Shown here: in pieces, positions 1 to 64,000 of the stretch | How the letters are laid out: every line of letters starts with the position of its first letter | How positions within the stretch are numbered: position 1 is the stretch's first letter | Assembly (NCBI GenBank): GCA_033439255.1 | Contig: CM065890.1 | Location: 1 to 64,000, forward strand | Origin: Hericium rajendrae | Taxonomy: Eukaryota; Basidiomycota; Agaricomycetes; Russulales; Hericiaceae | Direction: 5' to 3' | Length of the DNA stretch: 64,000 bases | Notes under the pieces: generated by a model | The model's database searches: none | Seen by the model: the letters and a program-made list of their open reading frames with translations, nothing else | Told to the model about the DNA's origin: nothing | Translations under genes and position numbers: made by a program

Positions 1-318
1 CCACTGTAGGGTTTGACACAAGTGCAGCTTCAAAACTTTCTGATTTACCTTGCAGGCATCTGATCAGTCTGCAAGCATTCTGCATTGATACTTTTTTGAT
101 TCTGCAACTAGCTGAGAGTAGCTGATGTTGTCTAAGAGTATCTAATGTGTCTGACAGCTACATAGATTGCTGTAGAACAGTGAGAACAACACACTATGTT
201 CAATTAGGGTTCGACAGAGTACACTCCCAGCTGACAGTAAGTGCAACCAATGGGTGCTGATCGAAGGCCCTTTGATGAGTCTGCCACCCTTGCTCCTCAT
301 TCTAACGAAGCAACATTC
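1..318. repeat. Ends of a CTAGGGTTC-type repeat
   Basis: Two copies of an end motif occur in the same orientation, at about 7 (TAGGGTTTGACACAAGTGC) and about 204 (TTAGGGTTCGACAGAGTAC). Related ends occur at 3148 and, inverted, at 4988, so these are probably boundaries of the same repeat family. No coding sequence is recognisable here. The element is incomplete because it runs off the window edge. Confidence 0.35.
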
Positions 319-599
319 TCAAAACAAATGGTATCCCAAAATGTCCCATGAATTTAGCACAGCGTGGTGAGATACATATACATTGGATGGTGCCAACGCA
401 CAGAGAGGGGGGGGGGGAGGAAAATCCAGAGTGGGCCAAGCATCCAGCCCCTCGCTTTCAGCCAGAAGACTGGCTGGATGGGAAGGGATTGAATTCATTT
501 TGTATGAGCACGCGGCAGTCAGGGCATTCAGTGTAGGCACTGTTTTATTCACCAAAAGAATCAGCCACAGCTTCACACAGTTCCGCCACCACATGCCAC

Positions 600-956
600 T
601 CACGCTTGGTCAGTCCAGCCAGCCCCGGCCTCGTTAGCGACGATAACGCTCCCTAGTCCTTCTGCATCTTGGACATATGTATCCACAACCGTCAGGGCCT
701 CAGGCTGGAGGAAGCCGTGTTTAACGAGGTACCGCACTAGCATCCGGGCCCAAGTCCCGCAGCCTACTGCTTGCTTTTGTGCATGGCTCCAGTAAAATGT
801 GTCCAAACGATGCATATTGATGACGTTCTCTATGTCATGAAGGGTTATGGGGGCATTTGTGCGCGGAAGGGGTTTGTAGGTATCACACGGCTTCAGCATT
901 TCAGTTCGCAGCTTGTTGGAGCCCTTATTAATGGCCGTGATGCTGCAAGTTCTCAT
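600..956 (-). CDS. Hypothetical protein, partial (terminal exon?)
   Basis: An open minus-strand frame of about 118 codons ends in a natural-looking stop. It contains a patch around the residues GCGTWARMLVRYLVKHGFL that looks like real protein (amphipathic, with spaced aromatic residues). The upstream end may be a splice acceptor rather than a start, because CAG precedes the run encoding ITAINKG at about 940. I do not recognise the family with confidence. It resembles small basidiomycete proteins of unknown function, but this is only an impression. No partner exons upstream (957-1300) could be fixed. Confidence 0.3.
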   Translation of the reverse strand: MRTCSITAINKGSNKLRTEMLKPCDTYKPLPRTNAPITLHDIENVINMHRLDTFYWSHAQKQAVGCGTWARMLVRYLVKHGFLQPEALTVVDTYVQDAEGLGSVIVANEAGAGWTDQA

Positions 957-1772
957 GATCAGTGGCCCAGCCTACAATGATGGAGTGGATGGCCTGCTGA
1001 CCTGACTTCTGATGTTGGTTGTCCTGATCTCAGGCTTGCGCCGCTGCACACATCGATGGAGACACCCGGGAATGGCCTTAATCTTGGTTCAAAGTCACCT
1101 GTTACCGACCTGTTTTCTTGTCAGCTTAATCTAAGGCCAGGATACACTAACACAAATGCACCAGTGGACAGGATGGTTGACCTCCTTCGTGCTCGAGAAC
1201 CCGCCCCAGAACAGTGTTCTAAAGGGCACGTGGCCATAATTCACAGCTTTATTATCAACGCTGCCTACGGCGATCTAAGCTCTGGGTGAGTACCAGTATC
1301 ATTAGATCAACATAGCGTGTGTGCTCAAACCTTGGTCTCAATCTGGGTAGGTTGTTTCCAAGGCTGGGCCCAATGAGGGCTTGCCCATGGTTTGAGTGGG
1401 AGGACACCTGGTGCAGATACGCTGTCGGTGGGTATGGACATGGGGGAGTGATAAGTACCAGGCTGCGTCGAGCAGCGGGCCCTATCGACAACTGGACACA
1501 TGCGACTTTCTGCCCTATTCTAAGCTGGCCCAGCTCAATCTGGCTCAGGCTTCTAAGCTGCTCTCCATCCACTCAGCCTTCTCATGATTCTAGCTCCGGA
1601 TGTTTTAGACATTCCGTGATCACATGGTCTGCCTTGCGCCCTTTGAAGGGCTGTCTTCACCGGGCCGATCTCCGGACGCATGGTTGATTGATTCTCTGGA
1701 TGCATGGCACCGAACTCTGTGTGTGTATATCTCCATTAATCAGTCCACAAGGCTATCATCCGATCCTCCTCC
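957..1772. other. Unassigned stretch
   Basis: Several short overlapping open frames lie here on both strands, but none has a recognisable domain or clear splice frame. The segment may hold upstream exons of the minus-strand gene ending at 600 and the 5' part of the phosphotransferase-like pseudogene that follows. I see no repeat of the families found elsewhere in the window. Confidence 0.3.
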
Positions 1773-2816
1773 ATGCTTCAACCACTCTGGACACATGTGT
1801 GGACACCGAGACATTATGCCTCTTGGATCACCTTTAGCCTTCTCGGCCTCCTCGCAGATGGTGTCGCCGACCTCCTCCGACTCTTTCGCATCTCTTCCAT
1901 TTCCAGTGGCCCCGTGTTGCGAGTGAGGTTTAGCACTCCTTGTCTGACGGCACCTGCTCACCAGCTGATGCAGCCCAGCCCGCTTGACAGCTTGGAGTTC
2001 AGCGACCTGCTTCAGGAGTACCACAAGGCCTCCTTGGTCGACGAAGACCACACAGCCCGCTTCGTCGGCCCTGACCGCATTTTGAAGCTCACCACTGCCA
2101 CGTCTCCAGACGGCGGAAACGGTGGCGAGTCAGGGGAGGCCAACACGTCAGAGTTTGTCAGGAAACTAGGCACCATTCCGGTACCCAGGCTTCGCCGGAT
2201 GGACTGAGTGGAGGACACCGCATTCCTGCTCTTCGATCGCATCCCTGGCCACACGTTGTCCGAAGCCTGGGGCGACCTCCACTGGTGGTCGAAGATTCGC
2301 ATCATGTGTGTCCTCCGCCAGTATGTTCGCATGTTGCGACATACCAACCCCTCCCCCAACTCACCACCGGGACCCGTCACCAATGGCCCACCTCTCCCTG
2401 GTTCTGGGCCCATATTTGGGCCCAACTTCGCTGGACGGGGCCCTTGGACCACCTATGACGACCTTGCCAATTGGTTCGACAGACAGGCTGACGTAGGGAT
2501 GCGTTTGTTTTCTGTCCAACCAGACGACATCCGGTAGCGCCTCCGCTTTGACAAGTCCCAACCTCTTGTGTTGACCCATGGCGATATAAACCCAGCAAAT
2601 GTCCTCCTTGGAGAAGATGGCGTAGTATGGCTGATCGATTGGGGGGCGTCCGGCTTTTACCCTCCCTGGTTTGAGTATGTTGCTGCCACCAAGAGCTATT
2701 ACGACAATAGGGTCCCATTTTGGGAATGGTGGATTCCATTCGTCACCTGTGGGCCCTATTTTGAGCAGCTGGTGTGGTACGCCATACCCGGAACCGTACT
2801 GAAGCTGAGGCATTGA
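1773..2816 (+). pseudogene. Aminoglycoside-phosphotransferase-like (APH fold) pseudogene
   Basis: One frame of about 348 codons encodes a fungal APH/choline-kinase-type kinase-like protein. Visible are the N-lobe run KLGTIPVPRL (about 2163-2200), the hinge-like LLFDRIPGHTL (about 2229-2262), the catalytic loop HGDINPANVLL (2577-2609, catalytic Asp at 2583-2585) and the metal-binding IDW (2634-2642). The frame is interrupted by TGA at 2205-2207 and TAG at 2535-2537. Both are explainable as C-to-T changes (CGA to TGA, CAG to TAG), so this is probably an inactivated host gene. A short 5' exon may be missing, and the start chosen is simply the first in-frame ATG. In fungi this family is usually of unknown substrate, and nothing points to drug resistance. 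Confidence 0.75.
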
Positions 2817-3146
2817 AACAAACCATCCTCCTGCTTTCCGCTATCCATACTCCCCCCCCCTCCTTTCTAGGTGTTTTTGTGCTGAAAGCAAGGAAACCAT
2901 GATCTTCCCCTGCTGTCCCCTTGTCCTCCCTTGCCCCTTAGCTGTTCCGTGTATAGGCATTGTTGTATTGTGGATTGCTCTGTTGATGCCAGTGTACTTG
3001 TCAGATCTCAACTACTTTTTGTGGTTTGTTCCCTCTTGTATGCTTGCCCCTCATCCCTTTCCACAGTACATCACCAAGGTGTCAAAATGTGAGATGCACA
3101 GAAACAACTGATCTCATATAGCAATCATGTGAGATGATTCTGAGTC
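2817..3146. other. Unassigned stretch after the APH-like pseudogene
   Basis: There is a C-rich run near 2850 and no supported gene. It is probably the 3' flank of the pseudogene. Confidence 0.3.
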
Positions 3147-4988
3147 CTAGGGTTCGACATGAGTGCACTCGCAGGTGACCTGGATCCGAACCCACAGGTA
3201 TTCAACATGGCACGAGGGCTGACCTGGATCTGCGTGGGTTTCAGCCACCAGGTGATCCGGAGCTGCAGGTAGGGCCCATGACATCACAGGTCACTTGCAG
3301 ATCAGTTGGCCTCACTACTTACTACATCCTCTCATCTTCTCTTTTCGTCTTTCTCTTCAACTCAATGGCAGGGAGGGTTTTGTAGGGGCTAGAGGGGCCT
3401 TAGATGAGTCTACACGATCTTTATCTTACTTGCTGTACTAATCTTCGAAGTTTTGCTTGTTATCGAGCGAGTGAGACTCGTTTTCCGCCGATCGACAGTC
3501 TCCAACTGGCAACAAGCCATCTTACTTTTCGCACACCATCCGCGCTCATTACCATTCTCACTTTCGATGATAGCTCTCGTGCTCACATTCTCCTTGTCGA
3601 CATGTCAATCCCGCACCTCAGCCCCATTCTTTACCTCCCGCACACACCCTCGAGAGCGCTCATGGCTCTGGTATTACACGTGGGAGGCCAGCAACAACAA
3701 ACCGTCAAGCCCCATTGCTGTAGCAACGCGGCTCGACTACTTCTCATTGATTACTCGCATGGAGTTACATGCAGAGACTTTCATGCTCTCGCTCATATCC
3801 TCATTGCCCGACTGCGTGCAGTTGCTCATGCACGATCACATGCCTGGAACAGCACGCATTTCCACTCATGTTCCACCAGTGCACGTATGTGCCTCTGACT
3901 GGATACCCCATCCCCACGACTACGACTCTGTGTGCAGATGCCCGCGCCGGCCTCAATGCCATGCTCGGGCCTGCACCACTCAATCTCTGCATGCCCCAAG
4001 TTCAAACGTTGGCCGCGCATGCCCTTGCATGCCCGGGACAGTCTCACTCATACTCAAAAGAGCACGCACGGTTTTGGCATGGTGCACGTCTTTTCATATA
4101 GCTCTATTGTCACCTGCGCTGACCTGAAGCACAATCGTAACACACTCTCTCACCTCGATGTCTCAATCCCGATGCACCACCCCCTTCCATTACACTTCAT
4201 GGATATGGCACCGGCCTTGGACTCTATTTTCTCAACCTCCCGGCCCTTGCAACGTGCGCCAGTCCGCGCGGCTCCCTTGTCTTCGCCCTCGACTGGCTAG
4301 ACATGGACTGTACGGTGTTGCTGTCATTCAGCATCAAGCTTCCAAGGCAAAGCACAATGACATCGCTGGGTGCATGTATGAATCGGAATTGTTTTTTGTC
4401 AACTCGCTCGAGCAGTTATACGTGCGCACAAGGATCGATAAGGTGAGTTCGCTGCGCAATCGCTTGGCAGATATTTCAGCGGGATGTATGCAGTATGCTA
4501 CCCAAAGCACATGAACAAGCTCATGCTGCTCTCACTCGTTGCGAGGCCATCAACAAGCGGTCCAAGGGTGCGGAGACAGCATCTCACCTGTTCGTATTTT
4601 GGCTCTGGTGGTAGTTTGAAGGGGTCGGTGTGATTCAATAGATATATAGACTAGAAAATATATGTACACGCCGTGCACGCACCATCCGCAAAGACATTGA
4701 GGTCATGCATGTGCATGTTGATTTGAAGGGAGCAGCACCATTTAATATAGATCAAACTATGGATGTAGTGTACATAGTATAGTACTAATATACTATTGAT
4801 AAATAATTACTGGACTGCGAGTTGCTTGCGGGTTACTCACAGGTTGATGGAGTTCAGTAAAAGCTTGATCTGGTTCTGGACGGGTCTCAGCCACCGGGTG
4901 ATCCAGATTTGCAGGTCAGGAACCTGCATGTAAATGATAGGTATACCTGTATTGATAGACGGGTGACTCTGACTTGTGTTGAACCCTA
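3147..4988. repeat. 1.84-kb repeat element with CTAGGGTTC terminal inverted repeats
   Basis: The left end CTAGGGTTCGACATGAGT (3147-3164) is matched in inverted form by the right end, which finishes TTGTGTTGAACCCTAG at 4988. Just inside the ends, a segment of about 45 bp (3228-3275 and 4885-4920, both containing CAGCCACC followed by GGTGATCC) is repeated in direct orientation. The interior has several long but unrecognised open frames with biased base composition and no domain. Around 3410-3475 it shows a CTGTACTAATC then GTTATCGAGCGAG string that resembles a decayed copy of the intron-hairpin module described at 24.6-29.4 kb. No transposase is visible, so it is probably a non-autonomous element. 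No target duplication could be fixed. Confidence 0.45.
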
Positions 4989-5009
4989 GAAAGAGCACTG
5001 GCTTTGCAT

Positions 5010-5189
5010 GTGTGATATTAAATAAAGTGTAAAAAAAAGTCAGGCTTGAACTGGAATTGAACCTGCAAACTCGTCAGATCGAAGATGTGTGATTATATAA
5101 GCCAACTGCCTAATGGGCATCGTCATCGTTTTGGTGTCGTTTTCACTATGAAAAGGCGGTATAGAGTAAACGATTCTAAGGAATCGTAA
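5010..5189 (-). repeat. tRNA-derived SINE-like copy
   Basis: On the minus strand the order is: a head with a CGATTCCTTAGAATCG palindrome (about 5171-5186), then a tRNA-like part with a box-A-like TTGGCTTATATAATC and a box-B-like GGTTCAATTCC, then a T-rich tail. The head and tRNA-like part recur at 18735-18887, which supports a repeated SINE. It abuts the truncated N-terminal part of the decayed Plavaka transposase on its right. The tRNA of origin cannot be named from the sequence alone. Confidence 0.5.
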
Positions 5190-7883
5190 CTGGAGGTGTT
5201 TATGTTGGTTCTGATAGTGACTCTGCCAAACATTCTCATGATACAGTGCCTTCTGGACCTCAGACATATATGCATGATAGGCTTAATGGTCGGCCTTGTG
5301 ATATGAATGGTGTTGATCTGCCTTTGGGCACACCACCAAGTGATAATTCTACAAATGATAAATCTCCTAATGACTGGTCTCCATTTCATGATCGAGTCTA
5401 GTATACTGTTGCAGATTTGCTGTTCCGGTGAGGACAGACATCTCGGGATTTTACAAATGATTTAATGGATGCATGGGCTGCAGATCATCACAATAATGCT
5501 CCACCTTTTGCCAATGAAAAGGAAATGTTAAAGATTATAGATGCTATTCAGCTTGGTGATGCACCTTGGCTGCATTTTACTATAACATATGTTGGTGTTA
5601 TACCTGAAGAAAATCCTCCTGCATAGATGCTTGCAGAGTATGATGTGTGGTATCGAAATCCACGACTTGTGATTAAAAACCAACTGTCCAATCCTGATTT
5701 TAAAGATGAAATAGATTATGCTCCTCGAAAGGAATATAATGCCAAAGGCAAAAGAGAATGGTCAGATTTTATGACTGGAAATTGGGCATGGCGTCAGGCA
5801 GATACAATAGCTGAAGATCCTAAAACACATGGATCTATGTTTGTACCTGTTGTTTTGGGCAGTGATAAAACTGTTGTCTCTGTTGCTACAGGTCATACAG
5901 AGTACTATCCACTTTATGCATCTATTGGAAATGTGCATAATAATGTTCGACGTGCACATCGAGATGCTGTTAGTATTCTTGGATTTTTAGCAATTGGCAC
6001 AACAGATAAGCAATTTCAAAATAACAGTGATTTTTGCAAATTTTGAAGACATTTAATGCATGAGTCACTTAAAATTATCTTAGAACATCTGCGGCCAGGA
6101 ATGACTACACCAGAAATAGTTCGCTGTCCTGATGGACATTTTTGTCGTGCAGTTTATGGAATTGGACCTTATATTGCAGATTATCCTGAGCAAGTATTAC
6201 TGTGTGGAATTGTTTCAACCTGGTGTCCTCATTGTACATGTTCACCTAAAGATTTAGATAGTGGTGATGGCTTTCCACATTCACATGACTATACCACCTT
6301 ATTGATGAAAGAACTAACTGTAAAAGAATTATGGGATGAATATGGTATTGTTAGCAATTTTATGGTATGTGATTATTATTGTTTTAAATGAAGATTGAGT
6401 TAAATCTTACTTTGTTTTCTTTTAGCCATTTACACATTCCTTTCCTCGTGCAGATATTCATGAGCTCATTTCCATTGACTTACTTCATCAACTTATCAAA
6501 GGAACATTTAAAGATCATCTTGTGACTTGGATTTTTGATTATCTTGAACTTAAACATGGACCAACTAGAGCAACTGTGATTATGGCAGACATTGATAGGA
6601 GAATTGCTGCAACACCTACATTTCCAGGAATTCGTCGATTTCCTGATGGTCGTAACTTTCAACAATGGACAGGAGATGATTCTAAAGCCTTAATGAAAGT
6701 GTTTTTGCCTGCAATTGAAGGTTATGTTCCTCCACAAATGCTTCGAGCAATTCGTGCATTTTTAGATTTTTGCTATCTTGCTCGAAGATCTATTATTGAT
6801 GAGGATACTTTGGATGCTATGGATGATGCACTTGAAATTTTTCATAAGGAACGTGTTATTTTTGAGGAGGAAGGTGTACATCTTAAAGAAATATCTCTTC
6901 CAAGGCAACACTCCTTGAAACATTTTCATGAATTAATCGAAGAATTTACAGTTCCAAATGGACTTTGCACTTCTATCACTGAATCTAAACATATAAAGGC
7001 AGTTAAAGAGCCTTGGAGAAGATCTAGTGGTTTTAATGCTCTGGGACAAATGTTGCTTACAAACCAAAGGCTTGATAAACTTAAAGCATGTACTGAGAAT
7101 TTTATACAACGAGGCATGTTAGATAAACCTTTAGGTCAGACAGCAGCCCAAAATGATAATTCAGATATAGAAGTGCATTTTCCAATGGAAATCAATGAAG
7201 TCTTACTGACTGATAACTTTGATCATAATATTGAATTTGGTGTTAGCCTTGCAAAAACACGTGCACGTGGATATCCTCGAACACTTGACCAAATTGCATC
7301 ATTCATTGGAAGGCCAGATTTATCTAATCATATTCGTCGATTTTTATTTGATCAGACAAATGTTACTCCTGGATGTACATTACTAGATGTTGATATTTCA
7401 GACTGTCCAATGGCTCCAGAAAAATTAAACATATATAACTCTGCAATAGCCACATATTATGCACCTAGTGATCCATCTGATATAAAGAGAATTCATCGAC
7501 ATTATATTCAATCATCACAAGAATGGTATGAAAAATATCCTCGTTAAGACTGTGTCTTTATCAAAAATGATCCAACTTTACCTGGAATGAGAGGACTTTA
7601 TGTTGGCCGAATATTGCTATTTTTCTCATTTGAAGATGAAGAAATTACTTATCCATGTGCATTGATCCAATGGTTTGTTACTATTGGTGATACACCTGAT
7701 CCCAACATAGGAATGTGGATGGTAGAGAGAGAAGTGGATGAGAATGGACAATTTGTATGTTCAGTGATACATACTGATTATATTCTGAGGGGTGCTGTAG
7801 TAGTGGTAGAATACAACTTATTTATATTGTATGATTCTTTTCACATAACAAAGCCTGTAAATGAATTGACTTATAAAGTCTGA
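5190..7883 (+). pseudogene. Plavaka-type (CACTA) transposase, decayed copy
   Basis: This reads collinearly with the intact transposase at 58760-61764. Shared blocks include NGRPCD, NDWSPF, EVWYRNPR-like, GMTTPEIVRCPDGH, GPYIADYPEQVL, DIHELI, FKDHL, RRFPDG, PNGLCTSITESKHIK and KEPWRRS. It keeps an intron at the same place (6365-6425, GTATGT...TTTTAG). The N-terminal zinc-finger part is missing left of 5190, where a SINE-like copy sits. In-frame stops occur near 5400, 5623 (TGG to TAG relative to the intact copy), 6043 and 7545. The C-terminal end is shortened around 7800 relative to the intact copy. Protein identity to the intact copy looks like about two thirds in the better blocks. It cannot make an active transposase. 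Confidence 0.85.
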
Positions 7884-8431
7884 TTGATCTGATTGTAAGT
7901 AAAAATCTGACAAGTATATACACTTTTAACTGATCTGAAGAAATTACACTTGTCTGACTTGTCTGACAAGAGATAATCTGAAAAAGATCTAAAATCTGAC
8001 TGTATCTGCAAAATTATATCTATCTGACTGATCTGATAATAGAAAATCTGAAAAAGACTCAAAATCTGATTGTGTCTGAAAAGATTACACCCGTCTTACT
8101 TGTCTGATAGTAAAATATCTGGTGATCATTCAAAATCTGATAAAATCTGAGAGGATTACACCTGTCTTACTTGTCTGATAGTAAAAAATCTGATAACTAT
8201 TCAAAATCTGATGAAATCTGAGAAGATTACACCTGTCTGATCTGTCTGACAGCAAAAAATCTGGAAGATATTCAAAATCTGAGTGTAAATGCACATCTGA
8301 TACAATCTGACACTCTCTGACTTATCTGACTGTGTTTATAGTCAGAAATGATCAAATTTTCAGATTTATAAGGTGATCAGACAGAGTAAGATAGGATAAG
8401 ATGCAGCAGAAAGTTTGTAAGACTCCTGATG
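7884..8431 (+). repeat. TCTGA-rich subterminal array and right end of the decayed Plavaka copy
   Basis: Dense TCTGA/TCTGAC words recur every 10-20 bp, with a longer repeated phrase of the type AGATTACACCTGTCTGA. The segment ends CAGCAGAAAGTTTGTAAGACTCCTGATG, of which the last residues CTGATG (8426-8431) match the right ends of the other family members. The next two bases are CT. No left end for this copy is present in the window. The same arrangement (transposase stop, then a TCTGA array, then CTGATG) follows the intact transposase at 61765-62865. Confidence 0.6.
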
Positions 8432-8505
8432 CTTCAAAACTTCTGTTTGACCTATGAGGCATCTGACAGTATCTGATTGTATCTCTGCATGATCTGCAGC
8501 AGTTG

Positions 8506-9445
8506 CATCAGACACTAACATACCTTGCAGGTCAAACAGAAAGTTTGAAGATTTCTAATGTTGTTCATATTATCTATTGTAGGCCTCTTCAGGCAGTTTT
8601 ACAATGTGTTGCAAACTACTATCTGTTTTGGTTATAGGCTCGATAATGTTGGGCATAACCAAATTTTTAATTAGACTTATAAACATCTGACAGTGTAATC
8701 TCAGCTATAATGCAAGTCTACAACTAAAGTGGTACAATATAAACACTAATATTCTACTTGGTCTGCATAGCTTTTATCTACTAGTAATAACAATATATTG
8801 GGTTTCTATCCTCTGTTCAAACTCACATTCATTTTCACTTGCAAGTTTATTCAATGCACATTAGCCTTGCACTGTCTTATATTCATGTCTATTCATCTAC
8901 ACTTGTTAATTTTTAATTATTCTGCTTGATTTGATATTGAGCTAAAATCTAAATATAAGTTGATATCTGACTATGTCTAAGAGATTACATCTGTCTGGCT
9001 AAACTGACAAGAAAACAAATCTGATAAATATTTAAAATCTGGAGAACATCAAAAATCTGACTGTGTCTGAGAGACTACACCCTGCCTGATCTGTCTGACA
9101 GCAAAAAATCTGAAAGACACCTAAAATCTGATTGTGTCTGAGAGACTACACCCTGTCTGGCTGACCTGACAAGAAAAAAAAAATCTGATCAACATCTAAA
9201 ATCTGAAGAATATCTGAAATCTGACTGTGTCTGAGAGACTATACCCTGCCTGATCTGTCTGGCAGCAGAAGATATTTCAAATCTGACTAGGTCTGGGTGT
9301 AAATGCATATCTGATAAAATTTGACTCTGCCTGACTTGCCTGATTTTGTTTTTAGCCAGAAATGACCAATCTGTCAGGTATATAAGGTGATCAGACAAGA
9401 TCAGACAGAATAAGATCCAGCAGAAAGTTTGTAAGAGTACTGATG
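8506..9445 (+). mobile_element. Possible second CATCAG...CTGATG element
   Basis: A CATCAG start at 8506 preceded by TG and a CTGATG end at 9445 followed by TG fit the 2-bp duplication rule of the family. The right 450 bp is TCTGA-rich and nearly repeats the right end at 8431 (both contain CAGCAGAAAGTTTGTAAGA). Just outside the left end, an inverted repeat (CTTCAAAACTTCTGTTTGACC at about 8432 against GGTCAAACAGAAAGTTTGAAG at about 8535) suggests a small foldback nested here. No coding sequence is present. The boundaries rest on short motifs only. Confidence 0.35.
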
Positions 9446-10019
9446 TGGTCAATGTGTCTCAGATTCAGAACCTACTCAATTCACTGATGAGTTGAGAATT
9501 CAAGATGGCATAATCACTATTCATATTCAAACATGTACAAATAGAGGATAGCCACCAGCCCAAGGCCATGTTGAGTGACCTATAACTTTTCTGTTGGCTT
9601 GTAGTAAGCTCTCAAACATTTCTTACATGTAGTTGTACATCCAAAGTATCTATTCATATTTTTCAAAGTCAGTTTTCATTGAGTGTGAGTGCACAGCATA
9701 TGACCTTGCAATGAGTTATCGTTCCTCTTATTATCTCAATTTGGTAGTCTGAGCTTTGGGCTTTTGAGCTCTGTGAGATAGCATGGCCCTTTAGGCACCA
9801 CCTGGTCCTGTACTATCAGGCAAATCTGAGGTGCACCACACTTACAAGAATATATGGCAAGAAGCAATTTAGTGTAGATGAACAGCACAAACATCCACTA
9901 GTGATGCACAACCAAAAGGACAACCATCAGACAACCAGCATCACAAATTTCTTGTTATAACTTGAAGTTCAATATAAAAGATTTTCCAATAAGGAGTGCT
10001 TGTGGTACCATATATACTT
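9446..10019. other. Unassigned AT-rich stretch
   Basis: No gene, repeat of a known family or structural RNA is recognised here. It lies between the TCTGA element and the point where recognisable LINE ORF2 stops, so it could be diverged LINE 3' sequence or old flank. Confidence 0.3.
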
Positions 10020-10873
10020 GCTAGTAGTTACCATCGCACTGGAGTCCAACAAAGCTCAGTGACATCATCGGCAGGGGTATGGGTCGTAGTACAGCCAGCA
10101 TTTTGAAGATCAGAATGATAGGAACCAGCGAGGTGTGCCATATGCTAGGAGTGGTTTTCATATGTTGGAGGGGTGGTGTTAGGGAGGTGGAAGCACTTGA
10201 TATAGTCACGCAGCTTCTTGGCCTTATTCAGGCCAAACCAGTATTTGTTGACATGTTTGTCTCGAACCGACCAGCGAGCTTTACCAATATGATGAGCTGT
10301 CTTGTAACATTTCTTTTGCAGGTGTTCTATGTGTTTGGTGAGGAGTGTCTCATCAGTACAGAGTGTATTACTGGTAGCAAAGTCAAGATGTGTTTTGATG
10401 GCTACTACGTCCTTGACAAGGTGAGCAATGGTCATCTGAATTTTTTCTGAGGTGGTTTTAGCATACTTTTTCAGAATCGGGTCAAGGCTAAGCTTCGTGG
10501 AGGCCCATACAGTTTGGGGATTGGAGTCGGGCATGCAGTTGTCAGCCATCATAGCAAGAAATGTTTGAAGGCACACGCCTTCAGTGATTGCAAGGAAGAG
10601 CAAGATAGCATCATCAATTAGGAATAGAGAGAGAGTCCATCGGTCCTTCCCAATTAACAGGGCATTATGCAGAGCAAAGCGGACAGATATGAGTGTATGA
10701 TCAGAGTAATGTGAGATGAGATCATGCTCCCACTTGAAAATGGTTTCAGCTTGGCATCAAGAAGTGTAGATGTGATCAAGATGACTCGATAGTGCAAACA
10801 CATTACAATGATGAGAGCGGTAGATGTAGCAGCATTCATTCAGGTGGGTGTGCCACTATGTATCCTGCAGGTG
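10020..10873 (-). pseudogene. LINE ORF2, segment between endonuclease and reverse transcriptase (degraded)
   Basis: The minus strand carries LINE-like sequence between 10603 and 10145. It has a charged linker with RWSVRDKHVNKYWFGLNKAKK, the kind of block that sits between the APE endonuclease and the reverse transcriptase in fungal LINEs. Frames shift repeatedly and no reverse transcriptase block is seen left of 10020, so the 3' half appears to be missing. The segment is separated from the endonuclease piece by the foldback element 10874-11235. Confidence 0.6.
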
Positions 10874-11235
10874 CATCAGGAACCTTGACAACTTTTTGAT
10901 TGATCTACGGCCATCTGATAGCATCTGTCAGAACTCGTGCGAGTGAAATCAGATGAATCAGACAGTATAAGCTAGCATCAGACACTATCAGACACTATCA
11001 GTTTATTGGACCTCAAGCTGAGCTCATCAGTTTTGTGTAAATCTTAGATATCAGAAATTATGCTATAGTGGATAGTTAGAGATGAATAACTACTATGGCT
11101 AACAATAGATGTTAAGTCTTAAATATATAAGCTGAATCAGATATGGTCATTTTAAAAGTAATCTCAGACAGATTAGATCCTACAGTAGGGTTAGAAACTG
11201 TCAGACTCATCAGAAAATTGTTAACCTTCTTGATG
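10874..11235. mobile_element. Foldback MITE of the CATCAG family inside LINE ORF2
   Basis: The left terminal repeat CATCAGGAACCTTGACAACT is matched by the inverted right end (AATTGTTAACCTTCTTGATG). It is flanked by TG at 10872-10873 and 11236-11237, which fits a 2-bp target duplication. It has TCTGA/TCAGA words inside and no coding capacity. It is closely related to 16297-16706, which shares the start and an internal segment with the phrase TAAATATATAAGCT. Confidence 0.85.
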
Positions 11236-11705
11236 TGGAAGTGGGTACAAAAAGCCATCAGCACATTAGTGACAGTTTTTGCATTAGAATGAGTGGACGC
11301 ACAGTCTAGGCCATCTTCAACAAGGTTGAAGTCCTCCAGCATAAAGTCAGGTTGAGAGAGATGATGATGATGCCAAGCAGTACAGAGGCCCTGCCAAAAA
11401 TCAGTGTGGCTTGTGGCCTTGTTCGGGGCATAGACATTCAACTGGGTAATGGTGTCAGAGTCGTACCAGCAGATCATAAGGGTGATGGCATGGCCTGGGA
11501 TAAGTTCAATAAAATGGTAGTTACTGACATTGAAGAGGTCTTTATTGATGGTAAAAGCAATGCCAGTGCATGCGCCTGAGTTATCCAGGTCAGGTGAGGA
11601 GAGGACAAGGAGCCTCTTCAAAAAGAGGCAGTCAAGAGATGTGAGATGAGGCTCAGTAAGATGAGTTTCTTGTAGCGCGGCAATAGCAATTTGACGGTTA
11701 AGCAT
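11236..11705 (-). pseudogene. LINE ORF2, APE-type endonuclease segment
   Basis: The minus-strand translation shows an exonuclease/endonuclease/phosphatase-type domain. It contains the catalytic QETH motif in AIAALQETHL (about 11640-11675), then a strand-rich region, NVYAPNK, and the block DFMLEDFNLVEDGLD. The usual GDFN is changed to EDFN, and the run-on to the rest of ORF2 is interrupted by the foldback at 10874-11235. The domain nicks target DNA in active LINEs; this copy is dead. It is in line with the ORF1 pieces at 12748-12912 and 30833-31792, so it belongs to the same interrupted LINE. Confidence 0.75.
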
Positions 11706-12747
11706 GGTTCAGTTTATAGTAGTCCATTTGGAAGTATTAGAGTCAGGTCTGGAAGCGGACAAATAATCATTGACATTGTGAGTTGCCAGGCATATAGTAG
11801 CATGAGATTTAAGCCTTGTGTGTCAGCTTTGCCTGGATAGGGCAGCCCATGGTACGGATACATGCGCACCAGCTGACGATGCAGCTCCGCTACCATACTC
11901 ACTACCCACATCATCTGGGAGGGCCCCGGCAGTTGAGAGCAGACTCCTTCTGTGGGCAGGAAGGTACGAACTTAGGGGGGAGGGAGGAAAGGGCCAGATG
12001 GGGGGATTGTGTTAAGTGATTTGGAGTAGGGATCATGGTCCTAATCTACATACAACTATAAGTAGGTAGGGGCAGCTATTTGGCTGCTGCAGTTGGACAT
12101 ATGTCAAAGCAGAGCCAGAGCATTGTCTCAGGGGGGCAGCTCCAGCTCACAGCATGACTTCAGCCTCTCAGTATGGTGGGTCCTTGGCCTAAATAGGCCT
12201 CTGCTTTGACACTTTGCCAGGCATAAGTGCTCGACTGCTTTTCTGACTAGAGACCAGCAGTATATGTGGGTGGACAGGTGAATCAGATATGTGTGACTAC
12301 TCTGATGCTCATTCGGGGCAGTACATTGTTGGAACTGATTCTCTAAGTCCCGAGACCTGGGAATTAGGAAGTTTGAGTTAAGAGGGGTTCAGATTTTTTT
12401 TGGTAAAGATTGTGTTTATTCATTTGATCAGTACAGCTAACATAGTGATAGTACAGATAATGAGCCTGTGGTGATGTGGAGTTTGTTGTTATATAGTAGG
12501 GGTGGACACTAGAGAGGTATGATCAGTCCAAAAAGCTGTATAAAAGGCAGTATGAGACTGGAGAGTGACAGGAGGCATAGTATTTTTGTAATATATAGGA
12601 GGCAATAGAGAGGGAAAAGAGATAAATGAGATGAGTTGCAAGGCAGATAAACGAGGCAAGCTGCAGAGAGAATAAGCAAGGGTGTCAGAGCCAGGCGAGT
12701 TCAGTAAGGGAGAGACATCCATACTGTCTTTTTTTTTTTAGAAGATA
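11706..12747 (-). other. LINE ORF1-ORF2 junction region (degraded)
   Basis: This lies between the ORF1 stop (12748-12750 on the minus strand) and the first recognisable endonuclease residues. Only short open frames are present. By position it is the spacer and start of ORF2 of the split LINE. No other element is recognised in it. Confidence 0.4.
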
Positions 12748-12912
12748 TCACCACCTCCATCTGCATCCACCATTGAAACCCCCCCTAAAGCCACTGCAGT
12801 TAAACATAGAAGACATGTCACACGAGGGGCCATTCCATTCTACAATGTCTGGGAAGGGGCATAGGCCACGTGGGTGGTTGACACCATGGCATATGGAACA
12901 GAGCATGTTGTC
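12748..12912 (-). pseudogene. LINE ORF1, C-terminal zinc-knuckle piece
   Basis: The minus strand encodes MLCSICHGVNHPRGLCPFP, a CCHC-like knuckle with the following LCPFP typical of basidiomycete LINE ORF1 proteins, then a glycine/arginine-rich tail and a TGA stop at 12748-12750. Its upstream continuation is 30833-31792, on the far side of the inserted gypsy fossil. The CTGGG repeats at 12913-12917 and 30828-30832 mark the cut. Confidence 0.7.
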
Positions 12913-12917
12913 CTGGG

Positions 12918-13436
12918 TGTTAAGAACCATATGTTTCATTTCTTAACTTGACATTACTCCCTTTGACATCCCCACCATGGTCGATGTCCCATTGCTCTAT
13001 TCCCTTTATTTAACCATATCTACATGCATGCATGGACGCTATCGCACTGCCTCGATCCACTATCCATTTCCATCATGATCATTGCAGTGCTACCCTATCT
13101 ACTCCTCCATCATGTTTCATCCCCATCATGCATAGTACGATGCTGTGCAATGCACAGTTACTATCATCACCTTAGATACGACTCGTAGCTGTGCATCCTC
13201 CTGTATTTAACTGGTTGAGCTGAGTCCCTTAGACCTCAGCTTAACCACTTTGCAACTCTATAGGATTTACCTCCTGTCAGTTGCCAGTGCCCTTTAAGTT
13301 CCTCCACCTTGCACTTCCCTCTCTCAATCGCCCTCAACTCTCTTCATCGTTGATCGCCTCTTGAGCAGGTCAGCCTTTGTTGTTTGTGTGTAGCCTGAGT
13401 CCCTACTCAGTCACTACAGGACGTCAGTCCTTAGCA
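12918..13436 (+). repeat. 5' LTR of gypsy fossil 1
   Basis: A 519-bp repeat, TG...CA ended, paired with 30096-30827. A TGG-starting stretch (13438 onward) directly after it is the likely primer-binding site. Confidence 0.9.
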
Positions 13437-13639
13437 CTTGGTTAAGCTCTCCTACCACTCACCCTACACAAACCGGTCTACAGTCTCGACAACAGACTGC
13501 CACCATCCCATCCACCATCAAGAATCTTCTGTGAAGATCTTTAGGGTCTACTCCACATACCGGAGTCACCTCCCTCATCAAACACCACCATTGCTCCCCT
13601 CATTCCCCTATACCTTCCCCTCAAGGCATCGGAAGATGA

Positions 13640-15503
13640 ATTAACAGACGAACAAAGGGCACATCGTCGCTACCTAGAAGAGGATCAAGCAACCCCTTAC
13701 CGAATTTGTAGAACCAAGGCGTGACCAAAACTCTACACTTACGATGAAGCAGCAGACCTCCTTTACTACAACAAGGAATTGACATACCACGACGAAAACA
13801 GTAAACTCATAAGGATCTGGAGGAAAGGAAAGAAAATCGCTACAACCAAGGAAAACACCCCAGCAGAGTTCTTCAGAAAGAACTATCTACTTGAAGGAGA
13901 ACGACACAAGCAGATAGTCCAACAATCCAGGCGTGTATACTCCTCTCTACTCTGACATTCCCTAGAACTGAATCGTCTGGCTACCTCTACGATGATATCA
14001 ACAAGATCCACTACCGGTTCGACCTCAGGACATGCAAATTCTATATCCTATACAGAACAACTAGAGACGGCTCAATCCAAGAAGAACAGATCAACCTTGT
14101 CAGACCTGTCACCCTCTACAACTCCTACACCACCTTTTCCTACACCGATCCTAGGATCAGTGAAACCCCGGCCAGTGAACTTGAGGAACTCCAGAGTTCT
14201 AGAGCAGCAACTCCCATCGACTCCTCCATCTCCCTACCTTCCATCCCAGACCCCATCACCGAAACACTGGTTCCTCTACCCAGGACATCCAATCCTAAAG
14301 AAGACCCAGACAACAACTCAGAACCCTCCGATAGCTCTCCCCTCACAGCAAAAACCATTAGCAGACCCATCCTCGAGCCCTTCAATCCAACACCAGACCC
14401 TGCACTCTGCCCATTACCCTTTACCACAGACCCAACCCATGACCTCTTGGGACTCGGAGATCTCCAGAGGACTATTAACCCAGCAGACAGCGACAGTGAC
14501 AAAGAAGACGAGATGGCAAAGGGTCCAGATGTCAATAAGCCGACGCCTTTCACGGGTGTTCACATCAAGCTCAAGGAGTTCATCAGTCAATGCAAACTCC
14601 ATTTCAAACTTAAACCCGATCGATTCCCCGATGCAGGTGACACAAATCTACTTTGCTCTCTCCTACATCTAGGGAGGTACTGCAGGGCCCTGGGCAGCCA
14701 AGTACTTTGACCAGCTTGATAAACTCGAGGAAGATGGGAAAGAAGCCCTCACATAGGTCAAGTTCGAAGCAGACCTCCGCAAGCAGTTCGGAGAGATCCA
14801 TGCAGTAGAATCTGCACTCTTTGACATCCAACGCCTCAGGCAGGGAAACAGAAGTGTCGATGAATACACCACTGCTTTTAACATGTTGGCTGACATCTCT
14901 CTCCTTAATGACGTGGGACTCATCAGTGCCTACAAAAAAGGCCTTAATAGCGAGATCTCAAAGCAGATAACTATTGCAGAGAATCCTTCAAAGACCCTTC
15001 TTGACTGGCAGGATCGAGCCACCACCCTGGACATGCATCTTTGAGAAAGCCATTCAGACCAAGACCAAACCAAAAGAAGAGGAAGTTTCTTATATCCCAA
15101 CCAGCTGCTGGAAACACTCTCCAAGGACCCACAACGTCACTCAGACATAGACTCGGCCAAAGTCTTGGTTGGGGCATTCCAACGTCGTCCCGGCAAGTAC
15201 CAAGGCCCTCATCTGTCTCCAGAAGAGCGTGAACGTCGTCGTGCTAACAATCTCTGCTACAAGTGTGAAGGAGCAGGCCATGTTGCAATGTTCTGTTGCA
15301 ACCAGAATGAACAACCCTCCTCTACCAGAGCTACAGTAGGAGGATCAGTCAATGCCAGGAACACCGAGATAGAAACCCCTACTCCTCTCTTCACAATGGC
15401 TCGAGCCATGCAACAGATGAATGAGTCTGACCTGCAAGAAGCTCGGACCCTCATGCAAGCCGCCCTCAATCTTGAAGTACCTGAAGATCAAGAGGGTTTT
15501 TAG
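13640..15503 (+). pseudogene. gag region of gypsy fossil 1
   Basis: This is the capsid-type region of the fossil. A proline/serine/threonine-rich N-terminal part (about 13992-14500) precedes the capsid-like part (about 14500-15050). The nucleocapsid knuckle CYKCEGAGHVAMFC is at about 15255-15296. It is broken and kept here only as a landmark. Confidence 0.75.
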
Positions 15504-15528
15504 AGCGTCCTCATGCCACGACGTCATG

Positions 15529-15819
15529 CATCAGGAAAAGGGGAAATGTCTGACTGTCTGACTGTCTGACAGTTGTTTGAAATGTCTAAACTTCTGACCC
15601 ACATATGGATGGAATTACATATAGATTATTATTATATAGAGCCCAGATAGACTCAGACTTCAGTCTGACATCAGACAAAAATGTCTGAAAGGCACTTGAC
15701 GATAGGGACCCGTCTAATTGGTCTGATTGTCTGATCATCTGGACCAGACAGAATCAGACAGAATCAGATCAGATTAGACAAAGTCAGACACCATTCAGAC
15801 AAATGCTGATTTACTGATG
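15529..15819. mobile_element. Short CATCAG-family element in gypsy fossil 1
   Basis: This 291-bp element begins CATCAGGAAAAGG and ends TTTACTGATG, with TG at 15527-15528 and 15820-15821 as the 2-bp target duplication. It is packed with TCTGA/TCAGA words and contains the phrase GACGATAGGGACCCGTC, a version of the family's subterminal motif. It looks like a miniature of the giant elements (both subterminal arrays, no middle). Confidence 0.85.
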
Positions 15820-16296
15820 TGGAGGATGAAAGGTCTGCAAATTGCTTCTCCGAATTGTTTTGATATACTCTCGATGTCAGATGATGATGTTTCAATGGAC
15901 TCTTATTTACCAAATTGGCCGGCCAATTTACACGTATCCTCATTGAAATATAATGGTTCTCTATCCATCTGCATTATCACTTGGGAAAAATGGGCCGATG
16001 CTTCACACGGCAAGACGATTCCTTTTTTTTATTAGTTACATTTAACTTGGAAGAAGAAGGGTGATGCTTCACATAACAAGATGATTTTTTTCAATTGTTA
16101 GTTATATTTAGAATAGTGCATAAATGAGTAAAGTCTTACTGGTCAGATTGATTATAAATTGTGGCTCAACTACATAGCAGCTATAGCACTATGAAACTAG
16201 GCATAGCATTGGCTAGCAGCTATAGATTTTACATTTTTGAGATGGCTGCACATCTATGCTCATATATGCTGCTACACTGTTAAGTTATATATACTA

Positions 16297-16706
16297 CATC
16301 AGGAACCTTGACAATTTTCTGATGGGTCTGACAGTGTCTGACAGTACTCGTGCAAGTTAAATCAGATGCATCAGACAGTATCAGATAGCTGTTAGTTAAA
16401 TTAGACAGCATCAGACTCTATCAGACACTATCAGCTAAATGGACATGCAGATGCTGTAGAGATTGCTCAGAATGCTCTCAGATTTGTGAAAATATCAAAT
16501 ATTAGAAATTTTGTTATGATATATAATTAGAGATGGATAACTCCTATAGTGAACAATAGATATCCACTCTTAAATATATAAGCTAAATCAGATGTGATCA
16601 TTTGAAAAGTGGCTGCAGACAGATCAGACTCTATGAGCTCTATTAGATACTGTCAGACACTGTTAGACACTGCAGGTCAATCAGAAAATTGTCAAGGTTC
16701 CTGATG
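16297..16706. mobile_element. Foldback MITE of the CATCAG family
   Basis: The terminal inverted repeats are CATCAGGAACCTTGACAATT and its complement ending AAGGTTCCTGATG. They are flanked by TA at 16295-16296 and 16707-16708. It is a close relative of 10874-11235 and has no coding capacity. Confidence 0.88.
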
Positions 16707-16924
16707 TATATAACACTATTATCAGAGTCATAGCATCATTGGTTGAAAGTTTAGTACAAAGAAAACTCATTGTTTGGATATACAAAATTGACTTTTTTAA
16801 ACATTTAATTCAATGTTTTTGAGTGTAAAAGTTGATTCTACATGTAATATATCAATACACATAAGTTTTACTTGTCAAGCATTGAACACATTTATTATAA
16901 ATTAAAACACAAGAAAAAACAAAA

Positions 16925-17010
16925 TAGCCAGAGGTGGAATTGAACCTGAGCAAACACCTTAATGGCCGTTAAGGCATTGCTTACATAAGCAAAACTCAGT
17001 TTTGAAGTGC
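16925..17010 (-). repeat. tRNA-like sequence (SINE fragment or tRNA relic)
   Basis: The minus strand has a box-A-like TTTTGCTTATGTAAGC, a self-complementary middle arm (CCTTAACGGCCATTAAGG) and a box-B-like GGTTCAATTCC, spaced as in a tRNA. A closed acceptor stem is not evident, so a functional tRNA gene is unlikely. Confidence 0.4.
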
Positions 17011-17689
17011 AACATCTCCCTGCTAGCCTTTTCTTCAGACAGTTGTTGAAGCCAGTGGTCCTTCTACCAGTGGCTGTAACACTTTCAGACTACTTCTCCT
17101 CCCCTCGATGTGGGTGGGTGGAGAGGATGTCTACCCAATGGCTGTAGTGGTCATCCTGTATGTATCTCACTTGCTGATGTGGCAGACTAATTTCATTTTA
17201 GCTCTATCAATCCTGCACCAATGAAGGTGGATAAGGGCTCATTGAAAGCAGATTTGTAGCTGCTTTTAGATGATATCTTGTGAGTCATAATAACACCACT
17301 GGTAACCAAGATATAGGGGTATGACTGATTGATGATGTGGCAGATATACTGGATCATATCTTCACTTCCTATGATCTGATTTTTGCATTCTAAATTGTTT
17401 TGCAAAGCTGCTATATAGTATGTTTCAACTCAGATTACTGCTTGTTGATTGATTCATTTGTTGCAGAGCTATGAGACAGTCATTGTTTATAGTAGGCTAA
17501 CTCTTGGATGCATGTTTTGCTTATGTAAGCAGATGCTTATACTTCATTCAGCTGCATAAGGTCCTGTGGGATCACATCACTGAGAGTCTCAGAACCCAGT
17601 GCTACTGATAAATTGCATTTTTAGCTCATTTAAGTAATAAACAGTATCTAACTTTGTTTGCTGTATATCTCTTTACTGGCTTTGTCTTT

Positions 17690-18720
17690 CCATAAGCAGT
17701 AAACTGTATTGGAGACTGATTTTCTGATAGATCCAGACAAACTTGAGAACAGATGAATTGGCAGAGAACTGACCAGTTTAGCTAGAATTCAAACATTTTA
17801 GGGGGGGGAATAAAGAAATGCTTCGCATTCTGTGAGTTCTTAACCAATCCAGATGCATAGAATATGGCTGGAAAGCTATAAATAAGTAGATCTATACGCA
17901 CTTGAGAACAAGTAAATCAGAGGAGAATTGACTAAGTTAGCTCAAGTTCAAATATTGCAGGGGGAAAATGTAGGAATTCATTTCACTCTGTGAGTTTTGC
18001 ATGGATCAGGATACAAAAAATACAATCAGAAAGCAATAAATGAGTAGATCCAGACACATTTGAGAACAGGTGAATTGGTTGAGAACTGATCAAGTTACAT
18101 TAAATCAAGTGTAAATAAAAGTCCAGCCAGACCTGGAGTTGAACCTGCAACCTCTAATGAGTGTTAAGAGATAGGTCACATGGTGTGCGCCTTAACGGCC
18201 GTTAAGGCACACACCATGTGACCTATCTCTTAATGGCTGTTAACAGGTAGATCACATAATTATCTAACTTTGTTTGCTGTATATCTTTTTACTGGCTCTA
18301 TCTTTTTGTAAGTAGTAAATTGTTTTGAAGACAGGCTTCCTAATAGATCCAGATGCACTTGAGAACGAGTAAATCGGTGGAGAATTGACCAAGTTAGCTA
18401 GGATTCAAACATTTTAGGGGGGAAAACAAAGAAATGCTTCGCATTCTGCGAGTTCTTGACCACTCTAGACGCATGAGGTATGGCTAGAAAGCGATAAATA
18501 AGTAGATTTAGATGCACTTGAGAACGAGTAAATCGGTTGAGAATTGACTAAGGTAGCTTAAGTTCAAATATTGCAGGGGGGAATGTAAGAACTTATTGCA
18601 CTCTGTGAGTTCTGCACAGATCAGGATGCAGAAAATACTACCAGAAAGTGATAAATGAGTAGATCCAGATGCATTTGAGAACAGATGAATTGGTTGAGAA
18701 CTAATCAAGTTACATTAAAT
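17690..18720. repeat. Tandem duplication of a unit of about 600 bp
   Basis: Two long copies (about 17690-18115 and 18290-18720) share many phrases. Examples are GAAATGCTTCGCATTCTG (17815 and 18430) and the ends reading ATTAAATCAAGTG followed by AAAGTCCAGCCAGACCTGG. Inside each copy, a shorter unit of about 150 bp with ACTTGAGAAC...GAATTGAC is itself repeated, so the array is two-level. The duplicated unit includes the SINE-like 3' part. Confidence 0.55.
18164..18240. repeat. Near-perfect palindrome of about 75 bp
   Basis: The arms run from TTAAGAGATAGGTCACATGG to its complement CCATGTGACCTATCTCTTAA around the centre CCTTAACGGCCGTTAAGG (about 18191-18208). The centre palindrome also occurs, with one change, at about 16958-16975 inside the tRNA-like piece. 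It would form a cruciform or a long RNA hairpin. Confidence 0.7.
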
Positions 18721-18734
18721 CAAATGTAATTAAA

Positions 18735-18887
18735 AGTCCAGCCAGACCTGGAGTTGAACCTGCAAACTCATCAGATCAGTGATCTTGCAATTAGATAAGC
18801 TGACTGCCAAATGGGGGTAGTGGTCATTTTGGTGTCATTTTTGATAGGAAAACCTAGTATAGAGTAAACGATTCTAAGGAATCGTAA
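18735..18887 (-). repeat. tRNA-derived SINE-like copy 2
   Basis: This is the same family as 5010-5189. On the minus strand it has the CGATTCCTTAGAATCG head, the phrase ACACCAAAA, a tRNA-like body with GGCAGTCAGCTTATCTAA, box B GGTTCAACTCC, and a TTTTAATTACATTTG tail. Confidence 0.55.
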
Positions 18888-18889
18888 TC

Positions 18890-21800
18890 ACGATTTTAGG
18901 AAAACAACAAAATGTCGCCATTAAAGGCCTGGTGGACAGTGGAGCCACAGGCATTCTTATCAACTGGAGAATTGTCAACCAGTATCACATCAAGACAATT
19001 CCCCTCATGAAACCTATTCCAGTCAAAAACATCGATGACTCGAAAAATGCCCTTGGTCAATTTTTTTTTTTTTTTTGAATCAATATTGCTATTCGACGCT
19101 GATGCGTCATACAGCATTACATCCGTGTGACCCCCAAAACCTAAGCTACCACCTGCCCATTATTAAACATTGAGTGGCCCAGGAGTCGAGGGTCGTAAAA
19201 CTTGTTGTTGCTTGCGAAATCTTGATCTGCGTCACATAAGCTCCCCCCCTTGGTCAAATTACCCATTACTGTGTCTTACACATTGGAATCAAGGGACCCG
19301 GCAATGCAACGCACACAGAGAAGACACGATTTTATATCACAGATTTAGGACAAGATGACATTATCTTAGGAACCAACTGGCTGCGAGAACACAACCTCAA
19401 CATCAATTGGGCACAAGACCAACTTGTACTAGAACGATGCCAACATAAGTGCCATGTAACCAATGGACCAGTCCGAGTCAACAACATGGATACACTACCA
19501 TTCGCCCAACGACCCCAATGGGAAGCGGCCAGGAAAATAGCTCGCTGCCTATTCAGTTCATTAGACACTCGGGCTGCTGCCCTCCCTCACCCCCGCTATG
19601 TCTCACTCTCTTCCTGCTTGATCCAACATCATCCTTAGCTATGCTCTCGACCTCATTGTCCTCATCATCACTCCCCACACTACTGCCACTCAGGGATCTA
19701 GGCTTGGTGTCTGCAGCAACATCTGTCACACACCCCGTCAAAAACCCTACCAGTGATGCCTCATCCTCCCAACCTCACCACAAGGCCCATCCATAAGATG
19801 CAAAGTCAAACGGATCATCTCCATGAACGGCAAGTCGACCCAAGAATACACCCTGGAAGTGAAGAGGAGGACCATCAGGAGGGACTGCTCCGACACCCTG
19901 CTGTATGTCCAACCGCCAACTGTGGATCCAGTCACAAAAACGGGCCCAAAGTACTTCCTCCTCTGCCACCAGATCATCTCGAGATGTCTCAATGTGATAG
20001 AAGACAGCTACCACTATCATTAACATTGGAACAGGTAGCAAAAGCTGACACTCACATTGCTGGGCTGCAAACTCCGGAGTCTCCACGAGACACAGATTCA
20101 GCGTCTGAGGCATCAACGTGCGACTCAGGTTTTGTATCGCTATCTCTGCCCTCTCCTTGTGTAAACGATGCAGCGACAGAGCAAAAGGAAAGTTCCAACC
20201 GTGATACCCTGCAAAATGACCATATCACCATCCAGGATACCATACAGGACCAGAACAATGATCAGGAGACACAGCAATGTAATGACGTTCATCTAGGTGC
20301 AGCGAAGAGGACATGGAGAGTGAAGACCTTCCAAAAGCACAGGCGCACACCTCTTGTACCCACTCGGAGGATCCGAAAAATGCGAATTCGAAACACCACA
20401 TGGTTACCATCTCTGCATCGCCCAGATTTCACAGAAGATGCCAATGGATCCATCATGCCAATCCCCACAGATTGGTCCATCAAGGGTCTTGGCATCTCCA
20501 ACCCTGAGGATGATTTCGATTGCATTCTTGATCTATCACTGCCCGATGACATGGTGTTCTGCATTAATCGCACTGTAATCAATGTCCAAGAACTTGCTGC
20601 TGCCTTTGCTAGTAAGCAGAAGACCCGGACCTTAGACCAAATGATCCCGCAGGAATACCGGGAATTTTGCGATGTCTTTGAGGAAAAAGCATCAGAACGA
20701 CTGCCCACCAGAAGACCATGGGACCATGCCATCGACCTCAAACCAGATGTCGAGCCACACTCTGCCAAGGCCTACCCAATGGCCCCACATGAGCTCAAGG
20801 AACTTGACAAGTTTCTAGAAGAAAATCTCCGCAAAGGGTACATTTGAGAATCTAAATCTCCTTGGGCTGCCCTATTCTTTTTCATATCCAAGAAAGATGG
20901 CAAACTCCGACCAGTTCAAGACTACCGAGAGCTCAACAAAAGGACCATATGCAATGAATATCCCTTACCGCTTATTGGTGAACTTGTTGATAAACTCAAA
21001 GGAGCCAAAGTATTCTCCAAGTTCGACCTACGATGGGGGTACAACAATGTTTGCATCAAAGAAGGTGACGAACACAAGGCCGCCTTTCGTTGCAGCCGAG
21101 GACTATTTGAACCCACAGTCATGTTCTTCGGACTAACCAACTCCCCAGCCACATTCCAGGCAATGATGAATGCTTTGTTCAAAGACCTGATTGATGACGA
21201 CAAGGTTGTTATCTACATGGATGACATCCTGGTTTTCACTGAAACCCTGGACGAACATCGCTGGATTGTACGCCAAGTCCTCACTAGATTGTGCGACAAT
21301 GATCTGTTCCTCAAACCGGAAAAATGCACATTTGAAAAAGCAAAAGTCAAATACCTTGGCCTGATTATCTCTCACAATCAGCTCCACATGGACCCAGTCA
21401 AAGTAGATGGCATTATTCAATGGCCGGAGCTCCATACGGTCAAACAGACCCAGTCATTCCTGGGTTTTGGCAACTTCTATCGCCGGTTCATACAAGATTT
21501 TTCTAAAGTCGCCAAACCACTATTCGACCTCACAAAGAAGACTCATACCTGGCAATGGACTACTGAATGTCAAAAGGCCTTTGATGCACTCAAAACTGCC
21601 TTTACCACCTCTCCAGTACTTGTCATGCCAGATTATGACAAGCCCTTTTGCGTCGAATGTGATGCATCAGATTTTGCAACAGGCGCAATACTGTCCCAAC
21701 AGGGCTCAGACAATCAATGGCACCCAATTGCATATTACAGCAAGTCTCTCAATGATGCTGAACGTAACTACGACATCTATGACAAAGAGCTCCTTGTCAT

Positions 21801-23900
21801 CATCCGTGCCCTAGAAACCTGGCGCCATTATCTAGAAGGCCATCCCCATCCGATTGAGATCTGAACAGATCACAAAAACCTTGAATATTTCCGAACGGCC
21901 CAAAAACTCAACCATTGTCAGGCCCGATGGAGTCTCTTCCTTACCAGATTTGAATTCACTATCATGCATAAACCTGGCTCCTTCAACAAATCTGACGGTC
22001 TGTCTCGGTGTCTAGACCATAAAGCAGGGGTGGAAAATGACAACTCTGACCGCGTCCTGCTGGAACCCCAATTTTTCCAAATTCGAGCTACAGGACGTGG
22101 AAGTGTAACCAGTCTTGGAGACAAAACACTCTTGAAGTGAATCAGAGACTGCACAGAACATGACAACATTGTAACCATAGCAATGGGAACTATTCTGAAC
22201 ACAGGCCCTCGATCCATCGCCAAAGGACTACAGGAATGGAACCTAGAAGATGGCCTTATCCTGTTTAGAGAAAAAGTCTACATTCCTAAAGACCTTCAAC
22301 TGCACCGTGACATCGTCAAATCCCATCACAATTCACTAGCTACAGGTTATCCTGGACGATGGAAAACCTATGAACTGGTTCAGTGCAACTATTGGTGGCC
22401 AGGAATGTCTAACTTCGTCAAAAGTTATGTCACAGGATGTGCCATCTGCCAGTCGACCAAAAATGACACCCATCCCACCTATGTTCCCGTACAACCCACT
22501 GAGAAACCATCACAACCTTGGGAATACACCACCACAGACTTCGTAACAGATCTACCAGAAGTCCGTGGATTCGACTCCATCAACGTACTAGTGGTAGACC
22601 AATTCTCTAAAGCCATCATCATCTCACCCTGCCGGAAAGACATTGATGCAGATGGAACAGCTAAACTCTTTATGGACAATGTCTGAAAACGCTTTGGACT
22701 CCCTGACAAGATGATCTCAGACAGAGGACCCCAATTTGCATCTAAAGTCCTTCAAAGCATCTACAAAGGACTGGGGATCCGATCAGCGCTCAGTACAGCA
22801 TATCACCCCCAGACCGATGGAAGCACAGAACGTGTCAATCAAGAAATTGAGCAATACCTTCGTGCCTTCTGCATCAGGAAGGTTGACAACTTTCTGATTG
22901 ACCTGACAATTTTCAACCCTACTGACAGCTCCTGATTGATCTGATCCACCTGAAAGCAATCTTAACAGACAAATATCTGATCAGACTTTTACATTTAAGT
23001 AAAAACATTTATTGTCAGATATATAAGTTTGTAATCTCTAACTAATAGATATAACAAAATCTCTGATATCTGAAATTTTCTAAATCTGAGAGTGTCTGAT
23101 CTGAGAATTTTTTCAAATCTGGAGGTCAAATATCTGAAAATTATCTGCAACTGTCTGAGAGCATCTGATGATGTCTGACACTGTCTGATCCATCTGACTG
23201 ATATTTGACCTCCAGATTTGAAATCAGACACTCTCAGATTTTCAAAAATTTCAGATATCAAAGATTTTGATATATCTATTAGTTAGAGATTAAAAACTTA
23301 TATATCTGACAATAAATGTCTTTTCTTGAATGTAAAAGTCTGATCAGATATTTGCTTCTCAAGATTGCTTTCAGGTCAATCAGGTCAATCAGAAGCTGTC
23401 AGTAGGGTTAGAAATTGTCAGGTCAATCAGAAAGTTGTCAACCTTCCTGATGTGTAATGCTCACATGGACAATTGGACAGATCTCCTCCCCTTTGCCAAA
23501 TTCTCACATAATATCAAGGTACATTCGGCCACATGGAAAACACCCTTTGAATTACTCCATGGGTTCCAACCCCGCTTCCAACCAAAAATCCACCTAAATC
23601 CTGCTGTTCTGACAGCGGAACAAAGATTGATGACGATGCAGAAGGCCCAAGATGAAGCCAAAGCAAGCCAGACAATAGCTACCGAGGACATGCACTGACA
23701 AGAAGACAAATATGGAAAAGATGGACCTACCTTCAAACAAGACGATAAAGTCTGGCTAGACGGCAAGAATCTCAGGCTCCAGTATCCCAAAGCTAAGTTT
23801 GAACTTAAATGACAAGGACCCTTCAAAATTGTTCAAGTCATTAGTCCAGTCAACTATAAACTGAAACTACCACCGACCTGGAAGATCCACCCAGTCTTCC
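18890..23900 (+). pseudogene. pol region of gypsy fossil 1 (protease to integrase)
   Basis: Landmarks in order are: protease DSGATG (about 18925); reverse transcriptase from about 20620, with the YMDD catalytic box at about 21215; RNase H with [16 protein letters not shown] at about 21652-21700; and an integrase zinc region and core at 22300-22870, then 23455-23700. The reading is broken in several places and is interrupted by the element 22872-23452. It is typical Ty3/gypsy chromovirus order. Confidence 0.85.
22872..23452. mobile_element. CATCAG-family foldback element in the integrase of gypsy fossil 1
   Basis: This 581-bp element has long terminal inverted repeats starting CATCAGGAAGGTTGACAACT and ending AGTTGTCAACCTTCCTGATG. 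The 2-bp target duplication is TG (22870-22871 and 23453-23454). The two halves are near mirror images (the phrases with ATATAAGTTT and TTTTAATCTC recur inverted). It has no coding capacity. Confidence 0.92.
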
Positions 23901-23953
23901 ATGCTGGACTCCTCACGCCATACCATGAAACACCAGAACATGGCCCGAACTAC

Positions 23954-24220
23954 ATGCCCCCTCCCCCGGAGGTTATAGATGGAGAACAAGAGTGGGAAGT
24001 CGAAGGTGTGGTCAAATCTCGTATCTATGGCAAAAACCGATGCCTCCAATACCTCATCAAATGGAAGGGATTCCCTGATGCAGAAATGTCATGGGAACCA
24101 GCTGGGAATGTTGCAAATGCCAAGGACAAGATTGCGGAGTATCATCGGAAGCACTCAGGTGCTCCAAGGCCCATCAGAAGCCTTGGAATTGAGGCCGAGG
24201 CCTTCCATCAATCACTGTGA
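23954..24220 (+). pseudogene. Chromodomain of gypsy fossil 1
   Basis: The segment encodes EVEGVVKSRI, then YLIKWKGFPDAEMSWEPAGN, the classic chromodomain aromatic cage and SWEP block used by chromoviruses to target heterochromatin. It is the C-terminal end of pol. Confidence 0.85.
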
Positions 24221-24372
24221 GAACCCTTTACTGCCAGCGCATAAAAGGGAGCCTCACAGGTCCTTTCTAAACTAGCATCCAAACTGGATACTACTACCAC
24301 CACACTCCTCGCCCTCAACTTTGTCCTCAGCCTCCTCACTCTCGCCCTCACCTTTCTCATCTATTCTCAACG

Positions 24373-24561
24373 ATGCCTGCCCTCACCTTCCCTGCCATCC
24401 TCTCTGCCACAGGCCTCTCTGCCCCCAGCCTTCCATCCCCAGCCGCTGCTTCCCAGGACTCCCTCCCCGACCTCATTACACCGGACGACTCTGAACCCAC
24501 CGCTTCGCCCAGCCCTTCGGCAGCCCTTACCCTCAGTGACACCAAGTCTAGTGACGGAGTC
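24373..24561 (+). pseudogene. Extra open segment after pol in gypsy fossil 1 (left part)
   Basis: A short Ser/Pro/Ala-rich frame starts at an ATG at 24373, downstream of the chromodomain. It is cut by the giant insertion at 24562. A zinc-knuckle segment appears just beyond that insertion at 29484-29930. Such a segment between chromodomain and 3' LTR is absent from gypsy fossil 2. Confidence 0.5.
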
Positions 24562-25439
24562 CATCAGTAAACCTGGAAAGTTCTGATTGGTATCTGATTA
24601 TGTCTGATTTGATCTGATTCAGACAATCAGACAATCAGATGAGTCAGGTAGGTCCCTATCGTCCAGTGCCTTTCAGATAAAAGTGTCTGATTTTAGACAG
24701 AAGTCTGAGTGTCAGATGGCCATCTGAGTGTCAGATGGCCATCTGAGTGTCAGATGACCATCTGAATGTCAGATGACCATCTGAATGTCAGACAGCCATC
24801 TGAATGTTAGACAAAAGTCTGAGAGTCAGACCTTGTCTGAGAGTCAAATGCTATCTGAGAGTCAGATGCTGTCTGGGAATCAGATGCTGTCTGATATCTC
24901 TCATATTTTGTCTGAAGTCAGGGATGAGTCTGATAGTCAGATATATATCAGATCATCACTCCTAGATCAGACTCATATTAGGTTTCCAGACCATTTAGAC
25001 CAGATCAGATCAGATCTCAATATTATTTCATTCAAAACACTAAAGCTAGACAGGCTAAACTAAGAGCATACTACATCATAGTAATGCTTACAAGCATGTA
25101 TGCTGAAGGCAGTGGGGAGGAGGGGTGCTAGTACAAGCCAAAAGACGAGCCCTTACATAGTCACATAAAGACTACAGTTAGGAGTGTAAGAAAAATCAGA
25201 ATTATTGAATATGATGCCTCACATAATCGTCGTGAACAAGCTGTCACAGGTGTACACAGCTTGCTGCTATCATGCCCGACAGCTATAGCATTGTGAAATA
25301 TGCTGCGCCAATGCAGAACAGATGCCCAGGGAAGTGGAAGTCAGCCAGGATGCAGCAGCAATGGGAAGAGCAGCAGCAAGGTGGGGGAAAGAGAATGAAT
25401 GGAAAAGAGTCTGTTGGTACATTAGAATAATACAAATAA

Positions 25440-26720
25440 TAAATACTCATACTCACCTTGAATACTCTGCAGAACCGTGTGAATCCTGGCAGCGCTGGCT
25501 TCGATAGCACGAAGGAAGGACTGAGCGAAGCAACACAATATGCGTAGCTGTAGGACACGAAACACAACTGTTCCATGCCCCACAGCCTGCACGAAGTTAG
25601 AAGGCTGAAAAGGAAATGAACTGGCTGCAGCAAGGCAAAATGGTGGGCACAGACAGGGCAGCAGAGCGGGTATGAGGAGTGGCAGTGAGGGAGGGCAAGA
25701 ATGGAGGGAAATTTAATTAGTACATGAACAACGAGAGCGAATACCTTGTGCTCACCTTTGGCTATCGAGTTTGGGGAGTGCAGCGGGACGAAAGGGGTGA
25801 GGATGAAGAAGGACTTTGAGAGCAACGTTCGAAACCGAACGTTACTCTCTTTGTCAGTACGAGTTGTTCCGAAATCAAGACATTTTTTACTCACCTTGGG
25901 CCCCACCACTGAGTCCCAATACCTTGTTCTAATCCCTCAGTATGACAAGTTGGACTCGAAGTCGACACGTTGGGTCGACGACATCCACCCGGGGCTGTGT
26001 GCATCTGTGTGCATGGGGTGGAGATCGAGATGAAGGTCAAGGGGAAGGTCAAGGGCGCGCGAGCATGAGCACAGGAGATGCGGGGCACAGTGCATGGGAA
26101 CGCGACGGAGGGATGCACGGAGGGGGGGTTGTTGAGGGATAAGGGAAAACGAGGAGTACTGCTCGATAACGAGCAATACTCCTCGCGTTAGTACCTTAGA
26201 CACGAATATAACAGACCTTTTACTTACCTCTGTGTCCTGGCCACTTTCGAGTCATCCCTCCGACCTTCAAGTCAAGAGGCGAGGAGAGCGTGAGGTAGAA
26301 CGGGGAGTACTGTTCGATAACGAGCAGTACTCCCCCAATTAGCATAGTAGACAGTGTGATATAAAATTTTTGAACTCACCGTGGCGTCTAGCAAGTCCTT
26401 CCGCCCCTCGAAATGAACCTCCACCCTTCGAATGGATTAGAAACGCGCAGACTACGAGAACGAGCCCCAACGCCTCGTTCTCGTGGTCCTCGAGCTTGAT
26501 CCGAGGCTGCTGGGGCACGGCAAGACATGCGAGGCATGCGGAGGCGCGAGTGAGATTGGACGTGCGGAGGGAATGGGCACGCGAAAGGCGGCATGCGGAG
26601 CGTGGGGCATGGAAGGGACGACGGAAGGGGCGTGGGTGTTGAGATAGAACAGAGATCGGGGAGTACTGCTCATTATCGAGCAGTACTCCCCAGTGTCAGC
26701 ACGATGAACGAAAGAAAGAT
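25440..26720 (-). repeat. Leftward arm of intron-hairpin modules (element A)
   Basis: Reading the minus strand away from the core, successive modules show a donor (GTGAGT, GTAAGT or GTGAGC), about 40-60 nt ending in a branch-like CTAAT, CTAAC or CTGAC, an AG, then a hairpin. Hairpins lie at about 26656-26690, 26300-26336, 26147-26183 and 25821-25856. Two further donor/branch sets without a clear hairpin occur near 25755-25700 and 25457-25415. No long protein is convincingly encoded, and open frames here look incidental. Confidence 0.6.
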
Positions 26721-26834
26721 AAGATTTTTTTTAACTCATCTTACACTCCTCTGGAGTCTAGCAAGCCCCTCCGCTTTCTAAATCGTCCCTCCGGCCTTCA
26801 AGTCGACAGCAACGAGCAATGAGAAGAGGAAGAG

Positions 26835-26935
26835 ACACGACTTCAACAATGCGCGTTGCCGGGTGCTTGCCGATCGGGGATTGCCGACCGGGCCGGTAGC
26901 TTGCCGAAAGCATAACGCGCGTTTGAAACGTTAAG
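26835..26935. other. GC-rich core between divergent modules (element A)
   Basis: Core phrase GATTGCCGACCGGGCCGGT (26879-26897) is flanked by related words TTGCCGGG, TTGCCGAT and TTGCCGAA and by GCGCGTT/AACGCGCG. The same phrase occurs at the same relative place in the other giant elements (about 37990-38008 and, inverted, about 48627-48645). Modules point away from it on both sides, as expected for a bidirectional promoter; that role is inference. Confidence 0.55.
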
Positions 26936-27029
26936 TCGCACTTGCTATCTCTTGGCTATCCATCGTTTCTCCTCCGCTACTTTCTTCATTTCCTGATGCC
27001 TTGAAGACCGAAGGAATATATTGAAGGCT

Positions 27030-27135
27030 GGAGAGGGTACTGGGGGGCCCAGGTGAGTCAAAATACTTGTTATTATCGTGTCTACTGTACTAATTCGGGG
27101 AGTACTGCTCAGTTTCGAGCAGTACTTCCCGTTTT
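27030..27135 (+). repeat. Rightward intron-hairpin module (element A)
   Basis: Donor GTGAGT is at 27053 and the branch-like TACTAAT at about 27088. The acceptor-like AG at 27101-27102 implies an intron of about 50 bp. The hairpin GAGTACTGCTC...GAGCAGTACTTC follows at 27100-27129. This mirrors the minus-strand modules on the other side of the core. Confidence 0.6.
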
Positions 27136-27369
27136 CTCTTCTGCATCAACATCAACACCACTTCCGTCGCCTTTCGTGCCTCGCACCCCGTACGCCGCCT
27201 TATTTTCGTGCTCCACTCCCCGCGCATGCTCCGCCTCTCCGCCTGACGCCCACCGTAGTTCCTTCTCGCGCACGGCCCCGCATGACCCCGCACGAATGCA
27301 GGTCCTCGTTGTTTTGCGTGCCGACCCACACATCGGTAAGTACATTTTCTTTGTGTCTCTCTGTTCGCC

Positions 27370-28080
27370 TTCTGCCCGCGCAGCCTGTGGGTCCCGAAAC
27401 GGTTTCGTTTCGAGTCCTACAGGTGCGTGGGCCTTCGGTTTTCGCATCTACCTGCCCGCGCAGCCTGTGGGGCCCGAAACGAGAACGTTTCGGGCCCTCC
27501 AGGTGCGCGAGCCTTTGATTCTCGCATTTACCTATCCGCGCAGCCTGTGGGGCCCGAAACGAAAACGTTTCGGGCCCTGGAGGTGCGTGGATCTTCGGCT
27601 TTTGCATCTACCTGCCCACGCAGCCTGTGGGGTCCGAAACGTTTTCGTTTCGGGCCCTACAGGTGCGTGGATCTTCAATTTTCGCATCTACCTGCCCGCG
27701 CAGCCTGTGGGGCATGAAACATTCTTGTTTCGGGCCTACAGGTGCGCGAGCCTTTGATTCTCGCATCTACCTGTCCGTGCAGACTGTGGGGCCCGAAACG
27801 TTCTCGTTTCGGGCCCTACAGATGCGCGGATCTTCTCTTTTTGTATTTACCTGCCCGTGCAGGCTGTGGGGCCCGAAACGATAACGTTTTGGGCCCTACA
27901 GTGCGTGGGCCTTCTGTTCTCGTATTTACTTGCCCGTGCAGGCTGTGGGGCCCGAAACGAGAACGTTTCGGGCCCTACAGATGCGTGGGCCTTCTTTTTC
28001 GTATTCACCTGCCCGCGCAGGCTGTGGGGCCCGAAACGAGAACGTTTCAGGTCCTACAGGTGCATGGGCCTTCGGTTATC
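27370..28080 (+). repeat. 81-bp minisatellite with an internal palindrome, about 9 copies
   Basis: Units of 79-82 bp repeat about nine times. Each contains GGGCCCGAAACG, a 4-6-nt loop, and CGTTTCGGGCCC (centres near 27400, 27482, 27563, 27645, 27725, 27803, 27883, 27962 and 28042), followed by CAGGTGCGTG and CTGCCCGCGCAGCCTGTGG. Because 81 is a multiple of three, all frames can stay open and give repetitive translations. I regard those as by-products, not genes. Confidence 0.85.
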
Positions 28081-28103
28081 ATGTCAAGTTGTCAATTTAT
28101 GAA

Positions 28104-28388
28104 TGTTACAGCCATTTGCATAGAGCATGGCAGTAACTCGCGTTTTTTCGATTAAAAATACATTTTTGAATGAATAATGCCCTCTGCTTTGTATATTATG
28201 AAACCGTCTAAGATTCCCTCGGCAATGACTGACGCCAGCAAGCTGAAGTGCTATGACGAAGTGATGAAGTGGTTGCGAAGTGGAGAGCTCGATGCGTCAA
28301 AACACCCAGCCACAGGGTCAGCCACATCTTTCCTCTTTCATCGAAAAACCGCGAGTTACTGCCATGCTTTATGCAAATGGCTGTAAAT
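28104..28388. mobile_element. Small foldback of a different family inside element A
   Basis: Inverted ends TTACAGCCATTTGCATA (28104) and its complement near 28372-28388 extend for about 45 bp (both include CATGGCAGTAACTCGCG). They enclose a 69-codon open frame starting at 28177. Ends and sequence differ from the CATCAG family. No clear target duplication is seen. The frame reads through the terminal repeat, so I doubt it is a gene. Confidence 0.45.
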
Positions 28389-28559
28389 CTAGACTTTGCA
28401 AAGCTGTTATGAGTGCTCAGCCTGAGTTCAGATTGATTGAGCTCAAGTCCAATTCAAAATCAAAGTCTGATTTTCATTCAGATTCAGGTTTAAACTTGGA
28501 TTTGATTTCCTCCACTTTTTATCCTTCAAGTCTAAGACCACTATAAACATCTCATAAAA

Positions 28560-29300
28560 ATTTAGATGTTTGATGTATCCAAAGACCTATCTGACTTTGT
28601 CTGATAAATAGCTACTGTCTGACTCTCATTTAATGTCTGACAGAATCAATAATGTCTGAAACAAGTCCATAAGTCTTATGTGCCTAAAAGTACCTAAATG
28701 ATAAGGACTTATTTGACTTTATTTGAAAAGTAGTAGCTGTTTAACTTTAATTCAATCTCTGAAAGACTTAACAATGTCTGACCAAAGTTCAAAGGTCTGG
28801 CATATCTAAAAGTATCTGAATAATAGAGACCTATCTGACTCTATCTGAAAAGTAGCAATTGTCTGACAATTATTAAATGTCTAACAAAATGATCTTCATC
28901 TGACAAATTTTTAAGACTCTGACATGTCTGAAAAAATCTGGATGATAGAGACCTACCTGACTTTGTCTAAAAAGTAGCAATGATCTGACTTTTATTTAAT
29001 GTCTGACAAAATTACCTTCATCTGACAGATGTATAAGAATCTGATATGTCTGAGAACATCTGGATGATAGAGACCTACCTGACTTCGTCTGAAAAGTAGC
29101 AATGATCTAACTTTTATTGAATGTCTGATAAGATGATCTTCATCTGACAGATGTGTAAGAATCTGATATATCTAAAAACATCTGGACGATAGAGACCTAC
29201 CTGACTCTATCTGAAAAGTAGCAATAATCTGACCTTTATTGAATGTCTGACAAAATTACTCTTATCTGATAGATTTTTAAGAATCTGATAGGTCTGCTGA
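28560..29300 (+). repeat. TCTGA tandem array with a period of about 122 bp (right subterminal, element A)
   Basis: About five to six units share GATAGAGACCTACCTGACT, then TCTGAAAAGTAGCAATGATC, then AATGTCTGAC. They are arranged head to tail at about 28815, 28945, 29067 and 29190, with decayed units to the left. By analogy to CACTA elements these are candidate transposase-binding subterminal repeats. Confidence 0.65.
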
Positions 29301-29439
29301 TATCTGATATTCTTCTAATTTTATAAAATGATCTACACACTATTTTATTCATATGTGAGTCAGACAAATGGACCTGTTCAGAACTCTCAGACAAAAGTCA
29401 GACAGTCAGACTAGTCAGAAGATTCCTCATTTCCTGATG

Positions 29440-29930
29440 TCTACAGCCTGGGGGCCCATTCCTGGGCTGCATCTGAATGGCGCATGGATGAGCAACAGGG
29501 AAGATTCGACACTGTCATTGTCAACGTCGTCACGACTGTCAGTGATGACCGCCCCATCATCCCACAGCCTGTACCCTCCTCCAACGCCACACCCGACGCA
29601 CCCCTCACCACCTCGGCCTTTCGTGCTAAAAAACCCTTCTGCTTCCACTGCCACAGGCTGGGGCACATCGTGAGAGACTGCGGAAGGCAACGTCGTCGAG
29701 ACACTCAGAGAGCCCGGCGCTCAGGAGGACCACCACCCGCTACTGCCCCACCAACTGTCCACTGGGACACCCACCACGAGGCTTGGGATTCAATTCCCCC
29801 TGTCGACCAATGCCTCGATCCCATGGCCAGAGTCTTCCATGAGCACTGCGAGCTTCTCCGCAACTGCCTTTGCGGCACTGACACTGCCATCAACAAGTTG
29901 CTTGAGGAGCAGAAGTACTGGTCGGACTGA
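29440..29930 (+). pseudogene. Extra CCHC zinc-knuckle segment of gypsy fossil 1
   Basis: Downstream of element A, an open stretch encodes the knuckle CFHCHRLGHIVRDC (about 29638-29679) followed by a basic run RQRRRD. It lies between pol and the 3' LTR. A gag-like nucleic-acid-binding part in this position is unusual for Ty3/gypsy. It could be a second, captured gag-like segment. Confidence 0.55.
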
Positions 29931-30095
29931 CTGTGGGAGGTGGAGTGGAAGAACCCACCTCGCCCCTCGAAGGAAGAGGTTCATGAAACTCAGCGCAGCT
30001 GGAGAGATGAGGAGGACAGGTGTGACCCGAGCTGGGGCCTCCCTGGGTAGGACTTCTAGGACACATCGGGTCGACGTGTCATAGAAAGGGGGTGG

Positions 30096-30827
30096 TGTTA
30101 AGAACCATATGTTTCATTTCTTAACTTGACATTACTCCCTTTGACATCCCCACCATGGTCGATGTCCCATTGCTCTATTCCCTTTATTTAACCATATCTA
30201 CATGCATGCATGGACGCTATCGCACTGCCTCGATCCACTATCCATTTCCATCATGATCATTGCAGTGCTACCCTATCTACTCCTCCATCATGTTTCATCC
30301 CCATCATGCATAGTACGATGCTGTGCAATGCACAGTTACTACCATCACCTTAGATACGACTCGTAGCTGTGCATCCTCCTGTATTTAACTGGTTGAGCTG
30401 AGTCCCTTAGACCTCAGCTTAACCACTTTGCAACTCTATAGGATTTACCTCCTGTCAGTCACCAGTGCCCTTTAAGTTCCTCCACCTTGCGCTTCCCTCT
30501 CTCAATCGCCCTCGACTCTCTTCATTGTCGATCGCCTCTTGAGCAGGTCAGCCTTTGTTGTTTGTGTGTAGCCTGAGTCCCTACATCAGGAACCCTTTCA
30601 GTCTTCTTAGTGACCTTGTTGGTCTGGTTTGGGTCTGGTGGATCTGGTTTTTGTCTGGTTTGTCTGGTTTTCATCTGAATTGATAGAAAACCAGACAAAC
30701 CAGATGAAAACCAGACAAACCAGACAAAAACCAGATTCACCAGATCCAAACCAGACCAACAAGGTCACTAAGAAGACTGAAAGGGTTCCTGATGTACTCA
30801 GTCACTACAGGATGTCGGTCCTTAGCA
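30096..30827 (+). repeat. 3' LTR of gypsy fossil 1, carrying a MITE
   Basis: This is the same 519-bp LTR as at 12918, enlarged by the 211-bp foldback at 30584-30794 plus its 2-bp duplication. A purine tract (AGAAAGGGGGTGG, about 30083-30095) lies directly upstream. Confidence 0.9.
30584..30794. mobile_element. 211-bp foldback MITE, copy 1
   Basis: This near-perfect palindrome has arms of about 95 bp starting CATCAGGAACCCTTTCAGTC. The target duplication is TA at 30582-30583 and 30795-30796; the unoccupied site is visible in the 5' LTR at about 13404. By eye it is identical over its whole length to 57771-57981. Confidence 0.95.
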
Positions 30828-30832
30828 CTGGG

Positions 30833-31792
30833 TGCAGCCAATGCCGTACAGGTTGGAGACATAAGGAAGGTCCCAGAAATGCCAATAGAGGACGTACCAG
30901 TGCTTTTTACTTGGGATGCTGGCAGGATCAGCGTAAATATTGAAATGTGGGAGTAGAAGAGCCCCCCTGCCCATGGTATCGATGTGTTCGACATGCAGGG
31001 TCATCATGAATGCTATGATTTGATCATCATTGAGTGTGACCTCAGGGGTGGCAGTCTCAGTGGCAATGGCAATGAGCACATGCTGGCTGTCTTTATTGTT
31101 CCACTGGTTGTGGACAATGGTCCTGACAGTCACGGTATCAGACATAGTGAAACCAGCAATAGTGAACAAGAAGTGGGGAAGACTTGGCTCTATGGTAAGG
31201 GCTTGGAAAGTGACATTCGTCAAAGACCACACACTGTGGGAAAGCATAATGTGGGCAACTGCATCAGTGATGTTGAACACTAAGAACGGTGTTGACACAA
31301 CTGCATAATTGGCTTGCTGGGGTGTGATAGTCAGGACCAGTGCAGCAACATGGGCATCGGCAAAATTTGCAACCTTGAGGACTACTTGTTGGATAAGTGA
31401 TGCCATCGCCACATGGGTGAGCAAGTCACATGCAAAGTCAAAGGGGCGTGCGATAAACTTAGCACCCTGAATATTTTCCCAGTCAAACAGCTGGTTGCAT
31501 GAGATGAACGTGAGGGCAGCGAGCAGATGAGCATCATGGATGATAGGGAAGGGTCCATTCGTGTACAGGACAGTCATAATGGAGGCTGCCTGGGCATGGA
31601 GGGGCACAGAAGCATTGAGATTTGCAGCGCCGAGCTGCATAGTGAGGCAGAACATTTGAGCAGGCATAGTTGAGGAACCAGAAACAGACTGCAGTGAGTG
31701 AACGAGTGCTGCTGCATAGGTAATGGGCAGTGGGGTAGCTGGTGTTGCTGGAGCAGGTGGGTTGTCAGCCATGCTGGGGGAGGCATGGGCCT
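30833..31792 (-). pseudogene. LINE ORF1, main part
   Basis: This open minus-strand frame of about 315 codons starts at the ATG at 31770-31772 (MADNPPAPATPA). It is Ala/Pro-rich at first and then a mixed alpha/beta region without a domain I can name. It is cut at 30833 by gypsy fossil 1. Its zinc-knuckle end is at 12748-12912. Upstream it is cut at 31792 by gypsy fossil 2. It belongs with the APE endonuclease piece at 11236-11705, so the most likely identity is ORF1 of a Tad1-like fungal LINE. Within this piece the frame itself is intact, so disruption came mainly from the insertions. Confidence 0.65.
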
Positions 31793-32215
31793 TGTCACGG
31801 ATCGCTCCATTTCTCTCCGCCCTTTTCTCTGCCATCAAGGCATCACGTCGGTCATGTGCTCTAGCAGCCCCATCACATGTTCACTTCCTCACATGACCTG
31901 GGGCTATCCTTCACCCATGCCCTTGTTCCCCTTTGGGACATCCTATTGTTCTCCCTCCCATTGTTCTCCTTTTGGCCACCATTGTTCTCACTCTATTGTT
32001 CGACCCATTATGGTGTCCATTGTTCTTTTTCCATTGTCGTCCCAGTACTTATAGGCTCCCTGTTGCTCGCCTATTTCCCTAGATTGTCCATTTCATCTGT
32101 ACCGTACTGTACCTCCAATACAGGTCACTACGCTGCTAGTTGCTCTCTGCTCTCTCACTCCCATCATTGCTGGTGACTTGGGTGGTTCTCTGCTGTCTAC
32201 GACCGAGTCTTGACA
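31793..32215 (+). repeat. 5' LTR of gypsy fossil 2
   Basis: A 423-bp LTR, TG...CA ended, paired with 44745-45167. A TGG-starting stretch at 32218 is the likely primer-binding site. Confidence 0.92.
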
Positions 32216-32405
32216 CCTGGACAATCTCTCATACACCCGCCTCACCTCCCTACTATCGCCCATCATACCTCTCTTCTTTGAACCCTTCACCGCTGACATC
32301 TTCACCGTACTATCTCGACATCCATTCCATCAACCTCATCTCCCCTTCCCCATTGCCAACACCATCGAAGGCAGTGCACTCATTCTCCTCCTCCGCTATT
32401 GTGCT

Positions 32406-34409
32406 GTGAAGCGTTGGGAAGCCGAAGGAGTTTGGTTTCAATTGAGATCGTGGAAACCACATGCAGGTGCTATTTCCATTGCCTTATACGTTCGAATTCG
32501 AGTTGCTTTTGACGTCGACTTGCAAGAATTCACGTTTGGTGCCTCGGACATCACCTACCACTGTCGCCAACCCAACCGAGGATCCCCTGCGAGCATCCTG
32601 CCATCGACCTCATTCCCCTTTTGCACACTAGGTTTCTTCACCCCAGAACCCTCGCCTGAGCCTGTGTGGGCCAGAGAATGCCTCGGCCACCAATTCCTCA
32701 GAATTTCGTACTCCACCACCTTGTACCCTCATGCCCTTGGACGTCGTCCAGTTGCGGCAGACTTCCTGTAGGTTGTCACCATTGATTCCACTGACCCCCG
32801 CTTCCAGACCACTGCACCCTTCCCACTTGGGATCTTCGAGTCCCTTGGGGACTACCACATTTACACCCTTGCTGGCATTGCCTGGATCCACTTTTCTCAC
32901 CAAGACCCTGCCACCCGCCAGTGGTACTTCGCTGAGTGCGAAGACTTCCCCTACCTCGAACTCATCGACTTTGACGTTGCCAGAGAAGAACACCACCGCC
33001 TACACCCAGCCACTCCACCGCTCCCCACCATTGCCCCTCCTAGTATCGACTCCCCTCCTGCATGCACCGAAACCCTCTCTGTACCAACAGGTATCATCTT
33101 CAATGCTGTTACCAGGAAGTACTATGCATACCGTTCCAACTCTCGATGCCTAGTCGTTGGCTGGAGACCAAACCTAGTAGAAGGAAGAGATCAGTGGTTT
33201 TGGCAGGCCAGTAGCATTTTCATCACTGAACCTGAACTCGCTCTCTCTCACCAAGTCCTAGAAGCCCGCGAGCAAGAGCGAGTTGCCCAGCTCGCAGTCC
33301 TCCACTCACCGCTACCCCCTCGCATCCCAACCCCGATACCAATCCCCTCACCCGCTCCACCTGTTACCACTGTTACATCCACATCCACCGTCAACATCAA
33401 ACCGATCATCGCCCCAGCTCCCCCTGTTCAGCCACCCGACGACATGTCCAACCCCGAGATCGGTATCAAACCTGCTCCCTTTGAGGGAGATTGTTCCAAG
33501 TCCAAGGAGTTCCAGTTGCATATTTGCTTATTCCTTCGTGCCAACTCTACCCAGTATAAAGATGATACCGCCCAGATCTCCCTCTTCCTCGACCTCTGCC
33601 AGGGCCCTATTGCCAGCCAGTGGGCCACCCAGCGTGTCGAGGAGATCCTTGAGGATGATGATCTTGTGGCTGCAAACACATCTCCAGCCCATGTCCCTCG
33701 CTTCGCCAACCTCGCTGCCCTTCGAACTCGCTTCAATTTGGACTTCTCCCCCCTTGACGACTCCAAGGATGCCTCCCATGCCATCCAGACCCTCCAGATG
33801 GGTACATGCCCGGTAGTTGACTACATCACCGAGTTCGAGTCCTTCGCTCCTCGCACCGGCTACAACGATGTGGCCCTGATCGATTGGTTCCTGCATGGCC
33901 TCAACAGTGCCTTGCGGGATGATTGCCAGTGCAGCTACCCCACGCCCACCACCCTGGATGAGTGGAAGGTGAGGGCCCGTGACAGGAATGCTGCCTACCT
34001 CATGCGCACCCGGTTCCAGAGTCCCCACCCTACAACTGGGTGCACCCCGGTGAGCACTCGCTCCCCTCAGTCCACATCTACTGGCCGATCCCACACCGTT
34101 GCTGCTACAGGTGCCCCACTGCCCAAACTCTCGAAGCCTGACCGTGAGCGTCTCAGGCGTGAGGGTGGTTGCTTCCGCTGCCGTCAGAAGGGCCATGGCT
34201 TCCGCGACTGCCCCCTCAATGCTGACTCCAACCCCCGTGCCCCAATCCCTCGTGTCCGAGCACTAGAAACTGGCTCTGCCCTGGGAGTAGCTCCAGAAGA
34301 TGCAGCCGCCGCCCTCGCTGTCCCTGCCATCAACAGGTCCATCGCCGACTTATTGTCGCAGTTGAAGGACTTGAGCGAGGAAGAGAGGGAAGAGCATCAG
34401 GAAGGTTGA
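32406..34409 (+). pseudogene. gag region of gypsy fossil 2
   Basis: A long N-terminal part (about 32750-33440) with Trp/Tyr-rich patches such as WFWQASSIF precedes the capsid-like part (33444-34000). The nucleocapsid knuckle CFRCRQKGHGFRDC is at about 34170-34211. The segment ends just before the inserted element at 34395. Confidence 0.75.
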
Positions 34410-34551
34410 CAACTTTCTGCTAGACCTGCGAGCAATCAGACACTCTCAGATAAGATCAGAAAATCTGCAGGTCAATCAGATGCTCTCAGATGCTCTCAGA
34501 TGCTCTCAGATTGCTCGCAGGTCTAGCAGAAAGTTGTCAACCTTCCTGATG
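34395..34551. mobile_element. 157-bp foldback MITE in gypsy fossil 2
   Basis: Ends are CATCAGGAAGGTTGACAACT and the inverse ...CAACCTTCCTGATG. The 2-bp duplication is AG (34393-34394, 34552-34553). The ends match those of 22872-23452 while the middle is much shorter, so it is a deletion derivative or sister of that subfamily. Confidence 0.92.
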
Positions 34552-34615
34552 AGGCAAAAGCTGCATTAAAGGATATGGTTGAGGGTTTTTAAAGCGCCCC
34601 CCGGTCACGTCGTCC

Positions 34616-36039
34616 GTGGGTGGCAAGAAACATTTCTTTGATCCGTTGAATTGCTTCTTTGTACTATCCAACCCCTGTGAGCAATCGTATCCATCGTCTT
34701 TGCGCATGTCCGCTATCACGCCCAACCATCAGACACCGTCCATTACGCTCCAGGCCAAGATTATCACTGCCCCGATCAAGAAACAAATCGACGCTGAGGC
34801 ACTTCTCGATAGTGGTGCAGAAGGCATCATTATGCACCCCGAGTTTGCCAAGAAACACCAGTTCCCCCTCAAGAAACTCCCTAAACCCTTTTCTGTTCGC
34901 AACGTGGACAACTCCGAAAACATTATGGGCTGGGTTCGCTATTCAGTCAACCAGAACATCCGCATTTACACCAAGGACTCGACGTCCTTCCATGAGGAGA
35001 CAGCTGAGTTCTATCTCATTGACATTGGCGACTACGACATTATCCTTGGGACCAATTGGTTACAGGAACACAACCTTGAAATTGATTGGGTCTCTCGTCG
35101 TGTCGACATGACTCGCTGCCCTCCCTCTTGCACTCTGAATAAACCCCCGGTCAAGAACCTGTCCACTCGCACTGAACGCCGCCACTCAGCCCCTCGTCCA
35201 CCAGTCCTCAGCGCTGCTGCAGTACTGCTCCCCCCACCCTGCCCCCCTCCATTGCTCCCACTGCTCCCACCATTTGTCGCTGCTCCACTTCCCAAATACA
35301 TGATCCCCGCTCGCCGAATCCAAGGTGTCCGCCTTCGCCGCATCCACCTGTCCAAAGTCCCTGCACATCTATTCACCGAGGACGATGACCCCCGACCTAA
35401 TGTCGATGACGACTGGGTTGAAGAGGGCCTTCGCCTAGCTGGTGTTCTCCCTGACTGGGACACACCACCCCCACCAGACGACGACCCCGACTATCAACAC
35501 ACCATCCGTATCTGTCGCTCTTTCACCAACTTGAATGCTCAGAAACTGGCTGAGCGTGTGGCCACTCGTGTTGCAGAGAAGTCCTTTGCTGAGATGGTTC
35601 CCCCTCAGTATCAGGATTTCCAACCTGTCTTCGACGAGGAATCCTCCCACCGCCTCCCCGAACGTCGCCCTTGGGATCATGCCATTGACCTGAAAGATGG
35701 TTTTGAACCCTGCTCCTGCAAGGTCTATCCCATGGCTCCTACTGAGCAGGAGGACCTCAATTCATTCCTTGATGACCAGGTCAAGAAAGGCTACATCCAT
35801 CCTTCCAAATCCCCTATGGTGAGTCCCTTCTTCTTTATCAAGAAAAAAGATGGAAAACTACGCCCCGTCCAGAACTATCGCACCCTCAACAAAGGCACCA
35901 TCAAGAATGAATATCCCCTGCCCCTCATCTCTGAACTTGTTGACAAGCTCAAGGGTGCCAAAGTCTTCTCCAAGATGGACGTTCGTTGGGGTTACAACAA
36001 CGTTCGCATCAAGGAGGGCGACGAATGGAAAGCCGCCTT
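34616..36039 (+). pseudogene. pol of gypsy fossil 2, part before the giant insertion
   Basis: The protease motif LLDSGAEGIIMH is at about 34801-34836. A Pro-rich linker follows, then the N-terminal reverse transcriptase (RRPWDHAIDL at about 35665, [18 protein letters not shown] at about 35829). It is cut within the reverse transcriptase by the element that starts at 36040. Confidence 0.85.
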
Positions 36040-37058
36040 CATCAGTAACCCTCAAATTTTCTGATTCATCTGCAAATTGTCTGTAAATTGTCTGTGAATG
36101 ATTCAATCTTATTTAATTTTGTTTGATTGTTGCTATCAGACAATCAGACAAATCATGTAGGTCCTTAATTTTCAGTCAACTTCAGTCAACTTCAGAAAAA
36201 AATTGTCTGATATCAGAAAAAAATCTGATAACTACAGACATTTTCTAATACTATCAGATAATCTCTGATAACTTCAGACATTTTCTGATACTATCAAACA
36301 TTGTCTGATAGTATCAGAAAACTATCAGACATTGTCTGCCAACATCAGAAAATATCTGAAATGATCAGACATTGTCTAACAGCATCAGAAAATGTCTGAC
36401 AGAATTAGACTTTGTCTAACAACTTTAAACATTATCTGATGTCTTCAGATATTTTCTGATACTATCAGAGATTGTTAGACCATTATCAGAGAATGTTTTA
36501 AGTGATCAAAATTTGTTTTGATGTTTAAAAGATATTAGAGTCAGATTTTGCATTGACATTCAACTTGAAGTGCATCACATCAATCAAACATTCTCAGAAT
36601 CTTACTAAGTAAAAATCAGACAATATCAGATAATTATCAGAACATATCATGTTCATCAAAGCCCATTCAGACATATTGTATCTCATATCAGACACCAATC
36701 AGTCAATCAGACTTCAATCAGAAGAACTCAGTTTTACTTTCAGAATGTGTTAAAGAGCTTTCAGCTCAAAATCAGGCTTTTCAGCCAGTATTCAGAGACT
36801 CAGAATCACACCAAATTATCAGAAGTCTGACAGTTCAACATATTCTGAAATCAGACATATAGACAAACCTTCATCAGCCCTCAGACATTTTTCAGTCACA
36901 GATATTCAGTTCAAACCTCACATAGGATCTAAATTACAAAAGTCTGGACAAATATAAAAATTATGACATGTAAAACACTCAAACGATGCTATGCCAGGAC
37001 TCAGAGAGCACCAGGTGCACAGGAATATACAACCCCAGCTGAAAATCACCATGAACCA

Positions 37059-37253
37059 CTAGCACAGGACTTCCTTGACCATTGCGTCAAGGTTCTGCAG
37101 TGCGAATGCATCATCGTACATTAGCAGGTAGCCCACAACACTGTCGATCTCACTCTGCACTCCCACATACTTAAATAGCATGACATGCTCGAGCCCACGG
37201 CGGTGTGCAGCACTCGTGAGGAAGGGATGCACGCGGGAAGGAAGAGTACGCAC
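37059..37253 (-). CDS. Small open frame at the outer end of the leftward modules (hypothetical)
   Basis: A 64-codon minus-strand frame, also present in the sister copy at 49380-49574, encodes a protein-like C-terminal run (HVMLFKYVGVQSEIDSVVGY) ending at TAG. It follows the minus-strand intron-hairpin modules and could be a terminal exon of a spliced transcript from the core. I do not recognise a family. Conservation between two recent copies is not independent evidence of selection. Confidence 0.25.
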   Translation of the reverse strand: MRTLPSRVHPFLTSAAHRRGLEHVMLFKYVGVQSEIDSVVGYLLMYDDAFALQNLDAMVKEVLC

Positions 37254-37599
37254 GTGTCAGCACCGTCAGCACAGACGCTTGCAGTGGTTCATATGATGCC
37301 AAGCTTATCGCGCGCACAGGCCTGCAACGTAGCTTGGGCCCGCATCACTCGTGTTCTGCATCACATCAGTTAATGGTCAGAGAGTCGAGGAGAGCAGGAC
37401 ACGCACCACATCCGCCGTCAAACGGTGCCCGCGCGAGCAATGCAGGTAGGCACGAAACAGTTGCGGTGACGTGGCATGTTGTTGATGCCATAAGCAGGAT
37501 GTTGATGGCGAGGTGTGCATGACGTGGCATATGGTGTTGACCAGAGGCGAGTATGCAGGCACGAGAGGACAAGCGTGGGGATGGGGTCGATGGTCGCTC

Positions 37600-37800
37600 C
37601 CTTCATTAGTACAGAAGACACGAATCCAATGCAATTTACTCACCTGCGAGCATGCTGGGTGGATGCAAGGGATATGGATGATGTAGCAGCGATGGACAAG
37701 AGGCAGCTAGGGGCGAAGGAGTGAAGAGTGAGAAGAGAGTATCGCTCGACAACGAGCGTTACTCTCTTCGTTAGTACACGAGAACGAAGGGGATCAACAA
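37600..37800 (-). repeat. Leftward intron-hairpin modules (element B copy 1)
   Basis: On the minus strand, donor GTAAGT near 37812, branch TACTAAC near 37776 and hairpin GAGTAACGCTCG...CGAGCGATACTC (37736-37768) form one module. Donor GTGAGT near 37646 and TACTAAT near 37611 form a second without a hairpin. Orientation is away from the core at about 37990. Confidence 0.55.
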
Positions 37801-37959
37801 ATCGTACTTACCTTGATTCCCTAAGTATTTGCTGATCCTCACGCGGCTCGAATTCTTGCGGTGCTTGCTTCAATAAGAGGAAGAAAGAGAAAGGAAAGGG
37901 GGAGAGACGAATGGGATAAGGCAGAGTGCAAGTTCAACGTTGAACGACATGTTGAACTC

Positions 37960-38045
37960 GACGCGCGTTCCCGGAGATTGCCGAAAGGGGATTGCCGACC
38001 GGGCCGGTGGCTGCCACAACGGGTTGCACGTTGAAGTCGTGCTTG
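37960..38045. other. GC-rich core between divergent modules (element B copy 1)
   Basis: It contains GATTGCCGACCGGGCCGGT at about 37990-38008 plus ATTGCCGAAAGGGG and a CGCGCGTT-type word, matching the core of element A. It lies between oppositely oriented module arms. A bidirectional promoter role is inferred, not shown. Confidence 0.55.
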
Positions 38046-38099
38046 TCTCTCGTTATCTCTTCCTGCCCCTTCATTAATCCTCGTTTCCGACGATTTCAA

Positions 38100-39275
38100 G
38101 GCCTGAAGGACGTTTCAAAACTGGCTAGGGCTTGATAAGGCTCGAAGGTGAGTTAATAAAACTCGTATTTTCGTATTTATCGTGCTAACGCGGGGAGTAC
38201 TGCTCGTCATGGAGCAGTACTCCTCGTTTTCTGGGCTTCGTCGACACAGAAGGCCAGAGGGACATTTGGAAAGGCGGAGGGACTTGGTAGAGACAAGGTG
38301 AGTGAAAATATTATCAAGTTTACTGTCTATTATGCTAATTGGGGGAGTATTGCTCATTTTCGAGCAATACTCCCCGATCTCTTCCTACCCCCCTCTCCAT
38401 CGGCTCTCCTGCATCCCGCACGCCTCCTCCCGTGCCCCATTTCCCCCGTCCAATCCGCCCCTCGTCCAACGCGCTCCCCGTACACCTTTTCTATCGCGCG
38501 CAAGACTCTGCACGGATGTACACCAGTCCGCGCGGATCAACCGATACATACGACCCCGCACTGATCTGCATAGCCCCGCGCGGACCGCGTGTGTCCGTCG
38601 CACCTCGCACGAGCTGGAGGGATATTTGAAAAAAAGAGAGACTTATGAGCCTCATAGGCCAAGGTGAGTAACAGTAACGAATATATTCATGTTTATCGTG
38701 CTAATACAGGGAGTACTGCTCGTTCTCGAGCAGTACTCCCTTTTTTTCTTCGTTTGCCTCAACACACACATCCCCGCACGCCGAAGTGCTCTTCTGCACC
38801 CCACGTCCTGCACGCGGCCTCTCGCGTGCCCCCATCTCCCGCACACTCCGCCTTTCGCGTAGCCCATCTCCCACCTGCCATGAGTCTATCATGCCCAGCT
38901 CTGCGCGGATGCATGAGGTCCCGGTGCCTCGTGCACGTCTCCCGTCCCCCGTTACCGTTGACTCTCCCTCCGCCTCCCCCTGCACGCCTGCACGTCCTCA
39001 CGCACGACCCTGCGTGACCTCGCATGACCCCGGAGCTGCACGTTCGCGTGCATGGCCTCACCATTGCACGCACGGCCTCGCATGAACGTGCACGGCCCCG
39101 CGGTCACATGTGTGGCCCCATGTCGGTGTTCTGATGACTTTGAAGGATGGATGATGACTCAAAAAAGACTAGGGTGGATAAGGATTAAAAGTAAGTTCAA
39201 AAAAATCTTCTTTCGTGTCTACCATGCTTACGTGGGGTGTACTGCTCAGTTTCGAGCAGTACTTCCCACTCTGTG
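38100..39275 (+). repeat. Rightward arm of four intron-hairpin modules (element B copy 1)
   Basis: Modules in order have donors at about 38148, 38299, 38661 and 39190 and branch-like GCTAAC, GCTAAT, GCTAAT and GCTTAC. Hairpins lie at 38192-38226, 38341-38375, 38708-38740 and 39233-39269. The first implied intron (38148-38197) is 50 bp. The last module is duplicated at about 40427-40507 by the tandem duplication. The sequence between hairpins is C-rich and ends in a CCGCACG...CACCCCACG-type stretch. Confidence 0.6.
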
Positions 39276-41248
39276 TGCTGCCTCGACACCCACCAAACCC
39301 TGTCCCTCACCTTTCCCGTGCCTCGCACCCTACATGCTGTCTCTTCGTTCCCCTCGTCCCGCATCTCGTGCCCTCTGCCCACCGTCCACCCTCACTTCCC
39401 CATCGTGTCGCGTGCAGCTGTGCACGGACTAATATGTCTCATGTCTGAATTGAATGTAGATGCCTGACTCTAAATAATTTTGCCTGACATTTGTGATTTG
39501 TCTGATATTCTATAGAATGTCCAGGAATAATCATTGTGTCTGATATGAAGCCAATGTCTAAAAGGTCTGATCATGTTCAAAATTTTGAGACCTAAATGAT
39601 AGTATCTGAAAAATGAAGGCCTAACTAATTTTGTGTGATATTTTACAAACTGTTTGACTATACTTCTTGTATCTGACAGAATTTTGAAGTCCAACAGATC
39701 TGACTAGTCTGAAAAATAAAGACTTACATGATTATACCTAATTTCTGTAACTAGTCAGCTGCCAGTGTTCATATAATGTCTGACAACAATTCTTTATATC
39801 TGACAAGATGTTAAAGTCTGAAGGTCTAATTTGGTCTGAAAAATAGAGATCTACATGATGATATCTGATATTTTTTTTTCTAATAGCAGATCAAGTTTTT
39901 GATGACACATCAAAGTCTGAAAGGTCTAACCTTATCTGAAAGATAGAGGTCTACATAATTATGTCTGATGTTCATAAAATTTCTAAAGATTTTTCAAATA
40001 TCTGACAACAATGCACGCCGAAGTGCTCTTCTGCACCCCACGTCCTGCACGCGGCCTCTCGCGTGCCCCCATCTCCCGCACACTCCGCCTTTCGCGTAGC
40101 CCATCTCCCACCTGCCATGAGTCTATCATGCCCAGCTCTGCGCGGATGCATGAGGTCCCGGTGCCTCGTGCACGTCTCCCGTCCCCCGTTACCGTTGACT
40201 CTCCCTCCGCCTCCCCCTGCACGCCTGCACGTCCTCACGCACGACCCTGCGTGACCTCGCATGACCCCGGAGCTGCACGTTCGCGTGCATGGCCTCACCA
40301 TTGCACGCACGGCCTCGCATGAACGTGCACGGCCCCGCGGTCACATGTGTGGCCCCATGTCGGTGTTCTGATGACTTTGAAGGATGGATGATGACTCAAA
40401 AAAGACTAGGGTGGATAAGGATTAAAAGTAAGTTCAAAAAAATCTTCTTTCGTGTCTACCATGCTTACGTGGGGTGTACTGCTCAGTTTCGAGCAGTACT
40501 TCCCACTCTGTGTGCTGCCTCGACACCCACCAAACCCTGTCCCTCACCTTTCCCGTGCCTCGCACCCTACATGCTGTCTCTTCGTTCCCCTCGTCCCGCA
40601 TCTCGTGCCCTCTGCCCACCGTCCACCCTCACTTCCCCATCGTGTCGCGTGCAGCTGTGCACGGACTAATATGTCTCATGTCTGAATTGAATGTAGATGC
40701 CTGACTCTAAATAATTTTGCCTGACATTTGTGATTTGTCTGATATTCTATAGAATGTCCAGGAATAATCATTGTGTCTGATATGAAGCCAATGTCTAAAA
40801 GGTCTGATCATGTTCAAAATTTTGAGACCTAAATGATAGTATCTGAAAAATGAAGGCCTAACTAATTTTGTGTGATATTTTACAAACTGTTTGACTATAC
40901 TTCTTGTATCTGACAGAATTTTGAAGTCCAACAGATCTGACTAGTCTGAAAAATAAAGACTTACATGATTATACCTAATTTCTGTAACTAGTCAGCTGCC
41001 AGTGTTCATATAATGTCTGACAACAATTCTTTATATCTGACAAGATGTTAAAGTCTGAAGGTCTAATTTGGTCTGAAAAATAGAGATCTACATGATGATA
41101 TCTGATATTTTTTTTCTAATAGCAGATCAAGTTTTTGATGACACATCAAAGTCTGAAAGGTCTAACCTTATCTGAAAGATAGAGGTCTACATAATTATGT
41201 CTGATGTTCATAAAATTTCTAAAGATTTTTCAAATATCTGACAACAAT
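38776..41248 (+). repeat. 1237-bp tandem duplication inside element B copy 1
   Basis: Unit 1 is 38776-40012 and unit 2 is 40013-41248. Unit 2 differs by a single base in a T run by eye. The junction joins CTGACAACAAT (subterminal array) to GCACGCCGAAG (module arm). Copy 2 of the element has only one unit, so the duplication is recent and specific to this copy. Confidence 0.9.
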
Positions 41249-41384
41249 CCTTATATCTGACAACATGTTAAAGTCTGAATTGTCTAACTTGATCTGAAAA
41301 TTTAAGACTTACATAGTGATGTCTGATATTTTTATTTTTTTGATAGCAGATCAAGTTTCTGATGACATATCAAAGTCTGAAAGG

Positions 41385-41940
41385 TCTGATTTTGTCTGAG
41401 AAATAGAGACCTACATGATTATGTCTGATGATTTTAGATTGTCTGATAAGAATTCTTATATCTGACAACATGTCAAAGTCTGAAAGGTCTGATTTTGTCT
41501 GAGAAATAGAGACCTACATGATTTGTCTGATGATTTTAGAATGTCTGATAAAGATTTGTATATCTGACAACATGTCAAAGTCTGAAAGATCTGATTTTGT
41601 CTGAGAAATAGAGACCTACATGATTATGTCTGATGATTTTAGATTGTCTGATAAGAATTCTTATATCTGGCAACATGTCAAAGTCTGAAAGATCTGATTT
41701 TGTCTGAGAAACAGAGACCTACATGATTTGTCTGATGATTTTAAAATGTCTGATAAGGATTTGTATATCTGACAACATGTCAAAGTCTGAAAGGTCTGAT
41801 TTTGTCTGAGAAATAGAGACCTACATGATTTGTCTGATGATTTTAGAATGTCTGATAAGGATTCTTATATCTGACAACATGTCAAAGTCTGAAAGATCTA
41901 ATTTTGTCTGAGAAACAGAGACCTACATGATTATGTCTGA
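41385..41940 (+). repeat. TCTGA tandem array with a period of about 103 bp
   Basis: About six head-to-tail units each hold GATTTTGTCTGAGAAATAG, AGACCTACATGATT and ATATCTGACAACATGTC. The array is mirrored at about 45940-46500 in copy 2. It is a candidate subterminal transposase-binding array of this element. Confidence 0.75.
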
Positions 41941-42159
41941 TACATTGGATTTTTTCTGAAACAGCCTCTAATTTCTGAAAAAATCATCTACTTCTGTAGA
42001 TATTTGAAAATCTGATAACTCTGATAGCATCTGAAATTTTTCTGAAGTTGAAAAAGTATCTACTCATTGTTTTATTCATATTTGGGTATCAGATATTTAA
42101 AAATTTTCAGATCAGTCAGACCATCAGACCAGCCATTAAATTTGGCTCTTCCTGATGTT

Positions 42160-44275
42160 CAAAACTAACTGCGGTCTCTTTGAACCCCTGGTGATGTTTT
42201 TTGGTCTTACCAACTCTCCTGCCACGTTCCAAGGAATGATGAATGAACTTTTCAAGGATCTCATTGATATGGGCAAAGTCGTCATCTACATGGACGATAT
42301 CCTCATTTTCACCGAAACCCTCGAAGAACATCGCAACCTTGTGCGCAAGGTCCTCCAATGCCTCCAGGACAATGACCTCTTCCTCAAACCAGAGAAGTGC
42401 TCGTTCGAGCAGCCCTCAGTTGAGTTCCTCGGTCTCATCGTCTCCCATAACACGCTCGCCATGGACCCCGTCAAGGTTGCAGGCATCGCTGAATGGCCTG
42501 CCCCTCATAACATCAAGGACGTCCAGTCCTTTGTTGGCTTTGGCAACTTCTATCGACGCTTTATCCAAAACTTCTCAAAAGTTGCTCATCCCATGTTTGA
42601 CCTTACCAAGAAAGACCATCCTTGGGCCTGGTCTGCTGACTGTCAACATGCCTTTGTGGCTCTTAAAGCTGCGTTCACCTCGTCCCCAGTCCTTATCATG
42701 CCTGACCCGTCCAAACCCTACCTGGTTGAGGTCGATGCCTCAGACTATGCCACAGGAGGTATCCTATCTCAGCACGGGGAGGACGAGCAATGGCACCCTG
42801 TTGCTTACATCTCCAAAGCCTTCACCGCCCCCAAACGCAACTACGACATTTATGACAAGGAACTCCTGGCCATCATCCATGCCCTCGAAGCCTGGCGCCA
42901 CTACCTGGAAGGTTCTTCCCATACTGTGGAGATCTGGACCGACCATAAGAACCTGGAATACTTCAAGTCTGCCCAAAAGCTGAGTCATTGTCAGGCTCGC
43001 TGGGCTCTCTTCCTCACTTGTTTCGACTTCACCCTGATCCACAAACCTGGTATTCATCACCGGCCAGATGCCATGTTGAGACGACCTGACCATGGAGAAG
43101 GGGTGGACAATGACAACTCCGATCGTGTCCTCCTCGACCCCAAGTACTTCCAGATCCGTGCTACACATCCAGCTGCTGTCAAGTCCATTGGCAATGCTGA
43201 TCTTCACCAATGCATTCGCAATGCCAAGACCAAGGACATTGAGGTTGTTCAAGCCCTTGATGTGATCCTGAACAATGGTCCTCGCTCCTTCGTCAAGAAC
43301 CTCCAAGAATGGAACTACGAGGATGGCCTCATCCTCTTTCGTGGCAAAGTCTACATCCCTGCTGACAAGGACCTTCATCGGGACATCATCAAGCTGCATC
43401 ATGACACCCCCATGGCTGGTCACCCAGGACACTACAAGACCTATGAGCTCCTCAGTCGCAACTACTGGTGGCCCGGTATGTCTGTCTTCGTTCGTGATTA
43501 TGTTGATGGCTGTGCTACCTGCCAGGCCACCAAGGTTCAAAATCACCGCCCTCATGTTGAAACAATTCCCAATGCCATCTCTACCCGTCCCTTCCAAGAT
43601 ATTACCTCGGACTTCATCATCAAACTCCCAGAATGCCAAGGCTATGACTCCATCAATGTGGTCGTCGACCATTTTACAAAGCACGTCTCCTTCACTCCTT
43701 GTAAAGAGACCATTACCAGTGATGGCACAGTCGACATCCTTTTTGACAGGATTTATCGGAACTATGGCCTCTGGGAACGCCTCATCTCTGATCGTGGCCC
43801 ACAGTATACAGGCAAAGTCATGCATGGCGTCTTTGACAAACTTGGTATCAAGTCCTCCCTCAGCACCGCCTATCATCCACAGACCGACAGTGAGTCAGAA
43901 CGCGTCAATCAAGAACTCGAGCAGTTCCTTCGTACCTTCTGCAACTACCGTCAGGATGATTGGGTCCAATGGCTCCCTTACGCTGAGTTCTCGCACAACC
44001 ACTGTATCCACAGCGCCACTAACCGAGCTCCATTTGAAATGCTCCTCGGCTATATTCCCACTGCCATCCCCACTGTCAACCCCACATCGTCTACACCCGT
44101 CGTCGAGGATCGTTTCCGTCACCTCGAACAACTTCGCACTGAGGTCCAGGCCAGCCTTCAAACAGCTGCTGATCTCATGAAGCGCAACAACCAGGACCAT
44201 ATGCATGACACCATCCACTTCCAGGTTGGTGACAAGGTCTGGCTCGATGGCAAGAACATCAAAACCACATGACCC
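42160..44275 (+). pseudogene. pol of gypsy fossil 2, part after the giant insertion
   Basis: This contains [13 protein letters not shown], the catalytic YMDD at about 42288, RNase H (VEVDASDYATGGILSQ at about 42727), the integrase HHCC region (HHDTPMAGHPGH at about 43396, CATC about 43513) and the DDE core to about 44000. A long open stretch remains, which fits modest age. Confidence 0.88.
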
Positions 44276-44380
44276 AAAGCTAAGCTTGCTGATTGACGCC
44301 TGGGACCTTTCAAAATCACTGACGTCCTGGGCCCAGTCTCTTATCGACTGAAGCTACCGCCCACCTGGCGTATCCACCCG

Positions 44381-44600
44381 GTGTTCCACACGTCCCTGTT
44401 GTCCCCTTACAAGGAAACCGATGCTCATGGTCCCAACTTCCCTGCACCACCACCTGACCTTGTGGAGGGCGAGGAAGAGTACGAAGTTGAGTCTGTCCTC
44501 GATGCTCGTCTCACCCGGAACAAACGCGGCATTGAATACCTCATCAAATGGGCAGGCTACCCTGATTCAGAAAATTAGTGGCTTTCACGTACCTCCCTTT
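44381..44600 (+). pseudogene. Chromodomain of gypsy fossil 2
   Basis: The segment encodes FHTSLLSPYKETD, then EVESVLDARL and YLIKWAGYPDSEN, a chromodomain start and aromatic cage as in fossil 1. It ends shortly before the 3' LTR. Confidence 0.8.
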
Positions 44601-44744
44601 CCAATGCCCATGGTGCAATCACCGACTTCTACACCCACCATCTGCATGCACTCAAGGCTCCCAATCTTCGTGGACTCATCTACCTCGACCCCGTCCATGC
44701 TCATCACGCACTCCAGGCGAAAGTGCGTCTTAGAGAGGGGATGA

Positions 44745-45167
44745 TGTCATGGATCGCTCCATTTCTCTCTGCCCTTTTCTCTGCCATCAAGGCATCACGT
44801 CGGTCATGTGCTCCAGCAGCCCCATCACATGTTCACTTCCTCACATGACCTGGGGCTATCCTTCACCCATGCTCTTGTTCCCCTTTGGGACATCCTATTG
44901 ATCTCCCTCCCATTGTTCTCCTTTTGGCCACCATTGTTCTCACTCTATTGTTCGACCCATTATGGTGTCCATTGTTCTTTTCCCATTGTCGTCCTAGTAC
45001 TTATAGGCTCCCTGTCGCTCGCCTATTTCCCTAGATTGTCCATTTCATCTGTACCGTACTGTACCTCCAATACAGGTCACTGCGCTGCTAGTCGCTCTCT
45101 GCTCTCTCGCTCCCATCATCGCTGGTGACTTGGGTGGTTCTCTGCTGTCTACGACCGAGTCTTGACA
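44745..45167 (+). repeat. 3' LTR of gypsy fossil 2
   Basis: 423 bp, paired with 31793-32215 and preceded by a purine tract (AGAGAGGGGATGA). Confidence 0.92.
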
Positions 45168-45172
45168 GGCCT

Positions 45173-45713
45173 GGGGGCAGCAGAGAAAGCACAGGATCAG
45201 CACCAGCTGCAGGGTGGCTGAGAGCACAGTCGAGGGCTGCACAGCAGGTGATGCTAGTGCAGCAGAATCAGTGATGAATGGGTCATCATCAGGGGCAGGT
45301 GGGTGGGTGACATCACTAGGCAAGATCACATCAGCAAACCTTTCCATTTACTTGTTGATCTGGTTTGTCTTTTTTTGATCTGGTTGATCTGGTTTTGATC
45401 TGGTTTTTTTCTGAAATTTTTTAAAAGCAGTTTGAGTGATTTTTAATATGTACATCATAGATAAAAAGGATGCAATATCATAATAACAAATATTAGAAAG
45501 CTCAAATTGCATATTTCAAAAAATTTTCAGATGAAAACCAGATCAACCAGATAAAAACCAGATCAACCAGATCAAAAAAAGACAAACCAGATCAACAAGT
45601 AAATGGAAAGGTTTGCTGATGCAGGCCTTGCTGCAGTAAAGCGAAAATATAATCAAAACATAGTTAAATAAATTAGTATAAGACAAAAGAGAAACATAAG
45701 AACATAAGACATA
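45173..45713 (-). other. 5' region of the split LINE/host-like unit, with a MITE
   Basis: On the minus strand this continues upstream of 31792. It has an acidic/Pro-rich open stretch (VTHPPAPDDDPF at about 45300) and, just 5' of it, an acceptor-like TTTACTGCAG (AG at 45631-45632). The donor GTAGGT at about 50671-50676 would make an intron into which element B copy 2 inserted. Whether this is the LINE's own leader or a host exon next to it is unresolved. Confidence 0.4.
45327..45621. mobile_element. 295-bp foldback MITE, CATCAGCAAACC subfamily, copy 1
   Basis: Ends are CATCAGCAAACCTTTCC and the inverse. The 2-bp duplication is CA (45325-45326, 45622-45623). The arms are rich in GATCTGGTT/AACCAGATC words around an AT-rich centre. 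It is nearly identical to 52850-53141. Confidence 0.93.
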
Positions 45714-48700
45714 CATCAGGAAGAGCCAAATTTAATGGCTGGTCTGATGGTCTGACTGATCTGAAAATTTTTAAATATCTGATACCCAAATATGAATAAA
45801 ACAATGAGTAGATACTTTTTCAACTTCAGAAAAATTTCAGATGCTATCAGAGTTATCAGATTTTCAAATATCTACAGAAGTAGATGATTTTTTCAGAAAT
45901 TAGAGGCTGTTTCAGAAAAAATCCAATGTATCAGACATAATCATGTAGGTCTCTGTTTCTCAGACAAAATTAGATCTTTCAGACTTTGACATGTTGTCAG
46001 ATATAAGAATCCTTATCAGACATTCTAAAATCATCAGACAAATCATGTAGGTCTCTATTTCTCAGACAAAATCAGACCTTTCAGACTTTGACATGTTGTC
46101 AGATATACAAATCCTTATCAGACATTTTAAAATCATCAGACAAATCATGTAGGTCTCTGTTTCTCAGACAAAATCAGATCTTTCAGACTTTGACATGTTG
46201 CCAGATATAAGAATTCTTATCAGACAATCTAAAATCATCAGACATAATCATGTAGGTCTCTATTTCTCAGACAAAATCAGATCTTTCAGACTTTGACATG
46301 TTGTCAGATATACAAATCTTTATCAGACATTCTAAAATCATCAGACAAATCATGTAGGTCTCTATTTCTCAGACAAAATCAGACCTTTCAGACTTTGACA
46401 TGTTGTCAGATATAAGAATTCTTATCAGACAATCTAAAATCATCAGACATAATCATGTAGGTCTCTATTTCTCAGACAAAATCAGACCTTTCAGACTTTG
46501 ATATGTCATCAGAAACTTGATCTGCTATCAAAAAAATAAAAATATCAGACATCACTATGTAAGTCTTAAATTTTCAGATCAAGTTAGACAATTCAGACTT
46601 TAACATGTTGTCAGATATAAGGATTGTTGTCAGATATTTGAAAAATCTTTAGAAATTTTATGAACATCAGACATAATTATGTAGACCTCTATCTTTCAGA
46701 TAAGGTTAGACCTTTCAGACTTTGATGTGTCATCAAAAACTTGATCTGCTATTAGAAAAAAAAAATATCAGATATCATCATGTAGATCTCTATTTTTCAG
46801 ACCAAATTAGACCTTCAGACTTTAACATCTTGTCAGATATAAAGAATTGTTGTCAGACATTATATGAACACTGGCAGCTGACTAGTTACAGAAATTAGGT
46901 ATAATCATGTAAGTCTTTATTTTTCAGACTAGTCAGATCTGTTGGACTTCAAAATTCTGTCAGATACAAGAAGTATAGTCAAACAGTTTGTAAAATATCA
47001 CACAAAATTAGTTAGGCCTTCATTTTTCAGATACTATCATTTAGGTCTCAAAATTTTGAACATGATCAGACCTTTTAGACATTGGCTTCATATCAGACAC
47101 AATGATTATTCCTGGACATTCTATAGAATATCAGACAAATCACAAATGTCAGGCAAAATTATTTAGAGTCAGGCATCTACATTCAATTCAGACATGAGAC
47201 ATATTAGTCCGTGCACAGCTGCACGCGACACGATGGGGAAGTGAGGGTGGACGGTGGGCAGAGGGCACGAGATGCGGGACGAGGGGAACGAAGAGACAGC
47301 ATGTAGGGTGCGAGGCACGGGAAAGGTGAGGGACAGGGTTTGGTGGGTGTCGAGGCAGCACACAGAGTGGGAAGTACTGCTCGAAACTGAGCAGTACACC
47401 CCACGTAAGCATGGTAGACACGAAAGAAGATTTTTTTGAACTTACTTTTAATCCTTATCCACCCTAGTCTTTTTTGAGTCATCATCCATCCTTCAAAGTC
47501 ATCAGAACACCGACATGGGGCCACACATGTGACCGCGGGGCCGTGCACGTTCATGCGAGGCCGTGCGTGCAATGGTGAGGCCATGCACGCGAACGTGCAG
47601 CTCCGGGGTCATGCGAGGTCACGCAGGGTCGTGCGTGAGGACGTGCAGGCGTGCAGGGGGAGGCGGAGGGAGAGTCAACGGTAACGGGGACGGGAGACGT
47701 GCACGAGGCACCGGGACCTCATGCATCCGCGCAGAGCTGGGCATGATAGACTCATGGCAGGTGGGAGATGGGCTACGCGAAAGGCGGAGTGTGCGGGAGA
47801 TGGGGGCACGCGAGAGGCCGCGTGCAGGACGTGGGGTGCAGAAGAGCACTTCGGCGTGCGGGGATGTGTGTGTTGAGGCAAACGAAGAAAAAAAGGGAGT
47901 ACTGCTCGAGAACGAGCAGTACTCCCTGTATTAGCACGATAAACATGAATATATTCGTTACTGTTACTCACCTTGGCCTATGAGGCTCATAAGTCTCTCT
48001 TTTTTCAAATATCCCTCCAGCTCGTGCGAGGTGCGACGGACACACGCGGTCCGCGCGGGGCTATGCAGATCAGTGCGGGGTCGTATGTATCGGTTGATCC
48101 GCGCGGACTGGTGTACATCCGTGCAGAGTCTTGCGCGCGATAGAAAAGGTGTACGGGGAGCGCGTTGGACGAGGGGCGGATTGGACGGGGGAAATGGGGC
48201 ACGGGAGGAGGCGTGCGGGATGCAGGAGAGCCGATGGAGAGGGGGTAGGAAGAGATCGGGGAGTATTGCTCGAAAATGAGCAATACTCCCCCAATTAGCA
48301 TAATAGACAGTAAACTTGATAATATTTTCACTCACCTTGTCTCTACCAAGTCCCTCCGCCTTTCCAAATGTCCCTCTGGCCTTCTGTGTCGACGAAGCCC
48401 AGAAAACGAGGAGTACTGCTCCATGACGAGCAGTACTCCCCGCGTTAGCACGATAAATACGAAAATACGAGTTTTATTAACTCACCTTCGAGCCTTATCA
48501 AGCCCTAGCCAGTTTTGAAACGTCCTTCAGGCCTTGAAATCGTCGGAAACGAGGATTAATGAAGGGGCAGGAAGAGATAACGAGAGACAAGCACGACTTC
48601 AACGTGCAACCCGTTGTGGCAGCCACCGGCCCGGTCGGCAATCCCCTTTCGGCAATCTCCGGGAACGCGCGTCGAGTTCAACATGTCGTTCAACGTTGAA

Positions 48701-50593
48701 CTTGCACTCTGCCTTATCCCATTCGTCTCTCCCCCTTTCCTTTCTCTTTCTTCCTCTTATTGAAGCAAGCACCGCAAGAATTCGAGCCGCGTGAGGATCA
48801 GCAAATACTTAGGGAATCAAGGTAAGTACGATTTGTTGATCCCCTTCGTTCTCGTGTACTAACGAAGAGAGTAACGCTCGTTGTCGAGCGATACTCTCTT
48901 CTCACTCTTCACTCCTTCGCCCCTAGCTGCCTCTTGTCCATCGCTGCTACATCATCCATATCCCTTGCATCCACCCAGCATGCTCGCAGGTGAGTAAATT
49001 GCATTGGATTCGTGTCTTCTGTACTAATGAAGGGAGCGACCATCGACCCCATCCCCACGCTTGTCCTCTCGTGCCTGCATACTCGCCTCTGGTCAACACC
49101 ATATGCCACGTCATGCACACCTCGCCATCAACATCCTGCTTATGGCATCAACAACATGCCACGTCACCGCAACTGTTTCGTGCCTACCTGCATTGCTCGC
49201 GCGGGCACCGTTTGACGGCGGATGTGGTGCGTGTCCTGCTCTCCTCGACTCTCTGACCATTAACTGATGTGATGCAGAACACGAGTGATGCGGGCCCAAG
49301 CTACGTTGCAGGCCTGTGCGCGCGATAAGCTTGGCATCATATGAACCACTGCAAGCGTCTGTGCTGACGGTGCTGACACGTGCGTACTCTTCCTTCCCGC
49401 GTGCATCCCTTCCTCACGAGTGCTGCACACCGCCGTGGGCTCGAGCATGTCATGCTATTTAAGTATGTGGGAGTGCAGAGTGAGATCGACAGTGTTGTGG
49501 GCTACCTGCTAATGTACGATGATGCATTCGCACTGCAGAACCTTGACGCAATGGTCAAGGAAGTCCTGTGCTAGTGGTTCATGGTGATTTTCAGCTGGGG
49601 TTGTATATTCCTGTGCACCTGGTGCTCTCTGAGTCCTGGCATAGCATCGTTTGAGTGTTTTACATGTCATAATTTTTATATTTGTCCAGACTTTTGTAAT
49701 TTAGATCCTATGTGAGGTTTGAACTGAATATCTGTGACTGAAAAATGTCTGAGGGCTGATGAAGGTTTGTCTATATGTCTGATTTCAGAATATGTTGAAC
49801 TGTCAGACTTCTGATAATTTGGTGTGATTCTGAGTCTCTGAATACTGGCTGAAAAGCCTGATTTTGAGCTGAAAGCTCTTTAACACATTCTGAAAGTAAA
49901 ACTGAGTTCTTCTGATTGAAGTCTGATTGACTGATTGGTGTCTGATATGAGATACAATATGTCTGAATGGGCTTTGATGAACATGATATGTTCTGATAAT
50001 TATCTGATATTGTCTGATTTTTACTTAGTAAGATTCTGAGAATGTTTGATTGATGTGATGCACTTCAAGTTGAATGTCAATGCAAAATCTGACTCTAATA
50101 TCTTTTAAACATCAAAACAAATTTTGATCACTTAAAACATTCTCTGATAATGGTCTAACAATCTCTGATAGTATCAGAAAATATCTGAAGACATCAGATA
50201 ATGTTTAAAGTTGTCAGACAAAGTCTAATTCTGTCAGACATTTTCTGATGCTGTTAGACAATGTCTGATCATTTCAGATATTTTCTGATGTTGGCAGACA
50301 ATGTCTGATAGTTTTCTGATACTATCAGACAATGTTTGATAGTATCAGAAAATGTCTGAAGTTATCAGAGATTATCTGATAGTATTAGAAAATGTCTGTA
50401 GTTATCAGATTTTTTTCTGATATCAGACAATTTTTTTCTGAAGTTGACTGAAGTTGACTGAAAATTAAGGACCTACATGATTTGTCTGATTGTCTGATAG
50501 CAACAATCAAACAAAATTAAATAAGATTGAATCATTCACAGACAATTTACAGACAATTTGCAGATGAATCAGAAAATTTGAGGGTTACTGATG
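45714..50593. mobile_element. Giant CATCAG-family element B, copy 2 (4.88 kb, inverted)
   Basis: The ends CATCAGGAAGAGCC and GAGGGTTACTGATG are the complements of copy 1 ends. The target duplication is TA (45712-45713, 50594-50595). It holds the same subterminal arrays, core (about 48627-48645) and modules as copy 1 in reverse order, with hairpins at about 47370-47405, 47896-47928, 48261-48295, 48410-48444 and 48868-48900. It lacks the 1237-bp duplication. Together with copy 1 it forms an inverted repeat of about 4.9 kb around the 3' half of gypsy fossil 2. Confidence 0.9.
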
Positions 50594-50595
50594 TA

Positions 50596-51232
50596 CCAAA
50601 GAAAAGAAAAAGCGAAAATATAAAGTCTAGAAAGAACATTAGGGTTCATGGACAAGAACACAACATAGCAACCTACCGAACATAAGAAAGTTAGAGCAAA
50701 AGAAAAGTGAATGATGAAAGACGGGAGATGGTAGTGATAGGAAAGAGAGAGAGACAGTGCGTCATGCAGACCTTATATAGACATGGCGAGCAAAGCACCA
50801 AATGTGACTGCCGAGACCGGGCCAGGCGGTGCTGAGCATTTGCGTCAGAGGCTAAGTACCAGATTTTGCTAAGTTCACTTCATTGCCCAGTAGCTAATAG
50901 TAGATTAGTTAGATACTCACCTCATACGATTCGATGTTGTAGATGAATCATAGATGCTGTCTTTTTTTCAGAATTTAACGTGTTTTATTTGATTTACTAG
51001 GCTCAAAACATTCGAACTTGTGCACATTCGATAGCTGAAGCACCGAAGGCACATCGAAGTGTTGAAATCGGTTGATGACGCTAGTCTTGATGACAACAAT
51101 TATGGAAAGATCTGGAATGATCTGGACTTTGGTGATTGCAGAATCACATGGAACATTTACATAGCCTTACTGTACAGGTTAGTAATACGCTCTGACATAC
51201 GCTTACTGATACCTTAGTGAGCTGACTGATGC
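50596..51232 (-). promoter_or_regulatory. Putative minus-strand promoter and exon 1 of the interrupted unit
   Basis: On the minus strand a TATATAAGG box (50771-50779) is followed by a CT-rich initiator-like stretch (about 50740-50760), an ATG at about 50683 and a donor-like GTAGGT at 50671-50676. Further upstream (50900-50930) another GGTGAGT-type donor points the same way. No protein family is recognised between 50930 and 51232. Confidence 0.35.
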
Positions 51233-51660
51233 TGTTCCCATGCGATGAGCAATCCATTATGCTATGCTGTACAATTACTGTACAATTTCTGATTGGTAGA
51301 TATGCAGAGCCCTCAGTACTATATTAAGGGCTCCCTCGTTCACTCAGATACCTCAGTCTTTCACATCACAGACTGAGGTGAGCATATCTTGCATTACTTA
51401 TGAGTTTCATCTTTACTGACTCTACTTGTAGTATAGACTAATGTCTCTCTAAGGTACTGCAATATAGTCTTTTACATCACAGACTGAGTATAGACTAACA
51501 TCTCTCTAAGTCGTGTTTCTTCAGGTTATGGGCCCTGCCTGAACACCTGCTACACAAGAAGTTACCTTTGCTGTTTTACCAAGGCAAGTCACCTTTCCCA
51601 ACTCGTGCCCCACTTGGAGTTCTTAAATGAACTGCCATCGTGCTCTCGCCCTTCGGGGTT
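51233..51660 (+). mobile_element. Ty1/copia fossil, LTR and leader
   Basis: A TG...CA-bounded segment of about 291 bp (51233-51523) is directly followed by GGTTATGGGCCC (51524-51535). That is complementary to the anticodon arm of initiator tRNA-Met, the half-tRNA primer site known for copia elements. The leader and start of gag continue to 51660, where a CATCAG element begins. An integrase piece of a copia element appears at 62866. It is a fossil, heavily interrupted and incomplete. Confidence 0.5.
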
Positions 51661-52849
51661 CATCAGTAAACCTCAAATTGTCTGACTTGTCTGAGATTTG
51701 CCTGAAATATATCTAATTTTGCTTTATTTTGCCTAAATATAAGTTGTTAAATAGTCAGACATTCCTACAGGTGTCTATCGTCCAGACATCATCAGACCAT
51801 ATCAGAAAAAATTGTCTGACATCAGACAAATATCTGACTATCAGATCAAAAGTCTGAAATCAGACTTTTAATCTGAGAGTCAGACATTTGTTTGATGTCA
51901 GATTTCTTTGTCTGATATCAGAATATACCTGACTATCAGACTTTAATCTGATGTTAGAGATTTGTCTGACTCTCAAACTAGAAGTCTGATATTAGACTTT
52001 TAATCTGACAGTCAGATATATTCTGATAGTCAGATATATTCTGATATCAGAGAGTTGTCTGAGATTAGAATTATTGGTCTGATTTTAGAGGATTGTCTGA
52101 CTATCAGATTGCTGCTTGACTATCAGACATGCTCTGATTTTAGAATAAAATCTGATCTCAGTTTATTTTCAGATGAAGTCTATACATCTTTACAAGCAAG
52201 CTTCAATAGCCCAAGGTTATCAGAGTTAAAGCTTGCATAGATGTCTAACATGATTGAAGTGTTGTCAGATCAATCAGACATATCAGAACTCTCTAAGATA
52301 CAAAATCAGACAAGATCAGACTTATAACAGTCAGTTCAGATATATTTCAAGTCATATCAGACACAAGTCAGGTTTATTTTCAGAATAGTCAGAAGTCATT
52401 TCAGACTCTTCAAAAGCACTTTCAGCTCAAAATGAGATTTTTCAGACTAATATTCAGACACTCAGAATCACACCAAAATGTCAAAACCACTGCACTCTAA
52501 AATTATGCAGGTAGATCAACTAAAACGCCCAATGCAGCACAAACCCAAAAATGTAGGCCATAGATGAAAGGAAATTAACAGTAAAGTAAATCATTAAAGT
52601 CATTAAAAGAGTCAGATGTATCAGCAAAGCTAAAGCAGAAGTCAGCTCAGAACAATAAGACAAAATCAGACACACTCACATAAAATCAAGAAGCTTCAGA
52701 TCCTGTTCAGAAAAAAAGAGTTAGAGTCAGCTCAGAACAAAAATCAGACAAATCAGACAAACTCAGACAAAATTCAGAGTCAAGTCCTATATAGAATTAG
52801 ATCAGAACAGACTCAGATAAAGAAATGAAACACAAACTATAGGAGGGTA
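51661..52849. repeat. Left subterminal TCTGA/TCAGA array of the two-gene element
   Basis: Dense TCAGA/TCTGA words run to about 52800, including the inverted subterminal motif near 51770. The phrase CACACCAAAATGTCAAAACC (about 52471) and its surroundings match the element starting at 63147 almost to the window end, so this is a multi-copy left arm. No coding sequence is seen. Confidence 0.7.
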
Positions 52850-53141
52850 CATCAGCAAACCTTTCCATTTACTTGTTGATCTGGTTTGTCTTTTTTTGAT
52901 CTGGTTGATCTGGTTTTGATCTGGTTTTTTTCTGAAATTTTTTAAAAGCAGTTTGAGTGATTTTTAATATGTACATCATAGATAAAAAAGATGCAATATT
53001 ATAATAACAGATATTAGAAAGCTCAAATTGCATATTTAAAAAATTTCCAGATAAAAACCAGATTAACCAGATGAAAACCAGATCAACCAGATCAAAAAAA
53101 GGTAAACCAGATCAACAAGTAAATGGAAAGGTTTGCTGATG
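52850..53141. mobile_element. 292-bp foldback MITE, CATCAGCAAACC subfamily, copy 2
   Basis: Ends and body nearly match 45327-45621. The target duplication is TA (52848-52849, 53142-53143). Confidence 0.93.
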
Positions 53142-53171
53142 TATCAAATCTAATCTCTAGAAAAACTCAAG

Positions 53172-56100
53172 TCAGATCACTATGCAGAAAAAGAAAAGAA
53201 ACACAAACTCTTCATCTGCACTCATATAGTCTAAGAGTGCTGTTCTTCTAAGGCTATTAGCATCTGGGACCTGAGACTCAACCTCAGGTAGCCTCCTGCC
53301 CCTGGAAGAGCTGACCTCCTCAACAAGCTCCATGATACCTTCCCACTTCTTATCAGAAAGCTCATTGATGGCCTTCATATAGTGCATACAAGCAGCACCC
53401 CAGTTGCGAGAGCTGAACTTCCTACCAGCAATATCTCTGAGATGAAGAGGAACCTCTACAGTAGGTAAGACCCTGAACAAAGCACGTTCAACCTGCACAA
53501 AGTCAGCAACAACAACAAAAAAATTAGAAGGACTTACAGCCACCACAGCCAAGCAAAGAGCAGCTCTAGGCCAGCCCTTCTGCTTGGAACCAGCAGGAAG
53601 CTGAGAGGTACAAGAGATATGAGCATATGCAAGAGTCTTGATGATCATGGAGTTCCTGAACATGCCAGAAACACTCTGCAAAATTTGTTAGCAAAAGAAA
53701 CAGAGAAAACAAGAAACATACTGAGCCTCCACCCTCCTTTAGCTCAAAGTCAAGAAAGATAAAGGGATAGGATCCACTATCCTCAGCATCATCATCCTCA
53801 GACCGAGTAGGAGTCTCCCACTCCCGTCCAAGATGAAAGCGTGCAGCAGCGAGGATACGATTTGGCTCGTGCTTCTCATGCTTCTCGAAGGTCAGATTGG
53901 TGACCCAGTGGTCCGGCAGATAGTCGCGCACAACATGGATCGCCGTCTTACCAAAATGCTTTCGCCAGTCGTACGTGCGCTGCAGAACCTGCCAAAAAAA
54001 TGATCATCAAAAATAAAAATAAAATAAAAAAGACAGCAACTCACCAGACGATAAGCACGATCCTTCTTATGGTATTGATGAGGGTCATCAGGGAAGCACG
54101 AGTCGTACAGTTCTTGAACGAGATCAACCATCTTGGGAATGTTGAAGGGATCCGAAAACGTGCCACACATGTCACGCCACAGCGGAATGAAATAATCATT
54201 CCAAACTGGCAGCGGCACGGGTGCATCATCGTTGGTGCCACCCCGGCGGCGACTAGATGTTGACTGGCCATCAACATCTGTCGCGCCGTCCGAAGAGTCC
54301 TACAATTAAAGTTAAGTCAGTAACACACAATACGAGATAAGTAAATATGCACCGAGTCATCCTCCATTATGCCAGAAGGAGCACCAATCTAAAAAATAAA
54401 AGAAGCTTAGTTAGTAACAATATGTAACATAATATGATGGTACTTTACCGCTTTTCTTGGAGTCTTTGAGCCTGATGACACATGGTGTGGAGCAGTCGGA
54501 GTCATGCTCGTAGATCGGGGAGGGCCTGTCTTGCTTATAGAGGGTGTCTTTGCGGGGGTCTTGGGTGCGGAGGCCTTCGCGAGGGTCTTGGGTGCAGAGG
54601 CCTTCGCAGGGGTAGCCTTTGCTGGAGTCTTGGATGCAGAGGAAACTTTCACGGGGGTCTTGGATGCAGAGGAAGCTTTTGCAGGGGTCTTGAGCATGGA
54701 TCGGGGAGGCACAGGAGTAGCAGGGGCATCCAAGGGCACAGACTTGTGTGCGGCAAGGGCCTGCTTGAAGATGTTGCCGATCCTTGTGTGCACGTTGTCC
54801 TCGGGCTCGGTGTCGCTGCCGTTGCCTTGCGCGGTGTCGACCGGGGCTTCCTCGTCGTCCTCGGGCTCAGTGTCACTGCCCTTGCCTCGCGCGGTGACTT
54901 CCTCGTCATCCTCGGGCTCGGTCTCACTGCCCTCGTCTTGCTGCGCAATCCGTCCGCCTTGCACAGTGTCGACCGGGGCTTCCTCGTCGTCCTCGGGCTC
55001 AGTGTCACTGCCCTTGCCTCACGCGGTGACTTCCTCGTCATCCTCGGGCTCGGTCTCACTGCCCTCGTCTTGCTGCGCAATCCGTCCACCTTGCACGGTG
55101 TCGATAGGGGCTTCATCGTCATCCTCGGGCTCAGTCGCACTACCCTCGTCTTGTTGCGCAATCCGTCCGCCTTGCACGGTGTCGACCAGGGCTTCCTCAT
55201 CGTCTTCGGGCTCGGTGTCGCTGCCGTTGCCTTGCGCGGTGTCGACCGGGGCTTCCTCATCGTCCTCGGGCTCAGTATCACTGCCCTTGTCTTGCTGCGC
55301 GGCGAGGTCGCCTTGAACGATGTCGACTGGGGTTTCCTCGTCGTCCTCGGGCTCGGTCTCACTGTCCTCGACTTGCTGCACAGCCAGGCTGCCTTGCGCG
55401 GTGTTGACCGGAGCTTCCTCATCATCCTCGGGCTCAGTATCACTACCCTGCTGTGCATCAAGGTTGTCATGGATGGGGACCCGCTTGACAGAGCTTGTAT
55501 TCGGAGTCTGTGGGGAGACAGAAGCAAGACGGTAGGAACGGGGAGAGCAAGCCAAGGCGACGCGATCGGGGCGACGCGATCGGGGCGACGGGAACAGGGC
55601 GATGGGAACAGGGCAGTGAGAACGGCGTGACGGGAACGGGGCAGCGGGAACGGGGCAAGTGAGAAGGGGAAGGGGGCAGTGGGACGATGTTAAGTCATGC
55701 GCGTTTGAGCACGGTAGAGACATTAGTATGTACTTATATGTAACAAGATAACACGACATACCTTCTGTTTGGAACCACCTTGCCCGCTTGAATTGCTGAC
55801 TTGTTCGTTGATGGACACCTTGCGGGCGGTAGACGAAATCTTCCTGATGACTTCTACAGGTGCGGGTAGCTGTGATAATATGTAGAATAACAAACATTTA
55901 GTTAGCAATGAGAAGTGAACCAGAAAAAAGAACACGACGTACCTTTAACTTGGCCTGTGCGCCATCTCGCATAGCAGCAGCCTCCAGACTATCATCCTCC
56001 TCCTCGTTCTCGGACACTGCCTCTTCCACACGGTTCTTGCGTGCAAGCCTGGCTGCTTTCTTCGATCGAGAAGACCCTGCAGTTGACGGGTTCGATGGTT

Positions 56101-58036
56101 GAGACGAGCCGGAGGTGGAGGTACGCGGCACGTTGTCGCGCCAATTGGGGAGCAATCCGCGGCCTGTTCTGTGAGGTAGGGGGAGTTGGAGAGTAAGCAT
56201 AGTCAGTATAATGTGAAAGATACAGATGTACAGTATAGACGAGGGTTGAATCATACAAGTTTGTAGACTACAAGAGGAGAGCTGGAGAAAGGGTGAACGA
56301 GCGCCGAAACGAGCGCCGTAGAACGAGCGCCGGCCTGTCGAAAATTGTAAAGTCAAACAAACACTTACTGTTCGTCGCTGAAGCTGACCCTTTTCTTCAG
56401 CTTCCCCTTCCCAGTCTTACGGGTTTCTTGCTCGTTCCTTCCATCTTCTCCTTCTTCCCATCGTTCGTTAGCTCCAAATTCGATTTCCATCGTGATATCT
56501 CCCTCGACATCAAGCCCACCATCGTCGAGGCTCGATTGTTCGATTCCGGCCCCATCCCTGCGACGTTTGGAGGATCTCTGCGGCGGATTTGCACGATCTT
56601 CGAGATCGTTGTCGAGGGGAGCTACGAGAGTGAGCAAAAAGGTGAGTATCTCGTGTTCACTCGATATCGAAAGGTAACTTACGTTGATCAACCTCCATCT
56701 CTTCGACACTCGTTTCACCCTGGTCTCGTCGACGTTTGACGCCCTTTCCTCCACCTCCGACACTCTTTCCCGCACCTTCGACACTCTTCTCCGCACCTCC
56801 TGCACCCTGACCAGACTTCCGCCGTTTCCGCCCCTCCTCCACTGTCCCATTGAGCTCTTCCACGTCCATTTCGTCCTCGCTCCGCACACGTTTGGCCCCG
56901 GTCTTCGACGCCGCGATTTTCTTCTTCGAGCCCGAACCGTTCTTCGTCGACGCTGCAACTTTGCTCTTCGCCGTGCTTGTGATCACGACTTCGGGTCGTG
57001 CTTTTTCGCAACGCTTGCCTTGCGTTTTTGAGCCTTCTGGTTCTGCTGAGGGTCAAGGTAAGCACTTTCAAATGATCAATAAAGACGTTACTGACCTTCT
57101 TTGTGCGCGACCTGACTTTCGTCGTCTCCATTAGCTCCTTGCGACTTCCCGTAAATCCTCCTTGGCTTGGGTTTCGAGGCAGGTGGTGGTGCTGGAATAC
57201 GGAAAGCGTAAGGTGAGTTGTCTCGAATGACTGATGGATATGGTACTCACCTGCTTTGTTTGTGATCTCAGCATCACTGTCTGCGGACGAGCGCTTTCCA
57301 TTTCCATACGTCGTCTTCGGCTTCGGTTTTGGGCACGCCGGTGGTGCTGAAGTGCCAAAGCGTGAGGTGAGTACCTTACTGTCTATAGCTGAAGGTGTTA
57401 CTTACCATCTGTGGTCTCTATGTTGTCGTTATCTCCAGAGTCCTGTGCCTTCCCGTGCACCCTCTTCGGCTTAGATTTCGAAGGGGCTGGTGGTCCTAGA
57501 GTGTGAAAGGCATAAGGTAAATAAGTTGTAGTCTATAGATGAAGCCTCGACTCACCGTCCATTGTCTCCACGTCACCACCATCATCCCCATCCTTGCCTT
57601 GCCCGTTCGACTGTGTACCTTGCCTGCTCGACTTGGTCCCTTGCCCGGTCGACTTCCTGCGTGCTTGCTGGGCTGTCCGTGCTGCATCCTGTGTAGCCTT
57701 CTCAGCTGCCTCATCAGCCATAATATCTTCAGCGGTACGTCGTTTAGACTTTGGCTTGGCTGCCTTGCCTCATCAGGAACCCTTTCAGTCTTCTTAGTGA
57801 CCTTGTTGGTCTGGTTTGGGTCTGGTGGATCTGGTTTTTGTCTGGTTTGTCTGGTTTTCATCTGAATTGATAGAAAACCAGACAAACCAGATGAAAACCA
57901 GACAAACCAGACAAAAACCAGATTCACCAGATCCAAACCAGACCAACAAGGTCACTAAGAAGACTGAAAGGGTTCCTGATGCTGTCGAGGCTTTGGCAGA
58001 GGCCTTGCTAGTATCAGACTGACGAGTTTTGACCAT
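53172..58036 (-). pseudogene. 14-exon gene of unknown function carried by the Plavaka element (interrupted)
   Basis: Minus-strand exons fit GT-AG introns: 58036-57556, 57495-57406, 57346-57251, 57191-57096, 57045-56683, 56621-56369, 56168-55943, 55869-55762, 55507-54449, 54388-54353, 54299-54045, 53988-53722, 53675-53538, 53492-53172. Without the MITE in exon 1 they total 3576 nt (1191 residues). The order is a basic N-terminus; three exon-sized repeats (residues about 90-183) with AT-hook-like PKPKRVHGK, PKPKTTYGN and PKPRRIYGK; a Lys/Arg/Glu-rich middle; acidic repeats around SDTEPEDDEEAP (about 515-740); a KTPAK-rich stretch; and a globular C-terminus (about 885-1180) with PLWRDMCGTFSDPF, TYDWRKHFGKTAI and GRKFSSRNWGAAC. 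The last part recalls uncharacterised basidiomycete domains (DUF6532-like, unverified). Exon 1 is broken by the 211-bp MITE, which adds a TAA in frame. Exon 9 has TGA at 55019-55021 where sister repeats have CGA. A nuclear DNA-binding role is inference. Confidence 0.7.
57771..57981. mobile_element. 211-bp foldback MITE, copy 2, in exon 1 of the minus-strand gene
   Basis: By eye identical to 30584-30794. The target duplication is CT (57769-57770, 57982-57983). With the duplication it adds 213 bp, a multiple of three, but one in-frame stop near its far end truncates the protein unless it is spliced out. Confidence 0.95.
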
Positions 58037-58759
58037 TGACAGGAGTGGAAGAAGGGGTGACACGACAGTAGCGCCAAGTGGTACGAGTGGGAGACGAGAC
58101 TTGCCGACTCACTTGCGACCGGCCCTCAAGCTCACGTGAGCAGCTCGGCTCGCGCTGCCTTAGCTGCTGCGCCTCAGATCCTTGTACGACTCCCCGTCCC
58201 GCCTCGAGCTTCTTGTTCAACAACCTACGCTGCGCTGCTTTTGACAACGTACAACACAGTGCTGCTTGAAATCACCCAACACACTACTGTATCTTATCAT
58301 CTCACTTCACCAAGCACACGCTTGGTTGTAACGTGTGTGCGACTTGAGTCGATATCTTGATATCTTGTCTGGGGGCACTCTAGACTTATCTTCGTGACCA
58401 TACACTGCTCAGGCTGCCATCACATTGATTGACTATCTTGTGCCTGGATTATCTGGATATTCATTGGCACATTCTAGACTGTTACTTGGAGCTGTATATG
58501 TGCATTGGTGATCTTGCTTGATACAATTTCTTGTCCATTGCTGATCTCTTGTGTGTGGAGACATCATACTGCTGGTGCATTGTTACTCTGATACTGTGAT
58601 CTCCTTGACTCTGGAAAACAAATCTTGAAATCTGTTGTTGATTGTGAACTTGTCTTGAACTTTCTAGAGGCACATCTTGGCATATATTATAATTTGTTGA
58701 TTGCCTACTTGCCTTCAATTTGGAGTTGAATCTTGACACATAGTGAAGTTGCTGCACAG
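58037..58759. promoter_or_regulatory. Divergent intergenic region between the two element genes
   Basis: This 723-bp stretch separates the minus-strand ATG (58036) from the transposase ATG (58760). It contains no TCTGA array and no other gene. By position it must hold both promoters. No convincing TATA box was found for either gene. A GC-richer part (58080-58260) lies nearer the minus-strand gene and an AT-richer part nearer the transposase. Confidence 0.45.
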
Positions 58760-61700
58760 ATGGCACCTCCAAGACGAAAATTGTATAAACCTCACACATA
58801 TTTCTGTCCAAAACCTGTGAGTTCCAGGTGTCGACATGGATTCATAAGTGCTGGTGGCTTGGCCCAACATATAAATGCAGTACATCCAGACTTGCACAGA
58901 GATGCTTTATTGGCAGAGCCTTATCTTCCACCTCTAGCTCCACCTCAAGCTTCAACTCGTGTGCTATCTCCAGAACAGCCAGATATGTTTTATGCTGATC
59001 CACATTATGGTGAAGGCTATGATGGAGAAAATTCAAAGGCACAACATGGCACTAAAAATATAATGCACCCAGATCTAAATGGGAGACCATGCGATGATGC
59101 TGGCAATTATCTTGATGATGATGCAGCTCCACAGCCAGAGAATATTCCTGATTCAAATGATTGGTCTCCATTTCGAAATCGAATTGAGTTTGAGACTGCA
59201 GATCTGTTGTTTCGAGAGATGCCAGTCTCTGAGAAGAAATTTAATCGTCTTATGGGACTCTGGGCAAAGACAACTAATGCAAATCCATATGCAAATAAAG
59301 ATGATCTTCATGCAGTGCTTGATTCAATTAAACATGGAGATGCTGAATGGCTATGTTTTTCAGTAAGATATAAGGGCAAGCGACCTAGAGATTCACCTCC
59401 ATGGATGTCAAAAGAATTTGAAGTCTGGTATAGAAATCCACGCACAGTTCTGCATAACCAGCTAAAAAATCCTGACTTTGCTGGAGAATTTGACTATGCT
59501 CCAAGACGAGACTTTAAAGAAAATGGTGAACGACAGTGGACAGACTTTATGACTGGAGATTGGTCATGGAATCAGGCTGATACAATTGTAGCTGAAGATC
59601 CAACAAATAAAGGAGCTATGTTGGTGCCAGTGATCTTGGGCAGTGACAAGACTGTTGCTTCTGTTGCTACAGGACATAGTGAATTTTGGCCACTATATAT
59701 ATCACCTGGAAATGTGCATAATAATGTTCGTCGGGCTCATAGAAATGCTGTGAGCATCTTAGGATTCTTGTCTCTTGGACAAACAGATAGACAATATCAA
59801 AATAGTGCACCTTTTCGTAAATTTCATAGACATTTGATACAACAATCTTTGCGCACAATTCTTGAACATTTGCGTCCTGGCATGACTACCCCAGAGATTG
59901 TTCGCTGTCCTGATGGACATCTTCGTCGTGCAATTTATGGTCTTGGACCTTATATTGGAGATTATCCAGAACAAGTATTGATATCATGCATTGTTTCAGG
60001 CTGGTGTCCAAAGTGCTTGGCTCTACCAAAGGATCTAGATGGTGGTGGAGAAACTCGATGTCATACACATACAGAATCCTTGATAAATAAAGGTATCAAG
60101 GGAGGAAAACTGTGGGATGACTATGGCATAGTTCCTAATATAATGGTGAGTTTTATGAACTGAAATGAAGATTTAACTTGTTCTAATTCTGATCTTTTTA
60201 GCCATTCACATATTATTTTCCTCGGGCTGATATTCATGAGCTTATTGTATTTGATCTTTTGCATCAAGTGATCAAGGGTGTTTTCAAAGATCACTTAGTG
60301 GCTTGGGTTGAAGATTATCTGATTAAAGAACATGGACCAAGTCGTGCTGCTACAATCATGGCAGATATTGATAGAAGAATTGCTGCTGCACCTTCATTTC
60401 CAGAGTTGCGTCGATTTCCTGATGGATGTAATTTTCAGCAGTGGACTGGTGATGACTCTAAAGCTTTAATGAAAGTGTTTTTACCTGCCATTCAAGGACA
60501 TGTTCCAGATCAGATGGTCCGAGCTCTTGCTGCATTTATGGAGTTCTGCCATCTTGCACAAAGGTCTGTTATTGATGAAACTGCACTAAATGCTATGGAA
60601 GCTGCACTTGAAGAATTTCATAAAGAACGAGTCATCTTTAAGGATGTTGAAGTTCGTGAAGGATTTTCTCTGCCTAAACAGCATGCTCTCATGCATTATG
60701 TTGAACTTATTCGGCTATTTGGTGTGCCAAATGGTCTTTGCACATCTATAACTGAGGCCAAACACATCAAAGCTATAAAAGAGCCATGGCGACGTTCTAG
60801 TCGATTTAATGCACTTAGTCAAATGCTGCTCACAAATCAGAGGCTTGATAAATTGGCTGCAGCCAAAAATGACTTTATTGCTCGTGGTATGCTTGATTTG
60901 CCTTTGGATGCTGTTGATATTAAATATGACTCTGACTCAAATGACTCTAAATCTGAATCCTCATCTGACTCTGAAGATGAGATTGACTTTGATGATGAAG
61001 ATGAAAATAAGGAGAACACTGCAAGGGCTACTAAACACCATATAGATGGAGCACCAGCTCATAATGTGCCAGAGTATATGGCAAGTGTTTCTTTAGCCAA
61101 AACACGAGCATCCAATTATCCTCGACAACTTCATCTGCTTGAGACTTATCTTGATTATCCTGAGTTATCTGAGATGATTCAGCGATTTTTATATGATCAA
61201 CTTCATCCTAATCATTCATCTGCATATGTAGAGGAGTCTAAACTGCCTCGTGCTCCATACAAAATTGATATATTTCACTCTGCCATTGCTGTATATCGTT
61301 CTCCTAGCGATTTATCAGGGCTTACAAATATGCACCGTCATCGTATTCGCTCTACACCTGAATGGAGACATAGACCTGCACGTCGAGATTGTGTCTTTGT
61401 TGAAAATGATTCAGAGTTGCCAGGAATGCAAGGACTTTATGTAGGACGAGTTCTGATGTTTTTTTCATTTGTGCACAATACAGTCACATATCCTTGTGCA
61501 TATATAGAGTGGTTTATTACTGTTGGAGATGAGCCAGATCCTGATACTAAAATGTGGATTGTAGAACAAGAAGTAGATGAAGATGGCAAGAATGTTCGCT
61601 CAGTAATTCACATTGATACTATTTTGCGAGGAGCTCACTTGATGCCTATTTTTGGAGAAGAGTTTCTTCCTTTTGACTTTGAATATATCTACTCCTTAGA

Positions 61701-61764
61701 TGCCTTTCATACATACTATGTAAACAAGTTTTCTGATCATCATGCCAATGAAATAGCCTTCTGA
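58760..61764 (+). CDS. Plavaka transposase (CACTA superfamily), apparently intact
   Basis: Two exons, 58760-60145 and 60202-61764, are joined across a 56-bp GTGAGT...TTTTAG intron in phase 0 and encode about 982 residues with no internal stop. The ATG at 58760 (MAPPRRKLYKPH) is chosen because the upstream in-frame codons contain no ATG. An N-terminal C2H2-like finger (CRHGFISAGGLAQHINAVH, residues about 23-41) is followed by the Plavaka core. Core blocks are GMTTPEIVRCPDGH, WCPKC, the block DIHELIVFDLLHQVIKGVFK, GLCTSITEAKHIKAIKEPWR, and an acidic Ser/Asp/Glu linker at about residues 695-725. These are the blocks by which the family is known; the exact catalytic D/E residues are not assigned. 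The enzyme should bind the TCTGA-rich ends and cut out the element. It is the only intact transposase in the window and the best candidate source for moving all CATCAG elements. Confidence 0.92.
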
Positions 61765-62865
61765 TTTAAGTATTTGGATCTTTTTTTTAGTATACTATAT
61801 GACAATAGCCTAGGTAAGTGATAAAGTTATTTTTTATCAAAGTAAAATTAGACATCCAATAAATATAACAATTCTAATGATAGACACCTGTAGAATCTAT
61901 GTCTGACACTTATCATAGATCTGACTACTTATAAAAGTCTGATGACATTTATTATATCTGACATCTGAATGCATCTGACAATAGACATCTACAGAAATTT
62001 TGTCTGAACTTTGTAATGTGTCTGATTATATTTTTATGTCTGACTTGATAAAAAAATCTGAAATGTCTGACAATAGACACCTGTAGGATTTATATCTGAC
62101 ATTTGTAATATGTCTGATGTTTAATACAAAGTCTGATTATATTTGTTATGTCTGACAATATTTGAAACTCTGAAAGATCTGAGAATGCCTAACAATAGAC
62201 ACTTGTAAGACTTTGTCTGAACTTTATAATATATCTGACTATATTTTTTGCATCTGACTCGATATAAAAATCTGAAATGTCTGACGATAGACACCTGTAG
62301 GATTTAGATCTAACCTTTGTAATATGTCTGATGTTTGATACAAAGTCTGATAATATTTGTTGTGTCTGACAGAATTTGGCACTCTGAAAGGTCTGAGAAT
62401 GTCTAATGATAGACACCTGTAGGATTTTGTCTGAACTTTGTAATATAGTCTGACTATATTTCTTATGTCTGACTCAATATAAAAATCTGAAATGTCTGAC
62501 GATAGACACCTGTAGGATTTAGATCTGACCTTTGTAATATGTCTGATGTTTGATACAAAGTCTGATAATATTTGTTGTGTCTGACAGAATTTGGCACTCT
62601 GAAAGGTCTGAAAATGTCTAACGATAGACACCTGTAGGATTTTTATCTGAAAATTGTTGATTTATCTGAAAAAATGTTCAATCTCTGACAAAATTACCAA
62701 TGTCTGAATATTTTTGAAGATCTGATAGCTCTGATAGCATCTGAAGCACATCTGAAAGTGAAAAGTATCTACTCATCATTTTATGCATATTTTGGTCCAG
62801 ACAATTGAAAAAATTCAGACAAATCAGATTGTCAGACAAGTTAGTAAATATGGCTTTTGCTGATG
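61765..62865 (+). repeat. Right subterminal TCTGA array of the two-gene element
   Basis: Repeated units of about 105-120 bp carry CGATAGACACCTGTAGGATT and TCTGAACTTTGTAATATGTC-type phrases, with tandem near-copies at about 62190-62420 and 62400-62640. The array ends with TCTACTCATCATTTTATGCATAT and then the terminal GGCTTTTGCTGATG. The last 110 bp align with the right ends of elements A and B, linking those elements to this transposase. Confidence 0.75.
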
Positions 62866-63146
62866 CAGAGAAGTGTGCTACACGGTTGCTAGGCAAAGTT
62901 CATTCAGACCTAGTCGGACTGATGCGCGTTCAATCTATCCAAGGATTTTCATACGTTGCTACGTTCCTCGACGACTTCAGCAGTAGAGGAGTCGTCATGT
63001 TCCTCAAACAGAAGTCTGATTTCACTCAGGCTTTCGAGTCATATTTGGTCAGAGCTGAGAAGGAGACTAGCCAAAAGCTGTTGATCTTTCACTCTGACCA
63101 AGGGGGGGAATATATGAACACAATCCTGGATAAGCACTTCAAAGAA
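62866..63146 (+). pseudogene. Ty1/copia integrase fragment
   Basis: The segment encodes HSDLVGLM, then YVATFLDDFS and HSDQGGEY, the start of a copia integrase core (catalytic Asp regions). It is bounded on both sides by CATCAG-family ends (right end at 62865, left end at 63147). It is a fossil remnant, probably of the same element as 51233-51660. Confidence 0.8.
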
Positions 63147-64000
63147 CATCAGTAAACATCAAATTTACTGACTTGTCTGAGATTTGTCTGAAATGTATCT
63201 AATTTTATCTAATTTTATCTAAATTTAGGTTGTCAGATAGTCAGACAATCCTACGAGTGTCTATCGTCCAGATACTATCAGATACTTTCAGATAAACTGT
63301 TCTGATGTCAGAAAAAAGTCTGACTATCAGATCAGAAGTCTGACATCAGAAAAATCTCTAATATTAGACTAAAGTCTGATTATCAGATCAGAAGTCTGAT
63401 ATTAGACAAATCTCTAACATCAGACTAAACTCTGATCATCAAAAATTTGTCTGACATCAGATTTCTAATCTGATAGTCAGACTTTAGTCTAATATTAGAT
63501 TTTGAAACTGATAGTCAGACATATTCTGACATCAGATATTTGTCTGATGTCAGATTTATCCATCTAATTTCAGAAAATTGTCTGACTATCAGATTGTAGT
63601 CTGATTATCAGACATACTCTGACTTCAGAATAGAATCTAATGTCAGTCATTTTTAGTAAGTCAGATAGAGTCTATGATTATTTACAAGCAAGCTTCAATA
63701 GCTTAGAGTTGTTAAAGTGCAAGTCTATATTGATATTTAATATGATTGAAGTACCATTAGATCAATCAGACATCTCAGAACTTTGCAAGATAAAAAATCA
63801 GATAAGATCAGACTTATTACAGTCAGTTCAGATATATTTCATGTTATATCAGATACAAGTTAGTTATATTTTCAGAATAGTTAGAAGTGATTTCAGACTC
63901 TTCAAAAGCACTTTCAGCTCAAAATTAGATCTCTCAGACTAATATTCAGACACTCAGAATCACACCAAAATGTCAAAACCACTGCACTCTAAAATTATGC
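63147..64000 (+). mobile_element. Left arm of another two-gene-type Plavaka element (runs off window)
   Basis: It begins CATCAGTAAACATC, preceded by AA (63145-63146). It follows the left arm at 51661-52510 closely in order and content, including the inverted motif near 63255 (GTGTCTATCGTCC) and the phrase CACACCAAAATGTCAAAACC near the window end. The right end is outside the window. Confidence 0.8.

Follow-up and report, generated by a model that had tools for sequence, protein, structure and literature searches.

Non-autonomous DNA transposons are usually regarded as ends plus filler. Three elements in a 64,000-nucleotide stretch of Hericium rajendrae (contig CM065890.1, positions 1 to 64,000; hereafter the window) raise the question of what else such an interior may hold. 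The observation that intron-hairpin cassettes run outward from a core within these elements is confirmed here. Moreover, the interior shows the mark of selection, with splice signals joined to RNA structure on both strands. We infer a symmetrical locus in each element, from which two RNAs would run outward from a GC-rich core. That these are two divergent, spliced and essentially non-coding RNAs, whose hairpins would govern the choice of 3' splice site, is a reading for and against which we see about equal weight.

The carrier transposons

By their ends and target site duplications (TSD), element A (24562..29439, plus strand, 4878 bp, TSD TC), element B (36040..42157, plus strand, 6118 bp, TSD TT) and element B' (45714..50593, minus strand, 4880 bp, TSD TA) are PlavakaB-type DNA transposons. 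All three have CATCAG...CTGATG termini (CATCAGTAAACC...CATTTCCTGATG in A) and a 2-bp TSD; the PlavakaB rule, in the available text of Kojima 2025 (PMC12730594), is 5'-CATCA..TGATG-3' termini with a 2- or 3-bp target site duplication. The Plavaka-type carrier proposed in a previous sequence-only reading is thereby supported. The "giant" transposons of that reading are not: A, B and B' are separate elements of 4.9-6.1 kb, and within the interval 24562-50593 other transposons sit between them. Within the window, 11 of the 13 end pairs tried had a 2-bp TSD, the exceptions being an arbitrary right end at 11228 and the pair 51661/62865.

Element B interrupts a Ty3/gypsy frame in its RT region, and the RT halves recognized by Pfam flank it. 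B' is an inverted, near-identical copy with only 6 single-base differences from B outside a duplication, so that the two were probably mobile recently. This 1237-bp tandem duplication (second copy at 40013..41248, plus strand) is absent in B' and brings B an extra copy of its cassette B_R4 (40425-40506). A has a longest frame of 250 aa, B one of 134 aa. Of the 13 frames in A or B that reach 120 aa, 8 were scanned against Pfam and gave no match up to E 0.1; since no transposase was found there, A, B and B' are filed as non-autonomous. A Plavaka transposase gene (58730..61764, plus strand, Pfam PF18759), which lacks cassettes, is a possible source of activity in trans for A, B and B'. Its intron (GTGAGT...CTAAT...TTTTTAG) matches the cassettes in the style of donor and branch site. 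A Helitron-like reading (hairpin plus CTRR), considered by eye, was abandoned in view of the PlavakaB ends and TSDs and of a donor spacing that hardly varies.

Outward cassettes around a GC-rich core

The 19-base core GATTGCCGACCGGGCCGGT occurs exactly three times in the window and never in 100 shuffles. Its exact matches lie at 26879..26897 in A (plus strand; the proposed bidirectional promoter centre), 37990..38008 in B (plus strand) and 48625..48643 in B' (minus strand), which upholds the shared core noted earlier. A covariance model gave 16 matches above 70 bits (10 distinct), all within A, B and B'. The distinct hairpin cassettes number four left and one right of the core in A, and one left and four right in B. 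All 10 point away from the core, as do the B' copies and the duplicated B_R4; the claim of modules directed outward on both strands therefore holds for all 16 strong matches.

In the left arm of A, on the minus strand, lie A_L1 (26656..26744, hairpin 26658-26691, 76 bits), A_L2 (26300..26382, donor 26379, hairpin 26302-26335, 87.3 bits), A_L3 (26149..26230, donor 26227, hairpin 26150-26185, 85.3 bits) and A_L4 (25815..25897, donor 25894, 73.6 bits), the last with a hairpin of differing sequence at 25818-25849. The right arm, on the plus strand, holds A_R1 (27050..27132, donor 27053, hairpin 27096-27131, 92.6 bits). In B, the minus-strand B_L1 (37732..37814, donor 37811, hairpin 37732-37769, 75.1 bits) is opposed by four plus-strand cassettes: B_R1 (38145..38227, donor 38148, 90.5 bits), B_R2 (38295..38377, donor 38298, 90.1 bits), B_R3 (38661..38743, donor 38664, 89.4 bits) and B_R4 (39188..39269, donor 39191, 79.3 bits). 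B' repeats them inverted, with four covariance-model matches for R4-R1 (47367..48488, minus strand) and one for L1 (48819..48901, plus strand).

The intron quoted earlier, 38148-38197, was exact (GTGAGT...CTAAC...GGGGAG). As to the GTGAGT/GTAAGT donor, A_L1 departs from it: its homologous donor is ATGAGT at 26739, with GTAAGA 5 nt upstream at 26744. The CTAAC/CTAAT branch site holds in part, as CTGAC stands in A_L1 and A_L4 and CTTAC in B_R4. A hairpin is present in the 10 distinct cassettes but not, as had been stated, in every module: the distal intron-like B_L2 (37597..37643, minus strand, 24.6 bits) and A_L6 (25411..25456, minus strand), an ordinary-looking 46-nt intron with CAACAG, have none. 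Between A_L4 and A_L6, a further candidate was recognized by eye (A_L5, 25541..25755, minus strand; donor GTGAGC, branch site CTAAC, and a GTGCAG that runs into a type-2-like hairpin at 25541-25594), which the covariance model matched weakly as an intron (13.9 bits, E 0.62).

A second type of hairpin was seen, within the window, in A only. There a GTAAGT donor at 27336 is followed by about 9 tandem 80-nt units, each with a long type-2 hairpin (A_R2, 27336..28077, plus strand; repeat copies at 27372-28077), and the stem predicted for a well-kept unit is about 26 bp long.

These arrangements exceed chance. Donor, branch site and a stem of at least 12 bp at cassette spacing occur together 11 times in the window, always in A, B or B'. 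In A and B, this strict joint motif is found 7 times versus 0 in 60 first-order Markov simulations, under a rule that overlooks 3 of the 10 distinct cassettes (A_L1, A_L2 and B_R4). A regular expression without the hairpin matched 7 introns in the mid-region of A and 5 in that of B; 200 simulations averaged 0.9 and 0.8 and never exceeded 5 and 4, respectively.

Constraint on the stem and position of the acceptor

Overall identity among the cassettes has fallen to about 45%, whereas donor, branch site and stem remain at 77-84%. In an alignment anchored on these conserved parts, with B_L2 left out, the constraint profile was 0.84 for the donor, 0.77 for the branch site and 0.83/0.79 for the stem arms, compared with 0.46 for both exon and intron body, 0.57 for the loop and 0.41 downstream. 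Paired cells made up 94.7% of the stem alignment (0 of 500 shuffles), 6 of the 15 stem pairs had changed on both sides (3 of 500), and the covariation score was 0.293 (0 of 500), the shuffles leaving the kinship among cassettes in place. Some of these compensatory changes yield G-U pairs; further pair types were unremarkable in number (124 of 500 shuffles). On this alignment, a stem kept through compensatory change indicates that the structure matters. Folding was computed for nine stretches, comprising 2 array units and 7 of the 10 distinct cassettes; all nine had z-scores from -4.6 to -7.0. For type 2, covariation was weak, as the number of both-side changes was reached in 88 and the score in 16 of 500 shuffles.

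The AG was earlier placed before the hairpin; we find it inside. Lying 9-10 nt from the branch A, this AG belongs to the 5' arm of the stem in 9 of the 10 cassettes, and TG takes its place in B_R4. The predicted probability of this AG being unpaired is 0.00 in all nine cassettes that have it. GAG is a rare acceptor in fungi. With the candidate acceptor buried in nine cassettes and absent from the tenth, exons beginning with a stem-loop can no longer be taken as a settled point, and the hairpin may equally lie within a longer intron. In the predicted structures, a CAG stands in the open loop of A_R1 and B_R4, and an AAG beside the stem of A_L4 is half open; acceptors at these places need not be blocked.

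The RNAs had been called non-coding or barely coding, and little coding capacity is predicted after splicing: the longest ORFs of three spliced arms (90, 110 and 62 aa) are under the shuffled 95% limits (175, 173 and 123), and only the right arm of A exceeds its limit (153 versus 149 aa), with an ORF that falls in the tandem array. Three short open stretches gave no Pfam match up to E 5. Protein-coding cargo was set aside, as only in the repeat array did a spliced frame exceed its shuffled limit and the frames scanned had no Pfam match. Rfam at gathering thresholds gave 0 matches over the whole window, and a viral collection yielded no match to the core 19-mer, to two hairpin patterns or to the transposase. 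A 14-base core fragment did match at least 120 stretches in that collection, which we take as chance in GC-rich phage DNA.

Possible functions and competing explanations

Our preferred function for the cassettes is control, probably delay, of exon ligation. Each outward RNA would carry a series of short spliceosomal introns, and a stable stem-loop predicted to begin a few bases past the branch site would hold the nearest well-placed 3' AG in 9 of the 10 cassettes. Once the spliceosome had committed at the strong donor and branch site, the hairpin would limit or redirect 3' splice site choice. The resulting slowly or alternatively spliced, essentially non-coding transcripts would serve to maintain transcription of the element or to tag its RNA. 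Cassette number changes through tandem duplication, as B shows when compared with B'. It is doubtful, but conceivable, that the cassettes go further and act as spliceosome traps, in which serial strong donors and branch sites, each followed by a hairpin locking nearby acceptors, let the two RNAs hold or divert spliceosomes. Such traps might serve to raise lariat or dsRNA signals, or to escape splicing-coupled RNAi surveillance. As far as literature titles and abstract openings were searched, neither spliceosome trapping as a transposon strategy nor a counterpart of the cassette-bearing transposon was found.

An unlikely, though plausible, alternative is that a longer intron, with the same donor and branch site, encloses the whole hairpin; its AG would lie downstream of the hairpin, and the purine-rich stretches just before the donors would be the exons. 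The predicted burial of the hairpin AGs, the loop CAG of A_R1 and B_R4 excepted, agrees with this, as does the finding that the first AG ends only 128-150 nt past the hairpin in 5 of the 10 cassettes. A stem-loop in the branch-acceptor interval is also tolerated in yeast: in a yeast ACT1 substrate (available text of PMC7935899), a 40-nt stem-loop between branch A and 3' splice site hindered splicing to no appreciable degree with the acceptor outside it, a result that also weighs against our preferred function. In the 10 cassettes, the trimmed downstream stretches have fewer AGs than their shuffles (9 versus 18.1, p 0.005). However, AG (0.50 of expected) is no more depleted than GG (0.27) or TA (0.47), and GA stands at 0.67, so the loss of AG may be compositional, and AG exclusion is not taken as proof that the intron is long. 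In only 6 of the 10 cassettes is the first AG past the hairpin a YAG, judged to be about the expectation for such C/T-rich sequence, and the implied branch-to-acceptor distances of 160-190 nt are long for a fungus. It is unlikely, too, that A and B are deletion derivatives, their core and cassettes being the bidirectional promoter and leader introns of lost divergent genes (transposase and partner). In the Plavaka copy of the window, a plus-strand transposase frame and minus-strand long frames diverge from a gap near 58 kb, and A and B would retain core, leaders and ends only. But no cassette occurs in 51.6-62.9 kb, where the best match (15.4 bits) is the transposase intron, and stems and splice signals constrained despite coding loss are not explained by mere remnants.

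We hold it quite improbable that one chance cassette was tandemly multiplied without RNA function, or that the palindromes act as DNA only. Constant cassette geometry, taken alone, would be expected from tandem duplication of one ancestral cassette, and both the duplication in B and other palindromes in these elements fit; uneven constraint and compensatory changes, some of them G-U, after such divergence nevertheless argue against it. Processing of the hairpins to miRNA-like small RNAs has a still smaller probability in our judgement. The tandem type-2 units with their long stem would suit it, whereas the type-1 stems, at about 15 bp and with loops of 4 nt, seem too short to serve Dicer, type-2 covariation is weak and the array is seen in A only. 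Small RNAs from hairpins have been reported for fungi, Coprinopsis among them (available text of PMC9757828). Those loci share with ours short stable hairpins, the type-2 stem being long enough to be plausible, but the cassette hairpins differ: each is tied to a donor and branch site, and a transposon carries them in divergent arrays. Most improbable of all is an invasion by introner-like mobile introns. Introners are known in some fungi, with TIRs or TSDs in many families (available text of PMC9860276), and resemble our introns as families of similar introns repeated in mobile DNA. However, the similarity of the cassettes runs into the upstream exon, the hairpin occupies one end only, inspection of the alignments by eye revealed no TIR or TSD bordering the cassettes, all strong matches within the window are confined to A, B and B', and one cassette multiplies inside its transposon by tandem duplication.

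A, B and B' share the ends and 2-bp TSD of PlavakaB, whose PF18759 transposase is found elsewhere in the window, but differ in the lack of a transposase found in A and B and in their divergent intron-hairpin cassettes, which the available text of PMC12730594 does not mention. In Cryptococcus, SCANR (available text of the review PMC5851062) would likewise turn poor exon ligation of transposon RNA into a signal; the cassettes differ in donors and branch sites that look strong and in the hairpin as the proposed obstacle. If the RNAs are made, they would offer a natural series of test substrates for 3' splice site structure controlling exon ligation, and perhaps a new transposon way of dealing with host RNA surveillance. 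The hairpin-free B_L2 and A_L6, in the same arms as the cassettes, speak against hairpin control.

Core, ends and coding capacity of the carrier elements

The three transposon copies A (24562-29439), B (36040-42157) and B' (45714-50593, minus strand) carry PlavakaB-type ends and duplications: all terminate in CATCAG...CTGATG and are flanked by 2-bp target duplications (TC, TT and TA, respectively), and Kojima 2025 gives PlavakaB CATCA..TGATG ends and 2- or 3-bp duplications (PMC12730594). Self-comparison of the window showed B and the inverted B' to be copies of each other; outside a 1237-bp tandem duplication of B, a single substitution and five 1-nt indels separate them. B interrupts a Ty3/gypsy frame in its reverse-transcriptase region. 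The sequence-only reading described giant transposons sharing a GC-rich core; the sizes of all three are ordinary, and the 19-base core holds, with three mismatch-free matches in the window (26879-26897 and 37990-38008, plus strand; 48625-48643, minus strand) and none in 100 shuffles.

No transposase came to light in these elements: frames reach at most 250 aa in A and 134 aa in B, and the Pfam scan, which covered 8 of the 13 that span 120 aa or more, returned no match. With predicted introns removed (that of cassette B_R4 set one base late), the longest open reading frames were 153 aa (in the tandem array) and 90 aa in the right and left arms of A, against shuffled 95% limits of 149 and 175, and 110 aa and 62 aa in those of B, against 173 and 123. 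Pfam matched none of three short distal open stretches; the distal exons may have a coding role. Those in the distal left arms of B (36992-37223, minus strand) and A (25456-25560, minus strand), without a Pfam match, look protein-like by eye. A small inverted-repeat element (28106-28386; 51-nt arms, 94% complementary, 179 nt between them) is nested in the right arm of A and has a 62-aa open frame, also without a Pfam match. The A/B type is a non-autonomous PlavakaB element with an unusual, constrained and probably non-coding cargo. Searches of an open paper library, within their terms, listed no such transposon cargo.

Outward-pointing cassettes and the symmetry of the locus

The cassettes, each a donor, a branch site and a hairpin, point outward in A, B and B', as had been proposed. 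A pattern search for donor, branch site and AG placed introns of 46-59 nt on the minus strand in left arms and on the plus strand in right arms. The two mid-regions held 7 and 5, a count that takes in the hairpin-less distal introns (25456, 25222, 37643) and leaves out B_R4; across 200 Markov simulations such introns averaged 0.9 and 0.8 and never exceeded 5 and 4, respectively. A covariance model trained on the 10 distinct cassettes recovered 16 copies at 73-93 bits. The remaining 31 of its 47 matches (E up to 5) scored 42 bits or below, namely antisense hairpins, the hairpin-less intron-like sequences B_L2 (24.6 bits) and A_L6 (19.6 bits), and weak matches. Since the model includes its training sequences, the informative result is that no further cassette copies appeared in the window, 51.6-62.9 kb included. 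In a model-free count, donor, branch site and stem occurred jointly at 11 places, all within A, B and B', and in none of 60 Markov-simulated versions of A and B; such hairpins averaged 0.05 per simulation versus 14 observed. One of the weak model matches, at 3401-3472 (plus strand; 18.2 bits, E 0.07), is perhaps an ordinary intron, and a near-perfect 32-bp palindromic hairpin lies at 18164-18233, outside the three copies.

A and B align piecemeal, the longer pieces mostly at 59-70% identity and the best stretch, around A_L2 and B_R2, at up to 76% over 159 columns. Their core regions match both directly (26851-27151; 68%, E 1.6e-28) and reversed (26636-27141; 61%, E 3e-24) by BLAST, and forced global alignments gave 202/284 and 203/277 identities, respectively. 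The nearest relatives of the left-arm cassettes A_L1 and A_L2 are the right-arm cassettes B_R1 (71%) and B_R2 (68%). The locus has the look of one cassette set long ago in inverted orientation on both sides of a near-palindromic core. The extra B_R4 was added by tandem duplication in B, which shows a route for array growth.

Constrained stems and the position of the acceptor

Across the 10 hairpin-bearing cassettes (B_L2 dropped), in an alignment anchored on the very parts scored as conserved, mean pairwise identity reached 0.84 at the donor, 0.77 at the branch site and 0.83 and 0.79 along the two stem arms; the loop stood at 0.57, and the exon upstream, the intron body and the stretch downstream at 0.41-0.46. 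The pattern was unchanged in A-versus-B comparisons alone. Standard pairs made up 94.7% of stem pairs; both sides had changed in 6 of 15 (equaled in 3/500 shuffles that retain cassette relatedness), and 0/500 shuffles reached the covariation score. Sequence comparison shows the predicted splice signals and stem to be constrained. A second hairpin type, nine tandem units of ~80 nt in the right arm of A (27372-28077) plus one degenerate relative in its left arm, is 95.2% paired; its covariation is weak (both sides changed in 3/23 pairs, 88/500 shuffles; score in 16/500). Folding was far better than in shuffles for all nine stretches, comprising 7 of the 10 distinct cassettes and two array units.

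The AG earlier placed immediately before the hairpin lies elsewhere: 9-10 nt from the branch A, it sits in the stem in 9/10 cassettes, with a predicted unpaired probability of 0.00 in all nine, and B_R4 has TG. Within hairpins, A_R1 and B_R4 alone have a predicted open AG, which lies in the loop, and A_L4 has an AAG immediately 5' of the stem that is predicted half open (0.50). The first AG past the hairpin lies 40-187 nt from the branch A and ends only 128-150 nt past the hairpin in 5/10 cassettes. Downstream AGs are depleted (9 seen versus 18.1, p 0.005), and GG and TA at least as strongly. These buried and downstream AGs leave two splicing models: either a structured acceptor is used and its use is forced, or the hairpin is contained within a longer intron. 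In yeast, splicing can tolerate a stem-loop of 40 nt that separates the branch A from an acceptor outside it (PMC7935899), which favors the longer intron and counts against simple blocking by the hairpin.

In the overall explanation, the core of PlavakaB-type elements would be transcribed in both directions, the outward transcripts would be spliced, and the hairpin would control acceptor choice; we give it even chances, and hold the anatomy alone with much higher confidence. By analogy with Cryptococcus, selection could act on the cassettes through intron-dependent mRNA accumulation or spliceosome-coupled RNAi; published work describes lower mRNA accumulation upon intron removal in most genes tested (PMC3744415) and entry of poorly spliced transposon RNAs into spliceosome-coupled RNAi (PMC5851062).

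Plavaka transposase gene and related ends

A Plavaka transposase gene lies at 58730-61764 (Pfam PF18759, two frames, E 3.9e-104 and 3.5e-13). The presence of Plavaka suggests an agaricomycete host. The right end of B resembles an end at 62865, with subterminal sequence 68.6% identical over 764 columns. Positions 51661 and 62865 are plausible left and right PlavakaB ends flanking the gene; their flanks form no target duplication (TT versus CA), and by eye a retrotransposon integrase-like frame lies right of 62865, with none such left of 51661. Adjoining the transposase, 54400-55900 (minus strand) holds long frames with many acidic repeats (GSDTEPEDDEEAPVDT), and four frames there (53566-54003, 54652-55689, 55022-55897, 56365-56982) had no Pfam match. 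Eight short elements that also run from CATCAG to CTGATG and are flanked by 2-bp target duplications are MITE-like PlavakaB relatives (15529-15819, 16297-16706, 22872-23452, 30584-30794, 34395-34551, 45329-45621, 52850-53141 and 57771-57981), the fourth and eighth being 100% identical.
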